NCBI RefSeq assembly: GCF_000687915.1
Contig: NZ_JHZY01000004.1
Coordinates: 1,746,001-1,810,000, forward strand
Length of the DNA: 64,000 nt
From: Leeuwenhoekiella sp. MAR_2009_132
GTDB taxonomy: Bacteria; Bacteroidota; Bacteroidia; Flavobacteriales; Flavobacteriaceae
Reading direction: 5' to 3'
Position 1 is the stretch's first letter. The number at the start of each line of letters is the position of its first letter. Shown here piece by piece: positions 1 through 64,000 of the stretch. Position numbers and translations under genes: made by a program. Below the pieces are notes generated by a model. It did no database searches, was not told where the DNA came from, and worked only from the letters and a program-made list of their open reading frames with translations.

Positions 1-556
1 CCTGATTAAGCACAGCCTCTTGAGTAGCTTTAGGAAAGCCTTCATTAAAGTCTGTAGCTACTTTTGTAGCAAGCGGTACACCGCCCCAAAGGGAACCTAA
101 TTCAAAAAACATCCAACCGCGGGCAAATTTAGCTTCACCTATTAAGGTTTTACGGTCTGCATCAGAGATGTCTGGAGTTTCTGCCCCACGTTCTATTACC
201 GTATTTGCACGTAGAATTGCAGTGTAAGATCCTTTCCAGACGGCGGTTGCAACCGCATTGTCTGCATTATTTGTACCGTTTAAAAGTGCCGCGCGCGGCA
301 ATTCTAATTGACCACCACCAGATTTATTATCATCGCCACGTAAATCATGTAAAAACCAGAATTCGCGGGCATACATTTGACTTGATTGAATAGTCGCGTA
401 AATAGCATTTGTACCTGCTAGTAATTCTGCTGTGTTTTGGTAATAAGTGGGTACCGAATAATCATTGGGGTTTTTAAGATTTAAATCTTCTGAATCACAA
501 GCTGTGACTGCCCAAAAACCAACACACAGCGTAACAATTGTCTTAATATTTTTCAT
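1..556 (-). CDS. SusD/RagB family nutrient-binding outer membrane lipoprotein (partial, C-terminus outside window)
   Basis: Reading leftward from an ATG at 556 the frame stays open to the window edge, giving the first 185 residues. It begins with a lipoprotein signal (MKNIKTIVTLCVGFWAVTAC, lipobox Cys at residue 20) and continues with SusD-type sequence, including the helical stretch EAKFARGWMFFELGSLWGGV that corresponds to the conserved 'AEARFLRAxxYFxLxxxxGGVPL' segment of the family. SusD proteins sit on the outer face of the outer membrane and form a lid over the SusC channel, binding the glycan or other nutrient. The gene lies 13 bases downstream of the susC-like gene and is surely co-transcribed with it. 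Substrate cannot be told from this fragment. Confidence 0.93.
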   Translation of the reverse strand, partial: MKNIKTIVTLCVGFWAVTACDSEDLNLKNPNDYSVPTYYQNTAELLAGTNAIYATIQSSQMYAREFWFLHDLRGDDNKSGGGQLELPRAALLNGTNNADNAVATAVWKGSYTAILRANTVIERGAETPDISDADRKTLIGEAKFARGWMFFELGSLWGGVPLATKVATDFNEGFPKATQEAVLNQ

Positions 557-569
557 AATTTTTTTCTTT

Positions 570-3500
570 TTAAAATCCGAGTTCAAGACCTAATAAAAAC
601 GATTGTGGTCTTGGGTATTGACCATAATCTACACCTTGTACGCGTAAATTATTTCCTCTGGCACCTATCTCAGGATCATAACCTGAATATTTTGTAAACG
701 TAGCCAGATTGTTACCTGAAACATAAATAGTTAGTTTACTAACATTGTCATTTAAAGTTCTGCCTAACCATTCTTCAGGAAACTGATATCCTATTTTTAA
801 ATTTTGTAATCGTAAGAAAGATGCATCTTCCAGATAGCGATCTGAAGTTCTATTATTCGCATTAGGATCACCACTTATCATACGAGGTATGCTTGTATTT
901 GTATTTTCTGGTGTCCACGCATCTAAAACTGCTACATCGTGACCAAACAGACGTACACCACCTTGTCTTGTAACCTGTAGCGCATTATAAACATCATTAC
1001 CTTGATTACCGTACCAGTACATACTCATAAAGAAATTTTTATAGTTTGCATCAAAATTTAATCCGTAGCTAAAATCTGGTATAAAACTTCCTATTACTTC
1101 TCGATCATCTGGAGTTACCTGGCCGTCACCATTTAAATCTTTAAATTTAATATCTCCGGGAGCGGTCTGAGCAACTTGATAAGCACCATTAGGCGATGCT
1201 GCGTTTAACTGATCAATCTCTGCCTGAGTTTGAAAAATACGCTCAACACGATAGCCGTAGAACGATTGTATAGGATCACCCACAGCTGTTCTTGTAATAT
1301 CTGTATCGCCGAAGTCTGCATTTCTTCCGCCAAAAATAGGGCCCGATCCTAAACCATTTACAGTGTTTCTAAAAATACCAATGTTCGCACTGGCATTCCA
1401 CTGAAAAGCAGTACCCGGTTTAGAGTAATAAGATCCAGAGAAGTCAAGTCCCCAGTTTTCCATAGCACCTACGTTTGCAAGTGTATTTCCTTGAAAACCT
1501 TGTGAGTCTGCCGTAGGAACTATAAGAATAAGATTGTCTGTAGTTCTCTTATAATATTCTGCAGTAAACTGTACTCGATTTTGATATAGACCCAGATCAA
1601 TACCTATGTTAGTCATTTCAGTAATTTCCCATTCTAAAGCGCTATTAGCTAAACTTTGAAAAAACGCACCTTGTACCACTTGGCCGTTAATAACTGCATA
1701 GGTGTCTGTGCTTATACCAGCATTACTTTCATAATTGCCAATACCTTCAAACCCCATTTTACCCCAGCTTGCTCTAAGTTTTAATTCTGTGATGTTATCT
1801 ACATCTTCCATAAAAGATTCCTGTGCTAAATTCCAGCCTGCAGAGATACCCGGGAAGGTTGCCCATTTGTTATCATCAGAAAATTTAGAAGAACCATCAC
1901 GTCTTATTGAAGCACTAAATAAATATTTACCGCCAAAATCATAATTTACCCTTCCTAAAAAGGAGAAAATACTGCTTTCGCTTAATGTAGAACTAGTGGT
2001 TTGATTTACTGTACCTTGTAATACATTAATGGTGTTGCTATCACGCTCACCATAACCCTCAAGTGTTGTTTGCTGAAAATCTTGTCGTTCTGCAACAGCT
2101 AATACGTCTAGATTGTGATCTCCCCAGCTATTTTCGTAATTCAACTGATTAGAAAAGTAATTCCCTGAAAACGTACTGGTAGTTTTTCTTATTTTATTTT
2201 CGTTATTGCCCGTAAAACCATCAAAATAAATAGGTTGTATGTCGCTATTTGTAGCGCTTGTCCAGTCTAGACCAAATGTAAAACGGTATTTTAAGTTTTT
2301 AACTAAACGTAAATCTGCGTATGCCGTACCTAAAATACGTACGTTAGTATCTTCATTTGTATTAAGAAGACTAGAAATAAGCGGGTTTACTGGGTCTGTG
2401 CCATCTGCACCATCAGGAGATCTAAACCCTCCTGCTAAAGTAGGATCACGTAAGGGTATATAAGGTACACCTCGTATTGTATTTTGAATACTGGTACGAC
2501 CACCAGGTTCGCCCTCATTTTCTCTTCTTCCGTTTGCAAGTGTTAATGATTCTCCAATACTTAACCAGTCTGTAATCTCATGATCAGAATTTATTCTGAA
2601 ATTATAACGATCAAAACCGGTTCCTACGACAATACCTTCTTGTTTAAAGTAACCAAAAGAACCATAAAAGCGAGATTTATCTGAACCTCCTCTTAGATCA
2701 ATATGATGTGAAGTAGTCACTGCAGATTGAAAAAGAGCGTCTTGATAATCTGTATCTGTTTGTGCAAACGTTTGAGTTGCGCCTGCATATATAGGTGTGT
2801 CTAAATTTGCCCAACGTGCAGGTTCTGCCTGTCCTGCATTGCTTAATAATTCACGGCCAAATTGTAAGTATTGCTCTCTGTTAAGTAAGTTTAATGTATT
2901 AGGAACATCAGAAAAACCTGTAAAACCTTTATAAGTAAATTCTACTTTTCCGTTTGCTCGACCTTTTTTAGTAGAAACAAGAACAACCCCATTTGCAGCT
3001 CTAGAACCATAAATAGCAGCAGCACTTGCATCTTTTAATACCGAAATAGACTCGATATCATTATTATCAAAATCTCCAAGACCACCTACAGGATATCCGT
3101 CAACCACATAAAGTGGAGTAGAGGCAAAGGTAATAGAACCTACACCCCTAATCTGTACAATAGGGTCTGTACCGGGTCCACCTGAATTGGTAACCTGTAT
3201 ACCGGGAACTCTACCTTGTAGAGCCTCTGCAAAGCTTACTACGGGTAATGCGGTAACTTCGTCTGCAGATATTGAGGAGACTGCCCCTGTGACAGATTCT
3301 TTACGTTGGGTACCATAACCTACAACAACAACTTCATCTAATTGAGCTGTATCTTCTTTTAATTGAATATTTATAGTACGCTGATTATTTATTGAAATCG
3401 TTTGCGTAAAAAAGCCAACAAAACTTATAACCAGTTGTCCGTCTGAAGGAGCATTGGTAATGCTGTAATTTCCGTCAAAGTCTGTTTGTGAACCATTATT

Positions 3501-3644
3501 TGTTCCTACAACTACAACTGAGGCTCCGGGAAGCGGGGCGCCATTTTCATCAGTGACAACACCCGTGATGGTCGTTGTTTGCGAAAATGCAATTTGCCCG
3601 AGCATTGCAATTAGTGCAATTAATGCGAGTTTGAGTTTACTCAT
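570..3644 (-). CDS. SusC/RagA family TonB-linked outer membrane transporter
   Basis: A 1,024-residue protein with a signal peptide ending near residue 21 (AFSQ), a carboxypeptidase-regulatory-like beta domain at about residues 25-100 (ITGVVTDENGAPLPGASVVV), then the plug with the SusC signature LDEVVVVGYGTQRKESVTGA and LKDASAAAIYGSRAANGVVL, and a long beta barrel ending in LLGLELGF with a terminal aromatic residue. Length is normal for SusC. The protein imports a ligand captured by its SusD partner, using TonB-ExbBD energy. No glycoside hydrolase or regulator is visible in the window, so the substrate is unknown. The 487-base region upstream should hold the promoter. Confidence 0.95.
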   Translation of the reverse strand: MSKLKLALIALIAMLGQIAFSQTTTITGVVTDENGAPLPGASVVVVGTNNGSQTDFDGNYSITNAPSDGQLVISFVGFFTQTISINNQRTINIQLKEDTAQLDEVVVVGYGTQRKESVTGAVSSISADEVTALPVVSFAEALQGRVPGIQVTNSGGPGTDPIVQIRGVGSITFASTPLYVVDGYPVGGLGDFDNNDIESISVLKDASAAAIYGSRAANGVVLVSTKKGRANGKVEFTYKGFTGFSDVPNTLNLLNREQYLQFGRELLSNAGQAEPARWANLDTPIYAGATQTFAQTDTDYQDALFQSAVTTSHHIDLRGGSDKSRFYGSFGYFKQEGIVVGTGFDRYNFRINSDHEITDWLSIGESLTLANGRRENEGEPGGRTSIQNTIRGVPYIPLRDPTLAGGFRSPDGADGTDPVNPLISSLLNTNEDTNVRILGTAYADLRLVKNLKYRFTFGLDWTSATNSDIQPIYFDGFTGNNENKIRKTTSTFSGNYFSNQLNYENSWGDHNLDVLAVAERQDFQQTTLEGYGERDSNTINVLQGTVNQTTSSTLSESSIFSFLGRVNYDFGGKYLFSASIRRDGSSKFSDDNKWATFPGISAGWNLAQESFMEDVDNITELKLRASWGKMGFEGIGNYESNAGISTDTYAVINGQVVQGAFFQSLANSALEWEITEMTNIGIDLGLYQNRVQFTAEYYKRTTDNLILIVPTADSQGFQGNTLANVGAMENWGLDFSGSYYSKPGTAFQWNASANIGIFRNTVNGLGSGPIFGGRNADFGDTDITRTAVGDPIQSFYGYRVERIFQTQAEIDQLNAASPNGAYQVAQTAPGDIKFKDLNGDGQVTPDDREVIGSFIPDFSYGLNFDANYKNFFMSMYWYGNQGNDVYNALQVTRQGGVRLFGHDVAVLDAWTPENTNTSIPRMISGDPNANNRTSDRYLEDASFLRLQNLKIGYQFPEEWLGRTLNDNVSKLTIYVSGNNLATFTKYSGYDPEIGARGNNLRVQGVDYGQYPRPQSFLLGLELGF

Positions 3645-4031
3645 AATTAAATCGTTTAATGTTGTTTGTTATTAATACTGGCTTTTTTACAAGCTGCAAT
3701 AAAACAAATGTATGTGAAGGGTAACATGTGCACTAAAAGAAATGAAGCAAACACTGCGAATCTTGAAGCACGATTAGTTATAATCGTAATAAACACGTGG
3801 TTTTCAACGCATATTCTTTAAAACTTATATTAATTTAAAGTTAAATGTAAATGATTTAACCTTATCGATAGAAATACATAATGGAGTTTACTGAAAGTTC
3901 AATTTTGAAGTTTTTTTTGTTGAATTGATAATCTTAAAATCAAATTTTTAACTCTTCACCACATATCGATCACTTTCTATTTAGATTGAGAAATGAAAAT
4001 TTTATTTCAAAATAGAAGAGTTTAAAAATAA
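3645..4031. other. Non-coding region between susC-like and porP/sprF-like genes
   Basis: AT-rich stretch with no convincing ORF. The part next to 3644 should carry the susC-like promoter and 5' leader; the far end carries the terminator of the incoming minus-strand operon. I see no sigma/anti-sigma genes, tRNA or repeat in it. Confidence 0.6.
3705..3712 (-). promoter_or_regulatory. Candidate -7 promoter element for the susC-like gene
   Basis: Minus strand reads TACATTTG, matching the Bacteroidota consensus TAnnTTTG, about 60 bases upstream of the susC-like ATG. No TTG at the expected -33 spacing was found, so this is a weak call. Confidence 0.3.
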
Positions 4032-4067
4032 AGAAATCCGTATTTGTTTTATCAAATACGGATTTCT
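4032..4067 (-). terminator. Rho-independent terminator after the porP/sprF-like gene
   Basis: A perfect 15-bp inverted repeat (4032-4046 and 4053-4067) with a 6-base loop, followed on the minus strand by a T-rich run. It lies 65 bases beyond the stop codon at 4132 and ends the giant adhesin operon. Confidence 0.8.
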
Positions 4068-4131
4068 CTATGCGGTTTTGGAGCCTAAAAATTAGGCTAT
4101 ACCTAAAGCTATTTTAAATTAGAAATTGCAT

Positions 4132-5070
4132 TTAAAAGAATCGAGGAGTTAGCATACGATTGTATTCTTTAAATAATTCAAAGCGTAAGAATAATTCATA
4201 AGTACCATCATTGTAAGTTGCATTTCCTAAATCTGTACTTTCTCGATCGTATGCAAAGCCTATGAGTAAGCCGTCATTAACCTGAAAGCCTACTAAACCA
4301 CTTAAGGCAGCACTCCACCTGTAGGAAGCGCCTAGTGTTAGTTTGTCATAAAATAAAAAGTTTGCATTCACATCAACTGCTAGCGGTGCTCCCGCTACCA
4401 GTTTAACTAATGTAGAGGGTTTAAACTTTACATCTCTGTTTAAATCAAATACATAACCGGCTAAACCGTAATAATGAATACGCTCTTCTGCTAAAAATGT
4501 TTCTGCTCCTGCCGTACCGCTTCTATCAAAGTGAGAAGTCTGCAGGAGTTGAGGAGCAGATATTCCTCCATAAAACTTAGAATCGTGGTAAAATATACCT
4601 ACACCCACATTTGGAGAAAGCTTATTATCAATGTTAACTAAAAAAGGATCTCCCGAATTAAAAGGATTGGTTCTACTAAAGTCAACATCCAGTACATTTA
4701 ATGATCCTTTAATACCAAAGCTAAACTTCCCTTCTGCACCTGTTTCTATTGTGTAGCTAAAGTCTGCATTAAAATAAGTTTCCCGTGCGGGACCTAAAGC
4801 ATCATTTACAAGACTAAAACCAAGTCCTACTTTACCTAAACCTATAGGGCTGTGCACCGAAAGATTTTGTGTACGTGGCGCACCATCAAGACCCACCCAC
4901 TGGCTGCGGTGTAGAAGCAAAATGCTGGTTACACCGCGATTTCCCGCATAAGCAGGGTTAATTACTAATGGGTTGTACATATACTGTGTGTACTGCGGGT
5001 CTTGCTGAGAAAACCCGAATGTACAGCAGAGTAGGGCCGTTATGATTAAACATTTATTGAATATACTCAC
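4132..5070 (-). CDS. PorP/SprF family type IX secretion system outer membrane protein
   Basis: A 312-residue protein with a signal peptide (cleavage near FGFSQ, residue 21) followed by the family hallmark QDPQYTQYMYNPLVINPAYA and then GNRG and HRSQWVGLDGAPRT, typical of PorP/SprF membrane proteins. It is predicted to be a beta barrel and ends in RFF. In Flavobacterium johnsoniae, SprF is needed to export the giant adhesin SprB, and T9SS cargo with type B tails is generally paired with a PorP/SprF-like partner encoded next door. Here the gene starts 45 bases after the giant adhesin stop, fitting that role. The start is GTG at 5070, preceded by GAGAA; the ATG overlapping it at 5072 is in another frame. 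Confidence 0.93.
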   Translation of the reverse strand: MSIFNKCLIITALLCCTFGFSQQDPQYTQYMYNPLVINPAYAGNRGVTSILLLHRSQWVGLDGAPRTQNLSVHSPIGLGKVGLGFSLVNDALGPARETYFNADFSYTIETGAEGKFSFGIKGSLNVLDVDFSRTNPFNSGDPFLVNIDNKLSPNVGVGIFYHDSKFYGGISAPQLLQTSHFDRSGTAGAETFLAEERIHYYGLAGYVFDLNRDVKFKPSTLVKLVAGAPLAVDVNANFLFYDKLTLGASYRWSAALSGLVGFQVNDGLLIGFAYDRESTDLGNATYNDGTYELFLRFELFKEYNRMLTPRFF

Positions 5071-5115
5071 ATTCTCTTTTTTAAACTTGAATAAAGCGTG
5101 TTTCTTAATTTACTA

Positions 5116-5405
5116 TTAATTGATATATATGTATCCTGCTTTTGAACGGGGTGTTCCGTTTGCAGTTGCATAATTCAATACATAATAGTAGGTTCCGGTA
5201 GGTAATAACTTTCCGCTATCTATTGTTGTACGTCCATTAGAATATCCTGTAAATGCTGAACTTCCGGCTTGGCCATAGCCATCTTGACTAAATACTTCAA
5301 CACCCCAACGGTTAAATATTTTTAACGTATTATCTGGGAAGCGTTCTATTGCCCCTATGGTTAACTCATCATTAATACCATCTCCGTTTGGCGTAATAAC
5401 ATTAT
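5116..5405 (-). other. T9SS type B C-terminal sorting domain (gliding-motility-associated CTD)
   Basis: Encodes the last ~95 residues of the giant protein. It has the family pattern VYNVITPNGDGINDELTI, then NTLKIFNRWGVEVF, then LPTGTYYYVLNY and a closing GYIYIN strand. Such tails direct export through the type IX system and are found on SprB. The next gene is the PorP/SprF-like partner. Confidence 0.93.
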
Positions 5406-8400
5406 ATACAAATATGTCTTCTATAGAAAGTACCATTCTGGTAACATCATCTGGATCACCATTACCGTCTAAATCCTCATTTGTTGTGTTTGTAGGATCA
5501 TCAGAAATATCGGTAATAAGGGTGTTATTTTCAGTTGTACCAGTTACCGTTGCCGTATTATCTACATAGCCTGTAGCTACATCACGTTGCGTGATTTGAT
5601 ATACTGCAGAGAACGAAGTGAAATCTGATTCACCCGGCAATAGACTAATTGGTCCGCCTATCACAGTAACCTTACTATCTGTAATTGTAATATTATTTAA
5701 CACCACATTGCCGGTATTGTTAATCTGGAACGTGTAGTTAATGGTATCTCCAAAATCAGGAATACCATTATTATTTGAATCTACATATTCTGCCATTTTT
5801 AATAATTCTATACCGGGATTAGCCGTAATGACAAACGTAGTAGGATCTTCAAAATCACCATCGTTATCAATATCTAGATTGGTAGGATCTGCCGGGTTAT
5901 CCGAAAAATCATCTATTACAATTCCATTAACATCGGTCCCTGTAGCTAAGGCTATGTTCACAACCTCTCCCGCAAGTAAATCTGCCTGAGTGATAGTATA
6001 GGTAGCGCTAAACGTATTAGAATTGCTTTGACCTGGAGCAAGACTAATTGGTCCTCCAATAACTGCAACCATATCGTCTAAGATTGAAATGTCATTGATG
6101 GCTGTACTGCCATTATTTGTTACCGTAAAGCTATAGGTTAATACATCACCTGCACTTATTATTAAATCTCCATTAGTATCTGCATAGTTTACTTGTTTAA
6201 GCAGATCTAAATTAGAGTTTGCATTCAATAGGGTAACAGTTGCATCAGCATCACCACCGGTTTCATCTGCAGGGTTAGAACTATCGGAAATATCAGTAAT
6301 GACATTGTTACTGTCATCAGTTGCTGTTGCTGTAGCAGAGTTAACGACCTGACCACTATCTATATTCTGTTGTGTGATTAGATAATCTACTGTAACCGAA
6401 CCTTCTTCTCCAGGGTTTAAAGTTGAATTAGAGATCGCTATACCAGTCACTCCAATTTCAGCATCATCAATTGCGATATTGTTAAGAACTGTGTTTCCGG
6501 TATTGATAACTGTAAATGTATAGGTGATTAAATCACCTAGATTTACAATACCATCTGTATTTGCATCTACATAAATAGCACCTTTAGTAAGTTGCATACT
6601 TGATTCTAATACAATTATTGTTATAGTTGCGGTTGAGCAATTATTCGGATTCAGGTTTTCACAAACGGTGTATGTCACACGATAAGTTCCTGCTTTAGAA
6701 TTTGGAGAAACAATTATATTACCATTATTGTTTACAGAAACCCCAATTAATCCACCATTGTCAGCAATTGTAACATTAACGTCTGCTGAATCTATTGGGT
6801 TGCCATCTAAAGTGTCATTGCTAAGAACGTTACCTGCAACACCTCCTGTAATACCATTAATAGGAATACTACTGAAATTATCATCTTCTAAAATTAAACT
6901 ACTTGCTCCAACAACTACGGTAGCCGTTGCTGTCTGGCAGTTATTCGGATTTAGGTTTTCACAGATTGAATAGGTAATGGTATATGTACCCGCCGGTGTG
7001 TTTGGCGGAACAATCAAGTCACCATTATCATTAAGAGCTGCTCCACTTAACCCACCATTGTCTGATAGGCTTACAGCCACATCTGCAAAGTCAACCGCAA
7101 CGTTATCTAAGCTGTCATTTCCTAAGACATTACCAGCAACGCCACCATCTGCTCCGTTAACCGGTGTAGCACTAAAGTCATCGTTAGTGGCAACTAATTC
7201 ACTTGCAGCAACCACAACAGTTACAGTGGTAGTCGCACAATTATCAGGATTTAGTACTTCACATATACTGTAGCTTACCGTGTATGTTCCGGCCGGTGTA
7301 TTTGGTGGCACCACTAAGTTTCCATTTGCGTTAATAGCAGCACCGTTCAGTCCGCCATTGTTTACGATATAAACATCAGCATCTTCAACAGGATCTCCAT
7401 TCAAGGTATCATTAGCCGTTACATCGCCTACAATACCACCAGTTTTACCATTAACCGGAGTGTTACTGAAATCGTCTGCACCTGCAATTATTTCGCTGGC
7501 TCCAACAACTACAGTAGCCGTTGCTGTCTGGCAGTTATTCGGATTTAAGTTTTCACAAATTGAATAGGTAATGGTATATGTACCCGCCGGTGTGTTTGGC
7601 GGAACAATCAAGTTACCATTATCATTAAGAGCTACTCCACTTAATCCACCATTGTCTGATAGTGTTACAGCCACATCTGCAAAGTCAACCGCAACGTTAT
7701 CTAAGCTGTCATTTCCTAAGACATTGCCAGCAACGCCACCATCAGCTCCGTTAACCGGTGTAGCACTAAAGTCATCGTTAGTGGCAACTAATTCACTTGC
7801 AGCAACCACAACAGTTACAGTGGTAGTCGCACAATTATTAGGATTAAGAACCTCACAAATACTATAGCTTACCGTGTAAGTACCCGCCGGTGTATTTGGT
7901 GGAACTACTAAGTTTCCATTGGCATTAATAGCAGCACCGTTCAGTCCGCCATTGTTTACGATATAAACATCAGCATCTTCAACAGGATCTCCATTCAAGG
8001 TATCGTTAGCCGTTACATCACCTACGATTCCGCCAGTCTTACCATTAACCGGAGTGTTACTGAAGTCGTCTGCACCTGCAATTATTTCGCTGGCTCCAAC
8101 AACTACAGTAGCCGTTGCTGTCTGGCAGTTATTCGGATTTAAGTTTTCACAAATTGAATAGGTAATGGTATATGTACCCGCCGGTGTGTTTGGCGGAACA
8201 ATCAAGTCACCATTATCATTAAGAGCTACTCCACTTAATCCACCATTGTCTGATAGTGTTACAGCCACATCTGCTAAGTCAACAGCAGCGTTATCTAAGG
8301 TGTCATTTCCTAAGACATTACCAGCAACGCCACCATCAGCTCCGTTAACCGGTGTAGCGCTAAAGTCATCGTTAGTGGCAACTAAGTCACTTGCAGCAAC

Positions 8401-11400
8401 CACAACAGTTACCGTGGTAGTCGCACAATTATCAGGATTTAGTACTTCACATATACTGTAGCTTACCGTGTAAGTGCCCGCCGGTGTATTTGGTGGAACT
8501 ACTAAGTTTCCATTTGCGTTAATAGCAGCACCGTTCAGTCCGCCATTGTTTACGATATAAACATCAGCATCTTCAACAGGATCTCCATTCAAGGTATCAT
8601 TAGCCGTTACATCGCCTACAATACCACCAGTTTTACCATTAACCGGAGTGTTACTGAAGTCGTCTGCACCTGCAATTATTTCGCTAGCTCCAACAACTAC
8701 GGTAGCCGTTGCTGTCTGGCAGTTATTCGGATTTAGGTTTTCACAGATTGCATAGGTAATGGTATATGTACCCGCCGGTGTGTTTGGCGGAACAATCAAG
8801 TCACCATTATCATTAAGAGCTACTCCACTTAATCCACCATTGTCTGATAGGCTTACAGCCACATCGGCAAAGTCAACAGCAGCGTTATCTAAAGTGTCAT
8901 TTCCTAAGACATTACCAGCAACGCCACCATCAGCTCCGTTAACCGGCGTAGCACTAAAGTCATCGTTAGTGGCAACTAATTCACTTGCAGCAACCACAAC
9001 AGTTACAGTGGTAGTCGCACAATTATTAGGATTAAGAACCTCACAAATACTGTAGCTTACCGTGTATGTTCCGGCCGGTGTATTTGGTGGCACCACTAAG
9101 TTTCCATTTGCGTTAATAGCAGCACCGTTCAGTCCGCCATTGTTTACGATATAAATATCAGCATCTTCAACAGGATCTCCATTCAAGGTATCGTTAGCCG
9201 TTACATCACCTACAATACCACCAGTTTTACCATTAACAGGAGTGTTACTGAAATCATCTGCACCTGCAATTATTTCGCTGGCTCCAACAACTACGGTAGC
9301 CGTTGCTGTCTGGCAGTTATTCGGATTTAGGTTTTCACAAATTGAATAGGTAATGGTATATGTACCCGCCGGTGTGTTTGGCGGAACAATCAAGTCACCA
9401 TTATCATTAAGAGCTACTCCACTTAATCCACCATTGTCTGATAGGCTTACAGCCACATCTGCAAAGTCAACCGCAACGTTATCTAAGCTGTCATTTCCTA
9501 AGACATTACCAGCAACGCCACCATCAGCTCCGTTAACCGGTGTAGCGCTAAAGTCATCGTTAGTGGCAACTAATTCACTTGCAGCAACCACAACAGTTAC
9601 CGTAGTAGTCGCACAATTATCAGGATTAAGAACCTCACAAATACTGTAACTTACCGTGTAAGTACCCGCCGGTGTATTTGGTGGAACCACCAAATTTCCA
9701 TTGGCATTAATTGCAGCACCGTTCAGTCCGCCATTGTTTACGATATAGACATCAGCATCTTCAACAGGATCTCCATTCAAGGTATCGTTAGCCGTTACAT
9801 CACCTACGATTCCGCCAGTCTTACCATTAACAGGAGTGTTACTGAAATCGTCTGCACCTGCAATTATTTCGCTGGCTCCAACAACTACAGTAGCCGTTGC
9901 TGTCTGGCAGTTATTCGGATTTAAGTTTTCACAGATTGAATAGGTAATAGTATATGTACCCGCCGGTGTGTTTGGCGGAACAATCAAGTCACCATTATCA
10001 TTAAGAGCTACTCCACTTAATCCACCATTGTCTGACAGGCTTACAGCCACATCTGCAAAGTCAACAGCAGCGTTATCTAAGGTGTCATTTCCTAAGACAT
10101 TACCAGCAACGCCACCATCTGCTCCGTTAACCAGTGTAGCGCTAAAGTCATCGTTAGTTGCAACTAGATCTGCAGCTTCAACAGCTATTGTAGCAGTTGT
10201 AGTTAAGCAATTATTCGGATTTAAGTTTTCACAAACTGAATAGGTAATCGTATATGTACCTGCCGGAGTATTTGGTGGTACAATTAGATTTCCGTTGTCA
10301 TTAATACGGGCACCACTTAATCCGCCATTACTGGTTAGCGTTACATCAACGTCTGCAGCATCAATTGCAGCACCATTAAATGTATCGTTAACAAGAACGT
10401 TCCCGGCTATACCGCCATTAGGGCCACTTACTGGAGTTCCAATAAAATTATCTGGTGTAAGTATTAATGTAGATTGTCCCACATTAATTTGAACGCTCAC
10501 AGGTCCCGAACAATTGTTTGGATTTAAGTTCTCACAGATTGAGTAGGTTATTGTATATACGCCTGCAGGAGTTAATGGAGGAACACTTACGGTACCATCA
10601 TTATCAATCTCAACACCATTAAGTCCGCCACTGCTAACGAGCGTGATGTCTATATCATTATCATCTACAGCTGCGCCATTTAAAGTGTCATTATCTGTGA
10701 TGTCTCCAGCAATTCCGCCGCTTTGACCATCAACGATATTAGCTGTAAAATCATCTGCAATAGCTTCAATAGAAGTTGCATCAACTCGAATTATTACACT
10801 AGCCGTGGTACAATTATTTGGATTTAAGTTTTCACAGATTACATAGCTCACCGTATAGTCTCCTGCAGGTGTTCCTGATGGAATCGTAAAACTTCCGTCT
10901 GCATTTAGTTCAAGGCCGTCTAAACCACCTGTGTTTACTAATTGAAGTGTAACATCTGATGCTGCTATAGCATTTCCATCGAGAGAATCGTTGTTTAAAA
11001 CACTTGGAGTTATTCCTCCTGTAAAACCATTAACAGAGTCTCCGGTGAAATTATCATTCAGCGCAACTATAGCAGGTGCTACAACAGTAATTAAAATCGT
11101 AGCACTATCACAATTGTTAGCATTTAGGTTTTCGCAAATCTGATAAATAACACTGTAATTTCCGGCATTTGTATTTGAAGGAATAGTTACAATTCCATTT
11201 ACATCAATACTTAAACCATTTATTCCGCCATTATCCACAAGACTTAATGTAACTGCAGTTGGATCTACAGCTGTATTGTTCAGTAAATCATTATCTAAAA
11301 TACCATTAAGAGTACCGCCTTGATAACCATTTATTTGAGATGCTGTAAGATCATCATCATTTGCATTTAGCGTACCGGCACCTACACTGAGCGTTGTGGA

Positions 11401-14400
11401 AGCAGTACTGCAATTTGAAGGATTAAGCACATCACATATTTGATAATCTACAGTATAGGTGCCTGCGGGAGTATTTGCAGGAATTATAACCACCCCGTTA
11501 GGAGAAATTGTAATTCCGCTTACACCACCATCATTAAGAACAGAAATAGTGACCGTAGTAGCATCTGCTTGGTCGCCACTAATGGTATCATTATTCAATA
11601 CATTACCGGCAGAACCCCCTTCAATACCATTTATTGTTCGGGCTGAAAAATCATCGTTTACAGCTATAATTGCAGGTTCTGAAATGACAATCGTCACTTC
11701 TGCAGTATCACAGTTAGAAGGGTTAAGTGCTTCACATATTTGATAAGATATTGTATACGTTCCGGCCGGAGTTTCCGAAGGAATTACAAGTACACCGTTG
11801 CTTAGAATGCTTAAACCTGAAATTCCATCATTATCAATGATTGAAGAACGCACTTTATTGTTATTGAATCCTGTTTCATTTAAGGTGTCATTTCCAAATA
11901 CTGAAGTTGTATTACCACCTTCATATCCATTAATTGGAGTTGTGCTAAAGTTATCTGCAACAGCATCAATAGTAGCTGCAGCAATCACAATAGTTATAGG
12001 TGCCGAACTACAATTCCCAGGATTCAGGTTTTCGCAAATAGTATAAATAATAGTATAGGTTCCTGCTGGTGTTCCTGGAGGAATAATTAAACTTCCGTCG
12101 TTATCGATACTGGCCCCTTGTATACCACCATCATCAGAAATGAATACATCATCATCATCTACGGGTGCTCCGTTAAACGTGTCATTTGCTGTCACATCGC
12201 CGGCAATACCGCCTGTTAAGCCATTAATTGGAGTGGCACTAAAGTCATCTGGTTCTGCACCAATTACCGCTGGAGCAACCACTACTGTCACAACAGCCGT
12301 CTCGCAGTTATCCGGATTTAAGTTTTCACAGATGGAATAGGTAATGTCATAGGTACCTGCAGGAGTAGCTGCGGGCACAATCACTGAACCATCAGCATCA
12401 ATTGTTACACCGTTAAGTCCTCCGTTATCAGCAACTGAGATGGTAATATCTCCATCATCAACCGGATCCCCATTTAAGGTATCATTAGCCGTTACATCAC
12501 CAGCCACACCACCGGTTTGTCCTGTGATCGGGTTAGCACTGAAATCATCAGCATTCGCCACGAGTACCGCCGGAGCAACAACAACTGTTACAACAGCCGT
12601 CTCGCAGTTATCCGGATTTAAGTTTTCACAAATGGAATAGGTAATGTCATAGGTACCGGCAGGAGTAGCTGCAGGCACAATCACTGAACCATCAGCATCT
12701 ATAGTGACACCGTTAAGTCCGCCGTTATCAGCAACTGAGATGGTAATGTCACCATCATCAACCGGATCTCCGTTTAAGGTATCATTAGCCGTAACATCAC
12801 CAGCTACACCACCGGTTTGTCCTGTGATTGGGTTAGCACTGAAATCATCAGTGTTAGCAACCAGTACCGCCGGAGCAACCACTACAGTTACAACAGCCGT
12901 TTCGCAGTTCGTTGGATTTAAGTTTTCACAGATGGAATAGGTAATGTCATAGGTACCTGCAGGAGTAGCTGCGGGCACGATTACTGAACCATCGGCATCT
13001 ATTGTGACACCAAATAAACCGCCGTTATCAGCAACTGAGATAGTAATATCTCCATCATCAACCGGATCTCCGTTTAAGGTATCATTAGCCGTAACATCAC
13101 CAGCTACACCACCGTTTTGTCCTGTGATCGGGTTAGCACTGAAATCATCAGTGTTAGCAACCAGTACCGCTGGAGCAACTACTACAGTTACAACAGCCGT
13201 CTCGCAGTTCGTTGGATTTAAGTTTTCACAGATGGAATAGGTAATGTCATAGGTACCTGCAGGAGTAGCTGCGGGCACAATCACCGAACCATCAGCATCT
13301 ATTGTGACACCGTTAAGCCCTCCGTTATCAGCAACTGAGATGGTAATATCACCATCATCAACCGGGTCACCATTTAAGGTATCATTAGTCGTAACATCAC
13401 CAGCCACACCACCGGTTTGTCCTGTGATCGGGTTAGCACTGAAATCATCAGTGTTAGCCACGAGTACCGCTGGAGCAACCACAACTGTTACAACAGCCGT
13501 TTCGCAGTTCGTTGGATTTAAGTTTTCACAAATTGAATAGGTAATATCATAGGTACCTGCAGGAGTAGCTGCGGGCACAATTACTGATCCATCAGCATCT
13601 ATAGTGACACCGTTAAGTCCTCCATTATCAGCAATTGAGATAGTGATATCTCCATCATCAACCGGGTCACCATTTAAGGTATCATTAGTCGTAACATCAC
13701 CAGCTACACCACCGGTTTGTCCTGTGATTGGGTTAGCACTGAAATCATCAGCATTCGCCACAAGTACCGCCGGAGCGACTACAACTGTTACCACAGCTGT
13801 CTCGCAGTTATCCGGATTTAAGTTTTCACAAATGGAATAGGTAATGTCATAGGTACCGGCAGGAGTAGCTGCAGGCACAATCACTGAACCGTCTGCGTCA
13901 ATTGTTACACCTGATAAACCGCCGTTATTGGCAACTGAGATGGTAATATCACCATCATCAACCGGATCCCCATTTAAGGTATCATTGGTAGTTACATCAC
14001 CAGCCACACCACCGGTTTGTCCTGTGATCGGGTTAGCACTGAAATCATCAGCATTCGCCACCAGTACCGCCGGAGCAACCACTACAGTTACAACAGCCGT
14101 TTCGCAGTTCGTTGGATTTAAGTTTTCACAGATGGAATAGGTAATGTCATAGGTCCCTGCAGGAGTAGCTGCGGGCACAATCACTGAACCATCAGCATCA
14201 ATTGTTACACCAGATAAACCGCCGTTATCAGCAACTGAGATGGTAATATCACCATCATCAACCGGATCCCCATTTAAGGTATCATTAGTCGTAACATCAC
14301 CAGCCACACCACCGGTTTGTCCTGTGATTGGGTTAGCACTGAAATCATCAGCATTCGCCACGAGTACCGCCGGAGCAACAACAACTGTTACAACAGCCGT

Positions 14401-17400
14401 TTCACAGTTCGTTGGATTTAAGTTTTCACAGATGGAATAGGTAATGTCATAGGTACCTGCAGGAGTAGCCGCAGGCACAATTACAGATCCATCAGCATCA
14501 ATTGTTACACCAGATAAACCGCCGTTATCAGCAACTGAGATGGTAATATCTCCATCATCAACCGGATCCCCATTTAAGGTATCATTGGTAGTTACATCAC
14601 CAGCCACACCACCGGTTTGTCCTGTGATCGGGTTAGCACTGAAATCATCAGCATTCGCCACGAGTACCGCCGGAGCAACAACAACTGTTACAACAGCCGT
14701 CTCGCAGTTATCCGGATTTAAGTTTTCACAAATGGAATAGGTAATGTCATAGGTACCGGCAGGAGTAGCTGCAGGCACAATCACTGAACCATCAGCATCT
14801 ATAGTGACACCGTTAAGTCCGCCGTTATCAGCAACTGAGATGGTAATATCACCATCATCAACCGGATCTCCGTTTAAGGTATCATTAGCCGTAACATCAC
14901 CAGCTACACCACCGGTTTGTCCTGTGATTGGGTTAGCACTGAAATCATCAGTGTTAGCAACCAGTACCGCCGGAGCAACCACTACAGTTACAACAGCCGT
15001 TTCGCAGTTCGTTGGATTTAAGTTTTCACAGATGGAATAGGTAATGTCATAGGTACCTGCAGGAGTAGCTGCGGGCACGATTACTGAACCATCGGCATCT
15101 ATTGTGACACCAAATAAACCGCCGTTATCAGCAACTGAGATAGTAATATCTCCATCATCAACCGGATCTCCGTTTAAGGTATCATTAGCCGTAACATCAC
15201 CAGCTACACCACCGTTTTGTCCTGTGATCGGGTTAGCACTGAAATCATCAGTGTTAGCAACCAGTACCGCTGGAGCAACTACTACAGTTACAACAGCCGT
15301 CTCGCAGTTCGTTGGATTTAAGTTTTCACAGATGGAATAGGTAATGTCATAGGTACCTGCAGGAGTAGCTGCGGGCACAATCACCGAACCATCAGCATCT
15401 ATTGTGACACCGTTAAGCCCTCCGTTATCAGCAACTGAGATGGTAATATCACCATCATCAACCGGGTCACCATTTAAGGTATCATTAGTCGTAACATCAC
15501 CAGCCACACCACCGGTTTGTCCTGTGATCGGGTTAGCACTGAAATCATCAGTGTTAGCCACGAGTACCGCTGGAGCAACCACAACTGTTACAACAGCCGT
15601 TTCGCAGTTCGTTGGATTTAAGTTTTCACAGATGGAATAGGTAATATCATAGGTACCTGCAGGAGTAGCTGCGGGCACAATTACTGATCCATCAGCATCT
15701 ATAGTGACACCGTTAAGTCCTCCATTATCAGCAATTGAGATAGTGATATCTCCATCATCAACCGGGTCACCATTTAAGGTATCATTAGTCGTAACATCAC
15801 CAGCTACACCACCGGTTTGTCCTGTGATTGGGTTAGCACTGAAATCATCAGCATTCGCCACAAGTACCGCCGGAGCGACTACAACTGTTACCACAGCTGT
15901 CTCGCAGTTATCCGGATTTAAGTTTTCACAAATGGAATAGGTAATGTCATAGGTACCGGCAGGAGTAGCTGCAGGCACAATCACTGAACCGTCTGCGTCA
16001 ATTGTTACACCTGATAAACCGCCGTTATTGGCAACTGAGATGGTAATATCACCATCATCAACCGGATCCCCATTTAAGGTATCATTGGTAGTTACATCAC
16101 CAGCCACACCACCGGTTTGTCCTGTGATCGGGTTAGCACTGAAATCATCAGCATTCGCCACCAGTACCGCCGGAGCAACCACTACAGTTACAACAGCCGT
16201 TTCGCAGTTCGTTGGATTTAAGTTTTCACAGATGGAATAGGTAATGTCATAGGTCCCTGCAGGAGTAGCTGCGGGCACTATTACAGATCCATCAGCATCA
16301 ATTGTTACACCAGGTAAACCGCCGTTATCAGCAACTGAGATAGTAATATCACCATCATCAACCGGATCTCCGTTTAAGGTATCATTAGTCGTAACATCAC
16401 CAGCCACACCACCGGTTTGTCCTGTGATCGGGTTAGCACTGAAATCATCAGTGTTAGCAACCAGTACCGCCGGAGCAACCACAACTGTTACAACAGCTGT
16501 CTCGCAGTTCGTTGGATTTAAATTTTCACAGATGGAGTAGGTAATGTCATAGGTTCCTGCAGGAGTAGCCGCAGGCACAATTACAGATCCATCAGCATCA
16601 ATTGTTACACCAGGTAAACCGCCGTTATTGGCAACTGAGATGGTAATATCACCATCATCAACCGGATCCCCATTTAAGGTATCATTAGTCGTAACATCAC
16701 CAGCCACACCACCGGTTTGTCCTGTGATCGGGTTAGCACTGAAATCATCAGCATTAGCCACCAGTACCGCCGGAGCAACAACAACTGTTACAACAGCTGT
16801 TTCGCAGTTCGTTGGATTGGCGATTTCGCAAATAGTGTATTCAATAGAATAGTTTCCTTGTGATGTTTTTGGAGCTACATCTACAGAACCATCGGCATTC
16901 ACAGTTAGTGGACCAACTGTGATTGGAGTAATAGATACTTCAGTAGGATCAACAGGTTGGTTATTTTTAAGATCATTATCTAAAACGTTAACAATTCCCG
17001 TAGCTCCAGTATCGCCAGGTATAGGTGTTGCTGTTAGATCATCATCTACAGCTGTAATTATGGCTTCATCTACAGTTACAGTTACAGTTGCCTTATCGCA
17101 TCCTCCATTTTGATCACAAACTGTATATTCGAATGTATCTATTCCGAAGAAATTATCATTTGGTGTATATAGAATACTATCATCGCTAGGATCATTTGGT
17201 GTTCCATTATCTAAAATTGAAACTGTACCATTAGCTGGCGAAACAGAAACGGATAAGGTACCTAATGTTGGAACCTCTGTATCGTTAATTAAGACATCAA
17301 TTTCAATTGCTTGTTCATTTGGCGTAGATACAATATCATTTTCTGAATCTACCACCGGAGTGATGGTGATAGAAACTGTTTCGGTACTAACCGCTCCATT

Positions 17401-20400
17401 TACATCAGTTACGGAGTAGGTATAGGAATCAGTTCCGTTAAAGTCTGGATTTGGTAAATAGGTAATGGTACCATCGGTATTTAAGGTAATGGTTCCGTTT
17501 GCCGGATCAGTAGTTGCCGTGATGGTATAGTCTGTACCGTATGTTCCCTGAAAGGTATCATTATCGAGTACAGCTGTAGTTACAGCAGTATCTTCTAACG
17601 TAGTATCAGCATCTGCTACAATATCTACCACCGGAGTGATGGTGATAGAAACTGTTTCGGTACTAACCGCTCCATTTACATCAGTTACCGAGTAGGTATA
17701 GGAATCAGTTCCGTTAAAGTCCGGATTTGGTAAATAGGTAATGGTGCCATCGGTATTTAAGGTAATGGTTCCGTTTGTCGGATCAGTAGTTGCCGTAATG
17801 GTATAGTCTGTACCGTATGTTCCCTGAAAGGTATCATTATCGAGTACAGCTGTAGTTACAGCAGTATCTTCTAAAGTAGTATCAGCATCTGCTACAATAT
17901 CTACCACCGGAGTGATGGTGATAGAAACTGTTTCGGTACTAACCGCTCCATTTACATCAGTTACTGAGTAGGTATAGGAATCAGTTCCGTTAAAGTCCGG
18001 ATTTGGTAAATAGGTAATGGTACCATCGGTATTTAAGGTAATGGTTCCGTTTGTCGGATCAGTAGTTGCCGTGATGGTATAGTCTGTACCGTATGTTCCC
18101 TGAAAGGTATCATTATCGAGTACAGCTGTAGTTACAGCAGTATCTTCTAACGTAGTATCAGCATCTGCTACAATATCTACCACCGGAGTGATGGTAATAG
18201 AAACTGTTTCGGTACTAACCACTCCATTTACATCAGTTACCGAGTAGGTATAGGAATCAGTTCCGTTAAAGTCCGGATTTGGTAAATAAGTAATGGTGCC
18301 ATCGGTATTTAAGGTAATGGTTCCGTTTGTCGGATCAGTAGTTGCCGTGATGGTATAGTCTGTACCGTATGTTCCCTGAAAGGTATCATTATCGAGTACA
18401 GCTGTAGTTACAGCAGTGTCTTCTAACGTAGTATCAGCATCTGCTACAATGTCTACCACCGGAGTGATGGTAATAGAAACTGTTTCGGTACTAACCGCTC
18501 CATTTACATCAGTTACTGAGTAGGTATAGGAATCAGTTCCGTTAAAGTCCGGATTTGGTAAATAGGTAATGGTGCCATCGGTATTTAAGGTAATGGTTCC
18601 GTTTGCCGGATCAGTAGTTGCCGTAATGGTATAGTCTGTACCGTATGTTCCCTGAAAGGTATCATTATCGAGTACAGCTGTAGTTACAGCAGTATCTTCT
18701 AAAGTAGTATCAGCATCTGCTACAATATCTACCACCGGAGTGATGGTAATAGAAACTGTTTCGGTACTAACCGCTCCATTTACATCAGTTACTGAGTAGG
18801 TATAGGAATCAGTTCCGTTAAAGTCCGGATTTGGTAAATAGGTAATGGTGCCATCGGTATTTAAGGTAATGGTTCCGTTTGTCGGATCAGTAGTTGCCGT
18901 GATGGTATAGTCTGTACCGTATGTTCCCTGAAAGGTATCATTATCGAGTACAGCTGTAGTCACAGCAGTATCTTCTAATGTAGTATCAGCATCTGCTACA
19001 ATATCTATAACATCGGCTACCGTGATGGTAACACTTACAGTTTCGGTAGTGCCGTTTACATCAGTTACGGTATAGGTAAAGGTCTCCTCACCTGCAAAGT
19101 CAGGAGCCGGCGTATATTCAAAAGTTCCGTCAGCGGCCATTACTACTGTACCACCATTGTCGGTATTGTTGTTATATGCATAGGTAGCAGCTGCGCTGTA
19201 GGTATCGTTAGTGCTTACATCTTCGCTCAACGGGGTATCTTCAGTAGCGTTAAAAGTATCAGCTAGGGCATCAGCTACGGGAGCTACCGTGATGGTAACA
19301 CTTACAGTTTCGGTAGTGCCGTTTACATCAGTTACGGTATAGGTAAAGGTCTCCTCACCTGCAAAGTCAGGTGCCGGCGTATATTCAAAAGTTCCGTCAG
19401 CGGCCATTACTACTGTACCACCATTGTCTGCATTGTTGTTATAGGCATAGGTAGCAGCTGCGCTGTAGGTATCGTTAGTACTTACATCTTCGCTCAACGG
19501 GGTATCTTCAGTAGCGTTAAAAGTATCAGCTAGGGCATCAGCTACGGGAGCTACCGTGATGGTAACACTTACAGTTTCGGTAGTGCCGTTTACATCAGTT
19601 ACGGTATAGGTAAAGGTCTCCTCACCTGCAAAGTCAGGAGCCGGGGTATAGTCAAAAGTACCGTCAGCGGCCATTACTACTGTACCACCATTGTCGGTAT
19701 TGTTGTTATATGCATAGGTAGCAGCTGCGCTGTAGGTATCGTTAGTGCTTACATCTTCGCTCAACGGGGTATCTTCAGTAGCGTTAAAAGTATCAGCTAG
19801 GGCATCAGCTACGGGAGCTACCGTGATGGTAACACTTACAGTTTCGGTAGTGCCGTTTACATCAGTTACGGTATAGGTAAAGGTCTCCTCACCTGCAAAG
19901 TCAGGTGCCGGCGTATATTCAAAAGTTCCGTCAGCGGCCATTACTACTGTACCACCATTGTCTGCATTGTTGTTATAGGCATAGGTAGCAGCTGCGCTGT
20001 AGGTATCGTTAGTACTTACATCTTCGCTCAACGGGGTATCTTCAGTAGCGTTAAAAGTATCAGCTAGGGCATCAGCTACGGGAGCTACCGTGATGGTAAC
20101 ACTTACAGTTTCGGTAGTGCCGTTTACATCAGTTACGGTATAGGTAAAGGTCTCCTCACCTGCAAAGTCAGGTGCCGGCGTATATTCAAAAGTTCCGTCA
20201 GCGGCCATTACTACTGTACCACCATTGTCTGCATTGTTGTTATATGCATAGGTAGCAGCTGCGCTGTAGGTATCGTTAGTACTTACATCTTCGCTCAACA
20301 GGGTATCTTCTGTAGCGTTGAAAGTATCAGCTACGGCATCAGCTACGGGAGCTACCGTGATGGTTACGCTTACGGTTTCGGTAGTACCGTTTACATCGGT

Positions 20401-23400
20401 TACGGTATAGGTAAAGGTCTCCTCACCTGCAAAGTCAGGAGCCGGCGTATATTCAAAAGTTCCGTCAGCGGCCATTACTACTGTACCACCATTGTCGGTA
20501 TTGTTGTTATATGCATAGGTAGCAGCTGCGCTGTAGGTATCGTTAGTGCTTACATCTTCGCTCAACGGGGTATCTTCAGTAGCGTTAAAAGTATCAGCTA
20601 GGGCATCAGCTACGGGAGCTACCGTGATGGTAACACTTACAGTTTCGGTAGTGCCGTTTACATCAGTTACGGTATAGGTAAAGGTCTCCTCACCTGCAAA
20701 GTCAGGTGCCGGCGTATATTCAAAAGTTCCGTCAGCGGCCATTACTACTGTACCACCATTGTCGGTATTGTTGTTATATGCATAGGTAGCAGCTGCGCTG
20801 TAGGTATCGTTAGTACTTACATCTTCGCTCAACGGGGTATCTTCTGTAGCGTTAAAAGTATCAGCTACGGCATCAGCTACGGGAGCTACCGTGATGGTTA
20901 CGCTTACGGTTTCGGTAGTACCGTTTACATCGGTTACGGTATAGGTAAAGGTCTCATCACCTGCAAAGTCAGGAGCCGGCGTATAGTCAAAAGTTCCGTC
21001 AGCGGCCATTACTACTGTACCACCATTGTCGGTATTGTTGTTATATGCATAGGTAGCAGCTGCGCTGTAGGTATCGTTAGTACTTACATCTTCGCTCAAC
21101 GGGGTATCTTCAGTAGCGTTAAAAGTATCAGCTAGGGCATCAGCTACGGGAGCTACCGTGATGGTAACACTTACAGTTTCGGTAGTACCGTTTACATCAG
21201 TTACGGTATAGGTAAAGGTCTCCTCACCTGCAAAGTCAGGTGCCGGCGTATATTCAAAAGTTCCGTCAGCGGCCATTACTACTGTACCACCATTGTCGGT
21301 ATTGTTGTTATATGCATAGGTAGCAGCTGCGCTGTAGGTATCGTTAGTACTTACATCTTCGCTCAACGGGGTATCTTCAGTAGCGTTAAAAGTATCAGCT
21401 AGGGCATCAGCTACGGGAGCTACCGTGATGGTAACACTTACAGTTTCGGTAGTGCCGTTTACATCAGTTACGGTATAGGTAAAGGTCTCCTCACCTGCAA
21501 AGTCAGGTGCCGGCGTATATTCAAAAGTTCCGTCAGCGGCCATTACTACTGTACCACCATTGTCGGTATTGTTGTTATATGCATAGGTAGCAGCTGCGCT
21601 GTAGGTATCGTTAGTACTTACATCTTCGCTCAACGGGGTATCTTCAGTAGCGTTAAAAGTATCAGCTAGGGCATCAGCTACGGGAGCTACCGTGATGGTA
21701 ACACTTACAGTTTCGGTAGTGCCGTTTACATCAGTTACGGTATAGGTAAAGGTCTCCTCACCTGCAAAGTCAGGTGCCGGCGTATATTCAAAAGTTCCGT
21801 CAGCGGCCATTACTACTGTACCACCATTGTCGGTATTGTTGTTATATGCATAGGTAGCAGCTGCGCTGTAGGTATCGTTAGTACTTACATCTTCGCTCAA
21901 CGGGGTATCTTCAGTAGCGTTAAAAGTATCAGCTAGGGCATCAGCTACGGGAGCTACCGTGATGGTAACACTTACAGTTTCGGTAGTGCCGTTTACATCA
22001 GTTACGGTATAGGTAAAGGTCTCCTCACCTGCAAAGTCAGGTGCCGGCGTATATTCAAAAGTTCCGTCAGCGGCCATTACTACTGTACCACCATTGTCGG
22101 TATTGTTGTTATATGCATAGGTAGCAGCTGCGCTGTAGGTATCGTTAGTACTTACATCTTCGCTCAACGGGGTATCTTCAGTAGCGTTAAAAGTATCAGC
22201 TAGGGCATCAGCTACGGGAGCTACCGTGATGGTAACACTTACAGTTTCGGTAGTGCCGTTTACATCAGTTACGGTATAGGTAAAGGTCTCCTCACCTGCA
22301 AAGTCAGGTGCCGGCGTATATTCAAAAGTTCCGTCAGCGGCCATTACTACTGTACCACCATTGTCGGTATTGTTGTTATATGCATAGGTAGCAGCTGCGC
22401 TGTAGGTATCGTTAGTACTTACATCTTCGCTCAATGGGGTATCTTCAGTAGCGTTAAAAGTATCAGCTAGGGCATCAGCTACGGGAGCTACCGTGATGGT
22501 AACACTTACAGTTTCGGTAGTACCGTTTACATCAGTTACGGTATAGGTAAAGGTCTCCTCACCTGCAAAGTCAGGTGCCGGCGTATATTCAAAAGTTCCG
22601 TCAGCGGCCATTACTACTGTACCACCATTGTCGGTATTGTTGTTATATGCATAGGTAGCAGCTGCGCTGTAGGTATCGTTAGTGCTTACATCTTCGCTCA
22701 ACGGGGTATCTTCAGTAGCGTTAAAAGTATCAGCTAGGGCATCAGCTACGGGAGCTACCGTGATGGTAACACTTACAGTTTCGGTAGTGCCGTTTACATC
22801 AGTTACGGTATAGGTAAAGGTCTCCTCACCTGCAAAGTCAGGTGCCGGCGTATATTCAAAAGTTCCGTCAGCGGCCATTACTACTGTACCACCATTGTCG
22901 GTATTGTTGTTATATGCATAGGTAGCAGCTGCGCTGTAGGTATCGTTAGTACTTACATCTTCGCTCAACGGGGTATCTTCAGTAGCGTTAAAAGTATCAG
23001 CTAGGGCATCAGCTACGGGAGCTACCGTGATGGTAACACTTACAGTTTCGGTAGTGCCGTTTACATCAGTTACGGTATAGGTAAAGGTCTCCTCACCTGC
23101 AAAGTCAGGTGCCGGCGTATATTCAAAAGTTCCGTCAGCGGCCATTACTACTGTACCACCATTGTCGGTATTGTTGTTATATGCATAGGTAGCAGCTGCG
23201 CTGTAGGTATCGTTAGTACTTACATCTTCGCTCAACGGGGTATCTTCAGTAGCGTTAAAAGTATCAGCTAGGGCATCAGCTACGGGAGCTACCGTGATGG
23301 TAACACTTACAGTTTCGGTAGTGCCGTTTACATCAGTTACGGTATAGGTAAAGGTCTCCTCACCTGCAAAGTCAGGTGCCGGCGTATATTCAAAAGTTCC

Positions 23401-26400
23401 GTCAGCGGCCATTACTACTGTACCACCATTGTCGGTATTGTTGTTATATGCATAGGTAGCAGCTGCGCTGTAGGTATCGTTAGTGCTTACATCTTCGCTC
23501 AACGGGGTATCTTCAGTAGCGTTAAAAGTATCAGCTAGGGCATCAGCTACGGGAGCTACCGTGATGGTAACACTTACAGTTTCGGTAGTGCCGTTTACAT
23601 CAGTTACGGTATAGGTAAAGGTCTCCTCACCTGCAAAGTCAGGTGCCGGCGTATATTCAAAAGTTCCGTCAGCGGCCATTACTACTGTACCACCATTGTC
23701 GGTATTGTTGTTATATGCATAGGTAGCAGCTGCGCTGTAGGTATCGTTAGTACTTACATCTTCGCTCAACGGGGTATCTTCAGTAGCGTTAAAAGTATCA
23801 GCTAGGGCATCAGCTACGGGAGCTACCGTGATGGTAACACTTACAGTTTCGGTAGTACCGTTTACATCAGTTACGGTATAGGTAAAGGTCTCCTCACCTG
23901 CAAAGTCAGGTGCCGGCGTATATTCAAAAGTTCCGTCAGCGGCCATTACTACTGTACCACCATTGTCGGTATTGTTGTTATATGCATAGGTAGCAGCTGC
24001 GCTGTAGGTATCGTTAGTGCTTACATCTTCGCTCAACGGGGTATCTTCAGTAGCGTTAAAAGTATCAGCTAGGGCATCAGCTACGGGAGCTACCGTGATG
24101 GTAACACTTACAGTTTCGGTAGTGCCGTTTACATCAGTTACGGTATAGGTAAAGGTCTCCTCACCTGCAAAGTCAGGTGCCGGCGTATATTCAAAAGTTC
24201 CGTCAGCGGCCATTACTACTGTACCACCATTGTCGGTATTGTTGTTATATGCATAGGTAGCAGCTGCGCTGTAGGTATCGTTAGTGCTTACATCTTCGCT
24301 CAACGGGGTATCTTCAGTAGCGTTAAAAGTATCAGCTAGGGCATCAGCTACGGGAGCTACCGTGATGGTTACTGTGGCAGTACTGGTTTGACCGTTAGCA
24401 TCTGTGATGGTATAGGTAAAGCTATCGCTTCCATTGAAATCAGCATTTGGAGTGTAGGTAAATGTACCGTCAGAGTTGACTACCGCTGTCCCATTAGTTG
24501 CAGCCGTTTCAATAGCCGCCGTAGTTGATTCGGTTCCTAAATCATCGATTCCGTTACCATTATCAGCAAATAAGTTACCCGTTACCGGCGTGTCTTCATT
24601 AGTGGTAAAGGCATCGTCTACCGCATCAGGAGTAGCAATAATAGTTATGGTGGCAGTAGCGGTACTGGTTTGACCGTTAGCATCTGTGATGGTATAGGTA
24701 AAGCTGTCACTACCATTGAAATCAGCATTTGGAGTGTAGGTAAATGTACCATTTGCATTTACATTTACGGTTCCATTTGTAGTTCCTGTAGTAAGAGCTG
24801 CAGTTGTAGGTTCCGTTCCTAAATCGTCTGTGCCACTTCCATTATTCGCAAATAAATCATTCCGGATAGGTGTATCTTCATTTGTAGTAAAAGCATCATC
24901 TACAGCATCAGGAGTAGATATAACTGTTATGTTTAAACTAGCTGTATCAGTTGCACCACCGTCTGTAATTGTATAGGTTATTGCAGGTAATATTCCATTA
25001 AAATTTACAAAAGGCACAAATGTGTAGCTTCCATTACTATTTATAGTTAAGGTTCCTACTCCATCTATAAAAGCAGGGTCTCCTACAGTATAAGAAACTC
25101 CATTAAATGTAAAAGATATAATGGTTAATAAATCTCCATCTGCATCAGTATCATTCTGTAACAAATCATCTGCAGAGTCATCTATTACATTTATAGCTAC
25201 ATCCTCAAAAGTGGTATTTGAGTTATCTACTGCTACAGGCAGACCATTTACTGAAAGAAGAGCAGGAGGTGTAGAGGCTGTAAAATCACATATGTAGCTG
25301 TTATCTGTTACGATAACTTGATACTGGTAGTTGTCGTGTGAGTAAGGAACAGCAGTTAAGGTAAGGGTAGAAGTTGTGGTTCCTGAGTAAATTCCTGTAT
25401 TAGCTAAATCAGTAAATGTCGCTCCGTTATCTGTACTTAGTTGCCATTGAAAATTGAGCGTTGCGCCTGTAGCATCTACTGAAAAAGTAGCGTTTTCACC
25501 TTCATTTATTAATTGATCAGCAGGTTGAACATCAATAACCGGAGCTGCACCAGCTGTAGTAACATTTGCATTTGTACCCGGGTAGGCTGCGCCAATAACA
25601 GTACCATCTGTGTTTACAGCAGGTGGATTACCAATGCCGTAATATCCGTTCCCGTCAGCATCTGCAGTTGCAGAATTGTAAGCTTCATTTGCATCATTAC
25701 AACCATCTCCATCAGAATCATTATCATATTGATCGATAATTCCATCTAAATCTGTATCAAAATTATCATCAACAAAATCTGAATTTGAATCTACGAATCC
25801 TGCAGAGTCAGAATCTTTATAGTTTGGTATTCCATCCCCATCAGAATCTAGAGTAGGGTCTATACCACCATTTTCTGCAGTATCTAAAATACCGTCATTA
25901 TCATCATCAAGATCTATAGCATCTGCAACGCCATCACCATCTGTATCTTGAATATCTCTATAATCTACATCACCACCAGTATTTACATCTGCGTCTTCAT
26001 CAGGGAAGTTATCTGCCTGGGTATCATCTAGAATCCCGTTTACGTCTACGTACGTGTCTGCATTGTCAAAATTATTGTCTAAACCATTATTACCCACAGC
26101 AGTATTCGTCTGGCCATCATTGTCTGTATCTGCAGTGGCGTTGCCAGCTTCAACTATATCAAATAAAAGATCATTATCTGAATCTAAATCTAAATAATCA
26201 GGAACATCAGTTCCATCTGTATTTACAGGTATAATAGGAATTCCCACATTATCTGTTGAATCATAAGCGTCATCAAGACCATCTTTATCTGAATCAACTT
26301 CTAAACGCGGTCTGTATCCTAACGTACTTTGCCCCTCAACATTATCTGGTATTGTATCATCATCAGAATCTAAATCTAAATAATCTGGAAAACCATCGCC

Positions 26401-29400
26401 GTCTGTATCTGGTACAGGTAGAGGTATTCCTATAACACCAAATGCTATGTCAGAATTACCTTCACGGTCGTCATAAGGATCTAAAATATCTGCCAGACCA
26501 TCTGCATCTGCATCATTAGCAATACCGGCACCATAACGACCATCTCCACCCGCATCTGTACCGCCGGCTTCTATAGCATCTACAATACCATCATTGTCTG
26601 AATCTAGATCAATAAAATCTGGGTTATTAGTCCCTGCTGTATTAGGAATCGCAAGATTTGAGTCTGTTGAAGTTTGATCTGTGGTCACCGCTAAAGGAAT
26701 ACCATTGTCATTTACTTCGGTATTATCTAAAACTCCTATTCCCGGTTGACCGTTTCCGTCAGGATCATCTGTACCGCCTGCTTCGCGATAGTCTGGAATA
26801 CCATCATTATCTGTATCTAAATCAAAATAATTAGGAATACCATCTCCGTCTTTGTCTGAAGGATTTGTTCTTGGGTTGTTATCTCCATCTTCGTTGAAAT
26901 CTTCATCAGTATCCAAAATACCATCATTATCATCGTCTAAGTCAACGATGTCATTAATGCCGTCACCATCATTATCTTGTGCTGAAGCTTCTCTCCAGTC
27001 TCTATCGCCACCAGCAGGGTCTAAATCTGGCTGGTCATTTGGGGTTTGACCGCCATTTGTAGCATTACCGGCAGTTCCTGTTCCAGAAACAGTATCGTAA
27101 ATATCAGCGAGACCATCACCATCAGAATCGGTAAATTGATTTGGCTCAAGAATACCATCAGCCCGCTGAGTAAATAAATCATCTACAGTAGTATTGTTTT
27201 CTAGATAGTCAAAAATCCCATCATTTTCAGAATCTACATCTGCGTAATCTGGAGCAGAACCACCATCTGTGTTTGTATATCCTATACCTGCGCCCCCGTT
27301 ATCTACATCATATGCATTATCTATACCGTCGCTGTCGGTATCTATTCCTGATGGTGCAACATAGACTGAAGTTGATTGACCTTCTATATTATCAATAATA
27401 CCATCATTGTCAATATCTATATCCAGATAATTCTTAATCCCATCACTATCTCTGTCTTGATTAAAACCGAAACTATCCAAAACATTGCCGCCAAAATCAC
27501 GATCATTTGTATCTGCAAGACCATCTTCATCACTATCTGCAGGAGTTCCTGTGCCTACAATACCATTGTTATCACCGTCAACTATTTGAAAGTTTCCTTC
27601 AAAAGTATCTGGTAAGCCATCACTATCAGAATCAAGATCCAAATAGTTGGGTAATACATCTGTATCTGAATTTAGAAAAGCAGGAAATGTAACTTCAGCA
27701 TCGATAGCATCGTGCCACCCATTATTGTCTGTGTCCGCAAAGCCATCAACTATCCCGTCGTTATTTGTGTCGTTATAAGAGTTGTTATTTGAAAAGGCTT
27801 CTGTTGTATCTGAAAGACCATCATTGTCTGAATCTCTATCGAGAAAGTCGTAAAGGGTGGCTTTTATATCTGAAGAGGCATCTGTATTTCGTACTGTAAA
27901 ATTAGGTGTACCGCTATCTGCTGAAGTTTCTAAGAAATCTGCAAAACCATTAGTTCCAAAAGTGGAAGTATCTACAAGACCATCATTATTTGTATCTGCA
28001 AGACCAGCTTCTATAACATCTGGAATAGCGTCATTATCTGCATCCAGATCTAAATGGTTAGGTATCCCATCACCGTCAAAGTCAAAACCTGCGGCTATAC
28101 CATTAGCATCAAGCGCAGCAAAATCTGCATCTAGATAGTTAGGCACACCATCAGCATCAGCGTCTGCGGTAGGGTCTGTACCTTGTCCTTCAATAGTATC
28201 TAGAATACCATCGTTATCTGAGTCTAAATCGACAATATCTGCAATACCATCACCGTCTGAATCTATATCTATGGTAATTGTAAGTATAGCTGTATCTGTG
28301 CCACCGTTTCCATCTGTAATACTATATTCTGCTGAAGGTACAAGACCTGTATAGTCAGTTTCCGGAATGAATATGTAACTACCGTTTCCGTATATTTGTA
28401 GACTACCTACACCTGTAATAGAAGCTGTTTGACCAGCAGTATAATTAGAACCACCTATTGTAAATGAGGTGATTGTTAGCGTATCGCCGTCTGCATCTGT
28501 GTCATTTAGTAATAAATCTCCCGGGGTGTTATCTCCTATTGAGAGTGTAATGTTTTGAGTTGTTGAATTAAAATCATCAACCGCAATAGGATTTGCATTT
28601 ACACTAAGGAGCGCCGCTTCTGAAGTGGTAGTACCACAAACATAATTTTCATCTGTAATAATTACCTGATATTGGTAATTGTCATATGTGTAGGGTACTG
28701 CGGTTAGGGTAAGAATATTTGTTGTACTTCCTGTATATATTCCTGTATCAGAAAGCGTTGTAAAACTCGTGCCATTATCTGTGCTAACCTGCCATACATA
28801 GCTTAATGAAACACCACTTGCATCTACACTAAAGGTTGCATTTTCAGTTTCATTAATAGATTGATCTGTAGGTTGAGTATTTATTGCAGGAGCAGATCCT
28901 GCTGTAGTCACATCTACATTTGTACCGGGATATGTTGCCCCCTGTACAGTACCATCAGCATTTACAGCAGGGGGATTCCCCGTACCGTAAAATTCATTAT
29001 CGCCACCATCTGTATTTGCATCACCATACGCCTCATTTGCGTCGCTACAACCATCATCATCAGAATCTGTATCTAAATAATCTGGTGTGCCATCGCCGTC
29101 AGAATCTAAGCCACACGATAGTATTGAGAAAGGCAGTGCTGTTTTAGATATTGTACTGCTTTGATAACTCACCGTTAGAACTGCACCACCACCATTTTCA
29201 TAGAATAATACGGTTATTGGATAAAGACCTGCATTTAAATTTATTGCACCACTTGCCTCTCTAGGACCGTGATCACCATCATTATTTACAACCTCAATAC
29301 CGTTAATAATTAATTTTGAGCCGTCGTCAGAATTTGTGAAAAAGGTATACGTATCTGCAGTGGCAATATTTATTAATCCGGTATATCGAATTGCATAGGT

Positions 29401-31641
29401 GTCTGTGTCGCCTGGATCTACTGTATTTTGAAGTGAGTTGACATCAAAATTACCTACTGTGCCTGTTGCCAGAGCTCCAGTTGTAGGAATATTATCTACT
29501 GTTAAACCAGGAGGTATTAAATCATAAAATTCATAAGATACTGAAGCTAAACAAGAAGCTTCTTCATCAGTATCTAATATCCCATCATTATCATCATCAA
29601 GATCACAAGCGTCTGGCACACCATCATTATCTGCATCAATAGAATTATCAAAATCAGGACAAATGTCTTCAGCATTTATAACGCCATCACCATCATCATC
29701 ACAACGAGGTGAAGTAATAGCGTTATTTGTACTGCTCACATCATCTTGACCATTGTTTACAAGTGTAGGTATCCCATTTGTATTTATATTTCCCAGCAAG
29801 AAACCACCGGCATTGACCGAGGCCAAACTAATAGACGTATTGCTTCCTTCGAGAGCATCAAAACAGCCATCGTTATCTGCATCTGTATCTAAATAATCTG
29901 CAGTATCTGCACCGTCTGTATTTCTAGGGGTTACAGCAATTCCTCCGGAACATGGAGCGGTAAGTGTAAACGTACTCCTAAGGTTATCAATACCTATCAC
30001 ACGTGATCCATTATCTGTAACCATCGAAAGTCTAATAAATCTAGCCTGACTCCCTGTAACCGTATAATTATAGTTTGTAGCCGCAGTTGTAGTGTAACGG
30101 ATTGTTTGAAGGTTTGTAAATGTTGAACCATCTATAGATTGTTCTATTCCTAAATCGTAAACAGACCCTGTGCCTCCTGATAGATTTGATCGTACCTGTA
30201 AAATTTCACCAACGGGTATGGCATCAGAAAGTCTTAAAACTAATACATCATCTGTAGTGTCTAAAATCGCAAAATTATCATCCTGAGCGCCCAGAGCATT
30301 ACCAGCATTTGTCACGGCAAATTGGCTATATACAGAGCTAGCTGTAACATTAAAAGTACTGGTCGCACCATTACATTCGGGGTCTACCTGATCTGAGACA
30401 CCGTTTGTATTTGCATCTACAAAATTATCAACTTTACCATCTTTGTTACTATCTGTCTGCCCGCTTTCAAAAATATCTAGAAGTCCGTCATTATCAGAAT
30501 CAAGATCAAACTGATTTATAATCCCGTCTAAGTCATAATCGTAATTATCATTTACTCCATCATTATTAGAATCTATAAAACCAGCTATATCTGGGTCTTG
30601 ATAATTTAATATACCATCCAGATCATCATCTTCACTAGCATTGGGCAAACCTGGGCTTTCAACCGTGTCTAAAATACCGTCATCATCATCGTCTAAGTCA
30701 ACAACATCTGTTATACCATCCTGATCATAGTCTGCAGGAGATGATGCAAATAATTGATTAATAAATAAACCAGAATCAAAAGTTGCATCACCTGTATCAC
30801 CTATAGCGATTTTAAAAGTATATGATACACCAGAAGATAATCCTGTTATTTTACCGGTTTGAGGAGTAGTTAAACCATTAAACTCTACAAATACCGGAGC
30901 TATATTTCCACCGTTATTACAAGCGCCGGGACCATCGTGACCATTGTTGATGTAATTTTGAGTTTGTCCTAAATCTGCAAATGAGCCGTCTTGTGCACAA
31001 CCTAAAAATCCTGCATTAACATTATTCACAGATACAGGATTCCCATTAGGGAGTACCCCTAAGTTTCTACTTCCTGAAATACCTGGTCCAGAAATAAAAT
31101 AGCCGAAGGCATCATTAAAAACAGATCCTACATAATCAGGGTATTCTTCAGACCCAAAAATGGAAGTGATATTTAACTCTGAGTAACCTGGGTCTAGCGT
31201 TACATTAAACGTTAAAACTACCACATCAAACCGTGCATTGTTATCTATACTACGTAATTGAGCATCGTTGTATGTAGTTGGTCCCGGAGCATTTATGCTT
31301 GCATTAGGTATATCATTCGCTGAAAAGGCTGTAGTAACATTAGATGTAGTTATGGCAACACCTGTATTGATATCTAGATTTGCACCGGCATTACCATTAC
31401 TAAAAATAGCTAACTGAGAGTTTCTATCTCCTGTGATTAAGCTAAAATTTGTAATCGTTACACCTTCTCCGCTTAACTGATTAACAATTGCCGCGTCTGA
31501 AGGATTTGCAGAAAATGTAGCCTGACTATAACCCTGAAATGTTGCAGAACCACCTAAAAAGAGAATAAAAAAAAGAGAAACTAATTTTATTCTATCAATT
31601 TGAATAGAAAAAAACAAAAATCGAGAAGTAATTTTATTCAT
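5116..31641 (-). CDS. Giant repetitive T9SS type B surface adhesin (SprB-like architecture), about 8,841 aa
   Basis: One unbroken frame of 26.5 kb. Approximate layout by residue: signal peptide 1-40 (start MNKITSRF); choice-of-anchor L domain 41-300; Asp-rich thrombospondin-type-3 (probable Ca-binding) repeats from 300 to about 2,030, interrupted by a discoidin-like domain near 430-560, a PA14 domain near 690-845 and Ig-like plus cadherin-like domains near 920-1,125; Ig-like and cadherin-like domains to 2,429; 20 repeats of 89 aa to 4,209; 6 repeats of 92 aa to 4,763; two unique domains; 15 repeats of 100 aa 4,959-6,459; seven divergent copies; 198-aa double repeats 7,156-8,245; three DUF7507-like domains; and a T9SS type B sorting domain in the last 95 residues (ITPNGDGINDELTI ... 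KIFNRWGVEVF). The ATG at 31641 is chosen because it opens the signal peptide; the only longer start is a TTG at 31668. Cell-surface adhesion or gliding is inferred from architecture. Mass is roughly 0.9 MDa. Confidence 0.95.
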   Translation of the reverse strand: MNKITSRFLFFSIQIDRIKLVSLFFILFLGGSATFQGYSQATFSANPSDAAIVNQLSGEGVTITNFSLITGDRNSQLAIFSNGNAGANLDINTGVAITTSNVTTAFSANDIPNASINAPGPTTYNDAQLRSIDNNARFDVVVLTFNVTLDPGYSELNITSIFGSEEYPDYVGSVFNDAFGYFISGPGISGSRNLGVLPNGNPVSVNNVNAGFLGCAQDGSFADLGQTQNYINNGHDGPGACNNGGNIAPVFVEFNGLTTPQTGKITGLSSGVSYTFKIAIGDTGDATFDSGLFINQLFASSPADYDQDGITDVVDLDDDDDGILDTVESPGLPNASEDDDLDGILNYQDPDIAGFIDSNNDGVNDNYDYDLDGIINQFDLDSDNDGLLDIFESGQTDSNKDGKVDNFVDANTNGVSDQVDPECNGATSTFNVTASSVYSQFAVTNAGNALGAQDDNFAILDTTDDVLVLRLSDAIPVGEILQVRSNLSGGTGSVYDLGIEQSIDGSTFTNLQTIRYTTTAATNYNYTVTGSQARFIRLSMVTDNGSRVIGIDNLRSTFTLTAPCSGGIAVTPRNTDGADTADYLDTDADNDGCFDALEGSNTSISLASVNAGGFLLGNINTNGIPTLVNNGQDDVSSTNNAITSPRCDDDGDGVINAEDICPDFDNSIDADNDGVPDACDLDDDNDGILDTDEEASCLASVSYEFYDLIPPGLTVDNIPTTGALATGTVGNFDVNSLQNTVDPGDTDTYAIRYTGLINIATADTYTFFTNSDDGSKLIINGIEVVNNDGDHGPREASGAINLNAGLYPITVLFYENGGGAVLTVSYQSSTISKTALPFSILSCGLDSDGDGTPDYLDTDSDDDGCSDANEAYGDANTDGGDNEFYGTGNPPAVNADGTVQGATYPGTNVDVTTAGSAPAINTQPTDQSINETENATFSVDASGVSLSYVWQVSTDNGTSFTTLSDTGIYTGSTTNILTLTAVPYTYDNYQYQVIITDENYVCGTTTSEAALLSVNANPIAVDDFNSTTQNITLSIGDNTPGDLLLNDTDADGDTLTITSFTIGGSNYTAGQTASITGVGSLQIYGNGSYIFIPETDYTGLVPSAEYSITDGNGGTDTAILTITIDIDSDGDGIADIVDLDSDNDGILDTIEGQGTDPTADADADGVPNYLDADFAALDANGIAAGFDFDGDGIPNHLDLDADNDAIPDVIEAGLADTNNDGLVDTSTFGTNGFADFLETSADSGTPNFTVRNTDASSDIKATLYDFLDRDSDNDGLSDTTEAFSNNNSYNDTNNDGIVDGFADTDNNGWHDAIDAEVTFPAFLNSDTDVLPNYLDLDSDSDGLPDTFEGNFQIVDGDNNGIVGTGTPADSDEDGLADTNDRDFGGNVLDSFGFNQDRDSDGIKNYLDIDIDNDGIIDNIEGQSTSVYVAPSGIDTDSDGIDNAYDVDNGGAGIGYTNTDGGSAPDYADVDSENDGIFDYLENNTTVDDLFTQRADGILEPNQFTDSDGDGLADIYDTVSGTGTAGNATNGGQTPNDQPDLDPAGGDRDWREASAQDNDGDGINDIVDLDDDNDGILDTDEDFNEDGDNNPRTNPSDKDGDGIPNYFDLDTDNDGIPDYREAGGTDDPDGNGQPGIGVLDNTEVNDNGIPLAVTTDQTSTDSNLAIPNTAGTNNPDFIDLDSDNDGIVDAIEAGGTDAGGDGRYGAGIANDADADGLADILDPYDDREGNSDIAFGVIGIPLPVPDTDGDGFPDYLDLDSDDDTIPDNVEGQSTLGYRPRLEVDSDKDGLDDAYDSTDNVGIPIIPVNTDGTDVPDYLDLDSDNDLLFDIVEAGNATADTDNDGQTNTAVGNNGLDNNFDNADTYVDVNGILDDTQADNFPDEDADVNTGGDVDYRDIQDTDGDGVADAIDLDDDNDGILDTAENGGIDPTLDSDGDGIPNYKDSDSAGFVDSNSDFVDDNFDTDLDGIIDQYDNDSDGDGCNDANEAYNSATADADGNGYYGIGNPPAVNTDGTVIGAAYPGTNANVTTAGAAPVIDVQPADQLINEGENATFSVDATGATLNFQWQLSTDNGATFTDLANTGIYSGTTTSTLTLTAVPYSHDNYQYQVIVTDNSYICDFTASTPPALLSVNGLPVAVDNSNTTFEDVAINVIDDSADDLLQNDTDADGDLLTIISFTFNGVSYTVGDPAFIDGVGTLTINSNGSYTFVPFVNFNGILPAITYTITDGGATDTASLNITVISTPDAVDDAFTTNEDTPIRNDLFANNGSGTDDLGTEPTTAALTTGTTNGTVNVNANGTFTYTPNADFNGSDSFTYTITDANGQTSTATATITIIATPDAVDDAFTTNEDTPVTGNLFADNGNGIDDLGTESTTAAIETAATNGTAVVNSDGTFTYTPNADFNGSDSFTYTITDANGQTSTATVTITVAPVADALADTFNATEDTPLSEDVSTNDTYSAAATYAYNNNTDNGGTVVMAADGTFEYTPAPDFAGEETFTYTVTDVNGTTETVSVTITVAPVADALADTFNATEDTPLSEDVSTNDTYSAAATYAYNNNTDNGGTVVMAADGTFEYTPAPDFAGEETFTYTVTDVNGTTETVSVTITVAPVADALADTFNATEDTPLSEDVSTNDTYSAAATYAYNNNTDNGGTVVMAADGTFEYTPAPDFAGEETFTYTVTDVNGTTETVSVTITVAPVADALADTFNATEDTPLSEDVSTNDTYSAAATYAYNNNTDNGGTVVMAADGTFEYTPAPDFAGEETFTYTVTDVNGTTETVSVTITVAPVADALADTFNATEDTPLSEDVSTNDTYSAAATYAYNNNTDNGGTVVMAADGTFEYTPAPDFAGEETFTYTVTDVNGTTETVSVTITVAPVADALADTFNATEDTPLSEDVSTNDTYSAAATYAYNNNTDNGGTVVMAADGTFEYTPAPDFAGEETFTYTVTDVNGTTETVSVTITVAPVADALADTFNATEDTPLSEDVSTNDTYSAAATYAYNNNTDNGGTVVMAADGTFEYTPAPDFAGEETFTYTVTDVNGTTETVSVTITVAPVADALADTFNATEDTPLSEDVSTNDTYSAAATYAYNNNTDNGGTVVMAADGTFEYTPAPDFAGEETFTYTVTDVNGTTETVSVTITVAPVADALADTFNATEDTPLSEDVSTNDTYSAAATYAYNNNTDNGGTVVMAADGTFEYTPAPDFAGEETFTYTVTDVNGTTETVSVTITVAPVADALADTFNATEDTPLSEDVSTNDTYSAAATYAYNNNTDNGGTVVMAADGTFEYTPAPDFAGEETFTYTVTDVNGTTETVSVTITVAPVADALADTFNATEDTPLSEDVSTNDTYSAAATYAYNNNTDNGGTVVMAADGTFEYTPAPDFAGEETFTYTVTDVNGTTETVSVTITVAPVADALADTFNATEDTPLSEDVSTNDTYSAAATYAYNNNTDNGGTVVMAADGTFEYTPAPDFAGEETFTYTVTDVNGTTETVSVTITVAPVADALADTFNATEDTPLSEDVSTNDTYSAAATYAYNNNTDNGGTVVMAADGTFDYTPAPDFAGDETFTYTVTDVNGTTETVSVTITVAPVADAVADTFNATEDTPLSEDVSTNDTYSAAATYAYNNNTDNGGTVVMAADGTFEYTPAPDFAGEETFTYTVTDVNGTTETVSVTITVAPVADALADTFNATEDTPLSEDVSTNDTYSAAATYAYNNNTDNGGTVVMAADGTFEYTPAPDFAGEETFTYTVTDVNGTTETVSVTITVAPVADAVADTFNATEDTLLSEDVSTNDTYSAAATYAYNNNADNGGTVVMAADGTFEYTPAPDFAGEETFTYTVTDVNGTTETVSVTITVAPVADALADTFNATEDTPLSEDVSTNDTYSAAATYAYNNNADNGGTVVMAADGTFEYTPAPDFAGEETFTYTVTDVNGTTETVSVTITVAPVADALADTFNATEDTPLSEDVSTNDTYSAAATYAYNNNTDNGGTVVMAADGTFDYTPAPDFAGEETFTYTVTDVNGTTETVSVTITVAPVADALADTFNATEDTPLSEDVSTNDTYSAAATYAYNNNADNGGTVVMAADGTFEYTPAPDFAGEETFTYTVTDVNGTTETVSVTITVAPVADALADTFNATEDTPLSEDVSTNDTYSAAATYAYNNNTDNGGTVVMAADGTFEYTPAPDFAGEETFTYTVTDVNGTTETVSVTITVADVIDIVADADTTLEDTAVTTAVLDNDTFQGTYGTDYTITATTDPTNGTITLNTDGTITYLPNPDFNGTDSYTYSVTDVNGAVSTETVSITITPVVDIVADADTTLEDTAVTTAVLDNDTFQGTYGTDYTITATTDPANGTITLNTDGTITYLPNPDFNGTDSYTYSVTDVNGAVSTETVSITITPVVDIVADADTTLEDTAVTTAVLDNDTFQGTYGTDYTITATTDPTNGTITLNTDGTITYLPNPDFNGTDSYTYSVTDVNGVVSTETVSITITPVVDIVADADTTLEDTAVTTAVLDNDTFQGTYGTDYTITATTDPTNGTITLNTDGTITYLPNPDFNGTDSYTYSVTDVNGAVSTETVSITITPVVDIVADADTTLEDTAVTTAVLDNDTFQGTYGTDYTITATTDPTNGTITLNTDGTITYLPNPDFNGTDSYTYSVTDVNGAVSTETVSITITPVVDIVADADTTLEDTAVTTAVLDNDTFQGTYGTDYTITATTDPANGTITLNTDGTITYLPNPDFNGTDSYTYSVTDVNGAVSTETVSITITPVVDSENDIVSTPNEQAIEIDVLINDTEVPTLGTLSVSVSPANGTVSILDNGTPNDPSDDSILYTPNDNFFGIDTFEYTVCDQNGGCDKATVTVTVDEAIITAVDDDLTATPIPGDTGATGIVNVLDNDLKNNQPVDPTEVSITPITVGPLTVNADGSVDVAPKTSQGNYSIEYTICEIANPTNCETAVVTVVVAPAVLVANADDFSANPITGQTGGVAGDVTTNDTLNGDPVDDGDITISVANNGGLPGVTIDADGSVIVPAATPAGTYDITYSICENLNPTNCETAVVTVVVAPAVLVANTDDFSANPITGQTGGVAGDVTTNDTLNGDPVDDGDITISVADNGGLPGVTIDADGSVIVPAATPAGTYDITYSICENLNPTNCETAVVTVVVAPAVLVANADDFSANPITGQTGGVAGDVTTNDTLNGDPVDDGDITISVANNGGLSGVTIDADGSVIVPAATPAGTYDITYSICENLNPDNCETAVVTVVVAPAVLVANADDFSANPITGQTGGVAGDVTTNDTLNGDPVDDGDITISIADNGGLNGVTIDADGSVIVPAATPAGTYDITYSICENLNPTNCETAVVTVVVAPAVLVANTDDFSANPITGQTGGVAGDVTTNDTLNGDPVDDGDITISVADNGGLNGVTIDADGSVIVPAATPAGTYDITYSICENLNPTNCETAVVTVVVAPAVLVANTDDFSANPITGQNGGVAGDVTANDTLNGDPVDDGDITISVADNGGLFGVTIDADGSVIVPAATPAGTYDITYSICENLNPTNCETAVVTVVVAPAVLVANTDDFSANPITGQTGGVAGDVTANDTLNGDPVDDGDITISVADNGGLNGVTIDADGSVIVPAATPAGTYDITYSICENLNPDNCETAVVTVVVAPAVLVANADDFSANPITGQTGGVAGDVTTNDTLNGDPVDDGDITISVADNGGLSGVTIDADGSVIVPAATPAGTYDITYSICENLNPTNCETAVVTVVVAPAVLVANADDFSANPITGQTGGVAGDVTTNDTLNGDPVDDGDITISVADNGGLSGVTIDADGSVIVPAATPAGTYDITYSICENLNPTNCETAVVTVVVAPAVLVANADDFSANPITGQTGGVAGDVTTNDTLNGDPVDDGDITISVANNGGLSGVTIDADGSVIVPAATPAGTYDITYSICENLNPDNCETAVVTVVVAPAVLVANADDFSANPITGQTGGVAGDVTTNDTLNGDPVDDGDITISIADNGGLNGVTIDADGSVIVPAATPAGTYDITYSICENLNPTNCETAVVTVVVAPAVLVANTDDFSANPITGQTGGVAGDVTTNDTLNGDPVDDGDITISVADNGGLNGVTIDADGSVIVPAATPAGTYDITYSICENLNPTNCETAVVTVVVAPAVLVANTDDFSANPITGQNGGVAGDVTANDTLNGDPVDDGDITISVADNGGLFGVTIDADGSVIVPAATPAGTYDITYSICENLNPTNCETAVVTVVVAPAVLVANTDDFSANPITGQTGGVAGDVTANDTLNGDPVDDGDITISVADNGGLNGVTIDADGSVIVPAATPAGTYDITYSICENLNPDNCETAVVTVVVAPAVLVANADDFSANPITGQTGGVAGDVTANDTLNGDPVDDGDITISVADNGGLNGVTIDADGSVIVPAATPAGTYDITYSICENLNPDNCETAVVTVVVAPAVIGAEPDDFSATPINGLTGGIAGDVTANDTFNGAPVDDDDVFISDDGGIQGASIDNDGSLIIPPGTPAGTYTIIYTICENLNPGNCSSAPITIVIAAATIDAVADNFSTTPINGYEGGNTTSVFGNDTLNETGFNNNKVRSSIIDNDGISGLSILSNGVLVIPSETPAGTYTISYQICEALNPSNCDTAEVTIVISEPAIIAVNDDFSARTINGIEGGSAGNVLNNDTISGDQADATTVTISVLNDGGVSGITISPNGVVIIPANTPAGTYTVDYQICDVLNPSNCSTASTTLSVGAGTLNANDDDLTASQINGYQGGTLNGILDNDLLNNTAVDPTAVTLSLVDNGGINGLSIDVNGIVTIPSNTNAGNYSVIYQICENLNANNCDSATILITVVAPAIVALNDNFTGDSVNGFTGGITPSVLNNDSLDGNAIAASDVTLQLVNTGGLDGLELNADGSFTIPSGTPAGDYTVSYVICENLNPNNCTTASVIIRVDATSIEAIADDFTANIVDGQSGGIAGDITDNDTLNGAAVDDNDIDITLVSSGGLNGVEIDNDGTVSVPPLTPAGVYTITYSICENLNPNNCSGPVSVQINVGQSTLILTPDNFIGTPVSGPNGGIAGNVLVNDTFNGAAIDAADVDVTLTSNGGLSGARINDNGNLIVPPNTPAGTYTITYSVCENLNPNNCLTTTATIAVEAADLVATNDDFSATLVNGADGGVAGNVLGNDTLDNAAVDFADVAVSLSDNGGLSGVALNDNGDLIVPPNTPAGTYTITYSICENLNPNNCQTATATVVVGASEIIAGADDFSNTPVNGKTGGIVGDVTANDTLNGDPVEDADVYIVNNGGLNGAAINANGNLVVPPNTPAGTYTVSYSICEVLNPDNCATTTVTVVVAASELVATNDDFSATPVNGADGGVAGNVLGNDSLDNVAVDFADVAVSLSDNGGLSGVALNDNGDLIVPPNTPAGTYTITYSICENLNPNNCQTATATVVVGASEIIAGADDFSNTPVNGKTGGIVGDVTANDTLNGDPVEDADIYIVNNGGLNGAAINANGNLVVPPNTPAGTYTVSYSICEVLNPNNCATTTVTVVVAASELVATNDDFSATPVNGADGGVAGNVLGNDTLDNAAVDFADVAVSLSDNGGLSGVALNDNGDLIVPPNTPAGTYTITYAICENLNPNNCQTATATVVVGASEIIAGADDFSNTPVNGKTGGIVGDVTANDTLNGDPVEDADVYIVNNGGLNGAAINANGNLVVPPNTPAGTYTVSYSICEVLNPDNCATTTVTVVVAASDLVATNDDFSATPVNGADGGVAGNVLGNDTLDNAAVDLADVAVTLSDNGGLSGVALNDNGDLIVPPNTPAGTYTITYSICENLNPNNCQTATATVVVGASEIIAGADDFSNTPVNGKTGGIVGDVTANDTLNGDPVEDADVYIVNNGGLNGAAINANGNLVVPPNTPAGTYTVSYSICEVLNPNNCATTTVTVVVAASELVATNDDFSATPVNGADGGVAGNVLGNDSLDNVAVDFADVAVTLSDNGGLSGVALNDNGNLIVPPNTPAGTYTITYSICENLNPNNCQTATATVVVGASEIIAGADDFSNTPVNGKTGGIVGDVTANDTLNGDPVEDADVYIVNNGGLNGAAINANGNLVVPPNTPAGTYTVSYSICEVLNPDNCATTTVTVVVAASELVATNDDFSATPVNGADGGVAGNVLGNDSLDNVAVDFADVAVSLSDNGGLSGAALNDNGDLIVPPNTPAGTYTITYSICENLNPNNCQTATATVVVGASSLILEDDNFSSIPINGITGGVAGNVLSNDTLDGNPIDSADVNVTIADNGGLIGVSVNNNGNIIVSPNSKAGTYRVTYTVCENLNPNNCSTATITIIVLESSMQLTKGAIYVDANTDGIVNLGDLITYTFTVINTGNTVLNNIAIDDAEIGVTGIAISNSTLNPGEEGSVTVDYLITQQNIDSGQVVNSATATATDDSNNVITDISDSSNPADETGGDADATVTLLNANSNLDLLKQVNYADTNGDLIISAGDVLTYSFTVTNNGSTAINDISILDDMVAVIGGPISLAPGQSNSNTFSATYTITQADLLAGEVVNIALATGTDVNGIVIDDFSDNPADPTNLDIDNDGDFEDPTTFVITANPGIELLKMAEYVDSNNNGIPDFGDTINYTFQINNTGNVVLNNITITDSKVTVIGGPISLLPGESDFTSFSAVYQITQRDVATGYVDNTATVTGTTENNTLITDISDDPTNTTNEDLDGNGDPDDVTRMVLSIEDIFVYNVITPNGDGINDELTIGAIERFPDNTLKIFNRWGVEVFSQDGYGQAGSSAFTGYSNGRTTIDSGKLLPTGTYYYVLNYATANGTPRSKAGYIYIN
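5406..6600 (-). repeat. Three DUF7507/DUF11-like Ig-fold domains in the giant adhesin
   Basis: Three related units of about 130 residues, each with the pattern 'YxDxNxDGxxxxGDxxxYxFxVxNTGxxxLxNIxIxD' and a later 'YxITQxD' strand. They are diverged from each other, unlike the tandem arrays further upstream in the gene, and probably form the membrane-proximal stalk. Confidence 0.8.
6908..10174 (-). repeat. Higher-order tandem repeat, 594 bp (198 aa), 5.5 copies
   Basis: Two alternating ~99-residue domains (one starting IIAGADDFSNTPVNGKTGG, the other LVATNDDFSATPVNGADGG) repeat as a pair every 594 bp. The marker ccaacaactac recurs at 6908 + n x 594 up to 9878. Five complete pairs plus one extra half unit are present. 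Each domain contains the Cys pair C-x7-C. The paired period shows that the array grew by duplication of two-domain blocks. Confidence 0.93.
10175..12264 (-). repeat. Seven diverged ~97-99 aa copies of the same domain family
   Basis: Seven domains related to the flanking arrays (each with a 'DDF/DNF ... GGxxGxVxxNDTxNG ... PAGTYxIxYxICENLNPxNC' layout) but clearly diverged from one another. They separate the homogeneous 300-bp array from the 594-bp array and look like old single copies. Confidence 0.85.
12265..16764 (-). repeat. Tandem array of 15 x 300 bp (100 aa)
   Basis: Fifteen in-frame copies of a 100-residue domain that begins APAVLVANADDFSANPITGQ and ends in CENLNPTNCETAVVTVVV, with exact 300-bp spacing. 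Copies differ by a few bases and by residues at a few fixed spots (A/T before DDF; N/D and P/S/N/F around the NGGL motif). Copies 3-7 match copies 10-14, showing a secondary seven-unit duplication. Confidence 0.95.
17351..19006 (-). repeat. Tandem array of 6 x 276 bp (92 aa)
   Basis: Six nearly identical 92-residue cadherin-like units (VADADTTLEDTAVTTAVLDN ... PDFNGTDSYTYSVTDVNG). The marker accaccggag recurs at 17351, 17627 and onward every 276 bp. Units contain no Cys. Substitutions are few (T/A in 'DPTNG', A/V in 'DVNGAV'). Confidence 0.95.
19016..24355 (-). repeat. Tandem array of 20 x 267 bp (89 aa), nearly identical copies
   Basis: Exactly twenty in-frame copies of an 89-residue cadherin-like unit (VADALADTFNATEDTPLSED ... 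PDFAGEETFTYTVTDVNG). The marker gctaccgtgatgg starts at 19016 and again at 24356 after 20 periods of 267 bp. The first twelve copies (N-terminal side, higher coordinates) are identical in protein and differ by a few silent bases; the C-terminal eight carry all the amino acid changes (E/D, T/A, AL/AV, P/L). Confidence 0.96.
25600..28260 (-). repeat. Asp-rich thrombospondin type 3-like repeats of the giant adhesin
   Basis: Dense irregular repeats of the type 'DxDxDGIPDYLDLDSDNDGI', each about 12-40 residues, continuing again at about 28990-29110 and 29560-30740 around inserted domains. Such repeats bind calcium in other proteins; calcium binding here is inferred from the regular DxDxDG spacing. 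They are irregular and diverged, unlike the later arrays. Confidence 0.88.
29105..29570 (-). other. PA14-type domain within the giant adhesin
   Basis: Encodes about 150 residues with the PA14 layout: YEFYDLIPPGL near the start, then TYAIRYTGLINI, TYTFFTNSDDGSKLIINGIE, and ITVLFYENGGGAVLTVSYQ. PA14 domains are beta-barrel modules that often bind carbohydrate, so this may be a receptor-binding part of the adhesin. Confidence 0.8.
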
Positions 31642-32069
31642 AAAGCAAGAATTAAAGTTGGGATGCAATTCTTAAAATGCAGTTTAAAAACATTAAATTT
31701 AAAGGACAGTGTTAACATCTTTGCAATTTTGTTGATAAACGACGCTTAAATATCGTCAAATATACGTAATAAAGCGATAAATGGGTTTTTAAGCTCTTGC
31801 AGGATTAATTATTTTTTAGTAGGAAAATTCCTTAAGTCTTTATATTTTTTACATTTCCGACATTATTATTTATAAACTATTATTATAGATAATAAATATT
31901 CCTTGTATTGAGCATAAATTACTCTAGGATATCTCTATGATTTTTATGTTAAAATTTTAATATTTTTATAGCAATCGTTTTCGCTTTGCCTTCAGAAAGG
32001 TTTTTTTATGAATTTTATATGATTTTCAAGAGGATAGAACTTGTATATTCTAGCAATAAAAATAATTAT
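31642..32069. other. Divergent intergenic region between the giant adhesin and the GreA/GreB-like gene
   Basis: About 430 bases, strongly AT-rich, with no ORF I would call a gene. It must carry the promoter for the 26.5-kb adhesin operon and for the plus-strand elongation factor gene. A minus-strand TATATTTG at 31757-31764 matches TAnnTTTG about 115 bases from the adhesin ATG, without a clear -33 partner. Confidence 0.55.
31757..31764 (-). promoter_or_regulatory. Candidate -7 element for the giant adhesin operon
   Basis: Minus strand TATATTTG fits the TAnnTTTG consensus; it would give a leader of roughly 110 bases before the ATG at 31641. No TTG lies at the expected distance, so it is only a candidate. 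Confidence 0.27.
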
Positions 32070-32570
32070 ATGAGCAGAGGATTTGTAAAAGAAGATGATC
32101 AGGAAGAAGCTCCAATTATTCCACCACGAGCAGCATTACCAGTTGGGGAAACAAATTATGTGACAAAAAATGGATTAGCAGCGCTTAAAGCCGAAAAGCT
32201 AGAATTAGAAAATGAACTTCTAAATCTCACTGAAATTGATGAACGCGAATTAAGGCGTTCAAAAGCTATTATCGTAGGTAAATTGCAATTGCTTAATGAG
32301 CGGTTGCTTTCTGCTCGTATTTTAGAAAATACAGAAAGTGGCGAAGTACGTTTTGGAGCTACAGTGAGTTACCAAATAGAACCTAACTCAAAGCTAAATA
32401 CCATAACAATTGTAGGGGTAGATGAGGCAGATGTAAAAAAAATGAAAATTGCATTTACAGCACCTATAGCTAGAGCTTTAGTGGGAAAAAAAGTAGGTGA
32501 AATAGCAGAATTAAAATTAGGTAATGAAACGAGACTTTTAAAAATTATTGATATTCATTACACTAGTTAG
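32070..32570 (+). CDS. GreA/GreB family transcription elongation factor
   Basis: A 166-residue protein starting MSRGFVKEDDQEEAPIIPPR. Residues ~35-90 form the N-terminal antiparallel coiled coil of Gre factors (GLAALKAEKLELENEL ... LQLLNERLLSARILEN), with acidic residues at the tip region (TEIDEREL); the C-terminal half has the GreA/GreB FKBP-like fold signature (VRFGATVSYQIE ... PIARALVGKKVGEIAEL). Gre factors enter the RNA polymerase secondary channel and stimulate cleavage of backtracked RNA. The ATG at 32070 is preferred over an upstream in-frame start at 31986 because the extra residues are AT-rich, lack family similarity and the SRGF start is typical. The 3' end overlaps the convergent DUF2652 gene by 4 bases. 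Confidence 0.88.
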   Translation: MSRGFVKEDDQEEAPIIPPRAALPVGETNYVTKNGLAALKAEKLELENELLNLTEIDERELRRSKAIIVGKLQLLNERLLSARILENTESGEVRFGATVSYQIEPNSKLNTITIVGVDEADVKKMKIAFTAPIARALVGKKVGEIAELKLGNETRLLKIIDIHYTS

Positions 32571-33172
32571 CTTGTTTTTAATGGTAGTAAATCTATAAAA
32601 TGATAGTTGATTGTTCCTAAATGCTCAACTTCAATAGATTCACTATGTAAAGAACTCCAGTTACATTTTCTAACAAAATCCTCTTTGTCGTAGTGGTTAA
32701 GAAGTTGGTCTGAAATGAGTAAGTACTCATCAATTTTTATAGAATTTTTTAATAATCTGTGTGCTGTAATGACATCTTCCCCCATTAATTTAATTCTGTT
32801 CCCTATAGGAACCATGGCTATTTCTTCCCCGTAGTGCACTATGATCTTTAACCCTAAAATTTGAGGAATACTTTCAGCATCTTCAGCTTTTTTATGCTTC
32901 TTATAAAGTAGGTTCATTTTATGGTAAAAATCAAGGTAAAACCGCTTACATTGATCAATAAGGTCGTCAAGAGTGGGTAATTCTCCACTTCTAAAAAACA
33001 GAACAGCATCTCCTTCAATTTCAGAAACCTTCAAATCTATTGTATTAGAATAAATAATCTCATTGAGTAGTGCAGGTATAATTTGTGAAGTAAGCTCAAA
33101 ATTCGCCTCCCGCATAAACTGGGTAAAACCGCTAATGTCTGGGATACAAATTAAAGTGGGTTCTGCTTTCAT
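32567..33172 (-). CDS. DUF2652 protein, class III nucleotide-cyclase-like fold
   Basis: A 201-residue protein whose start, TLICIPDISGFTQFM, and central EGDAVLFF look like the two metal-binding regions of class III adenylyl/guanylyl cyclases (Asp12 in PDISGFT, Asp55 in EGDAV). This is the layout of the DUF2652 family of Bacteroidota. Cyclase activity has not been shown for the family as far as I know, and residues that choose the base are not obvious, so a regulatory or binding role is as likely. It lies 52 bases downstream of the small basic protein gene and may belong to the brnQ transcript. Confidence 0.78.
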   Translation of the reverse strand: MKAEPTLICIPDISGFTQFMREANFELTSQIIPALLNEIIYSNTIDLKVSEIEGDAVLFFRSGELPTLDDLIDQCKRFYLDFYHKMNLLYKKHKKAEDAESIPQILGLKIIVHYGEEIAMVPIGNRIKLMGEDVITAHRLLKNSIKIDEYLLISDQLLNHYDKEDFVRKCNWSSLHSESIEVEHLGTINYHFIDLLPLKTS

Positions 33173-33224
33173 AGCGGTAAATATCTATTATTTAAAAATA
33201 TACCTATGGCACATTGGGAAATAT

Positions 33225-33386
33225 TTAATCGCCCGTGACATCTTTGACTTGGGTAGCCTTTAAAATAGCTTTTAGTTTATCTGCTCTCAATTGTTTGTCA
33301 TCACGTAATTTGTCTTTTTTGCGCTTGAGCAGCTTTGTGTGTAATGCCTTGTTTTTTCCGTTCTTGGGAGTTCCTCGCTTTGCCAT
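33225..33386 (-). CDS. Small very basic conserved protein (53 aa)
   Basis: A short frame starting MAKRGTPKNGKNKALHTKLL and continuing with a Lys/Arg-rich helix, then ending KATQVKDVTGD. More than a third of the residues are Lys or Arg, and there are no Cys. Its ATG overlaps the stop codon of brnQ by one base (TAATG), a strong hint of translational coupling and that the gene is real. The composition suggests a nucleic-acid- or ribosome-associated peptide, but I do not recognise a named family. Confidence 0.72.
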   Translation of the reverse strand: MAKRGTPKNGKNKALHTKLLKRKKDKLRDDKQLRADKLKAILKATQVKDVTGD

Positions 33387-34678
33387 TAGATTTCAGTATC
33401 TGTTTTTGCCTTTTTAAAGATAAAAGGTTCTACTAATTTTGCTAATGCAAAAATAATTAAAGTGGGTATAACCCAGGTGATTCCGTAAGTTGTAAATGGA
33501 ATTAATTCTTTGGCTGTTTCTATAGACAGTAGGTCAAGACTTATTAAAAAATCTGGGATACTCAATAAAAAAGTTGCAATGGCTACAGATCTAAATATAA
33601 ATGGTGACACCATTCTTGCCGGAAAAACATTCAGGATAATCAAAACGATTACTAACGGATAAATAAAATTTAAAGCGGGTACTGCAATGCTTATGATATA
33701 TGCTACGCCGGTTTGACCGATAATGACTCCTAAAATACATGCAGAAACGGCGGTAATTATATAGGCTTTTTGTGACCCTTTGAGAATGCCTTTTATAAAG
33801 TCTGAAGTACCTGTAACAATTCCTATAGCGGTTGTAAAACAAGCCAGGCTTATAAGTACAGAAAGCATTAACCTGCCACCTTTACCCAGGGTCTCATAAC
33901 TTAGTAGTGAAAGTAGGTCTGTACGGGAAGATGTCTCCAGTACTGTGCTGTATAATGCCCCTACGTAAATAAGACCAAAATAAATTAAGAACAAGCCTAG
34001 ACCTGCAAAGATACCTGCTCTAAAAAGAAGCTTTTTCTTTATATCAGCAGATTCGTGATCTTTAAGATTTAAGGAAACTACTAAAATCGCACCTATTACA
34101 ATAGCTCCTATAGCATCAAAAGTTTGATAACCTTCTATAATTCCTTTAAAAACTGAGCCCTCTTCCGATATTTTTTGAGGAGCGGGTAATTCTGCAAAAA
34201 CAGCAACTCCAATTATAGTTGCTAATATGATTAATAAAAGTGGGGTTAGATATTTACCTAAGAGGTCAATAATTTTAGATCTGTTAAGTACAAAAATTAG
34301 AACCAATCCAAAATAGATGCTGCTAGACGTTAATGAGTTAATGGCGAAATAAGGTTGTAATCCCATTTCGTAGGTGACAGAAGCAGTACGTGGCCCCGGT
34401 AAGGTAATGGCAATAAGATAGACGATAATGCAAAAAATAAGACTAAATATAGGATGTACTTTATTTCCAAAATCTAGTAAAGTTCCCTGTAAACGTGCGT
34501 GAGCAAAAATGCCTAAAATAGGAATTACCACTGCCGAAAGCGCAAATCCTAAACTGGTTATAAGCCACATGCTGCCAGCTGTATATCCTAAAAAGGGAGG
34601 AATGATTAAATTTCCGGCTCCAAAAAAAAGGGAGAACAAGGCAAATGAAGTAATTGCGGTCTCTTTGGTAAATCTCAT
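33386..34678 (-). CDS. brnQ: BrnQ-type branched-chain amino acid transporter (LIVCS family)
   Basis: A 430-residue integral membrane protein with about 12 hydrophobic segments. The start has the family pattern FALFSLFFGAGNLIIPPFLG, and GPRTASVTYEMG follows near residue 100, both typical of branched-chain amino acid carrier proteins that import Leu, Ile and Val with Na+ or H+. It is divergent from the alpha/beta hydrolase gene, with only 36 bases between the two start codons, and that gap contains a perfect palindrome. The downstream small basic gene overlaps its stop. Confidence 0.93.
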   Translation of the reverse strand: MRFTKETAITSFALFSLFFGAGNLIIPPFLGYTAGSMWLITSLGFALSAVVIPILGIFAHARLQGTLLDFGNKVHPIFSLIFCIIVYLIAITLPGPRTASVTYEMGLQPYFAINSLTSSSIYFGLVLIFVLNRSKIIDLLGKYLTPLLLIILATIIGVAVFAELPAPQKISEEGSVFKGIIEGYQTFDAIGAIVIGAILVVSLNLKDHESADIKKKLLFRAGIFAGLGLFLIYFGLIYVGALYSTVLETSSRTDLLSLLSYETLGKGGRLMLSVLISLACFTTAIGIVTGTSDFIKGILKGSQKAYIITAVSACILGVIIGQTGVAYIISIAVPALNFIYPLVIVLIILNVFPARMVSPFIFRSVAIATFLLSIPDFLISLDLLSIETAKELIPFTTYGITWVIPTLIIFALAKLVEPFIFKKAKTDTEI

Positions 34679-34686
34679 ATGCTGCG

Positions 34687-34707
34687 TATCTTTCGGGGCG
34701 AAAGATA
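34687..34707. promoter_or_regulatory. Palindrome in the brnQ / hydrolase divergent promoter
   Basis: A perfect 9-bp inverted repeat, tatctttcg - ggg - cgaaagata, centred between two divergent starts (34678 and 34715). Each arm gives TATCTTTC on its own strand, one base off the TAnnTTTG -7 element, at about 20 bases from each ATG. It could therefore be two back-to-back promoters, an operator, or both. Confidence 0.5.
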
Positions 34708-34714
34708 AAATAAA

Positions 34715-35482
34715 ATGACGCTATCTATAAAGTCTGAACGACTTAATTACACTGATAATGGAAATGGAGAAAACCTTTGCTTATTACATGGTTTTTTAGA
34801 AAATAAAGAAATCTGGGATCCTTTCTTAACTAAACTCACAGAACACTACCGGGTTATTAGTATTGACTTACCGGGTCATGGAGAAAGTAGTTTGCTTGCT
34901 GCCGGAAACACAATGGTAGATATGGCACATGCAGTACATTCAGTTTTACGAGAATGCGGTATAGCTAAGGTTAAATTTATAGGGCACTCTATGGGTGGTT
35001 ATGTTGCACTGGCTTATGCGGAAACATTTCCGCAAGAAGTCATGGGTGTTCTATTGATGAATTCTACACCAGAAGCAGATACTTTAAAACGCAAAGAATT
35101 GCGTAAACACGGAATAAAAGTAGCTAAAACCAACTATGAGGCGCTCATATCAATGTCTGTAGTCAATTTATTTACACAAAAATTTAGAGCAAATTTAGAG
35201 GAAGAAATTCAGCGAACAAAAAGTACAGCTTTGGCTACTTCTCAACAAAGTTATATAGCTTGTCAGGGAGCGATGGCTTTACGAGCAGACTATAGCAATT
35301 TATTTAAACAAGCCTTATTTAAGAAGAAAATAGTGTTAGGAGCTCAGGATACATTGCTAGATTCTAGTCATTTGACCCGTAAATTTAGCAACCAGGATGT
35401 CGAAGTAGTCATTTTAGATGGCGGGCATATGTTGCATCTTGAAAATCCAAATGATTTAATGAAGCATTTAATTCAATTTTAA
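34715..35482 (+). CDS. Alpha/beta hydrolase
   Basis: A 255-residue cytoplasmic protein with the alpha/beta hydrolase layout: LLHGFLENKEIW (oxyanion HG), then DLPGHGES, nucleophile elbow GHSMGG with Ser92, acid Asp212 in GAQDTLLD and His238 in DGGHMLHLEN. The catalytic triad is complete. The sequence resembles MenH/BioH-type small-ester hydrolases, but no neighbour fixes the substrate. It shares a very short divergent promoter region with brnQ. Confidence 0.88.
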   Translation: MTLSIKSERLNYTDNGNGENLCLLHGFLENKEIWDPFLTKLTEHYRVISIDLPGHGESSLLAAGNTMVDMAHAVHSVLRECGIAKVKFIGHSMGGYVALAYAETFPQEVMGVLLMNSTPEADTLKRKELRKHGIKVAKTNYEALISMSVVNLFTQKFRANLEEEIQRTKSTALATSQQSYIACQGAMALRADYSNLFKQALFKKKIVLGAQDTLLDSSHLTRKFSNQDVEVVILDGGHMLHLENPNDLMKHLIQF

Positions 35483-35637
35483 AAAACTGTAAATCAGTAA
35501 TTTAATCAGCTGTAAGTGTAAGGTGTAAAATTGAATTTAAAGATTTACAGCGCTCATAATGTTTTTAAACGTCAAAATAAACCTTTTAACGTTATTTTTT
35601 GTTAATTTCACGGTGTTCAACAGTTTAACTCCCTAAT

Positions 35638-35880
35638 ATGAATTCTCCACAATTAATTAAAAACATGTTTAGCAGTATACTATGTAAAATCTTAGGTCAT
35701 AAATATGAGATCTTAAGATTTTATAAAAATGAACAGAAAGAATTTCAGTGTATTCAGTGCAAAAAGCAGTTCACAGAAAATGAAGATGGCGATAAACTAA
35801 TACTTACTCCAAAACTAAGACAGATAAACGAAGTAATGGAGAAGTTTTATGTTTTTAGGCATCAGCGTCAATCTGCATAA
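35638..35880 (+). CDS. Small zinc-ribbon-like protein (80 aa)
   Basis: Contains a probable metal site made of CKILGHKYE (Cys16, His21) and CIQCKK (Cys38, Cys41), followed by a charged helix. The pattern 'C-x-x-LGH-K ... CxxC' is seen in small bacterial proteins such as the DUF1660 group, to which I assign it only tentatively. It stands alone between the hydrolase and the convergent thiL gene, with a 155-base upstream region able to hold its own promoter. Its stop and the thiL stop are 1 base apart. Confidence 0.68.
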   Translation: MNSPQLIKNMFSSILCKILGHKYEILRFYKNEQKEFQCIQCKKQFTENEDGDKLILTPKLRQINEVMEKFYVFRHQRQSA

Positions 35881-35881
35881 T

Positions 35882-36940
35882 CTAATCTTCACTATCGTTA
35901 CTTAGTGCATTCCAGCCACGTGCTACAAGCGGAATAGAGGTGTCTGCTCGTGTGATTAAATTCATTCCGTCACCTTCTGGAGTAATATGGCCTATAATTG
36001 TAAAATTAGGATTTCCTTTAATCTTCTCATAGTCTGTTTGCGGCATTGTAAACAAGAGTTCGTAATCTTCACCGCCACTTAATGCTACTGTGGTGCTGTC
36101 TATTTTAAACTCTTCGCAAACAGTAATCATTTGCGGGTCTAGGGGTATTTTATTTTCATAAAGTCGCACACCCACATTTGAGTTTTTACATAAGTGAATA
36201 ATTTCTGAAGAAAGCCCGTCGCTAATGTCAATCATAGCGGTGGGTTTTATATCTAATTTTTTAAGTAACTCAATAATGTCTTTGCGAGCCTCAGGCTTAA
36301 GTTGGCGCTCTATTAAGTAGGAATAAGGTTCTAAATCTGGTTGAGAATTAGGGTTTACTTTATGTACTTGTTTTTCTCGTTCTAAAACCTGAAGCCCCAT
36401 GTAAGATGCGCCTAAATCACCAGATACAACAAGTAAATCTCCATCTTTAGCACCATCTCTGCCCACGATTTGATCTGCATCGGCCAGACCCAGAGCGGTT
36501 ATACTTATTAATAACCCTTTTGTGCTTGAAGTTGTGTCACCACCTACCAGGTCAACATTGTAAATCGCGCAGGCTAATTCAATACCGGCATATAATTCTT
36601 CTAAAGCTTCTAACGGAAACCGGTTAGATACGGCAATAGATACTGTAATTTGTGTAGGTTCTGCATTCATCGCGTAAATGTCAGAAAGGTTTACCATAAC
36701 GGCTTTGTATCCTAAATGCTTTAAAGGCATAAAGCTCATGTCAAAATGAACACCCTCAACCAGTAAATCTGTAGAGATTACAAGTTGTTTTCCGTTTGTA
36801 TCTACAACCGCTGCATCATCGCCAATGCCTTTTACAGTGCTAGATTGTTTTATGGTAAAATCTTTAGTTAAGTGATTTATTAAACCGAATTCACCAAGTT
36901 CACTAAGAGATGTGCGGGATTGATCTTTATTGTCAAACAT
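35882..36940 (-). CDS. thiL: Thiamine-monophosphate kinase
   Basis: A 352-residue protein with the ThiL/PurM-like motifs: GIGDDAAVVD near residue 42, VMVNLSDIYAMNAEP near residue 85, LVGGDTTSS near 130, SGDLGASYMG near 175, MIDISDGLSSEI near 235 and SGGEDYELLFT near 285. It phosphorylates thiamine monophosphate to the active cofactor thiamine pyrophosphate, the last step of de novo thiamine synthesis. Length is normal. No other thiamine genes lie next to it. It is divergent from the SUF operon, and a minus-strand TAACTTTG at 36961-36968 is its likely -7 element. Confidence 0.95.
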   Translation of the reverse strand: MFDNKDQSRTSLSELGEFGLINHLTKDFTIKQSSTVKGIGDDAAVVDTNGKQLVISTDLLVEGVHFDMSFMPLKHLGYKAVMVNLSDIYAMNAEPTQITVSIAVSNRFPLEALEELYAGIELACAIYNVDLVGGDTTSSTKGLLISITALGLADADQIVGRDGAKDGDLLVVSGDLGASYMGLQVLEREKQVHKVNPNSQPDLEPYSYLIERQLKPEARKDIIELLKKLDIKPTAMIDISDGLSSEIIHLCKNSNVGVRLYENKIPLDPQMITVCEEFKIDSTTVALSGGEDYELLFTMPQTDYEKIKGNPNFTIIGHITPEGDGMNLITRADTSIPLVARGWNALSNDSED

Positions 36941-36960
36941 AATAGCTGCTATTTTGCACG

Positions 36961-36968
36961 CAAAGTTA
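36961..36968 (-). promoter_or_regulatory. Candidate thiL -7 promoter element
   Basis: Minus strand TAACTTTG matches TAnnTTTG, 21 bases upstream of the thiL ATG. The -33 TTG is absent at normal spacing; the inverted repeat begins there instead. Confidence 0.4.
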
Positions 36969-36987
36969 ACTTGAATAAGTTGAATGG

Positions 36988-37026
36988 GAAATTACAGACA
37001 CTAAATATTCATTTGTCTGTAATTTC
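36988..37026. promoter_or_regulatory. 13-bp inverted repeat upstream of thiL and the SUF operon
   Basis: Perfect arms gaaattacagaca (36988-37000) and tgtctgtaatttc (37014-37026) around a 13-base spacer. It sits where the -33 region of thiL would be and some 230 bases from the SUF promoter. No T-run follows, and no gene ends here, so a regulator site or RNA hairpin is more likely than a terminator. Confidence 0.45.
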
Positions 37027-37257
37027 ATTTTAAACGAGAAGCTTTTAATTTTAATAATTAAAGACCTTTTAATCGATTCTCTAAACCAAGATTGAGGCTC
37101 AAAATGTATATCCTAGTGGCTTTTCGCTGGTTTGATTTAGTTAAGTTTTTTGTAAGAATAGATTTATGTAATAGCTTAATAATTTGCTATATATAGAAGC
37201 TATGCAATCATAGTATAGTTTAATGTAAGGAAGTATGGTAAAACCCTACTTAAATGG

Positions 37258-37265
37258 TATATTTG
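37258..37265 (+). promoter_or_regulatory. Probable SUF operon -7 promoter element
   Basis: TATATTTG, an exact TAnnTTTG match, 17 bases before the ATG at 37283. Transcription from it would begin after the alternative upstream ATG at 37235, which supports the downstream start. No clear -33 TTG is present, so an activator may be involved. Confidence 0.5.
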
Positions 37266-37282
37266 CACTAATTGAAAATGAT

Positions 37283-37612
37283 ATGATTAAAGTAAGTGAA
37301 GATGCTAAAAAGAAAATAGCCGCCTTGATGAATGAGGAGGGTTATGATGCTGTCGTTGACTATGTTAGAGTGGGTGTGAAGAGTGGTGGTTGTTCTGGTT
37401 TATCGTATGAATTAAAATTTGATAAAAGCATTGCTGAAGAAGATAAACTCTTTGAAGACAATAATATTAAGCTTATAGTAGATAAAAAAAGCTTTTTATA
37501 CCTTATAGGTACTGTTTTAGAATACAGTGGAGGCCTTAACGGTAAGGGTTTTGTGTTTAATAATCCCAATGCACAGCGCACTTGTGGTTGTGGTGAAAGT
37601 TTTTCACTTTAA
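37283..37612 (+). CDS. sufA: HesB/IscA family iron-sulfur assembly protein (SufA-like)
   Basis: A 109-residue protein starting MIKVSEDAKKKIAALMNEEG. It has the A-type carrier Cys pattern: one Cys in SGGCSGLSYEL and the pair in TCGCGESF near the C-terminus. These carriers bind and hand over Fe-S clusters or iron to target proteins. Being first in the SUF operon, 49 bases before sufB, fits a SufA role. The start at 37283 is preferred to 37235 because the family begins at this point and a promoter element lies between the two. Confidence 0.93.
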   Translation: MIKVSEDAKKKIAALMNEEGYDAVVDYVRVGVKSGGCSGLSYELKFDKSIAEEDKLFEDNNIKLIVDKKSFLYLIGTVLEYSGGLNGKGFVFNNPNAQRTCGCGESFSL

Positions 37613-37661
37613 AAAAGAATTAAAAAGTTGTTCAATTTCTTGAACAGGTTACAAAAAGTAT

Positions 37662-39107
37662 ATGGCATACACAGAAGACGATTTAGAAAAGGAATTAGCC
37701 ACTAAAGAATATAAATACGGATTTTATACAGATATTGAGTCTGAAACATTTCCTATAGGACTTAATGAAGATATTGTACGTGCTATTTCTTTAAAAAAGG
37801 GCGAGCCAGAATGGATGACCAATTGGAGACTCGAGGCTTTTAGACACTGGTTAACAATGGAGGAGCCTGAATGGGCAAATGTGCATTATGAAAAACCAAA
37901 TTTTCAGAGCATTTCCTATTATTCTGCACCTTCAAAAAAACCTAAATACGATAGTCTTGATGAGGTAGATCCAGAATTGTTGGATACGTTTAAAAGATTG
38001 GGTATTTCTTTAGATGAGCAGAAAAAACTTGCAGGTGTTGCAGTAGATATCGTAATGGATTCTGTTTCTGTAGCAACTACTTTTAAAAAGACTTTAGCTG
38101 AAAAAGGTATAATCTTTTGTCCTATTTCTGAAGCGATAAAAGAACACCCTGAGCTAGTGAAGAAATATTTGGGAACAGTAGTTCCTCAAAAAGATAATTT
38201 CTACGCCGCTCTTAATAGTGCTGTATTTAGTGATGGTTCTTTTTGCTATATTCCTAAAGGGGTGCGTTGCCCAATGGAACTTTCTACCTATTTTAGAATA
38301 AATCAGGCAAATACCGGTCAGTTTGAGCGTACGCTCGTTGTGGCAGATGAGGGTAGTTATGTGAGCTATTTAGAAGGCTGTACGGCTCCATCACGAGATG
38401 AAAATCAATTACATGCCGCTGTAGTAGAGCTTATCGCTCTTGATGATGCTGAGATTAAATATTCTACAGTTCAGAACTGGTATCCTGGTAATGAGGAGGG
38501 TAAAGGTGGTGTTTACAATTTTGTAACAAAGCGTGGTCTTTGTGAGAAAAACGCTAAAATTTCCTGGACGCAGGTTGAAACCGGTAGTGCGGTAACCTGG
38601 AAGTATCCTAGTTGTGTGCTTAAAGGGGATAACTCAATTGGTGAATTCTATTCTATTGCGGTAACTAATAACTTTCAGCAGGCAGATACCGGCACAAAGA
38701 TGATTCACTTAGGAAAAAACACTAAGAGTACAATTATCTCTAAAGGTATTTCTGCCGGAAATTCGCAAAATAGTTATCGTGGTCTGGTTCAAATTAATAG
38801 CAGAGCAGACAATGCGCGTAATTTTTCTCAATGTGATTCTTTGTTGATGGGTAATAAATGTGGAGCGCATACCTTCCCATACATTGAAGCTAAAAATAAA
38901 TCGGCAAAAATAGAGCACGAGGCGACTACAAGTAAAATAGGTGAAGACCAGATTTTTTATTGTAACCAGCGTGGTATAGATACAGAGAAAGCTATTGCAC
39001 TTATTGTAAATGGTTTTAGTAAAGAGGTTTTAAATAAACTTCCTATGGAGTTTGCTGTTGAGGCTCAAAAGCTTTTAGAAATTTCATTAGAAGGGTCTGT
39101 AGGATAA
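37662..39107 (+). CDS. sufB: Fe-S cluster assembly scaffold subunit SufB
   Basis: A 481-residue soluble protein with SufB features: [16 protein letters not shown] near the start, [17 protein letters not shown], the beta-helix core with [20 protein letters not shown] and [20 protein letters not shown], and the C-terminal [19 protein letters not shown]. SufB with SufC and SufD forms the SufBC2D scaffold on which [4Fe-4S] clusters are built. Length is normal. The next gene in the operon is not sufC but a lipoprotein metallo-hydrolase. Confidence 0.97.
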
Positions 39108-39142
39108 TTGTTTAATAATTAGAAAAAGAAATACTAAATACA

Positions 39143-40024
39143 ATGATTAAAAAAATTGCTTTTTATTCGCTTGTTGCTCTAGCTTTTGCAAGTTGTAAAG
39201 ACTCAAAAAAAGAGGAAAATAAAGAAGAAGTTGTTGTAGAAGAAACTGCAAAACCAGACGTAGAGCTTTATGCTTTTGATGGAGGAACGGTAATGGCTAA
39301 TAACTTAAATCTCTTTGCGCAGGGAGATACGTATAAAGGAGAAAGTAAAGAGTTGGCAGACGCATTTTATGTGATAAAACACCCTAACGGGATTCTTTTA
39401 TGGGATACTGGTTTGCCAGAAATGCTAGTAGGTCAGGAGCCATATACTCCAGAAGGAGGAGCCTTTACAATTACTAGAAAAGATAGCATCCTTAATCAGT
39501 TAAAAACAATAAATATTAAGCCTGAAGATGTTAGTATGATCGCGTTTTCTCACATTCATTTTGACCATACGGGAGCTGCAAATCATTTTCCAAATGCAAA
39601 ATGGTTGATTCAGCAAAGCGAAGATGATTTCTTAAACAGCGATGATATAAAAGGAAATACATTTTATGCTCCTGATTCTTTTTCGGCATTAAAGAATAAA
39701 GAAATTATTGCAAATACAGATTATGATGTTTTTGGAGATGGTAGTGTTGTTATCAAATATATGCCCGGTCATACAGCAGGTCATAATGCGTTGTTTGTAG
39801 ATTTGCCAGAGACAGGACCTCTGGTTTTAACAGGCGACACCTATCATTTTGAGCAAAATAGAATAGATGGTGTAGTGCCACAGTTTAATTATGATATCCC
39901 TCAATCTGAAGAGAGTATTAAGGCATTTGAAGCTTTTGTAAAAGAGAAGAATGCTAAAGTAATTATTCAGCACGATATGGATGATTTTAAAGAAACAACT
40001 AAAGCTCCTGACGCTATTAAATAG
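39143..40024 (+). CDS. Lipoprotein metallo-beta-lactamase hydrolase, N-acyl-homoserine-lactonase-like
   Basis: A 293-residue protein with a lipoprotein signal (lipobox FASC, Cys at residue 19) and a charged linker, then a metallo-beta-lactamase domain. All dinuclear zinc ligands of the lactonase group are visible: H137-x-H139-x-D141-H142 in SHIHFDHTG, H210 in MPGHTAGH, D232 in TGDTYHF and H277 in IIQHDMDDF. This resembles AiiA-type N-acyl-homoserine lactonases, which open the lactone ring of quorum-sensing signals, but related enzymes act on other lactones or esters. It is tethered to the envelope yet sits 35 bases after sufB, within the SUF operon and ahead of a 136-base gap before sufC. Confidence 0.87.
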   Translation: MIKKIAFYSLVALAFASCKDSKKEENKEEVVVEETAKPDVELYAFDGGTVMANNLNLFAQGDTYKGESKELADAFYVIKHPNGILLWDTGLPEMLVGQEPYTPEGGAFTITRKDSILNQLKTINIKPEDVSMIAFSHIHFDHTGAANHFPNAKWLIQQSEDDFLNSDDIKGNTFYAPDSFSALKNKEIIANTDYDVFGDGSVVIKYMPGHTAGHNALFVDLPETGPLVLTGDTYHFEQNRIDGVVPQFNYDIPQSEESIKAFEAFVKEKNAKVIIQHDMDDFKETTKAPDAIK

Positions 40025-40160
40025 TTAGGTTTAGAAATTCTTAAGGGAGTTTCAGTTTAAAGAAATAAATCGTAATTCTTACCCTTTAACGGTCAGAATT
40101 TAAACGTTAAATAAGAAATTAAAGAACGATTGCTAAAGTGCAATCTGTAGAATCGAGATT

Positions 40161-40916
40161 ATGTTAGAAATTAAGAATCTAAGTGCAGGTATAGAAGGAA
40201 AAGATATCCTCAAAGGAATTAACTTAAAAGTAAATGCAGGTGAAGTACACGCAATTATGGGGCCTAACGGTTCTGGTAAAAGTACTTTGTCATCTGTAAT
40301 TGCCGGTAAAGAAGAGTACGAGGTTAGTGCAGGAGACGTGATTTTTGAAAAAGAATCGCTTTTAGATTTAGATGCCGAGGAACGAGCACATAAAGGAGTT
40401 TTTCTTTCATTTCAATATCCTGTAGAAATTCCTGGAGTTTCAGTTACTAACTTTATTAAAACGGCAATCAATCAAACGCGTAAAGCTAAAGGTCTAGAAG
40501 ACATGCCAGCAAGTGATATGCTAAAGATGATACGTGAAAAGTCTGAACTTTTAGAAATTGACCGTAAATTTTTATCCAGATCGTTAAACGAAGGTTTCTC
40601 GGGAGGAGAGAAAAAGAGAAACGAGATTTTTCAAATGGCAATGTTAGAGCCAAAATTAGCAATATTAGATGAGACTGATTCTGGTCTTGATATTGATGCA
40701 TTACGTATCGTATCTAATGGTGTTAATAAATTAAGAAGTAAAGACAATGCGGTAATTGTAATTACCCATTACCAGCGTTTGCTAGATTATATCGTACCTG
40801 ATTTTGTACACGTATTAGTTGATGGTAAAATTGTTAAGTCTGGAGGTAAAGAATTAGCTCTTGAACTAGAAGAAAAAGGTTACGACTGGGTGAAGGCAGA
40901 ATTAGCTGCAGGATAA
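40161..40916 (+). CDS. sufC: Fe-S cluster assembly ATPase SufC
   Basis: A 251-residue ABC-type ATPase without membrane domains. Walker A is GPNGSGKST near residue 35, the Q-loop [11 protein letters not shown] near 90, the signature [10 protein letters not shown] near 150, and Walker B runs into the SufC-specific [12 protein letters not shown] near 170. SufC binds SufB and SufD and drives the shape change needed for cluster assembly. It is preceded by a 136-base gap after the lactonase-like gene, which could contain a second promoter, and followed by sufD after 55 bases. Confidence 0.97.
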
Positions 40917-40971
40917 TAATTATCTGGAATTACAGATCGTTATTAAACAATGAATATTGAATTGAACACAT

Positions 40972-42285
40972 ATGAATCTTAAAGATAAATTACTTTCTTC
41001 TTATTTAACATCTCAGGAACATCTTGATTTAGATAATAGCATTCACGATATTAAAGATGAAGCTATTAAGATTTTTGAAGAAAAAGGTTTCCCTACTAAA
41101 AAGCAGGAAGACTGGAAATATACGTCACTTAACAGCCTCGTTAAACAAGACTTCAGCTTAGTTCCTAAGCAAGAAGATACTATAGAGTTTAAAGACGTTA
41201 AAAAATATTTCATTCACGATATAGACACCTATAAGATTGTGTTTATTGATGGTGTTTACAGTTCGTACCTTTCAGAAACTACCCATGATGGTGTTGATGT
41301 TTGTTTATTGAGTGCTGCGCTTACAAAGCCTAAGTACAAGGCCGTAATAGATGTTTATTTTAATAAAATAGCACCTCAGGATAGTCTTACTTCTCTTAAC
41401 ACAGCTTTTGCAAAAGAAGGAGCCTATATATATGTCCCTAAAGGAAAAGCAGTAAGCAAGCCTATTCAGATTTTACATTTTGCTACCGGTAATGAGTCAA
41501 GTTTAATGCTTCAGCCGCGTAACTTAATTGTTGCTGAAGAGAACGCAGAAGTTCAGATTATAGAGCGTCACCAGAGTTTAAATGCTAATGCTGTATTCAC
41601 TAATAGTGTTACAGAGATTTATGCAGGCAAGCGTGCGATGGTAGATTACTATAAGATTCAGAATGATAAAGAGAATGCTTCTTTAATAGATAACACCCAT
41701 ATAGATCAACAAGATTCTAGTGAAGTGTCTGTACATACATTTTCTTTCGGTGGAAAATTAACACGTAACAATCTTAATTTTTACCAGAATGGAGAACATA
41801 ATAATTCTATTTTAAAAGGGGTTACTATAATTGAAGATAAACAACACGTAGATCACAATACGTTAGTGCATCACAAGCAGCCTAATTGTGAGAGTCATCA
41901 GGATTACAAAGGTATTTTTGATGATAGTTCTACGGGAGTTTTTAATGGTAAAGTACTTGTAGACAGCATTGCGCAAAAGATTAATGCATACCAGTCTAAT
42001 AATAATATTCTGGTAAGTGATAAAGCTTCTATAAACTCTAAGCCGCAACTTGAGATTTTTGCCGATGATGTACGTTGTTCTCATGGTTGTACAATAGGTC
42101 AGCTAGATGAAGATGCCTTATTTTATATGCGTTCACGAGGTATTGGCGTTAAAGAAGGTCGTGCATTATTGATGTATGCTTTTGCAAATAACGTACTCGA
42201 GAGTGTAAAAATACCTCAGTTAAAAGCTCGAATTACAAAACTAATAGCCAATAAATTAGAGGTGAATTTAGGATTTGACGTGTAG
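40972..42285 (+). CDS. sufD: Fe-S cluster assembly protein SufD
   Basis: A 437-residue protein with the SufB/SufD beta-helix domain. Recognisable parts are KKQEDWKYTSLNSLV near residue 45, the repeated hydrophobic beta rungs of the centre, HNTLVHHKQPNCESHQDYKG near 290 and the C-terminal ADDVRCSHGCTIGQLDEDAL and YMRSRGI. It is the SufB paralogue of the SufBC2D complex and has a role in iron entry. Gene order sufC-sufD-sufS is standard. Confidence 0.95.
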   Translation: MNLKDKLLSSYLTSQEHLDLDNSIHDIKDEAIKIFEEKGFPTKKQEDWKYTSLNSLVKQDFSLVPKQEDTIEFKDVKKYFIHDIDTYKIVFIDGVYSSYLSETTHDGVDVCLLSAALTKPKYKAVIDVYFNKIAPQDSLTSLNTAFAKEGAYIYVPKGKAVSKPIQILHFATGNESSLMLQPRNLIVAEENAEVQIIERHQSLNANAVFTNSVTEIYAGKRAMVDYYKIQNDKENASLIDNTHIDQQDSSEVSVHTFSFGGKLTRNNLNFYQNGEHNNSILKGVTIIEDKQHVDHNTLVHHKQPNCESHQDYKGIFDDSSTGVFNGKVLVDSIAQKINAYQSNNNILVSDKASINSKPQLEIFADDVRCSHGCTIGQLDEDALFYMRSRGIGVKEGRALLMYAFANNVLESVKIPQLKARITKLIANKLEVNLGFDV

Positions 42286-42401
42286 TAGAATACATTTTGT
42301 GTCATAAAATATTTGCACAAAGAGTTAAACTTGAATTGGCTTTAAAATTTAATTGAAAACATTTCTGATAGCTGTAGGCATTGTCAGGAATAAAACAAGA
42401 A

Positions 42402-43646
42402 ATGCTTATGGCTTCCGCTACTGCAACTACCACTTTTGATGTTTCTAAAATACGAGCAGATTTTCCTATACTTAACAGAAAAGTTAATGGGTATCCGCTA
42501 GTGTACTTAGATAATGCTGCGACCTCTCAAACACCGCAACAGGTAATTGATGTTATTGTAGATTATTATTCTAACTACAATGCAAATATACATAGAGGTG
42601 TTCATGCACTTTCTCAGGAAGCAACAGATGCTTATGAGCAGGCTCGTATTAAAATTCAGAAGCATTTTAATATTCCCAATTCGTATCAAACTTTATTTAC
42701 TGCTGGTACAACACACAGTATAAATATAGTGGCATCGGGTTACGCTTCAATACTTAAGGCTGGTGATGAAGTGATGGTTTCTGCTTTAGAGCACCATTCT
42801 AACATTGTGCCCTGGCAAATGTTATGTGAGAAAACAGGGGCTGTGCTTAGAGTAATTCCTATGCTAGAAAGCGGAGAGTTAGATATGCAGGCTTTTGATG
42901 AATTAACTTCAGAAAATTTAAAACTGGTTTTTGTTAATCATGTGAGTAATGCTTTAGGTACTATAAATCCTATTGAAGAAATTATTCAAAAAGCACACCG
43001 AGTAGGGGCAGCCGTATTAGTAGATGGTGCGCAAGCAGCCCCGCATATAAAAGCAGATGTACAGGAGCTTGATGTAGATTTTTATGTAGTTTCGGCTCAC
43101 AAAATATGCGGTCCAACAGGAGTGGGAATGCTGTACGGAAAAGAAGAGTTACTTAAAAAGTTACCTCCATATCAAGGTGGTGGCGAGATGATAGATCAGG
43201 TAACTTTTGAGAAAACAACTTATGCCGGTTTACCACATAAATTTGAAGCAGGCACACCTAATATTTGTGGAGGTATTGCTTTTGGCGCTGCTTTAGACTA
43301 TATGAATGCAATAGGTTTTGATGCTATAGCAAACTATGAGCATGAACTTTTAGAATATGCTACTCTCAAGCTTAAAGAAATAGAGGGTTTGCGTATTTAT
43401 GGGGAGTCAACGCATAAAACAGCTGTAATTTCTTTTAATATAAAAGGAATACACCCGTATGATATGGGGACAATTCTAGATAAGCTAGGTATTGCAGTGC
43501 GTACAGGGCATCACTGCGCACAACCTATAATGGACTTTTATAAAATACCCGGAACGGTAAGAGCCTCATTTTCATTCTATAATACGTTTGAAGAAATAGA
43601 TAGCCTTGTGAGTGCAGTAATTAAGGCGAAGGAGATGTTGAGTTAA
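42402..43646 (+). CDS. sufS: Cysteine desulfurase SufS
   Basis: A 414-residue PLP enzyme of the type II (SufS) group. Lys234 in VSAHKICGPTGVG forms the Schiff base with PLP, and Cys372 in TGHHCAQPIM carries the persulfide. Other motifs are YLDNAATSQTP near the start and LEHHSNIVPW near residue 130. It takes sulfur from cysteine and passes it to SufE. The ATG at 42402 is taken as start; a TTG at 42381 in the same frame is possible but adds residues before the usual N-terminus, and an ATG at 42408 is also possible. Confidence 0.95.
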   Translation: MLMASATATTTFDVSKIRADFPILNRKVNGYPLVYLDNAATSQTPQQVIDVIVDYYSNYNANIHRGVHALSQEATDAYEQARIKIQKHFNIPNSYQTLFTAGTTHSINIVASGYASILKAGDEVMVSALEHHSNIVPWQMLCEKTGAVLRVIPMLESGELDMQAFDELTSENLKLVFVNHVSNALGTINPIEEIIQKAHRVGAAVLVDGAQAAPHIKADVQELDVDFYVVSAHKICGPTGVGMLYGKEELLKKLPPYQGGGEMIDQVTFEKTTYAGLPHKFEAGTPNICGGIAFGAALDYMNAIGFDAIANYEHELLEYATLKLKEIEGLRIYGESTHKTAVISFNIKGIHPYDMGTILDKLGIAVRTGHHCAQPIMDFYKIPGTVRASFSFYNTFEEIDSLVSAVIKAKEMLS

Positions 43647-43709
43647 ATTTAACCTAGTATTAGAAGTCTATATCGATGATTACTAGTAATTTCATACAAA
43701 ATTTAAAAT

Positions 43710-44111
43710 ATGAAAGCAACCACAACCATCTTACTCGTAATTATAATTTGTTTTAGTTCGTGCAAATCTTCAGATAAGAAAATGCTGGGCCCTAAAGGAG
43801 AATATCTTGTAGAAACAATAGATAAAGACTCTGTAGTAGATAAGCAAATTACTATAAAATTTAACCCTGAAAAAGGCCAGATTAATGGTACGGGAGTTTG
43901 TAACAGTTATAGTTCTACATACGTCGTGAGTGCAGAGAATATAAAGTTTTCTCCTGCAATGGCTACAAAAATGATGTGTCCTGAAGGAACTTCTTTAGAA
44001 TATAACTTTTTCCAATCATTACTAAAGGCAAATACCTACAAATTAAAAAAAGGCATTTTAAGTATTTATAATGCCGAAAATAAATTGATTTTGACAGCAA
44101 AAGAGGATTAA
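43710..44111 (+). CDS. META-domain lipoprotein (HslJ-like)
   Basis: A 133-residue lipoprotein (signal ending CFSSC, Cys at residue 18) with a single META domain: residues ~55-120 include INGTGVCNSYSSTY and FSPAMATKMMCPEG, the standard 'G..GCN.y...y' and 'T.m.C' positions. META domains occur in HslJ, linked with heat stress and novobiocin resistance, but their function is unclear. It lies between sufS and sufE, and its stop overlaps the sufE ATG (TAATG), so it is translated as part of the SUF operon. Confidence 0.88.
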   Translation: MKATTTILLVIIICFSSCKSSDKKMLGPKGEYLVETIDKDSVVDKQITIKFNPEKGQINGTGVCNSYSSTYVVSAENIKFSPAMATKMMCPEGTSLEYNFFQSLLKANTYKLKKGILSIYNAENKLILTAKED

Positions 44112-44548
44112 TGCGTATGAGTAGTATACAAGAAATACAAAACGAAATTGTTGAAGAATTTGAGATGTTTGATGACTGGATGCAGCGCTATGAGTATATG
44201 ATAGAGTTGGGTAAGTCACTGCCTCTTATTGATGAGAAATACAAAACCAAAGAATATATTATTAAGGGATGCCAGAGTAAAGTGTGGGTTCACGCTAATC
44301 TGAATGAAGATAAAATAGAATTTACTGCAGATAGTGATGCTATTATTACAAAGGGTATAATTGCTATTTTAATCCGTTCATTTTCTAATCAGCCACCACA
44401 GGAAATTTTAGATGCAGACACTTCCTTTATTGATAAAATAGGTTTAAAAGAGCACCTTTCACCTACACGTGCAAACGGGTTAGTGAGTATGATTAAACAA
44501 ATTAAATTATATGCCATAGCCTATCAGGCTAAGGCAAATTCTAATTAG
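44111..44548 (+). CDS. sufE: SufE family sulfur acceptor protein
   Basis: A 145-residue protein with the SufE fold: EFEMFDDWMQRYEYMIELGK near residue 16, and the active Cys54 in IIKGCQSKVWV. SufE accepts sulfur from the SufS persulfide and carries it to SufB. Its first ATG overlaps the stop of the META-domain gene by one base; an ATG two codons later is an alternative. Only 6 bases separate it from the SufT-like gene. Confidence 0.95.
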   Translation: MRMSSIQEIQNEIVEEFEMFDDWMQRYEYMIELGKSLPLIDEKYKTKEYIIKGCQSKVWVHANLNEDKIEFTADSDAIITKGIIAILIRSFSNQPPQEILDADTSFIDKIGLKEHLSPTRANGLVSMIKQIKLYAIAYQAKANSN

Positions 44549-44554
44549 AATACT

Positions 44555-44884
44555 ATGAGCGATACAAAAGAAATAGATACAAAAGAACTTGGCGAAAAAG
44601 TCGTTCGTGTTTTAAAAACTATATATGATCCTGAAATCCCGGTTGATATTTATGAATTGGGATTAATCTATGACGTTTTTGTAAATGAAGATTATGAGAC
44701 TAAAATCCTTATGACTTTAACAACTCCTAACTGTCCGGTAGCAGAAACGCTTCCAGTAGAGGTAGAAGAAAAAGTAAAAACTATTGATATGGTCAAAGAC
44801 TGCGAGGTAGAGATTACGTTCGACCCGCCGTGGACACAAGATCTTATGAGTGATGAAGCAAAATTAGAGTTAGGGTTGCTTTAA
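44555..44884 (+). CDS. sufT: DUF59 / MIP18 family protein (SufT-like)
   Basis: A 109-residue protein with the DUF59 core: IYDPEIPVDIYELGLIYD near residue 25, LTTPNCPVAETLP near 60 with the conserved Cys, and ITFDPPWTQDLMSDEAK near 90. SufT/MIP18 proteins help late steps of Fe-S cluster delivery. It is close behind sufE and 15 bases before a DUF2480 gene, as in other flavobacterial SUF operons. Confidence 0.92.
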   Translation: MSDTKEIDTKELGEKVVRVLKTIYDPEIPVDIYELGLIYDVFVNEDYETKILMTLTTPNCPVAETLPVEVEEKVKTIDMVKDCEVEITFDPPWTQDLMSDEAKLELGLL

Positions 44885-44899
44885 AAGTTTTGAAACTTC

Positions 44900-45403
44900 A
44901 TGGAGGAAATCATAAATAGAGTAGCAAACAGTAAACTTATCACGTTTAATCTGGAAGATTTATATCTTTCGGGTAAACGTGAGGTTATTGATATCTCCCA
45001 GTGGCTAACTGAAGGTTTTATTTTACGAGAAAAAGACTTTCGGGAAAGTTTAAAAAACTATGATTGGTCTGTATATCAAGACACCTTTGTAGCGTTATCT
45101 TGCAGTACTGATGCAATCGTACCGGCCTGGGCATTTATGCTCGTCTCAACATATCTACAGCCGGTAGCTAAGAAAATAGTGGTAGGTACTCTAACAGACC
45201 TGGAAACGGTTTTATATGCTGAAGAAATTCAAACACTCGATGTTTCTGAATATAGAGATCAGTATGTTATAATAAAAGGGTGCTCCAATAAGCCTGTACC
45301 TCAAAATGCTTATATTTTACTTACTCAAAAATTACAAGCAACAGTAAAAAATTTAATGTTTGGTGAAGCCTGTTCTTCAGTTCCACTCTACAAATCAAAA
45401 TAG
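44900..45403 (+). CDS. DUF2480 family protein
   Basis: A 167-residue soluble protein starting MEEIINRVANSKLITFNLED, recognised as DUF2480 from ISQWLTEGFILREKDFRESL and VIIKGCSNKPVPQNAYILL. Cys residues at about 72 (ALSCSTDAIVP), 133 and 160 are notable given its place in an Fe-S operon. The family is almost restricted to Bacteroidota and keeps company with SUF genes, so a helper role in Fe-S assembly is a reasonable guess; its biochemical function is unknown. Confidence 0.9.
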   Translation: MEEIINRVANSKLITFNLEDLYLSGKREVIDISQWLTEGFILREKDFRESLKNYDWSVYQDTFVALSCSTDAIVPAWAFMLVSTYLQPVAKKIVVGTLTDLETVLYAEEIQTLDVSEYRDQYVIIKGCSNKPVPQNAYILLTQKLQATVKNLMFGEACSSVPLYKSK

Positions 45404-45465
45404 TTTCTTAATTTAATTTTCAAATTTTCTTAAAATTGAAGACTGCGCATGTTTTTTGTGTGCTG

Positions 45466-45473
45466 TATATTTG
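45466..45473 (+). promoter_or_regulatory. Candidate -7 element for the DUF3078 gene
   Basis: TATATTTG, an exact TAnnTTTG match, 27 bases before the ATG at 45501. A good ribosome binding site (aagaagg) follows. It suggests that the DUF3078 gene has its own promoter at the end of the SUF operon. Confidence 0.5.
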
Positions 45474-45500
45474 CGCCACAAAACCAACAATTTAAGAAGG

Positions 45501-46448
45501 ATGAAAAAAATTATTTTTATGTTACTGGCTATCTGTAGTTTCAGCTTTGCGCAGGCGCAAGAAAAGACAGAAGAAGAATTAAAGCAGGAAATGGCTCCTA
45601 AGAAAGCTGAAATTGCAAAACTACAGAAAGAAGTAGGTGCGTTGCAGGCTCAAATAGACAATATGCCTGGCTGGAAATTTGGGGCATTTGGTACTGTAGG
45701 AGCAAACTTTAGCAGATTTAGCAGCTGGTATTCTCAGGGTACTCCTAATGTATCTTCAGCTAATGCAGCAATTACAGTAAATGCATTTGCTAATAGAAAA
45801 GAAGAAAAATACTTCTGGCGTAATGCATTAAATCTAAATTTAGGCTGGGTAAAATTTGATGATCGCGATGATGAAAATGATGATGACAGCTTCCGTAATG
45901 CTACAGATGTTTTTAATATTACTTCACTTTATGGTTATAAACTAAGTGAAAAACTAGCTGTTTCAACACTTGGTGAATATCGTACTACAATTCTTGACAA
46001 CTTTAATGATCCTGGTTATTTAGACCTGGGTGTGGGTATGACCTGGACTCCAATAACCAATTTGACGGTGGTTGTACACCCGTTAAACTACAATTTTGTA
46101 TTTAGCAGTGGGGAAACCGTATATGAGTCTTCTTTAGGTGCAAAAATTGTTGCAGACTACACACGCCAGATTGGTAAAATTGCTTTTAAATCAAACCTGT
46201 CAGCTTTCCAAAGCTATAAGAGTAGTGACTATTCAAACTTTACGTGGATCAATGCATTCAACTACAAATTATTTAACAATATAGGTGTTGGTTTTGAAGT
46301 AGGCTTGCGCGGTAACAAGCAAGAAAACTTAGCAAATGCTATTGAAGAAGCTGCGGCATTAACTCCTCCGGGAACTGTACCTACTTTTGATAGTATAGAC
46401 AGCCAGTTACAATCATATTATATTTTAGGGCTTACCTATTCGTTTTAA
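45501..46448 (+). CDS. DUF3078 family outer membrane beta-barrel protein
   Basis: A 315-residue protein with a signal peptide (MKKIIFMLLAICSFSFAQAQ), a short coiled coil (EELKQEMAPKKAEIAKLQKE) and a beta-rich body ending YYILGLTYSF with a C-terminal Phe, as in outer membrane barrels. WKFGAFGTVGANFSRFSSWY and FFWRNAL-type segments (here YFWRNALNLNLGW) mark DUF3078. Function is unknown. The ATG at 45501 is chosen because it opens the signal peptide and has aagaagg directly before it. Confidence 0.9.
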   Translation: MKKIIFMLLAICSFSFAQAQEKTEEELKQEMAPKKAEIAKLQKEVGALQAQIDNMPGWKFGAFGTVGANFSRFSSWYSQGTPNVSSANAAITVNAFANRKEEKYFWRNALNLNLGWVKFDDRDDENDDDSFRNATDVFNITSLYGYKLSEKLAVSTLGEYRTTILDNFNDPGYLDLGVGMTWTPITNLTVVVHPLNYNFVFSSGETVYESSLGAKIVADYTRQIGKIAFKSNLSAFQSYKSSDYSNFTWINAFNYKLFNNIGVGFEVGLRGNKQENLANAIEEAAALTPPGTVPTFDSIDSQLQSYYILGLTYSF

Positions 46449-46468
46449 TTAGCAAAAGCATTTAAAAT

Positions 46469-46504
46469 AAAAAAATCCGGTACGCACGTATCGGATTTTT
46501 TTTT
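46469..46504. terminator. Strong bidirectional rho-independent terminator
   Basis: A7-TCCG-G-TAC, loop GCAC, GTA-T-CGGA-T9: a long stem with one G-T pair, flanked by A and T runs on the two sides. It lies 20 bases after the DUF3078 stop and 28 bases after the end of the convergent hflX gene, so it can end transcription from both strands. Confidence 0.9.
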
Positions 46505-46532
46505 GCATTTAGAATTTACGCAAGACCTAGGC

Positions 46533-47765
46533 TTATTCTTCCTCGTCATCATTACCTGTATACAAATCGTACTCAGGATATAAGAAACTATTATAAGGAA
46601 AACGTGTAATGTGTATCTCACGTACACGCTCATAAACCTTTTTCTTAAAGGCATCCATATTATCCTTATTTAAAGCCGAAATGAAAATAGCATCACCATC
46701 TGCTCGTGACATCCAGGTACGTTCCCATTCTTCTAATGTAAAATGTTCTTCAGTACGTTCGGTTACCAGATCATCGTCGTCTATTGTTTTATGGGTGTAG
46801 GCATCAATTTTATTAAACACCATAAGCATAGGTTTATCAGCACCACCTATTTCATCCATAATTTGATTTACAGATGCAATATGATCTTCAAACTGAGGAT
46901 GGGATATATCTACAATGTGCAATAGAAGATCAGCTTCGCGCACCTCGTCTAGTGTACTTTTAAAGGATTCTACGAGCTGCGTAGGCAACTTTCTAATAAA
47001 TCCTACCGTATCGCTCAACAAAAAAGGAAGATTGCGTATAACGACCTTGCGTACCGTGGTATCCAGGGTTGCAAACAATTTATTTTCGGCAAACACCTCA
47101 CTTTTACTGATTACATTCATTAAAGTAGACTTACCTACGTTAGTGTAACCCACTAATGCTACGCGTACTAAAGCACCACGATTGCCACGTTGTACAGCTT
47201 GTTGACGGTCTATTTTTTCTAATTTCTTTTTTAGTAGGGAGATGCGATCACGCACAATACGTCTATCTGTTTCGATTTCAGTTTCACCGGGTCCGCGCAT
47301 ACCTATACCTCCACGCTGCCGCTCAAGGTGCGTCCACATACCTGCAAGGCGTGGTAATAAATATTCATATTGAGCAAGTTCTACCTGTGTACGCGCATAA
47401 CTTGTTTGTGCACGTTGTGCAAAAATGTCAAGAATCAGGTTTGTACGATCTACAACTTTACATTTGAGTATTTTTTCAATATTCTTTTGCTGTGCCGGGC
47501 TCAATTCGTCATCAAAAATCGCAGTACCTACTTCATATTGCTCAACATAGGCACGTACTTCTTCCATCTTACCGGTTCCTAAAAACGTTTTAGGATTAGG
47601 AGATTCCATTTTTTGAGTAAAACGCTTCAGCACTTCACCACCTGCGGTGTATGATAAAAACTCGAGTTCATCAAGATACTCAGTCGATTTTTCCTCGTCC
47701 TGATACTGCGTGATTACACCGATTAAGACGGTTTTCTCGTATTCTATTGTATTCTCTTCTATCAT
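46533..47765 (-). CDS. hflX: Ribosome-associated GTPase HflX
   Basis: A 410-residue protein. The N-terminal HflX domain ends with the signature RGGIGMRGPGETEIETDRR; the GTPase domain then has G1 GYTNVGKST, G3 DTVGFIRKLP, and G4 NKID. HflX splits stalled 70S ribosomes under stress. The C-terminal extension ends in a very acidic tail (DLYTGNDDEEE). Length is normal. It stands alone, with its stop facing the shared terminator. Confidence 0.95.
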   Translation of the reverse strand: MIEENTIEYEKTVLIGVITQYQDEEKSTEYLDELEFLSYTAGGEVLKRFTQKMESPNPKTFLGTGKMEEVRAYVEQYEVGTAIFDDELSPAQQKNIEKILKCKVVDRTNLILDIFAQRAQTSYARTQVELAQYEYLLPRLAGMWTHLERQRGGIGMRGPGETEIETDRRIVRDRISLLKKKLEKIDRQQAVQRGNRGALVRVALVGYTNVGKSTLMNVISKSEVFAENKLFATLDTTVRKVVIRNLPFLLSDTVGFIRKLPTQLVESFKSTLDEVREADLLLHIVDISHPQFEDHIASVNQIMDEIGGADKPMLMVFNKIDAYTHKTIDDDDLVTERTEEHFTLEEWERTWMSRADGDAIFISALNKDNMDAFKKKVYERVREIHITRFPYNSFLYPEYDLYTGNDDEEE

Positions 47766-47840
47766 AAGATTAAGTAAGCGGTAAAGATAACGATTTAGAC
47801 GCTAAGCTTTTCTTAAATTGAACCCACCAAAATCATAAAC

Positions 47841-48791
47841 ATGCCTCAAAATAATTTGGCAATAGCCTTTTATAATCTTGAAAATCTTTTTGACACGCAA
47901 AATGATCCCAACATCTTTGATGACGACTTTACTCCTAAGGGAGAGTTGAAGTGGGATGCAACGCGCTACGCTAAAAAACTTAATGATCAAAGCGCTATAA
48001 TTGCTGAAATAGGAAAAGAAGAAACTGGCACTTCTCCCGTTTTATTGGGGGTAGCTGAAGTTGAAAATAAAAAAGTACTGAATGATCTTATAACTACCGA
48101 GGCTTTAAAAAATCTTAATTACGCATTTGTACATCACAACTCCCCAGATGAGCGCGGAATAGATACGGCTCTGTTATATAAGAAAGATCATTTTGAAGTT
48201 TTAGAATCTAGAAGTTACTCACTTCATTTAGAAACTGCAGAAGGTTTACGTGATTTCACACGTGATATTTTATATGTGCACGGTAAGTTAAAGGATGTCC
48301 CCGTGTATATTCTTGTTAATCACTGGCCCTCTAGACGCGAGGGGCTTGAAGAATCTAACCCAAAACGTATTCTCGCGGCAAAACGTAACCGTGAAATTTT
48401 ACAGGAAATACAGGCAAAAGATCCAGAAGCACGAATTATAATAATGGGTGATTTTAACGATGATCCTCAGAGCGTAGCTGTCCGTGATCACCTGGTATCT
48501 ACAGATTTTTACAACCCGATGATATTTCTGCTAACACGTTATGCAGGATCTTTAACTCATCGAGGAGACTGGTATTTATTTGATCAAATAATCTTATCGC
48601 CAAACTGGATGAAGGCGTACGAGAACCCATTAGAATATGTGAAGTCTGCAATTTTCAATCCTGCTCACTTAGCTGAGGCAGCGGGGAAGTATAAAGGAAA
48701 TCCCTTGCGCACGTATGCAGGAGACAACTATCTGGGAGGTCCCAGCGATCATTTCCCCGTGTACACGATTTTTAAAACTGAACCTAACTAG
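47841..48791 (+). CDS. Endonuclease/exonuclease/phosphatase (EEP) family protein, no signal peptide
   Basis: A 316-residue EEP-fold protein with AFYNLENLFDTQNDP at the start, then the metal and catalytic motifs VAEVENKKVL, NHWPSRR, IMGDFNDDPQSVAVRDH and SDHFPVYTIF. It begins directly at the domain with MPQNNLAIAFYN and has no export signal, so it is predicted to be cytoplasmic. A second, exported copy lies at 54246, with the same motifs in the same order. Substrate may be nucleic acid or a phosphoester. Its 3' end overlaps the convergent DUF1456 gene by 4 bases. Confidence 0.9.
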   Translation: MPQNNLAIAFYNLENLFDTQNDPNIFDDDFTPKGELKWDATRYAKKLNDQSAIIAEIGKEETGTSPVLLGVAEVENKKVLNDLITTEALKNLNYAFVHHNSPDERGIDTALLYKKDHFEVLESRSYSLHLETAEGLRDFTRDILYVHGKLKDVPVYILVNHWPSRREGLEESNPKRILAAKRNREILQEIQAKDPEARIIIMGDFNDDPQSVAVRDHLVSTDFYNPMIFLLTRYAGSLTHRGDWYLFDQIILSPNWMKAYENPLEYVKSAIFNPAHLAEAAGKYKGNPLRTYAGDNYLGGPSDHFPVYTIFKTEPN

Positions 48792-49081
48792 TCTTTCTTA
48801 GTACTTCGCTTCTTTTTTTCTTCAGTTTTAAGAGCATCTTTTTTAGGTCTCTTATCTGGCATGGGCCCGCGCATATGAATGACTAGTCCGTTTAGGAAAT
48901 TGCGGAGAAATTGATCGCCACATTCTACATACTTGGGGTGATCTTCGCTTCTAAAGATTGCACCTAATTCGCTTTTAGTAACTGCAAAATCTACTAGAGC
49001 ACAAATTTTTACGATATCATCATCGCGTAATTTTAATGCTACCCTTAATTTTTTAAAAACATCGTTATTTGATAAAGCCAT
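48788..49081 (-). CDS. DUF1456 family protein (single-repeat form)
   Basis: A 97-residue protein starting MALSNNDVFKKLRVALKLRD, which is the DUF1456 (YehS-like) motif, followed by ALVDFAVTKSELGAIFRSED and a Lys-rich tail. Many DUF1456 proteins are about 150 residues with two tandem copies of this domain; here one copy plus a basic tail (KKKRSTKKD) is present, so the protein is either a short form or has lost the second copy. Function is unknown. It lies 15 bases downstream of the peptide deformylase gene. Confidence 0.85.
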   Translation of the reverse strand: MALSNNDVFKKLRVALKLRDDDIVKICALVDFAVTKSELGAIFRSEDHPKYVECGDQFLRNFLNGLVIHMRGPMPDKRPKKDALKTEEKKKRSTKKD

Positions 49082-49096
49082 AGCCGCAAAAATAGT

Positions 49097-49765
49097 TTAA
49101 TTCTTCAGATTATTTAAGGTTTTGAGGCCTTGAGCATCTTTGATTTCCTGTTTTAAATGGTCTAGATAGATAATACCGTTCAAATGATCTATCTCGTGCT
49201 GAAAAATAACAGCCGTAAAATCTTCTACCATTTCTACCATATGACTGGTATCTGGTTTGTCATATTCTACTAAAATTGCATACGCTCTACTAGAAAGTGT
49301 ATCGCGTCTTCCGGGAATAGAAAGGCAGCCTTCTGGGCAGTCTTGCTTTTTCTTAGAATATTGTTTTATTACGGGGTTAATAATTACTTCAAAAGGAAAA
49401 CCCTCTTTATCAAAACGCTGAACCCAGGCTATATTTTTTAAAACTCCTACTTGTGGTGCCGCGATGCCTGCACCTAGAGATAAACTATCTCTTACCGTAG
49501 CGTACATTCGGTCTATTAAATTCTTAAGTTCTGGATCATTGGGGTCAACAATTACATGTTGACTAGGTGTTCTCAATAAAATGGAGTCGCTCTCTTTTGT
49601 AATTTTAAATACGCGCATAGGTTTAGTACCATCTGCGGCCATAATTAAAGATCTGTCACTTTCTGTAAATTGTGAAGCTGTAGAAGTAGCCTGAATATCT
49701 TTTTTTGCACTTGTGCAGCTTAAGCAACTAATTAGTACAACTGCCGTAACTAGGGATCGTATCAT
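49097..49765 (-). CDS. def: Peptide deformylase with lipoprotein signal
   Basis: A 222-residue protein with all three deformylase motifs: GAGIAAPQ (98-105), EGCLS with Cys147, and QHEIDH with His190, Glu191 and His194, the Fe/Zn ligands and catalytic Glu. Deformylases normally remove the formyl group from new chains in the cytosol. Here an N-terminal hydrophobic segment ends in LISC14 (or CLSC17), a lipoprotein lipobox, followed by a polar linker of about 25 residues. The enzyme is therefore predicted to be exported and lipid-anchored. A standard cytosolic deformylase is presumably elsewhere in the genome. Confidence 0.9.
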   Translation of the reverse strand: MIRSLVTAVVLISCLSCTSAKKDIQATSTASQFTESDRSLIMAADGTKPMRVFKITKESDSILLRTPSQHVIVDPNDPELKNLIDRMYATVRDSLSLGAGIAAPQVGVLKNIAWVQRFDKEGFPFEVIINPVIKQYSKKKQDCPEGCLSIPGRRDTLSSRAYAILVEYDKPDTSHMVEMVEDFTAVIFQHEIDHLNGIIYLDHLKQEIKDAQGLKTLNNLKN

Positions 49766-49872
49766 TATGAACTGTTTTATATCCTTAAAAATAGAATATT
49801 TTACGATATCCTTTTCAGTCTTACATAATGCTGATGGTTTATGAATAAGTCATCGCTAGAGCTCAAAAAAAA

Positions 49873-51279
49873 CTAATCTGATGTTATGGTTATATTATCG
49901 AGTTGATATGTACCGTCAAAAGCATCTTTTGTACTTCCTATATATTTAAAAGCTACATAACCTGTAGAGCCCTCTGCACAGGAAAGGTTTACTATACCCG
50001 AACTGTACCAGTCTCCAAAAAAATCCTGATCTCGTATAACAAATGCATCATCTAAAACTAACCAGTTTGCTTGTGTAATTGTTGCTTGCTCCCCGTCCCA
50101 GTCTGAGCTGAAAAGTACTTCGAGATCACTGCCATCTGCAAAACTATTGCTGGTTTCAAAACGTATTTTTACATTAGAATTAGTTTGTAAATCTATTGGC
50201 GGAGTAATTAACCAACACATAGTAAGGGCGTCACCAGATTGATAGGAGTCTATGCGGGCAGAAACTCCTTGAGAGGCATTTGTACCGGTTGCAGTATAAG
50301 CCTCCCAAAACTGATTGCCGTATTCATTAAAATTGGTCCAGCCATTACCAGTAATGGGTTGATTGCGCGTTTGTGCACTAAAATCATCCTGAAACAAAAT
50401 CTGAACTCCTTCAGCATCTGCTAGACCACATTTGAGTTCGTTAGGATCACATCTATTTCCTGTATCAAAAGAAATATCTTCGAGTGTATTTAAGCGTAGA
50501 ATATAAAAATCATCATAAAAATCCCGACTTAAAATCCCCTGTATACTTCCACCTCCTAAGGGAAGTTCAACAGCTTTAAAACCGGCAAAAGTACTGGTAC
50601 TTACTAAGGTTCTCCCACGTGCGTCACAGGTTTCTAAGATGCGAATGCCGTCAAACTCATCTGTAGCCTCACCGGCAAAGGTCTTGCGGGTAGTACCTAA
50701 AATTTCGTTACGGTTAAATTGCGCACTGGGCAAGCTTATTAATAAATTTTCGGTGTCGTCAGAGAAGTCTGCGATGGTAATAGGTAAGGGGACGAGTGTG
50801 GCTATTTCGTTGCTTCTGGTAATGTGATTTGCAATGAGCGAGGTAGGGATTTCGGTGATAGAATTACCATCTCTGATTCCTAACTGTACAATGCCATTTT
50901 CTGTAGTTGCTGAAAGTCCGTTGAGATTTACGTAAATTTTTCTGCCTAATTCATAATAGGTGTAAATTGCATTTTGATTAAGCTGAATGGTGATTCCACT
51001 TGTGGGATTTTCGGGTTTGTCCTGAACAACTACTTCTCTAAAAAAATTACCGGCAACATCACTACTTATGACATAGCCTACAAAATAGGTATCTGTATCT
51101 CTAAAGGTGACAATGCCCTCTGTACTTTGAGCAAGTATATTTTTAACCGAAACTAAAGGTACTTCTGTGCCAATAAGTTCGGGATCAATTGCAGACGTTT
51201 CGGGGATTTCAAATTCAGAATCTACGCAAGAAATGAATACAAGTATAATCAAGACTGTAAAATAGTTAAGATGTCTCAT
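49873..51279 (-). CDS. DUF5689 surface lipoprotein with choice-of-anchor J-like C-terminal domain
   Basis: A 468-residue lipoprotein (VFISC, Cys at residue 18). Residues ~40-260 form the DUF5689 region (VSVKNILAQSTEGIVTF ... YFVGYVISSDVAGNFFREV ... YYELGRKIYVNLNGLS), an OB-like/beta domain common in Bacteroidota. Residues ~290-468 form a beta-sandwich similar to choice-of-anchor J domains (LFQDDFSAQTR ... GWTNF ... ITPPIDL ... YQLDNITI). It is 40 bases downstream of the TonB-dependent receptor and in the same direction, so it may act as its surface substrate-binding partner. Confidence 0.88.
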   Translation of the reverse strand: MRHLNYFTVLIILVFISCVDSEFEIPETSAIDPELIGTEVPLVSVKNILAQSTEGIVTFRDTDTYFVGYVISSDVAGNFFREVVVQDKPENPTSGITIQLNQNAIYTYYELGRKIYVNLNGLSATTENGIVQLGIRDGNSITEIPTSLIANHITRSNEIATLVPLPITIADFSDDTENLLISLPSAQFNRNEILGTTRKTFAGEATDEFDGIRILETCDARGRTLVSTSTFAGFKAVELPLGGGSIQGILSRDFYDDFYILRLNTLEDISFDTGNRCDPNELKCGLADAEGVQILFQDDFSAQTRNQPITGNGWTNFNEYGNQFWEAYTATGTNASQGVSARIDSYQSGDALTMCWLITPPIDLQTNSNVKIRFETSNSFADGSDLEVLFSSDWDGEQATITQANWLVLDDAFVIRDQDFFGDWYSSGIVNLSCAEGSTGYVAFKYIGSTKDAFDGTYQLDNITITSD

Positions 51280-51294
51280 AAGGTTTTTGTTTTA

Positions 51295-51310
51295 CGCTTC
51301 CGCGGAAGCG
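51295..51310. repeat. 16-bp perfect palindrome between the receptor and DUF5689 genes
   Basis: cgcttccgcggaagcg is its own reverse complement and occupies the middle of the 40-base gap between two co-directional genes. It is much more GC-rich than its surroundings. It could be an interspersed palindromic element, a protein site or an mRNA hairpin. Confidence 0.6.
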
Positions 51311-51319
51311 CTAAATTCT

Positions 51320-54160
51320 TTAAAAGCGTACATAGAGATTTGCATAAATAGTTGCGCCATAACCTAGAAAATAGCGGTTTCCAAAGAGGGGCTGCTCTCG
51401 TTCTTTTTCTTCTTGTAAACCCCTGTAGTCGGCGATACGTGAATCTTCAAAACCACCGGTCTTGTATTTAGTATTTAGCGCATTATTAATAGTTGCAAAA
51501 AAGCCAATTGAACGCCCTTTTACTAGCCAGGATTTACCACCTACAATATTTAGCAAATAATACGAGCCTATTTTTTCCTGAATGAGTAGGTCTCTCGCAA
51601 TTGCAGGATCAAAATCATTAAACGGGAGACCGTCATAATCTGTAGAAAATGCTCCTGATCTGCGTAGGTTACTCACATCTATATATGCATTTGAAAATCT
51701 GTTAATGCTTGCGCCAAGCCACCAGAAATCGGGATCTCTGTAGTCAAAACCAAGTTGTATGGCTTGCTCTGGGCCACCAGATACGTGGTAATTCTTGAGT
51801 TTTACTGTGCCGTCGCCAAATGTAATTTTGTTATTTGCGAGTGTTGTTGTGTAATAAACATCTGGGTTGTTTGTAAATGTATTTTGAGATAGGGCAGCAG
51901 CTGTTTTAAAGGTTAGAGTGGGTAGGATTTTATATTCAATACCCAGTTCAAGACCTATATTTCTTCTCGAAATATTAGTAGTTACTTCCTGAACCAGTGC
52001 ATTGCCTTGCTCAATTAAGGGGCTTTGTAGTGACTGTGTATAGAAAAATGAAAGTTCGCTTCCGTTAGCAAAATCAAGATAATAACCGGTGAGTTTTGCT
52101 TTGAGTAATGCACTGCGATAGACATAACTTGCATCAAGGTTGAGAAGTTTCTCTGCGGAAGCATCTTCTATTACAGCATTGTTTTGTCGTGAATTTGTAA
52201 ATACTGTGTTAGATGGAAGTTCAAGTGATTGTAAACCTGCATTGAAAAGCGCAAAATGCTTTCCTGAAAATTTATAGGTAAATCCACCTTTTAAGCCATA
52301 GGTTGTAAAGTTAATCTCCGAACTTTTGCCTAAAGATGCCTCGCCGGGATAATAGCCATTTTCATACAACCCATTACGTTGATAGTTTACCGTGCCTGCC
52401 TGTAATGCAGTATAAAAATCAATGTGTTTAAAAGTGGCCTGTAGTTGTGTAAATCCAGATGCTTTAAATGCAGAAATATCAAAATTGTATTTGTAGCGAT
52501 CTCCTTCCCGTACAATTCGATTCCTGTTATTTAAGTCGGTTTGTGCGAGGTTACCTCCTGTAGAAGCATCATCTTCAGCAAAATTATCTATATCAAGCCA
52601 GGTGTTTCCACCTAATAAATCTTCTAGTTGTGCATAGTTTGAACTTTTGAGTGTTGAAACAGAGGCACCTGCTGTAAGCTTAAAATGTTCAGAAAAATTA
52701 CTATTTAAGATACTTGACGCCTGTACAAAGCTGTCTTTATTTACATCATTTTGTACAGCATAAATACTGTTTAAACCGGCATTTGTAGCAATCGTATTTG
52801 CAGCATACAATTGAGACCAGTCTAGCTGGCCATCGTTTGTAAATGCTTCTTGAGCGAGATAGGCATTTTGATAATTTGCAGCCGTAGGATTGGGAAATCT
52901 AAGAAAGTAGCTGGGTAAATTTTGATAGTAATTGGGTGCAGGGTTGCGGGCCCCGCCTATAAAACTTTCCTGACCTTCAGAGCTCGTGATTAGCGTACTT
53001 CCTGTATAATCAATACGTGAATTTTTAGTTGTTCCACGTTGATAAGCGAGATTTGTGCTTAATGTAGTTTTATCGCTTAGAGACCATTCATGACTTAAAA
53101 TAAAAATAGGTTCCTCAATCTCACGCATACGGGAATTTCTAATTTTTCCGTTTTGTAATCCCCAGTTAGGGTTGTAGTCGTTACCTTTTAAATCAATTAC
53201 CTCTTGGGTAAGGGCAGTACTTCTTCCTCTACGGTTAGGTGTATAAAAAGCAACCAGATTTATGCGGTGATTTTGAGTTAGTTTCTTTTCAATACTTAAA
53301 AATATCGAGTTAGCTTCATACGAAGTTCCTTTTATAGCTCCCTTGGCACCAAATCTTCTGGAGCCTAAAATTGTAAATGCCCAACCCTTTGTACTTAATC
53401 CGCTGCTGTAGCTCCCCATAACTCTGCCGGTGTAGGTTCGGTTTGCATAAGCATAAGATACTCGCCCACCGCGTCTGTATTGGGAAGCATGCATATTAAA
53501 ATGAAGTACACCTGCGGGAGCGCCAAAACTATATTCACTAGGTTGAATACCTAAACTAAATTCTCTGTTGCGCATCACGTCATTAAGACCTCCCCAGTTA
53601 CCCCACTGTGGTCTGCCGGTATTTATCTTATTTAATTCTATGCCATTGATAAGAACCTTACTGTATTTACTATCGAGACCACGCGGTCGAAAAAATGTTG
53701 AACTAAAGTCATAAGCAGCAGCGTTGCTAAAAGCATCATTGGTAGCACCTAAAAGTCCTGAAATAATATTGTCTTGTTGCTCTTCATCGCTGTTGAGTTC
53801 AGTTTCTGTTAGACTTATACGATCTAGTTCTTCATTTAGTTCTTTAAGATCAATTTCTAAAGGAATATAAAACAGGTTAAGTTCTTTACCTCCTTCTAGC
53901 GTTATAGGTAGTATAAGTGTTTTATATCCTGCTTTACTAAGAACTAATTGTTGCTTCCCGTCTAGCGTTACACCTTCTAATATAAACGCACCATCGCCCG
54001 TAGTCGTAATACTGAATTTAGAATTTTTTAAAGTCACGAGAACTTCCGGAATACTGGTCGCTGTAGTTGCATCTCTAACGTTTCCATATATGGTATATTC
54101 TTGAGAAGATAATTTATACCCGTAAATAACTAATAAATAGACAAATACTAATGTTCGCAA
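51320..54160 (-). CDS. TonB-dependent outer membrane receptor with carboxypeptidase-like N-domain
   Basis: A 946-residue protein with a signal peptide (cleavage near KLSSQ), a carboxypeptidase-regulatory-like domain at residues ~24-100 (YTIYGNVRDATTATSIPEVL), a plug with FRPRGLDSKYSKVLINGIEL, and a beta barrel ending in YANLYVRF. It lacks the SusC signatures. The start is TTG at 54160: an in-frame TAA lies two codons upstream and the next Met in frame is far inside the protein, so TTG is the only start that keeps the signal peptide. It is co-directional with the DUF5689 gene and divergent from an exported EEP nuclease, suggesting uptake of nuclease products. Confidence 0.92.
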   Translation of the reverse strand: MRTLVFVYLLVIYGYKLSSQEYTIYGNVRDATTATSIPEVLVTLKNSKFSITTTGDGAFILEGVTLDGKQQLVLSKAGYKTLILPITLEGGKELNLFYIPLEIDLKELNEELDRISLTETELNSDEEQQDNIISGLLGATNDAFSNAAAYDFSSTFFRPRGLDSKYSKVLINGIELNKINTGRPQWGNWGGLNDVMRNREFSLGIQPSEYSFGAPAGVLHFNMHASQYRRGGRVSYAYANRTYTGRVMGSYSSGLSTKGWAFTILGSRRFGAKGAIKGTSYEANSIFLSIEKKLTQNHRINLVAFYTPNRRGRSTALTQEVIDLKGNDYNPNWGLQNGKIRNSRMREIEEPIFILSHEWSLSDKTTLSTNLAYQRGTTKNSRIDYTGSTLITSSEGQESFIGGARNPAPNYYQNLPSYFLRFPNPTAANYQNAYLAQEAFTNDGQLDWSQLYAANTIATNAGLNSIYAVQNDVNKDSFVQASSILNSNFSEHFKLTAGASVSTLKSSNYAQLEDLLGGNTWLDIDNFAEDDASTGGNLAQTDLNNRNRIVREGDRYKYNFDISAFKASGFTQLQATFKHIDFYTALQAGTVNYQRNGLYENGYYPGEASLGKSSEINFTTYGLKGGFTYKFSGKHFALFNAGLQSLELPSNTVFTNSRQNNAVIEDASAEKLLNLDASYVYRSALLKAKLTGYYLDFANGSELSFFYTQSLQSPLIEQGNALVQEVTTNISRRNIGLELGIEYKILPTLTFKTAAALSQNTFTNNPDVYYTTTLANNKITFGDGTVKLKNYHVSGGPEQAIQLGFDYRDPDFWWLGASINRFSNAYIDVSNLRRSGAFSTDYDGLPFNDFDPAIARDLLIQEKIGSYYLLNIVGGKSWLVKGRSIGFFATINNALNTKYKTGGFEDSRIADYRGLQEEKEREQPLFGNRYFLGYGATIYANLYVRF

Positions 54161-54245
54161 TTTTTAAAAAGCACATATTTATGTCGCGCCGGTAAACCTA
54201 ATATATTAATTAATTATATCTTAATGTCTTGATAATAGATGTGTT

Positions 54246-55307
54246 ATGCAAAAAATTCGATTAAAAGTAATAATTACGGTATTCTGTCTTTGTTCAATTA
54301 TTAATTATGCCCAAAAAGCTCGTGATTATCAATTAGTAACTGTTGCATTTTATAATCTTGAAAACTTATTTGATACCATAAACGATCCTGTGACATTTGA
54401 TGATGATCGTACTCCAGAGGGTAAAGATCGCTGGACATTAGCTATTTATCATGATAAATTGGGTAAAATGGCTGAGGTTATTAAACAGATAGGTCCTGAC
54501 AATTCTAAAATGCCACCTGTGATATTAGGCGTATCAGAAATAGAAAACCGAAAAGTTTTAGAAGATTTAGTAGTTCAGTCGTCACTTTTACCCTGGGATT
54601 ATGGCATTGTACATTATGACTCTCCCGATCGTAGGGGTGTAGATACAGGACTTCTATACCAAAAGAAATATTTTCAACCTATAAGCAGTAGTGCGCACGA
54701 ACTCTTGCTTTATGATCCAGAAAACAATAATGAACGTATTTACACGCGTGATCAATTACTGGTAACAGGTTTACTCGCGGGTGAAAAAGTTCATATTATC
54801 GTAAATCACTGGCCTTCGAGAAGTGGAGGAGAGGCCAGGTCACAACCCAGGCGAGAAGCTGCAGCTTATTTAAATAAGAAAATTATAGATTCTATACGTT
54901 CTAAAGAACCCTATGCGAAGATTATTACAATGGGCGATTTAAATGATGATCCAAAAAATAGCAGTGTAAAATCTATTTTAGGAGCTAAAGGAAGTTTAAA
55001 AAAATTAGGATTGCAGGATCTTTATAACCCTATGGAGGCTTTTGCTAAAAAGGGATTGGGTACGCTTGCGTATCGGGATGGGTGGAATCTCTTTGATCAA
55101 ATAATACTTACTTCGGCCTGGTTTTCTAAAGACTATGGGTCATTCCAGTTTTATAAAGCCGGAATTTTTAATAAGAAATTTTTGCAAACACCTTCAGGTC
55201 CTTACAATGGCTATCCTTTTAGAAGTTTTGCAAACGGAAGTTATACCGGTGGTTACAGCGATCATTTTCCTGTTTATGTTAGCTTAATACGAGAATACGC
55301 TAATTAA
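54246..55307 (+). CDS. Secreted endonuclease/exonuclease/phosphatase (EEP) family protein
   Basis: A 353-residue protein with a signal peptide (MQKIRLKVIITVFCLCSIIN, ending YAQ) and an EEP domain: VAFYNLENLFDTINDP, VSEIENRKVL, NHWPSRSG, MGDLNDDPKNSSVKS and YSDHFPVYVSL. It is a paralogue of the cytoplasmic copy at 47841 and matches it in motif order, but is exported. Such proteins include extracellular DNases and phosphatases. It is divergent from the receptor gene by 85 bases, and its stop overlaps the convergent YihY gene by 4 bases. Confidence 0.9.
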   Translation: MQKIRLKVIITVFCLCSIINYAQKARDYQLVTVAFYNLENLFDTINDPVTFDDDRTPEGKDRWTLAIYHDKLGKMAEVIKQIGPDNSKMPPVILGVSEIENRKVLEDLVVQSSLLPWDYGIVHYDSPDRRGVDTGLLYQKKYFQPISSSAHELLLYDPENNNERIYTRDQLLVTGLLAGEKVHIIVNHWPSRSGGEARSQPRREAAAYLNKKIIDSIRSKEPYAKIITMGDLNDDPKNSSVKSILGAKGSLKKLGLQDLYNPMEAFAKKGLGTLAYRDGWNLFDQIILTSAWFSKDYGSFQFYKAGIFNKKFLQTPSGPYNGYPFRSFANGSYTGGYSDHFPVYVSLIREYAN

Positions 55308-56320
55308 GAATTAGTTTTCTTTTTTTGTGGTGTCTCAGGGTTGTTAATGAGCTTTATGGCATCTTTTTTATCTTGATCCAAGAGCTTTTTTTTTTCATTT
55401 AAAGCGGCGATTACATCTTCATGTGCAAGCTTAGCATGTTTATTGGGTACAATCTTATGTCTTTTAATTAAGGCATATTGAACCGTTATTTGCGCACCAA
55501 AAAATAAAATTAAACAGGTATAATTTACCCATAGAAGTATTAGAACAATTGAAGCTGCGCCACCATAAACTGAAGCGGGATTGCTACTTGTAAAATAATA
55601 ACCTAATAAACTTTCACCTATTAAGAACAATATTGCGGTAATACCTGCTCCCAGTAAGGTCGTTTTATACGTCATAATTACATCAGGCAAAATTTTGAAC
55701 ATTGCAGCAAATAATCCAGTTATAAATATAAACGAGATTAGAAGTCTTAAGATTTCGGCAAAGACTACAGTGATTTCTGGAGCATACTGACTTAGATATT
55801 CAGTAAGTAGATTAAGGCCCAGAGTTACCACAAAAGCAACAAGAAGCATAAAGCCAAGAACCAGCACCATCCCAAAGGCAATAGCACGGTTGATAAGCAT
55901 TCGTTTAAAATTCTGCTTTTTCTCAGTAACATTCCAGATCATATTCATAGTAATCTTCATCTGAAAAAATACTCCAGTAGCACCATAAATAAGGGCCGCT
56001 ATGCTTATGATAAGGGTAATCCAATTGTCATTTTCTAGTGTAACATTACCTATCATATCTTCAATCGCAATTGCTACATCTTTAGATATAAAACGCGCAA
56101 TTTCTGTATGTATGCGTCCTTGAACCGCTTCTGCACCTACAAAATAACTTGCGATAGAGGTAACAATCATTAGTAATGATGGTAGAGAGAAAAGCGTGTA
56201 GTAAGCTATGATAGCACTGCGGGCAAAAGGATCTGTACGGTCCCAGGCAAAATAGGTTTTCTTTAAAAAAGCAAAAAGAAACAACCCCCTTTTTACAATA
56301 GGATTTTTAGGATTATTCAT
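55304..56320 (-). CDS. YihY/BrkB family inner membrane protein
   Basis: A 338-residue protein with about six membrane segments and family motifs: RSAIIAYYTLFSLPSLLMIV near residue 33, YGATGVFFQMKITMNMIWNV near 118, and GGAASIVLILLWVNYTCLIL near 250. The C-terminal 60 residues are cytoplasmic and charged (KKKLLDQDKKDAIKLINNPE). The family was once called ribonuclease BN, which is not correct; its role is unknown. Its start overlaps the end of the upstream lipoprotein gene by 8 bases. Confidence 0.92.
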   Translation of the reverse strand: MNNPKNPIVKRGLFLFAFLKKTYFAWDRTDPFARSAIIAYYTLFSLPSLLMIVTSIASYFVGAEAVQGRIHTEIARFISKDVAIAIEDMIGNVTLENDNWITLIISIAALIYGATGVFFQMKITMNMIWNVTEKKQNFKRMLINRAIAFGMVLVLGFMLLVAFVVTLGLNLLTEYLSQYAPEITVVFAEILRLLISFIFITGLFAAMFKILPDVIMTYKTTLLGAGITAILFLIGESLLGYYFTSSNPASVYGGAASIVLILLWVNYTCLILFFGAQITVQYALIKRHKIVPNKHAKLAHEDVIAALNEKKKLLDQDKKDAIKLINNPETPQKKKTNS

Positions 56321-56762
56321 CTTTTAAAAAGGGTTTTATTACGTAATTGAGATCCTGTACCGCGGTTTTACCCAAGTCTATAGTTTCATTAATTTCTGTG
56401 CTTTTACGTGTAAGTTGTGGGATCACAAAATCTGTATTTGCAGCAGGTAAGGCTTCCTGCGAAATTTCGAATTGTTTTTTGCAGGTAGCTGCTATTTTAG
56501 AATAATCATTGAGCGAGATATTTAATTCAAGATGATATCCCTGATCTTTAATGCCGTCTATAGTATTCTCTGCGGAAGCGGGATCGTAAATTAATTTATT
56601 TGGAGAAATACGGTATGTATTTCCTTCAGTGTCTAAATACGTGTATACCGGCAAATTAGCATCAACATTCTGGGTCAGATTTGTTAATCCTGGTGTAGCA
56701 CCACAGCTCATTAAAAGCATAGTGTTTAGTATAAATATAGAAAACAAGCTGATTCTTTGCAT
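56313..56762 (-). CDS. Small lipoprotein of unknown function (149 aa)
   Basis: The signal peptide ends in LLMSC (Cys at residue 20), followed by GATPGLTNLTQNVDANLPVY and a mixed alpha/beta body without recognised motifs. A segment 'YTYLDTEGNTYRISPNKLIYD' resembles beta strands of a small periplasmic domain. It is cotranscribed with the YihY gene, overlapping by 8 bases. I do not recognise a family. Confidence 0.75.
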   Translation of the reverse strand: MQRISLFSIFILNTMLLMSCGATPGLTNLTQNVDANLPVYTYLDTEGNTYRISPNKLIYDPASAENTIDGIKDQGYHLELNISLNDYSKIAATCKKQFEISQEALPAANTDFVIPQLTRKSTEINETIDLGKTAVQDLNYVIKPFLKDE

Positions 56763-56866
56763 AACTTGGTCTTTTTTGAAAAATTTAAATTACGAAAGCT
56801 GCAATTTTTGTTATTTCTGTTTAGGCTTAGTTTAACGTTTTACTCATCAACTTTCAGAAATAGTTG

Positions 56867-56874
56867 TAGTTTTG
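56867..56874 (+). promoter_or_regulatory. Candidate -7 element for the HupE/UreJ-like gene
   Basis: TAGTTTTG matches TAnnTTTG, 28 bases ahead of the ATG at 56903. No TTG at the usual spacing was found. Confidence 0.4.
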
Positions 56875-56902
56875 AGTAAATACAAAATTATCCCCTTCCC
56901 TT

Positions 56903-57487
56903 ATGTCAGATTTTTGGTTTTATTTTAATATAGGTCTTGAACATGTACTAGACTATAAAGCTTACGATCACGTATTATTTCTAATTGTTCTTACTGTACC
57001 CTACATATTTAGTGATTGGCGTCGTGTTTTGCTACTTGTTACGCTGTTTACCTTAGGACATACCATTTCTTTATTATTAGCCGTCTATGGAGTTGTTAAA
57101 GTAGATCGTGGCTTTATTGAATTTTTAATACCCGTAACCATTTTTATTACTGCTTTGTACAATGTGTTTACAGCAGGTAAAGGAGCTAAAAAAGATAAGT
57201 TAGGAGTTTTGTTAATCACCGCATTATTTTTCGGTCTTATACACGGTCTGGGATTCTCTTCATTTTTTAAATCATTAACGGCACACTTATCAAGTAGATT
57301 ATTACCGTTAGCAGAATTTGCTCTGGGTATAGAATGTGCACAGATAATTATCGTCTTAATTGTCTTAATTATAGGGTTTATTTGTCAAACTATTTTTAGA
57401 TTTTCTCGCAGAGATTGGATGATGTTTATTTCTGCTGTAGTAATAGGTATGGTAATCCCAATGCTTATAGCAAATTATCCGTGGTAA
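56903..57487 (+). CDS. HupE/UreJ family membrane protein
   Basis: A 194-residue protein with about six hydrophobic segments and the family pattern: FNIGLEHVLDYKAYDHVLFL at the start and LFTLGHTISLLLA near residue 50, plus FFGLIHGLGFSS near 110. Conserved His residues in these motifs (GLEH, AYDH, LGHT, LIHGLG) suggest metal binding; related proteins are nickel permeases or hydrogenase/urease accessory proteins. No urease or hydrogenase genes are nearby, so the metal is uncertain. Confidence 0.88.
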   Translation: MSDFWFYFNIGLEHVLDYKAYDHVLFLIVLTVPYIFSDWRRVLLLVTLFTLGHTISLLLAVYGVVKVDRGFIEFLIPVTIFITALYNVFTAGKGAKKDKLGVLLITALFFGLIHGLGFSSFFKSLTAHLSSRLLPLAEFALGIECAQIIIVLIVLIIGFICQTIFRFSRRDWMMFISAVVIGMVIPMLIANYPW

Positions 57488-57572
57488 AGTGTTTTTTTAC
57501 AGATTATAAGCGGTGTAAGTTTTTTATCTTCGCTCACCATTAACTGCCTTCAAATGTTTAGTAAGCTAACAT

Positions 57573-58013
57573 ATGTCTTCAATATCTTCAGATAAACAAC
57601 TTACTTATGATATTGCTTATTTGCGAATGGCTCGTGAATGGGCAAAACTTTCTTACTGTAAAAGAAAACAAGTGGGAGCGCTTATCGTTAAAGATAAGAT
57701 GATAATATCAGACGGCTATAACGGTACACCTACGGGATTTGAGAATGTCTGCGAAGATGATGAAGGGTATACTAAGTGGTATGTGCTTCATGCAGAAGCA
57801 AATGCAATTTTGAAAGTAGCCTCTTCTACACAGGCTTGTGCAGGAGCGACACTATACATCACGCTTTCTCCGTGTACAGAATGTAGTAAACTAATTCATC
57901 AGGCAGGTATTACGCGCGTGGTGTATCATATGGGATATAAAGATCCTAGTGGACTCGATTTTTTAGTGCGGGCAGGTGTTGAGGTAGAGTGTATAGAAAA
58001 TATTGAAGAATAA
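57573..58013 (+). CDS. Deoxycytidylate (dCMP) deaminase
   Basis: A 146-residue zinc deaminase. The zinc ligands are His73 in HAEANAIL and Cys101 and Cys104 in PCTECSKL, with Glu75 as proton shuttle. KRKQVGALIVKD and SDGYNGTPTGFEN near residues 31-58 are typical of dCMP deaminase rather than cytidine deaminase. It makes dUMP for thymidylate synthesis. Its stop overlaps the start of the S41 peptidase gene by one base (TAATG). Confidence 0.93.
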   Translation: MSSISSDKQLTYDIAYLRMAREWAKLSYCKRKQVGALIVKDKMIISDGYNGTPTGFENVCEDDEGYTKWYVLHAEANAILKVASSTQACAGATLYITLSPCTECSKLIHQAGITRVVYHMGYKDPSGLDFLVRAGVEVECIENIEE

Positions 58014-59602
58014 TGGGAGGCTACAAAAAAAAATACCTTCCTATATTTTTTGCTGTAGCAGTTGCGATAGGCATATTTATAGGAAGTAAGCTTAATTACA
58101 GCAGTAATACTACAAGTCTTCTGGGAGGTAATGCCAAGAAAGAAAAATTAAACCGACTTATAGATTATATAGATTACGAGTACGTAGATTCAATAAATAC
58201 AGATAGTATTGTTGATGTTACTGTAAATAGTATTTTAGAAAATCTTGACCCACATTCCGTATACATACCGCCTAGCGAACTGGAGCGTGTTAATGAAAGC
58301 ATGAAAGGTGATTTTGTGGGTATTGGTGTTAGTTTTTACAATTACAACGATTCTATAACAGTTAGTTACACACTTCCCGGAGGTCCCAGCGAAAAAGCCG
58401 GAATAAAAGGCGGAGACCGTATCATTGCAGCAGATAACAAACCACTTACCGGAGCTAATTTAATAGACGATTCTATAACATCACAGCTAAAGGGAAAAAT
58501 AAATACGCAGGTTAATCTTAAAGTGAAACGGCCTGGCGTAAAAGATCTAATAGATTTTAAAGTAAAACGCGCAACAGTTGCTCTAAAAAGTGTAGATGCG
58601 TACTATATGCTAACCGACACTTTAGGCTATGTTAAAATAAATCGTTTTGCCGAGAGTACACCTGCCGAATTTAAAAATGCTTTAAATACGCTAAAGCGAA
58701 AAGGTGCCAGTCAAATAATTTTAGACTTACGCGATAACCCGGGAGGTTATATTTCTGCCGCAGAACAAGTGGCAGATCAATTTTTAGCAGATGACAAGCT
58801 TATCTTATTTACAAAAAATAAAACCGGAAAAATCGAAAAAGCATTTACTTCTGATGACGGCGTCTTTCAGGAAGGGCGAGTATATGTTTTAATTAATGAA
58901 AATTCTGCCTCAGCGAGTGAGATTGTTGCGGGAGCATTACAGGATAATGACCGTGGCGATATTGTAGGCAGACGCTCTTTTGGTAAAGGTCTTGTACAAC
59001 GGGAAATGGAGCTTGGTGACGGCAGTGCAGTACGCTTAACAATTGCCAGATATTACACACCTACTGGCAGAAGCATACAGCGTCCCTATGGAGAAGGTAA
59101 TAAAGCATATTATGAAGATTACCTTTCTCGATACAAGAACGGCGAGATGCAAAGTATAGATAGTATAAGTATAGCAGATAGTTTGCGATATGTAACTCCT
59201 AAGGGCAAAGTGGTTTATGGTGGTGGTGGTATCATACCAGATATTTTTATACCTAAAGATACTAACTACGAGAAAGAAGCCATAAATTATGCATTGCGCA
59301 CTGGTTTTATGAACCGATTTGTATTTGAATTGCTAGAGAAAAATAGACCGTATTATAATAAACTTACCTATAAGCAATTTAATGAAGAGGTGGTTATCTC
59401 AGACGCTAACATTTTAGAATTTGTAAATTATACCGGTAAGCGAGATTTAAAAATAAGAGTAAGAGATTATAAAGAAGATTTAAAGCGCTATATTAAAGCT
59501 GTATTTGCGCAGCAACTTTTTGGAAATACTATCTTTGAGAAATTAATAAACGAAGAAGATGCTGCTATTCAAAAGATTAAAGAATTAAGCAGAGAGGAAT
59601 AA
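58013..59602 (+). CDS. S41 family C-terminal processing peptidase
   Basis: A 529-residue protein with an N-terminal membrane anchor or signal (residues ~6-24), a PDZ domain at ~95-180 (GDFVGIGVSFYN ... GGPSEKAGIKGGDRIIAADN), and the S41 domain with LGYVKINRFAESTPAEF, ILDLRDNPGGY, catalytic Ser in NENSASASEIVAGALQDND and Lys in RRSFGKGLVQ. It works in the periplasm, cleaving C-terminal peptides or damaged proteins. It is translationally coupled to dCMP deaminase upstream and to a small membrane protein downstream. Confidence 0.94.
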   Translation: MGGYKKKYLPIFFAVAVAIGIFIGSKLNYSSNTTSLLGGNAKKEKLNRLIDYIDYEYVDSINTDSIVDVTVNSILENLDPHSVYIPPSELERVNESMKGDFVGIGVSFYNYNDSITVSYTLPGGPSEKAGIKGGDRIIAADNKPLTGANLIDDSITSQLKGKINTQVNLKVKRPGVKDLIDFKVKRATVALKSVDAYYMLTDTLGYVKINRFAESTPAEFKNALNTLKRKGASQIILDLRDNPGGYISAAEQVADQFLADDKLILFTKNKTGKIEKAFTSDDGVFQEGRVYVLINENSASASEIVAGALQDNDRGDIVGRRSFGKGLVQREMELGDGSAVRLTIARYYTPTGRSIQRPYGEGNKAYYEDYLSRYKNGEMQSIDSISIADSLRYVTPKGKVVYGGGGIIPDIFIPKDTNYEKEAINYALRTGFMNRFVFELLEKNRPYYNKLTYKQFNEEVVISDANILEFVNYTGKRDLKIRVRDYKEDLKRYIKAVFAQQLFGNTIFEKLINEEDAAIQKIKELSREE

Positions 59603-59895
59603 TGGTAATAATCGCGTCTATATTTGTGTTTTGTATTGCTGCAATTTTTAGATTGTTAGACAACAGTGCGGGTATTCTTATCTCAAACGGAATATCTGTA
59701 AGTCCGTTTTACTTAACCGAATCTGAGGTTAAAAAACAATTAGATAAAATTGAAGATAGCACACTTCGTAAGCAGCTTAAACGCACTTTAATTTATCAAA
59801 AGTTGCACAAGATTTTCCTGGTGCTTTCTATAATTACATTTATTGGGGGTATTATATACGAGTTTATAAATCCTACCCTTGTTGAACTTTTATGA
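59602..59895 (+). CDS. Small membrane protein of unknown function (97 aa)
   Basis: Two hydrophobic segments (residues ~1-15 and ~75-92) flank a charged middle region with TESEVKKQLDKIEDSTLRKQ. The ATG overlaps the S41 peptidase stop by one base, so it belongs to that operon. The 3' end overlaps the convergent 67-aa gene by 6 bases. No family was recognised. Confidence 0.72.
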   Translation: MVIIASIFVFCIAAIFRLLDNSAGILISNGISVSPFYLTESEVKKQLDKIEDSTLRKQLKRTLIYQKLHKIFLVLSIITFIGGIIYEFINPTLVELL

Positions 59896-60093
59896 ACTAC
59901 GCTTTTTCTTTTCTACAATTTTTCTGGAGATAAGTAATATCACAAGTAATAATATAGCACAAAGGCAAGCAAGTACAGAAATCACTGCGACAGAACTATT
60001 ACCATCTAGAGGAGCTGCATAATCTATTTTTGAGAAGTTAAAAATAAGTAATGCACTTGCAAGGCCTAAAATAATATATAGAGCAATTTTCAT
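59890..60093 (-). CDS. Small two-helix membrane protein (67 aa)
   Basis: Two hydrophobic stretches (MKIALYIILGLASALLIF and AVISVLACLCAILLLVILL) joined by a short polar loop and closed by a basic tail (RKIVEKKKRSS). It lies 10 bases downstream of the MarC gene in the same direction, so it is probably cotranscribed. Function unknown; the clean two-TM plan with positive-inside tail supports a real gene. Confidence 0.68.
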   Translation of the reverse strand: MKIALYIILGLASALLIFNFSKIDYAAPLDGNSSVAVISVLACLCAILLLVILLISRKIVEKKKRSS

Positions 60094-60103
60094 AAAAAGG
60101 GGT

Positions 60104-60676
60104 TTAAAAAAGTCCTTGAATATTTGTTGTAAACAGCTTTACAGCCATCGCTAACAAAATTACGCCAAAGATTTTTCGAATAAGACTAATTCCTTGTTTT
60201 CCTAGCAATTTCCCTATTTTTCCTGAAGATTTTAAGACTAAATACACAAAAAGGCAATTAATCACAATCGCTACAATTATATTCTGAACTGCATATTCTG
60301 CACGCAATGATAATAAAGATGTCATAGTACCTGCGCCGGCAACAAGTGGGAAGGCCAAGGGAACAATACTCGCGGTTTCTGGAGCATCATCTTTATAAAG
60401 CTGAATGCCTAAAATCATTTCGAGAGCAATAAAAAAGATGATAAAAGCACCTGCAACTGCAAAAGAATTTACATCAATGCCAATAAGTTTTAAAATTTCT
60501 TTTCCTAAAAATAAAAAAACAACCATAAGAATAGCAGCAACTATAGAAGCCTTTTCACTTTGAATATGCCCTACTTTTTCACGCAATCCTACGATAATAG
60601 GAATGCTTCCTATGATATCTATAATTGCAAAAAGAATCATACTTGCTGTTGCGATTTCTTTAAAATCAAACCCCAT
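60104..60676 (-). CDS. MarC family integral membrane protein
   Basis: A 190-residue protein with six hydrophobic segments, each about 20 residues. The family motifs IIDIIGSIPIIVGL near residue 18, AGAFIIFFIALEMILGIQ near 76 and PLAFPLVAGAGTMTSLL near 105 are present. MarC/NAAT proteins were linked to multiple antibiotic resistance or amino acid transport, but neither role is settled. A minus-strand TACTTTTG at 60702-60709 is a likely -7 element for this gene and the small gene after it. Confidence 0.92.
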   Translation of the reverse strand: MGFDFKEIATASMILFAIIDIIGSIPIIVGLREKVGHIQSEKASIVAAILMVVFLFLGKEILKLIGIDVNSFAVAGAFIIFFIALEMILGIQLYKDDAPETASIVPLAFPLVAGAGTMTSLLSLRAEYAVQNIIVAIVINCLFVYLVLKSSGKIGKLLGKQGISLIRKIFGVILLAMAVKLFTTNIQGLF

Positions 60677-60701
60677 AATCTAAAATTTTTTAAAAGGTCG
60701 G

Positions 60702-60709
60702 CAAAAGTA
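60702..60709 (-). promoter_or_regulatory. Candidate -7 element for the marC-like gene
   Basis: Minus strand TACTTTTG matches TAnnTTTG, 26 bases upstream of the ATG at 60676. No -33 TTG was seen. Confidence 0.4.
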
Positions 60710-60757
60710 CAGTTATTTGTATGATTTTCAGGTGTTATTGCCTAGAGATTTAACTCA

Positions 60758-60786
60758 TTGTTAACCTCGGCAAATATGTATCTTTG
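60758..60786 (+). promoter_or_regulatory. Flavobacterial promoter TTG-N18-TATCTTTG for the DUF3109 operon
   Basis: TTG at 60758-60760 and TATCTTTG at 60779-60786, separated by 18 bases, match both halves of the Bacteroidota consensus. The ATG follows only 5 bases after the -7 element, so the transcript would be almost leaderless. Confidence 0.72.
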
Positions 60787-60791
60787 CAGCT

Positions 60792-61364
60792 ATGTTTCAG
60801 ATAGGAAAAACCATAGTTTCAGAAGAGGTCATTCAAAAAGATTTTGTGTGTAATCTCTCATCGTGTAAAGGCGAGTGTTGTATTGCCGGTGAGGCGGGAG
60901 CTCCTTTAGAGCCGCAAGAGGTAGAGATTTTAAAAAATATCTATCCTAAAGTAAAGCCTTTTTTACGTCCCGAAGGCATTGCTGCTATAGAACAACAGGG
61001 TACTCATATTACTACAGATCTTGATGAACTTGAAACGCCGCTGGTAAACGGTGCAGAATGTGCATATGTGACGTTTACTAAAGAAGGTGTCGCTTCCTGT
61101 GGTATAGAAGACGCCTACAACGCAGGCGAAGTAGATTTTAGAAAACCTATTTCATGCCATTTATATCCTGTGCGTTTGCAGGAGTATTCTAAGTTTACGG
61201 CTGTAAATTATCATAAATGGCCTATTTGTGATGATGCGTGCAGCTTAGGAAAAGAGCTTCAGGTTCCTGTTTATAAATTTACTAAAGATGCCCTTATACG
61301 TAAATTTGGCACCGAGTGGTATGAGGAGTTAGAAGCTGTTGCGGCACATTTTAGAAAAGAATAA
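60792..61364 (+). CDS. DUF3109 family Cys-rich protein
   Basis: A 190-residue protein with an N-terminal Cys cluster (Cys20, Cys25, Cys29, Cys30 in CNLSSCKGECC) and further Cys in GAECAYVTF, ASCGIEDA, PISCHLYPVRL and WPICDDACSLG. The set resembles the CxxxCxxCC zinc or Fe-S sites of the YkgJ group, to which DUF3109 is distantly similar. A metal or cluster site is inferred; function is unknown. Its stop overlaps the ATG of the aminotransferase gene by one base. Confidence 0.9.
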   Translation: MFQIGKTIVSEEVIQKDFVCNLSSCKGECCIAGEAGAPLEPQEVEILKNIYPKVKPFLRPEGIAAIEQQGTHITTDLDELETPLVNGAECAYVTFTKEGVASCGIEDAYNAGEVDFRKPISCHLYPVRLQEYSKFTAVNYHKWPICDDACSLGKELQVPVYKFTKDALIRKFGTEWYEELEAVAAHFRKE

Positions 61365-62500
61365 TGCAAAGCAAATTACCTAACTCGACCCTCTCTATTT
61401 TTGCTGTTATGAGCAAAATGGCGGCAGAATATGATGCGCTCAATCTTTCACAGGGTTTTCCTGATTTTGAGACCGATCCTGTTCTTATCGAGTTGGTTAC
61501 AAAAGCAATGCGAGATGGTTTTAATCAATATGCGCCACTTGCGGGAGATTTAGGCTTACGCGAAAGAGTTTCAGAAATGATTGAAACGTTGAGGGGTAAA
61601 TCATACAATCCGCAAACTGAAGTGACTATTACTGTAGGTGCTTCTGAAGCTTTATTTGCGGCCATCACGGCATTTGTGCATCCCGGTGACGAAGTAATTG
61701 TACTCAAACCTGCATACGATACGTATGAGCCTACAATACAATTACAAGGAGGCAAGCCGGTAACAGTACAATTAAAAGCTCCTTATGATCAAGTAGATTG
61801 GGATGAGGTAGCGGCTAGTATTACTTCAAAAACACGAATGATTATTATCAACAATCCACATAACCCAAGCGGAATGGTGTATTCTGAAAGTGATCTCAAA
61901 CGTCTACAGGAAATCCTGGAAGGTACTTCCATTTTAGTTTTAAGCGATGAAGTTTATGAGCATATTGTTTTTGACGAGAAAAAACATCAGAGTGTTGCAT
62001 CCTATCCGGGTCTGGCAGCACGTTCTTTAATCACTGCTTCTTTTGGTAAAACTTTTCACACTACCGGGTGGAAGATAGGCTATTGCCTTGCTCCTGAGAA
62101 TTTGATGCGCGAATTTCAGAAAGTTCATCAGAACACAGTTTTCTGCGTAAGTCACCCTATGCAAAAAGCAATTGCAGCGTATCTTAAAAATCCTGACAAT
62201 TATTTGAATCTTTCAGGTTTCTACGAGCGTAAGAGAGATTTATTTCTTGATGGAATTAAAGATTCTCGATTTAATTTTAAACCTGCGATGGGGACGTATT
62301 TTCAAATGCTAGATTATAGTGCAATCTCTCAGGAAAACGCAAAACTTTTCGCCGAAAGGCTTACAAAAGAGAAGGGAATTGCCAGTATTCCAGTTTCTGT
62401 ATTTAATGTAAATCAACAGGACGGTCAACTCCTTCGTTTTTGTTTTGCAAAGTCAGACGAAACGCTTTTGAAAGCGACTACAATTTTAAAGAGTTTATAA
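61364..62500 (+). CDS. Class I/II pyridoxal-phosphate aminotransferase, methionine aminotransferase-like
   Basis: A 378-residue fold type I PLP enzyme: LNLSQGFPDFETDP near residue 27, the GASEALFAAI region, NNPHNPSGMVYSE near 165, VLSDEVYEHIVFD near 190, and the PLP Lys in SFGKTFHTTGWKIGY near 228. This pattern matches the YbdL/MtnE group that acts on methionine and aromatic amino acids. It is translationally coupled to the DUF3109 gene. The 31-base gap before the convergent FUSC gene has no clear terminator. Confidence 0.92.
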   Translation: MQSKLPNSTLSIFAVMSKMAAEYDALNLSQGFPDFETDPVLIELVTKAMRDGFNQYAPLAGDLGLRERVSEMIETLRGKSYNPQTEVTITVGASEALFAAITAFVHPGDEVIVLKPAYDTYEPTIQLQGGKPVTVQLKAPYDQVDWDEVAASITSKTRMIIINNPHNPSGMVYSESDLKRLQEILEGTSILVLSDEVYEHIVFDEKKHQSVASYPGLAARSLITASFGKTFHTTGWKIGYCLAPENLMREFQKVHQNTVFCVSHPMQKAIAAYLKNPDNYLNLSGFYERKRDLFLDGIKDSRFNFKPAMGTYFQMLDYSAISQENAKLFAERLTKEKGIASIPVSVFNVNQQDGQLLRFCFAKSDETLLKATTILKSL

Positions 62501-62531
62501 TTCTCCAGTTTATATCAAATCGCTTACATTT

Positions 62532-64000
62532 TTATGTATGTAGCGCTTTAAGCTGCTTATTAAAGTCTTCACTTAATTTTTTGAGCCATTTTAGCTGTTC
62601 TGTAAGAATATGCGCTTCGTGAAGTTCTTTATTTATATAAATTGAAGGTACAGGTACTTCTAGTTCTTTAGAGGTATCTGGTAGTGTACCAGTAGTAGAT
62701 TTGTTTTCTAGAACTGCAATTGCAGTATCTAAATTTTGAAAAATAGGATTTTTATATTTACTAAACACATCATCTATATGGGTAGTGTTGTGATTGCGTA
62801 AATAAGCACCTATAGATGCAAGTGCACCTAAAAAAGCGTGATTTAGTACAACCAGTTCATACAGTTTACCCGTGAGTTTTCCTGTTGCACCAGGTTCTTG
62901 TAGTAGGCGCTGTATGGCAGCATTTACTGTAGCTGTTGCTAAAAAAGCTTTTTTGCGAGCTAGTTTGTAATGTGTTTCAATTTGTTTTTTAGTCTCATAA
63001 TGTGATGATATTACTTGCAGATAATTACGGTTTGTCCTTAGGCTTTCGGCTAAATTAAATTTGAGGCTTTTTGCTTCTCGGGTTGGCCATAAAAAGGCAC
63101 TGGCCAGCGCTGTAAGCGCTGCTCCCAGGCTGGTATCAAGCACACGGAATTGTATAACTGCCAGGATATCTGGTCGCAATAACGCGTAAGCAAAAATGAT
63201 ACTTAGCGTAATAAAGAATGCCCCGGTACGGTAATTTTTTTGTAGCGATGCGTGAGCCATTATAAAACTAAGTACAGCAAGTATTCTAAAAAGTGTATTA
63301 TCTCTAAATACATATACTATGCCTGTCGCCAACGCTGCCCCAAGTAAAGTGCCTATAATTCTGTTTTTTGATCGCTCTTTTGTAAGGCCGTAGCTGGGAC
63401 GCATTATTACAATTATAGTAAGCAAAATCCAGTAGGGGTTTTGAACTTCAAAAAAGTTACCCAGACCAAATCCTAAGACTGCAATAAAAGCAATACGCAA
63501 TGCATGCTTAAAAATAGGGGAGTCCTTATTTAGATTGTCAAGCAGAATTTGAAAACTATAATCCTGTTTAGTGACAAAACCTTCGAGGTCGTTTAAATTT
63601 GCTGAATTTGTGTTTTTTATTATTTTATTACGATCTAATATTTGCGCAATGTTTATGATGCGTTGAGTTTGATTTTCCTGAAGCTCATACAGGTTATGTA
63701 GTATTATATCATCTTCGGTAGAGGCAGTAGGGGCTTTGTAGTTATCGATTTTATTTTTAGTTTCTTTTAAAGCAGCTCTAAGTGCATTTAAGTCTACTTT
63801 ATTTTTTTTGAGATCGGTATGAGCAATCTTTCGTAAGGTTTCTGTTTGTGCTTTATTTAGGTTTACAAATGCATATAACTGCTGAGGATATTTCTTAAGA
63901 ATTTCGTGCATTCTCGCAGGCGGAATAGGGCTCGTCAGGGATAATTCTAATAGATCTACAAGCTCTCCCAATACTAAAAATCGCTTTCGATAATAGCTTG
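62532..64000 (-). CDS. FUSC / YccS-like integral membrane protein (partial, N-terminus outside window)
   Basis: At least 489 residues; the frame runs open to the right edge, where it reads SYYRKRFLVLGELVDLLELS, so the true start lies outside. The central membrane region (RIAFIAVLGFGLGNFFEVQN, YWILLTIIVIMRPSYGLTKE, RIIGTLLGAALATGIVYVF) is the FUSC signature, followed by a helical cytoplasmic domain of about 190 residues ending KQLKALHT. These proteins are fusaric-acid-resistance-like or YccS exporters; substrate is unknown. A TTG at 63971 is only an internal codon. Confidence 0.9.
   Translation of the reverse strand, partial: SYYRKRFLVLGELVDLLELSLTSPIPPARMHEILKKYPQQLYAFVNLNKAQTETLRKIAHTDLKKNKVDLNALRAALKETKNKIDNYKAPTASTEDDIILHNLYELQENQTQRIINIAQILDRNKIIKNTNSANLNDLEGFVTKQDYSFQILLDNLNKDSPIFKHALRIAFIAVLGFGLGNFFEVQNPYWILLTIIVIMRPSYGLTKERSKNRIIGTLLGAALATGIVYVFRDNTLFRILAVLSFIMAHASLQKNYRTGAFFITLSIIFAYALLRPDILAVIQFRVLDTSLGAALTALASAFLWPTREAKSLKFNLAESLRTNRNYLQVISSHYETKKQIETHYKLARKKAFLATATVNAAIQRLLQEPGATGKLTGKLYELVVLNHAFLGALASIGAYLRNHNTTHIDDVFSKYKNPIFQNLDTAIAVLENKSTTGTLPDTSKELEVPVPSIYINKELHEAHILTEQLKWLKKLSEDFNKQLKALHT

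Follow-up and report, generated by a model that had tools for sequence, protein, structure and literature searches.

We found that the carboxy-terminal residues of PorP/SprF-family outer-membrane carriers track the presence of a neighboring PorE gene: among 204 carriers, PorE adjoins 113 of the 148 that end in PR[FY]x, none of the 45 that end in Cys-X-Cys, and none of the 11 with other tails. The tail classes follow clades, and the link is not significant once the tree is taken into account. One carrier of the first kind is encoded in the window, the 64,000-nucleotide stretch C4:1746001-1810000 of a Leeuwenhoekiella genome of 4.28 Mb in five contigs, where it follows a gene for a giant T9SS type B surface protein in the same orientation. 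This carrier lacks a C-tail Cys-X-Cys handle, and on that ground we take the giant to be, most likely, an adhesive cable that stays in place, as opposed to a gliding foot that moves. We tentatively propose that the carrier tail may be a two-way destination code, with Cys-X-Cys leading to the moving GldK track and PRFF to PorE and the stationary wall, and that the giant would be a fixed cable whose PorE is supplied in trans.

Gene Pair and Domain Layout

The giant frame occupies 5116-31668 on the minus strand, running unbroken from a TTG through 8,850 aa with zero internal stops. Its first ATG is codon 10, which gives a protein of 8,841 aa, 904,005 Da, and pI 4.05 (Table 1). Translation thus confirmed the single open frame of 26.5 kb described in the first-pass annotation, and the rest of that description held as well: a type B tail, a PorP/SprF-like neighbor, and a perfect terminator. 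The carrier gene begins 45 nt past the stop of the giant gene, and its adjacency suggests that the product serves the giant. It ends in ...NRMLTPRFF, with zero cysteines after the signal peptide, and three carriers of L. nanhaiensis and L. parthenopeia are 82-89% identical to it. Neither the carrier alone, nor its tail piece, nor the carrier profile matched a solved structure.

No PorE gene lies beside the carrier. The next gene after the terminator encodes a SusC-like receptor (570-3644), and the intervening 487 nt hold no 100-aa frame. On its far side, the giant gene is flanked by a GreA/GreB-like factor on the opposite strand. A match to TAnnTTTG, which we take to be the Bacteroidota −7 consensus, precedes the giant gene.

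Table 1. Features of the giant gene, its carrier, and their flanks, in window coordinates (residue numbers refer to the frame counted from TTG)
Feature	Position	Strand	Basis
Giant type B T9SS protein, 8,841 aa from first ATG	5116..31641	(-)	Frame translation; TTG start at 31668 possible
Signal-peptide-like N-terminus, about 40 aa	31522..31641	(-)	Hydrophobic stretch ending GYSQ, by eye from translation
Choice-of-anchor L (head), residues 60-305	30754..31491	(-)	NF038133, 154.8 bits
F5/8 type C (discoidin)-like, weak, residues about 488-555	30004..30207	(-)	PF00754, 19.0 bits (cut-off 28.2)
PA14, residues 753-844	29137..29412	(-)	PF07691, 43.4 bits
Long aspartate-rich thrombospondin-3-like DxDxDG stretch, residues 1135-2010, possibly Ca-binding	25639..28266	(-)	By eye
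Tandem-95 / Big_9 cadherin-like stalk, approximate limits	17059..25221	(-)	Repeat and profile searches
100-aa repeats, one C-x7-C pair each (35 pairs)	6604..17061	(-)	Repeat and pattern searches
Three DUF7507 (DUF11-like) domains, approximate limits	5434..6606	(-)	PF24346, 203.4 bits, 3 stretches
Type B C-terminal sorting domain (CHU_C)	5122..5412	(-)	PF13585, 91.5 bits; TIGR04131, 37.2 bits
PorP/SprF-family outer-membrane carrier, 312 aa, GTG start	4132..5070	(-)	PF11751, 302.7 bits; TIGR03519, 279.1 bits
Carrier C-tail ELFKEYNRMLTPRFF, PRFF end, no cysteine	4135..4179	(-)	Translation
Stem-loop terminator, 17-bp perfect	4030..4069	(-)	Folds at -21.6 kcal/mol, z = -6.9 vs shuffles; TATTTTT behind
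TAnnTTTG (Bacteroidota -7 type) match, 115 nt before ATG	31757..31764	(-)	No -33 box by eye

The head contains the choice-of-anchor L and PA14 domains named in the earlier annotation; the discoidin-like domain named along with them is weak and scores below its cut-off. Aspartate-rich thrombospondin-3-like runs also appear by eye between choice-of-anchor L and the F5/8C-like stretch. An Ig/Big_9 block, seen in the Pfam scan, separates PA14 from the long aspartate-rich block, which itself matched no Pfam or NCBIfam family.

The first part of the stalk consists of 20 copies of an 89-aa unit, several of them DNA-identical, and about six copies of a 92-aa unit. It matches the tandem-95 / Big_9 profiles at 338.1 bits (NF012211, cut-off 90) and 358.4 bits (PF17963). 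TRF yields the four repeat arrays that had been reported, and one further array, with a double unit of 198 aa (about aa 7167-8256), exceeds its 500-nt limit. The tail matches two type B profiles, CHU_C and TIGR04131; the second, with a cut-off of 35, scored just over it in the genome scan and just under it in the piece scan (33.9 bits).

Integrity of the Giant Frame

A gene of this size could be an assembly artefact, or a decaying gene with the wrong number of repeats. The 89-aa units are 97-100% identical in DNA to one reference unit, and the same assembly breaks at a paralogous giant (contigs C2, C3, C4, and C5), both of which would fit such an error. Against it, the frame stays open across its whole length, and among the 15 near-identical 100-aa units, divergence from the first amounts to 14-29 synonymous and only 2-5 nonsynonymous codon changes. 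In addition, a second Leeuwenhoekiella genome has an orthologue at the same site, whose frame stays open for at least 8,605 codons, up to the contig end, and shows equal repeat periods. Taken together, these observations place the frame beyond chance, and the synonymous bias and the orthologue led us to reject an artefact as highly improbable. The assembled copy number of the near-identical units may be off.

At the paralogous locus, where the assembly breaks, lies another gene for a giant adhesin (a 4,380-aa frame on C3, with DNA repeats 336 nt apart), together with a carrier and PorE. Contig C3 overlaps the ends of C4 (99.7%) and C2 (99.0%), and C5 contains a further stretch of the repeats of this gene. 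In the window, the G+C content of the repeat arrays (6001-24000) is 0.39-0.47, compared with 0.34-0.39 in the flanks.

A Cysteine-Paired Repeat of 100 Residues

About 40% of the chain is built from some 35 copies of a 100-aa unit, in which 35 C-x7-C pairs occur (CENLNPTNC and variants). Fifteen near-identical copies lie at 12268-16767 with a 700-aa super-period, and the remaining units form a diverged set and the 198-aa double units at about 6901-10170. Within the near-identical array, units 3-7 match units 10-14 at 99.3-100% DNA identity, which indicates a recent duplication of seven units.

Pfam scans returned no convincing family for this repeat, and the names that did appear (CopC, CarboxypepD_reg, NPCBM_assoc, and others) were rejected as scattered, and none of the leading names had a stretch that passed by itself. 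CarboxypepD_reg was matched by 7 of 12 repeat rows and Big_9 by 3 of 12, a pattern that makes an Ig-like fold likely, if unproven. A PDB search with the repeat gave weak matches only (E 0.34 and 0.64). Its profile matches 46 of 149 family genomes, a count in which many weaker matches, largely included without a C-x7-C check, are possibly other Ig-like repeats. The strict C-x7-C repeat pattern is found in 8 of 110 related giants, once each in seven of the eight. We consider the unit a candidate for a new domain family, in which the cysteine pair could act as a disulfide staple. Outside the Bacteroidota, a Sulfurovum “internalin” has 11 matches to the C-x7-C repeat pattern.

Orthologue and Distribution in the Genus

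The orthologue in the second genome is flanked by relatives of the window genes at 33386, 34715, 35882, 37662, 40161, 40972, and 42381 in the same order; among them are a branched-chain transporter (33386), a hydrolase (34715), ThiL (35882), and SufB (37662). Its C-terminal 638 aa most likely sit at the start of another contig, where a carrier comes next, again without PorE, at 86% identity to the window carrier. The orthologue retains the 89-, 92-, and 100-aa periods, and its CTD is 76% identical to the window CTD. The marker motif of the 89-aa units occurs 20 times in the window giant versus zero times in the orthologue, and the first 500 or so residues of the orthologue are another head than that encoded at 29869-31641 in the window. 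A search with the head found matches in 2 of 13 genomes, the match in the second covering the aspartate-rich part alone. The stalk thus appears to be homogenized within each lineage and the head exchanged between species, with the CTD and carrier kept.

In the 11 other genomes of the genus, the flanks retrieved around ThiL, used as the marker gene (10-16 kb in total), had no carrier match and no frame longer than 1,009 aa. The locus is therefore patchy in the genus.

Carriers, Tails, and PorE within the Genome

The genome contains seven PorP/SprF matches, corresponding to six distinct genes and one broken duplicate on contig C3. All three carriers that are followed by PorE end in PRFF, as the window carrier does. 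A C-tail Cys-X-Cys occurs in one carrier alone, a stand-alone gene at C4:1947502-1948512 (...YECNCPAIN). The sixth carrier (C4:700028) belongs to neither tail class: it ends in ...SYRLGEGYTK and has a type B gene before it and no PorE. The three PorE-linked CTDs share 43-55% identity with the window CTD, against 35% for the CTD of the C4:700028 pair and 24-26% for three orphan CTDs. By both carrier end and CTD, the window pair groups with the PorE-linked pairs.

The window carrier is 88% identical to the carrier of a PorE operon on C2, with the last 17 residues identical. In 10 of the 12 other Leeuwenhoekiella genomes we found a PorE operon of the C2 kind. The PorE genes of the genome, from which we judged availability, comprise three beside other carriers and a stand-alone one at C4:948326-950269 (48% identity, no carrier in its 1.5-kb flanks). 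Each of the three beside carriers has PD40 and OmpA domains, two have CarboxypepD_reg, and one has a sub-cut-off TPR. SprA (2,245 bits), GldJ (1,047 bits), and GldK (608 bits, with the RGCF cysteine) are also encoded, and therefore both type B export and the gliding track are available.

The three orphan type B proteins have CTDs that are 52-59% identical among themselves and form a separate group from that of the window; we infer that they may be the natural clients of the Cys-X-Cys carrier. In F. johnsoniae, three orphan type B proteins share one orphan carrier (PMC12618676). The stand-alone Cys-X-Cys SprF and three orphan type B proteins found here mirror that set of one shuttle and three clients.

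SprB repeats (PF13573, E ≤ 0.001) have 14 matches in the genome and none in the giant gene, in agreement with the earlier claim that the giant uses other repeats than SprB. At C4:986178-988982, a 1,607-aa frame carries 13 SprB repeats, and its tail matches type A (Por_Secre_tail, 67.4 bits in total) and not type B. SprB repeats can therefore occur apart from the type B route.

Carrier Tail and PorE Adjacency across Carriers

The comparison of tails began from 227 loci, a nonrandom set of 80 named loci, two groups of 30 (the nearest to the window carrier and the nearest to the Cys-X-Cys carrier), 12 stretches from this genome, 15 from the genus, and 60 picked by hand from ranked lists. They yielded 220 carrier frames, of which 204 were counted after 14 duplicates and two of odd length had been dropped. 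Tail classes were defined after viewing the carriers of this genome, and neighboring PorE and CTD genes were called by small own-genome profiles, iterated once, so that a distant PorE was possibly missed.

With relatedness ignored, the difference between the PR[FY]x and Cys-X-Cys classes has a Fisher P of 2.6 × 10−22. A first pass over 144 proteins had given PorE beside 83 of 112 versus 0 of 29. After clustering at 60% identity (41 clusters), PR[FY]x carriers fell into 18 clusters mostly with PorE and three without, and none of the 11 Cys-X-Cys clusters had it; the one cluster with PorE among the nine “other” clusters is mixed, with a single row from each of the “other” and PR[FY]x classes. 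The window carrier is one of the 35 PR[FY]x carriers with no adjacent PorE. A type B CTD lies upstream of 135 PR[FY]x carriers and 17 Cys-X-Cys carriers, and Cys-X-Cys carriers are therefore not orphans only.

On a tree built without the tails, the tail classes are clade-linked, PorE adjacency changes at least 18 times, and four independent pairs can be drawn, of which three to four agree with the link and none disagrees. Tested against this phylogeny, the link is not significant (P = 0.125-0.25). The rule is therefore clean, with few independent events behind it.

No statement joining carrier tail type with PorE was found in the literature searched, which left supplements and most subscription papers outside; this is no proof that the link is unpublished. 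In the available parts of two closely related papers, PorE occurs zero times (PMC12635249) and cysteine occurs twice, both in a single reference-list entry (PMC12618676).

A Fixed or a Moving Adhesin

Work on SprF and SprB provides the background for reading the tail. The Cys-X-Cys of the SprF C-tail forms a disulfide to GldK; it is required for gliding and dispensable for surface display of SprB, and SprB still made short helical runs without the cysteines (Liu 2025, PMC12635249). Such runs imply that a missing Cys-X-Cys is compatible with brief movement. Some type B proteins move, Fjoh_3952, in an operon with PorE, shows static foci only, and the mobile type B proteins named in the same study have no PorE gene in their operon (Paillat 2025, PMC12618676). 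The window carrier, having no C-tail Cys-X-Cys, would therefore not be bound covalently to GldK of the gliding track.

We think that the pair is probably a secretion-and-anchoring cassette, with the giant as a static adhesin tethered to peptidoglycan by a PorE made elsewhere. By analogy with homologues, the giant would cross Sec and then the T9SS translocon SprA by means of its type B CTD, and the cognate PorP/SprF barrel would collect it and hold it at the surface. An Ig/cadherin-like domain is about 3.5-4 nm long, and the 65-70 such domains predicted in a row would make a long acidic stalk, reaching a few hundred nm if stretched. The cysteine pairs of 35 domains could staple each of them, and the head of choice-of-anchor L, discoidin-like, and PA14 domains would be outermost. 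Both the CTD and the PRFF tail belong to the type that occurs with a PorE gene. The likely function would be cell-surface or cell-cell adhesion.

The absent operon PorE is the weak point of this static reading. PorE would have to come in trans, either from the paralogous operon or from the stand-alone gene; the close match to the C2 carrier, together with the stand-alone gene, makes such a supply plausible. A direct contact between PRFF and PorE is hypothetical.

Alternatively, the giant may be a gliding adhesin like SprB, in which case its carrier would ride the GldJKN track and pull the giant over the surface of the cell. The shared adhesin-carrier gene order and the presence of GldJ, GldK, and SprA would allow this, and Fjoh_4750 provides a case of a non-SprB adhesin that moves (PMC12618676). 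We regard gliding as unlikely here: the mature carrier has no cysteine, while another carrier of the same genome has the Cys-X-Cys, the CTD and carrier group with PorE-linked ones, and the giant has no SprB repeats. The far-side gene is also the GreA/GreB-like factor and not sprC/sprD, which we take to lie beside sprB in F. johnsoniae. The first-pass annotation had called the giant SprB-style and supposed that it probably moves on, or stands out from, the cell surface; standing out is the better half of that claim, and the carrier tail speaks against movement. Orthology to SprB on the strength of the gene plan was likewise rejected on the carrier tail, the repeats, and the CTD grouping.

The giant could also be mainly shed, as a matrix or biofilm cable or as a coat against phage and predators, with adhesion secondary. 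Its size, acidity, and expandable repeats would suit a matrix fiber, and RemA, a type A substrate, is partly released (PMC12618676). Release accompanied type A CTDs in that work, however, type B proteins bind a PorP-like carrier (PMC9143113), and a dedicated carrier gene has been retained in the window, so we find shedding decidedly unlikely.

Relation to Known Systems

A static, carrier-held giant resembles several described systems, of which those of P. gingivalis and F. johnsoniae were compared by description. One is the Fjoh_3952/Fjoh_3951/Fjoh_3950 set of F. johnsoniae (a static type B adhesin, a PorP/SprF-like carrier, and a PorE-like protein), which shares the pair of type B CTD protein and carrier and, by our reading, the static state; PorE is adjacent there and absent beside the window carrier. 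In Porphyromonas gingivalis, PorP is bound to the peptidoglycan-binding PorE (PMC9143113), and the PG1035-PorP-PorE system likewise has a type B protein held by a PorP barrel, with a single type B substrate. SprB/SprF of Flavobacterium johnsoniae shares the order of a giant type B protein followed by a PorP/SprF gene. The window pair differs from it in the absence of SprB repeats and of a C-tail Cys-X-Cys, in its neighbors, and in the mass of the giant, which is indeed larger than SprB, as first noted (904 vs 669 kDa; PMC9143113).

The combination of parts in one chain had been described as unusual, which overstates the case. Among 538 candidates scored, a set from which longer proteins are possibly absent, a match to the head region was found for 110 relatives, 4,864-7,980 aa long, of which many have CHU_C. 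They are tandem-95 or “gliding motility-associated-like” giants, for example of Polaribacter, Flavobacterium, and Aquirufa; many have Big_9/tandem-95 stalks with a CHU_C tail and many have F5/8C parts; the window giant is longer, at 8,841 aa, and the C-x7-C pattern is shared by the eight noted above. The giant therefore joins a known, widespread kind and is not a new system; it adds one large case to a known class. One giant listed as a Daphnia sinensis protein has a flavobacterial domain make-up and is probably bacterial contamination of that assembly.

Implications of the Tail Rule

If the tail rule holds, an adhesin gene followed by a SprF-like gene is, by itself, a poor guide to gliding. 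The rule is testable, and it bears on a question printed in 2025, namely which type B adhesins ride the track and which stay. If it holds, gliding feet and fixed adhesins could be distinguishable in many Bacteroidota genomes, and if the destination code is true, the C-terminus of the carrier could reveal where most type B adhesins end up.
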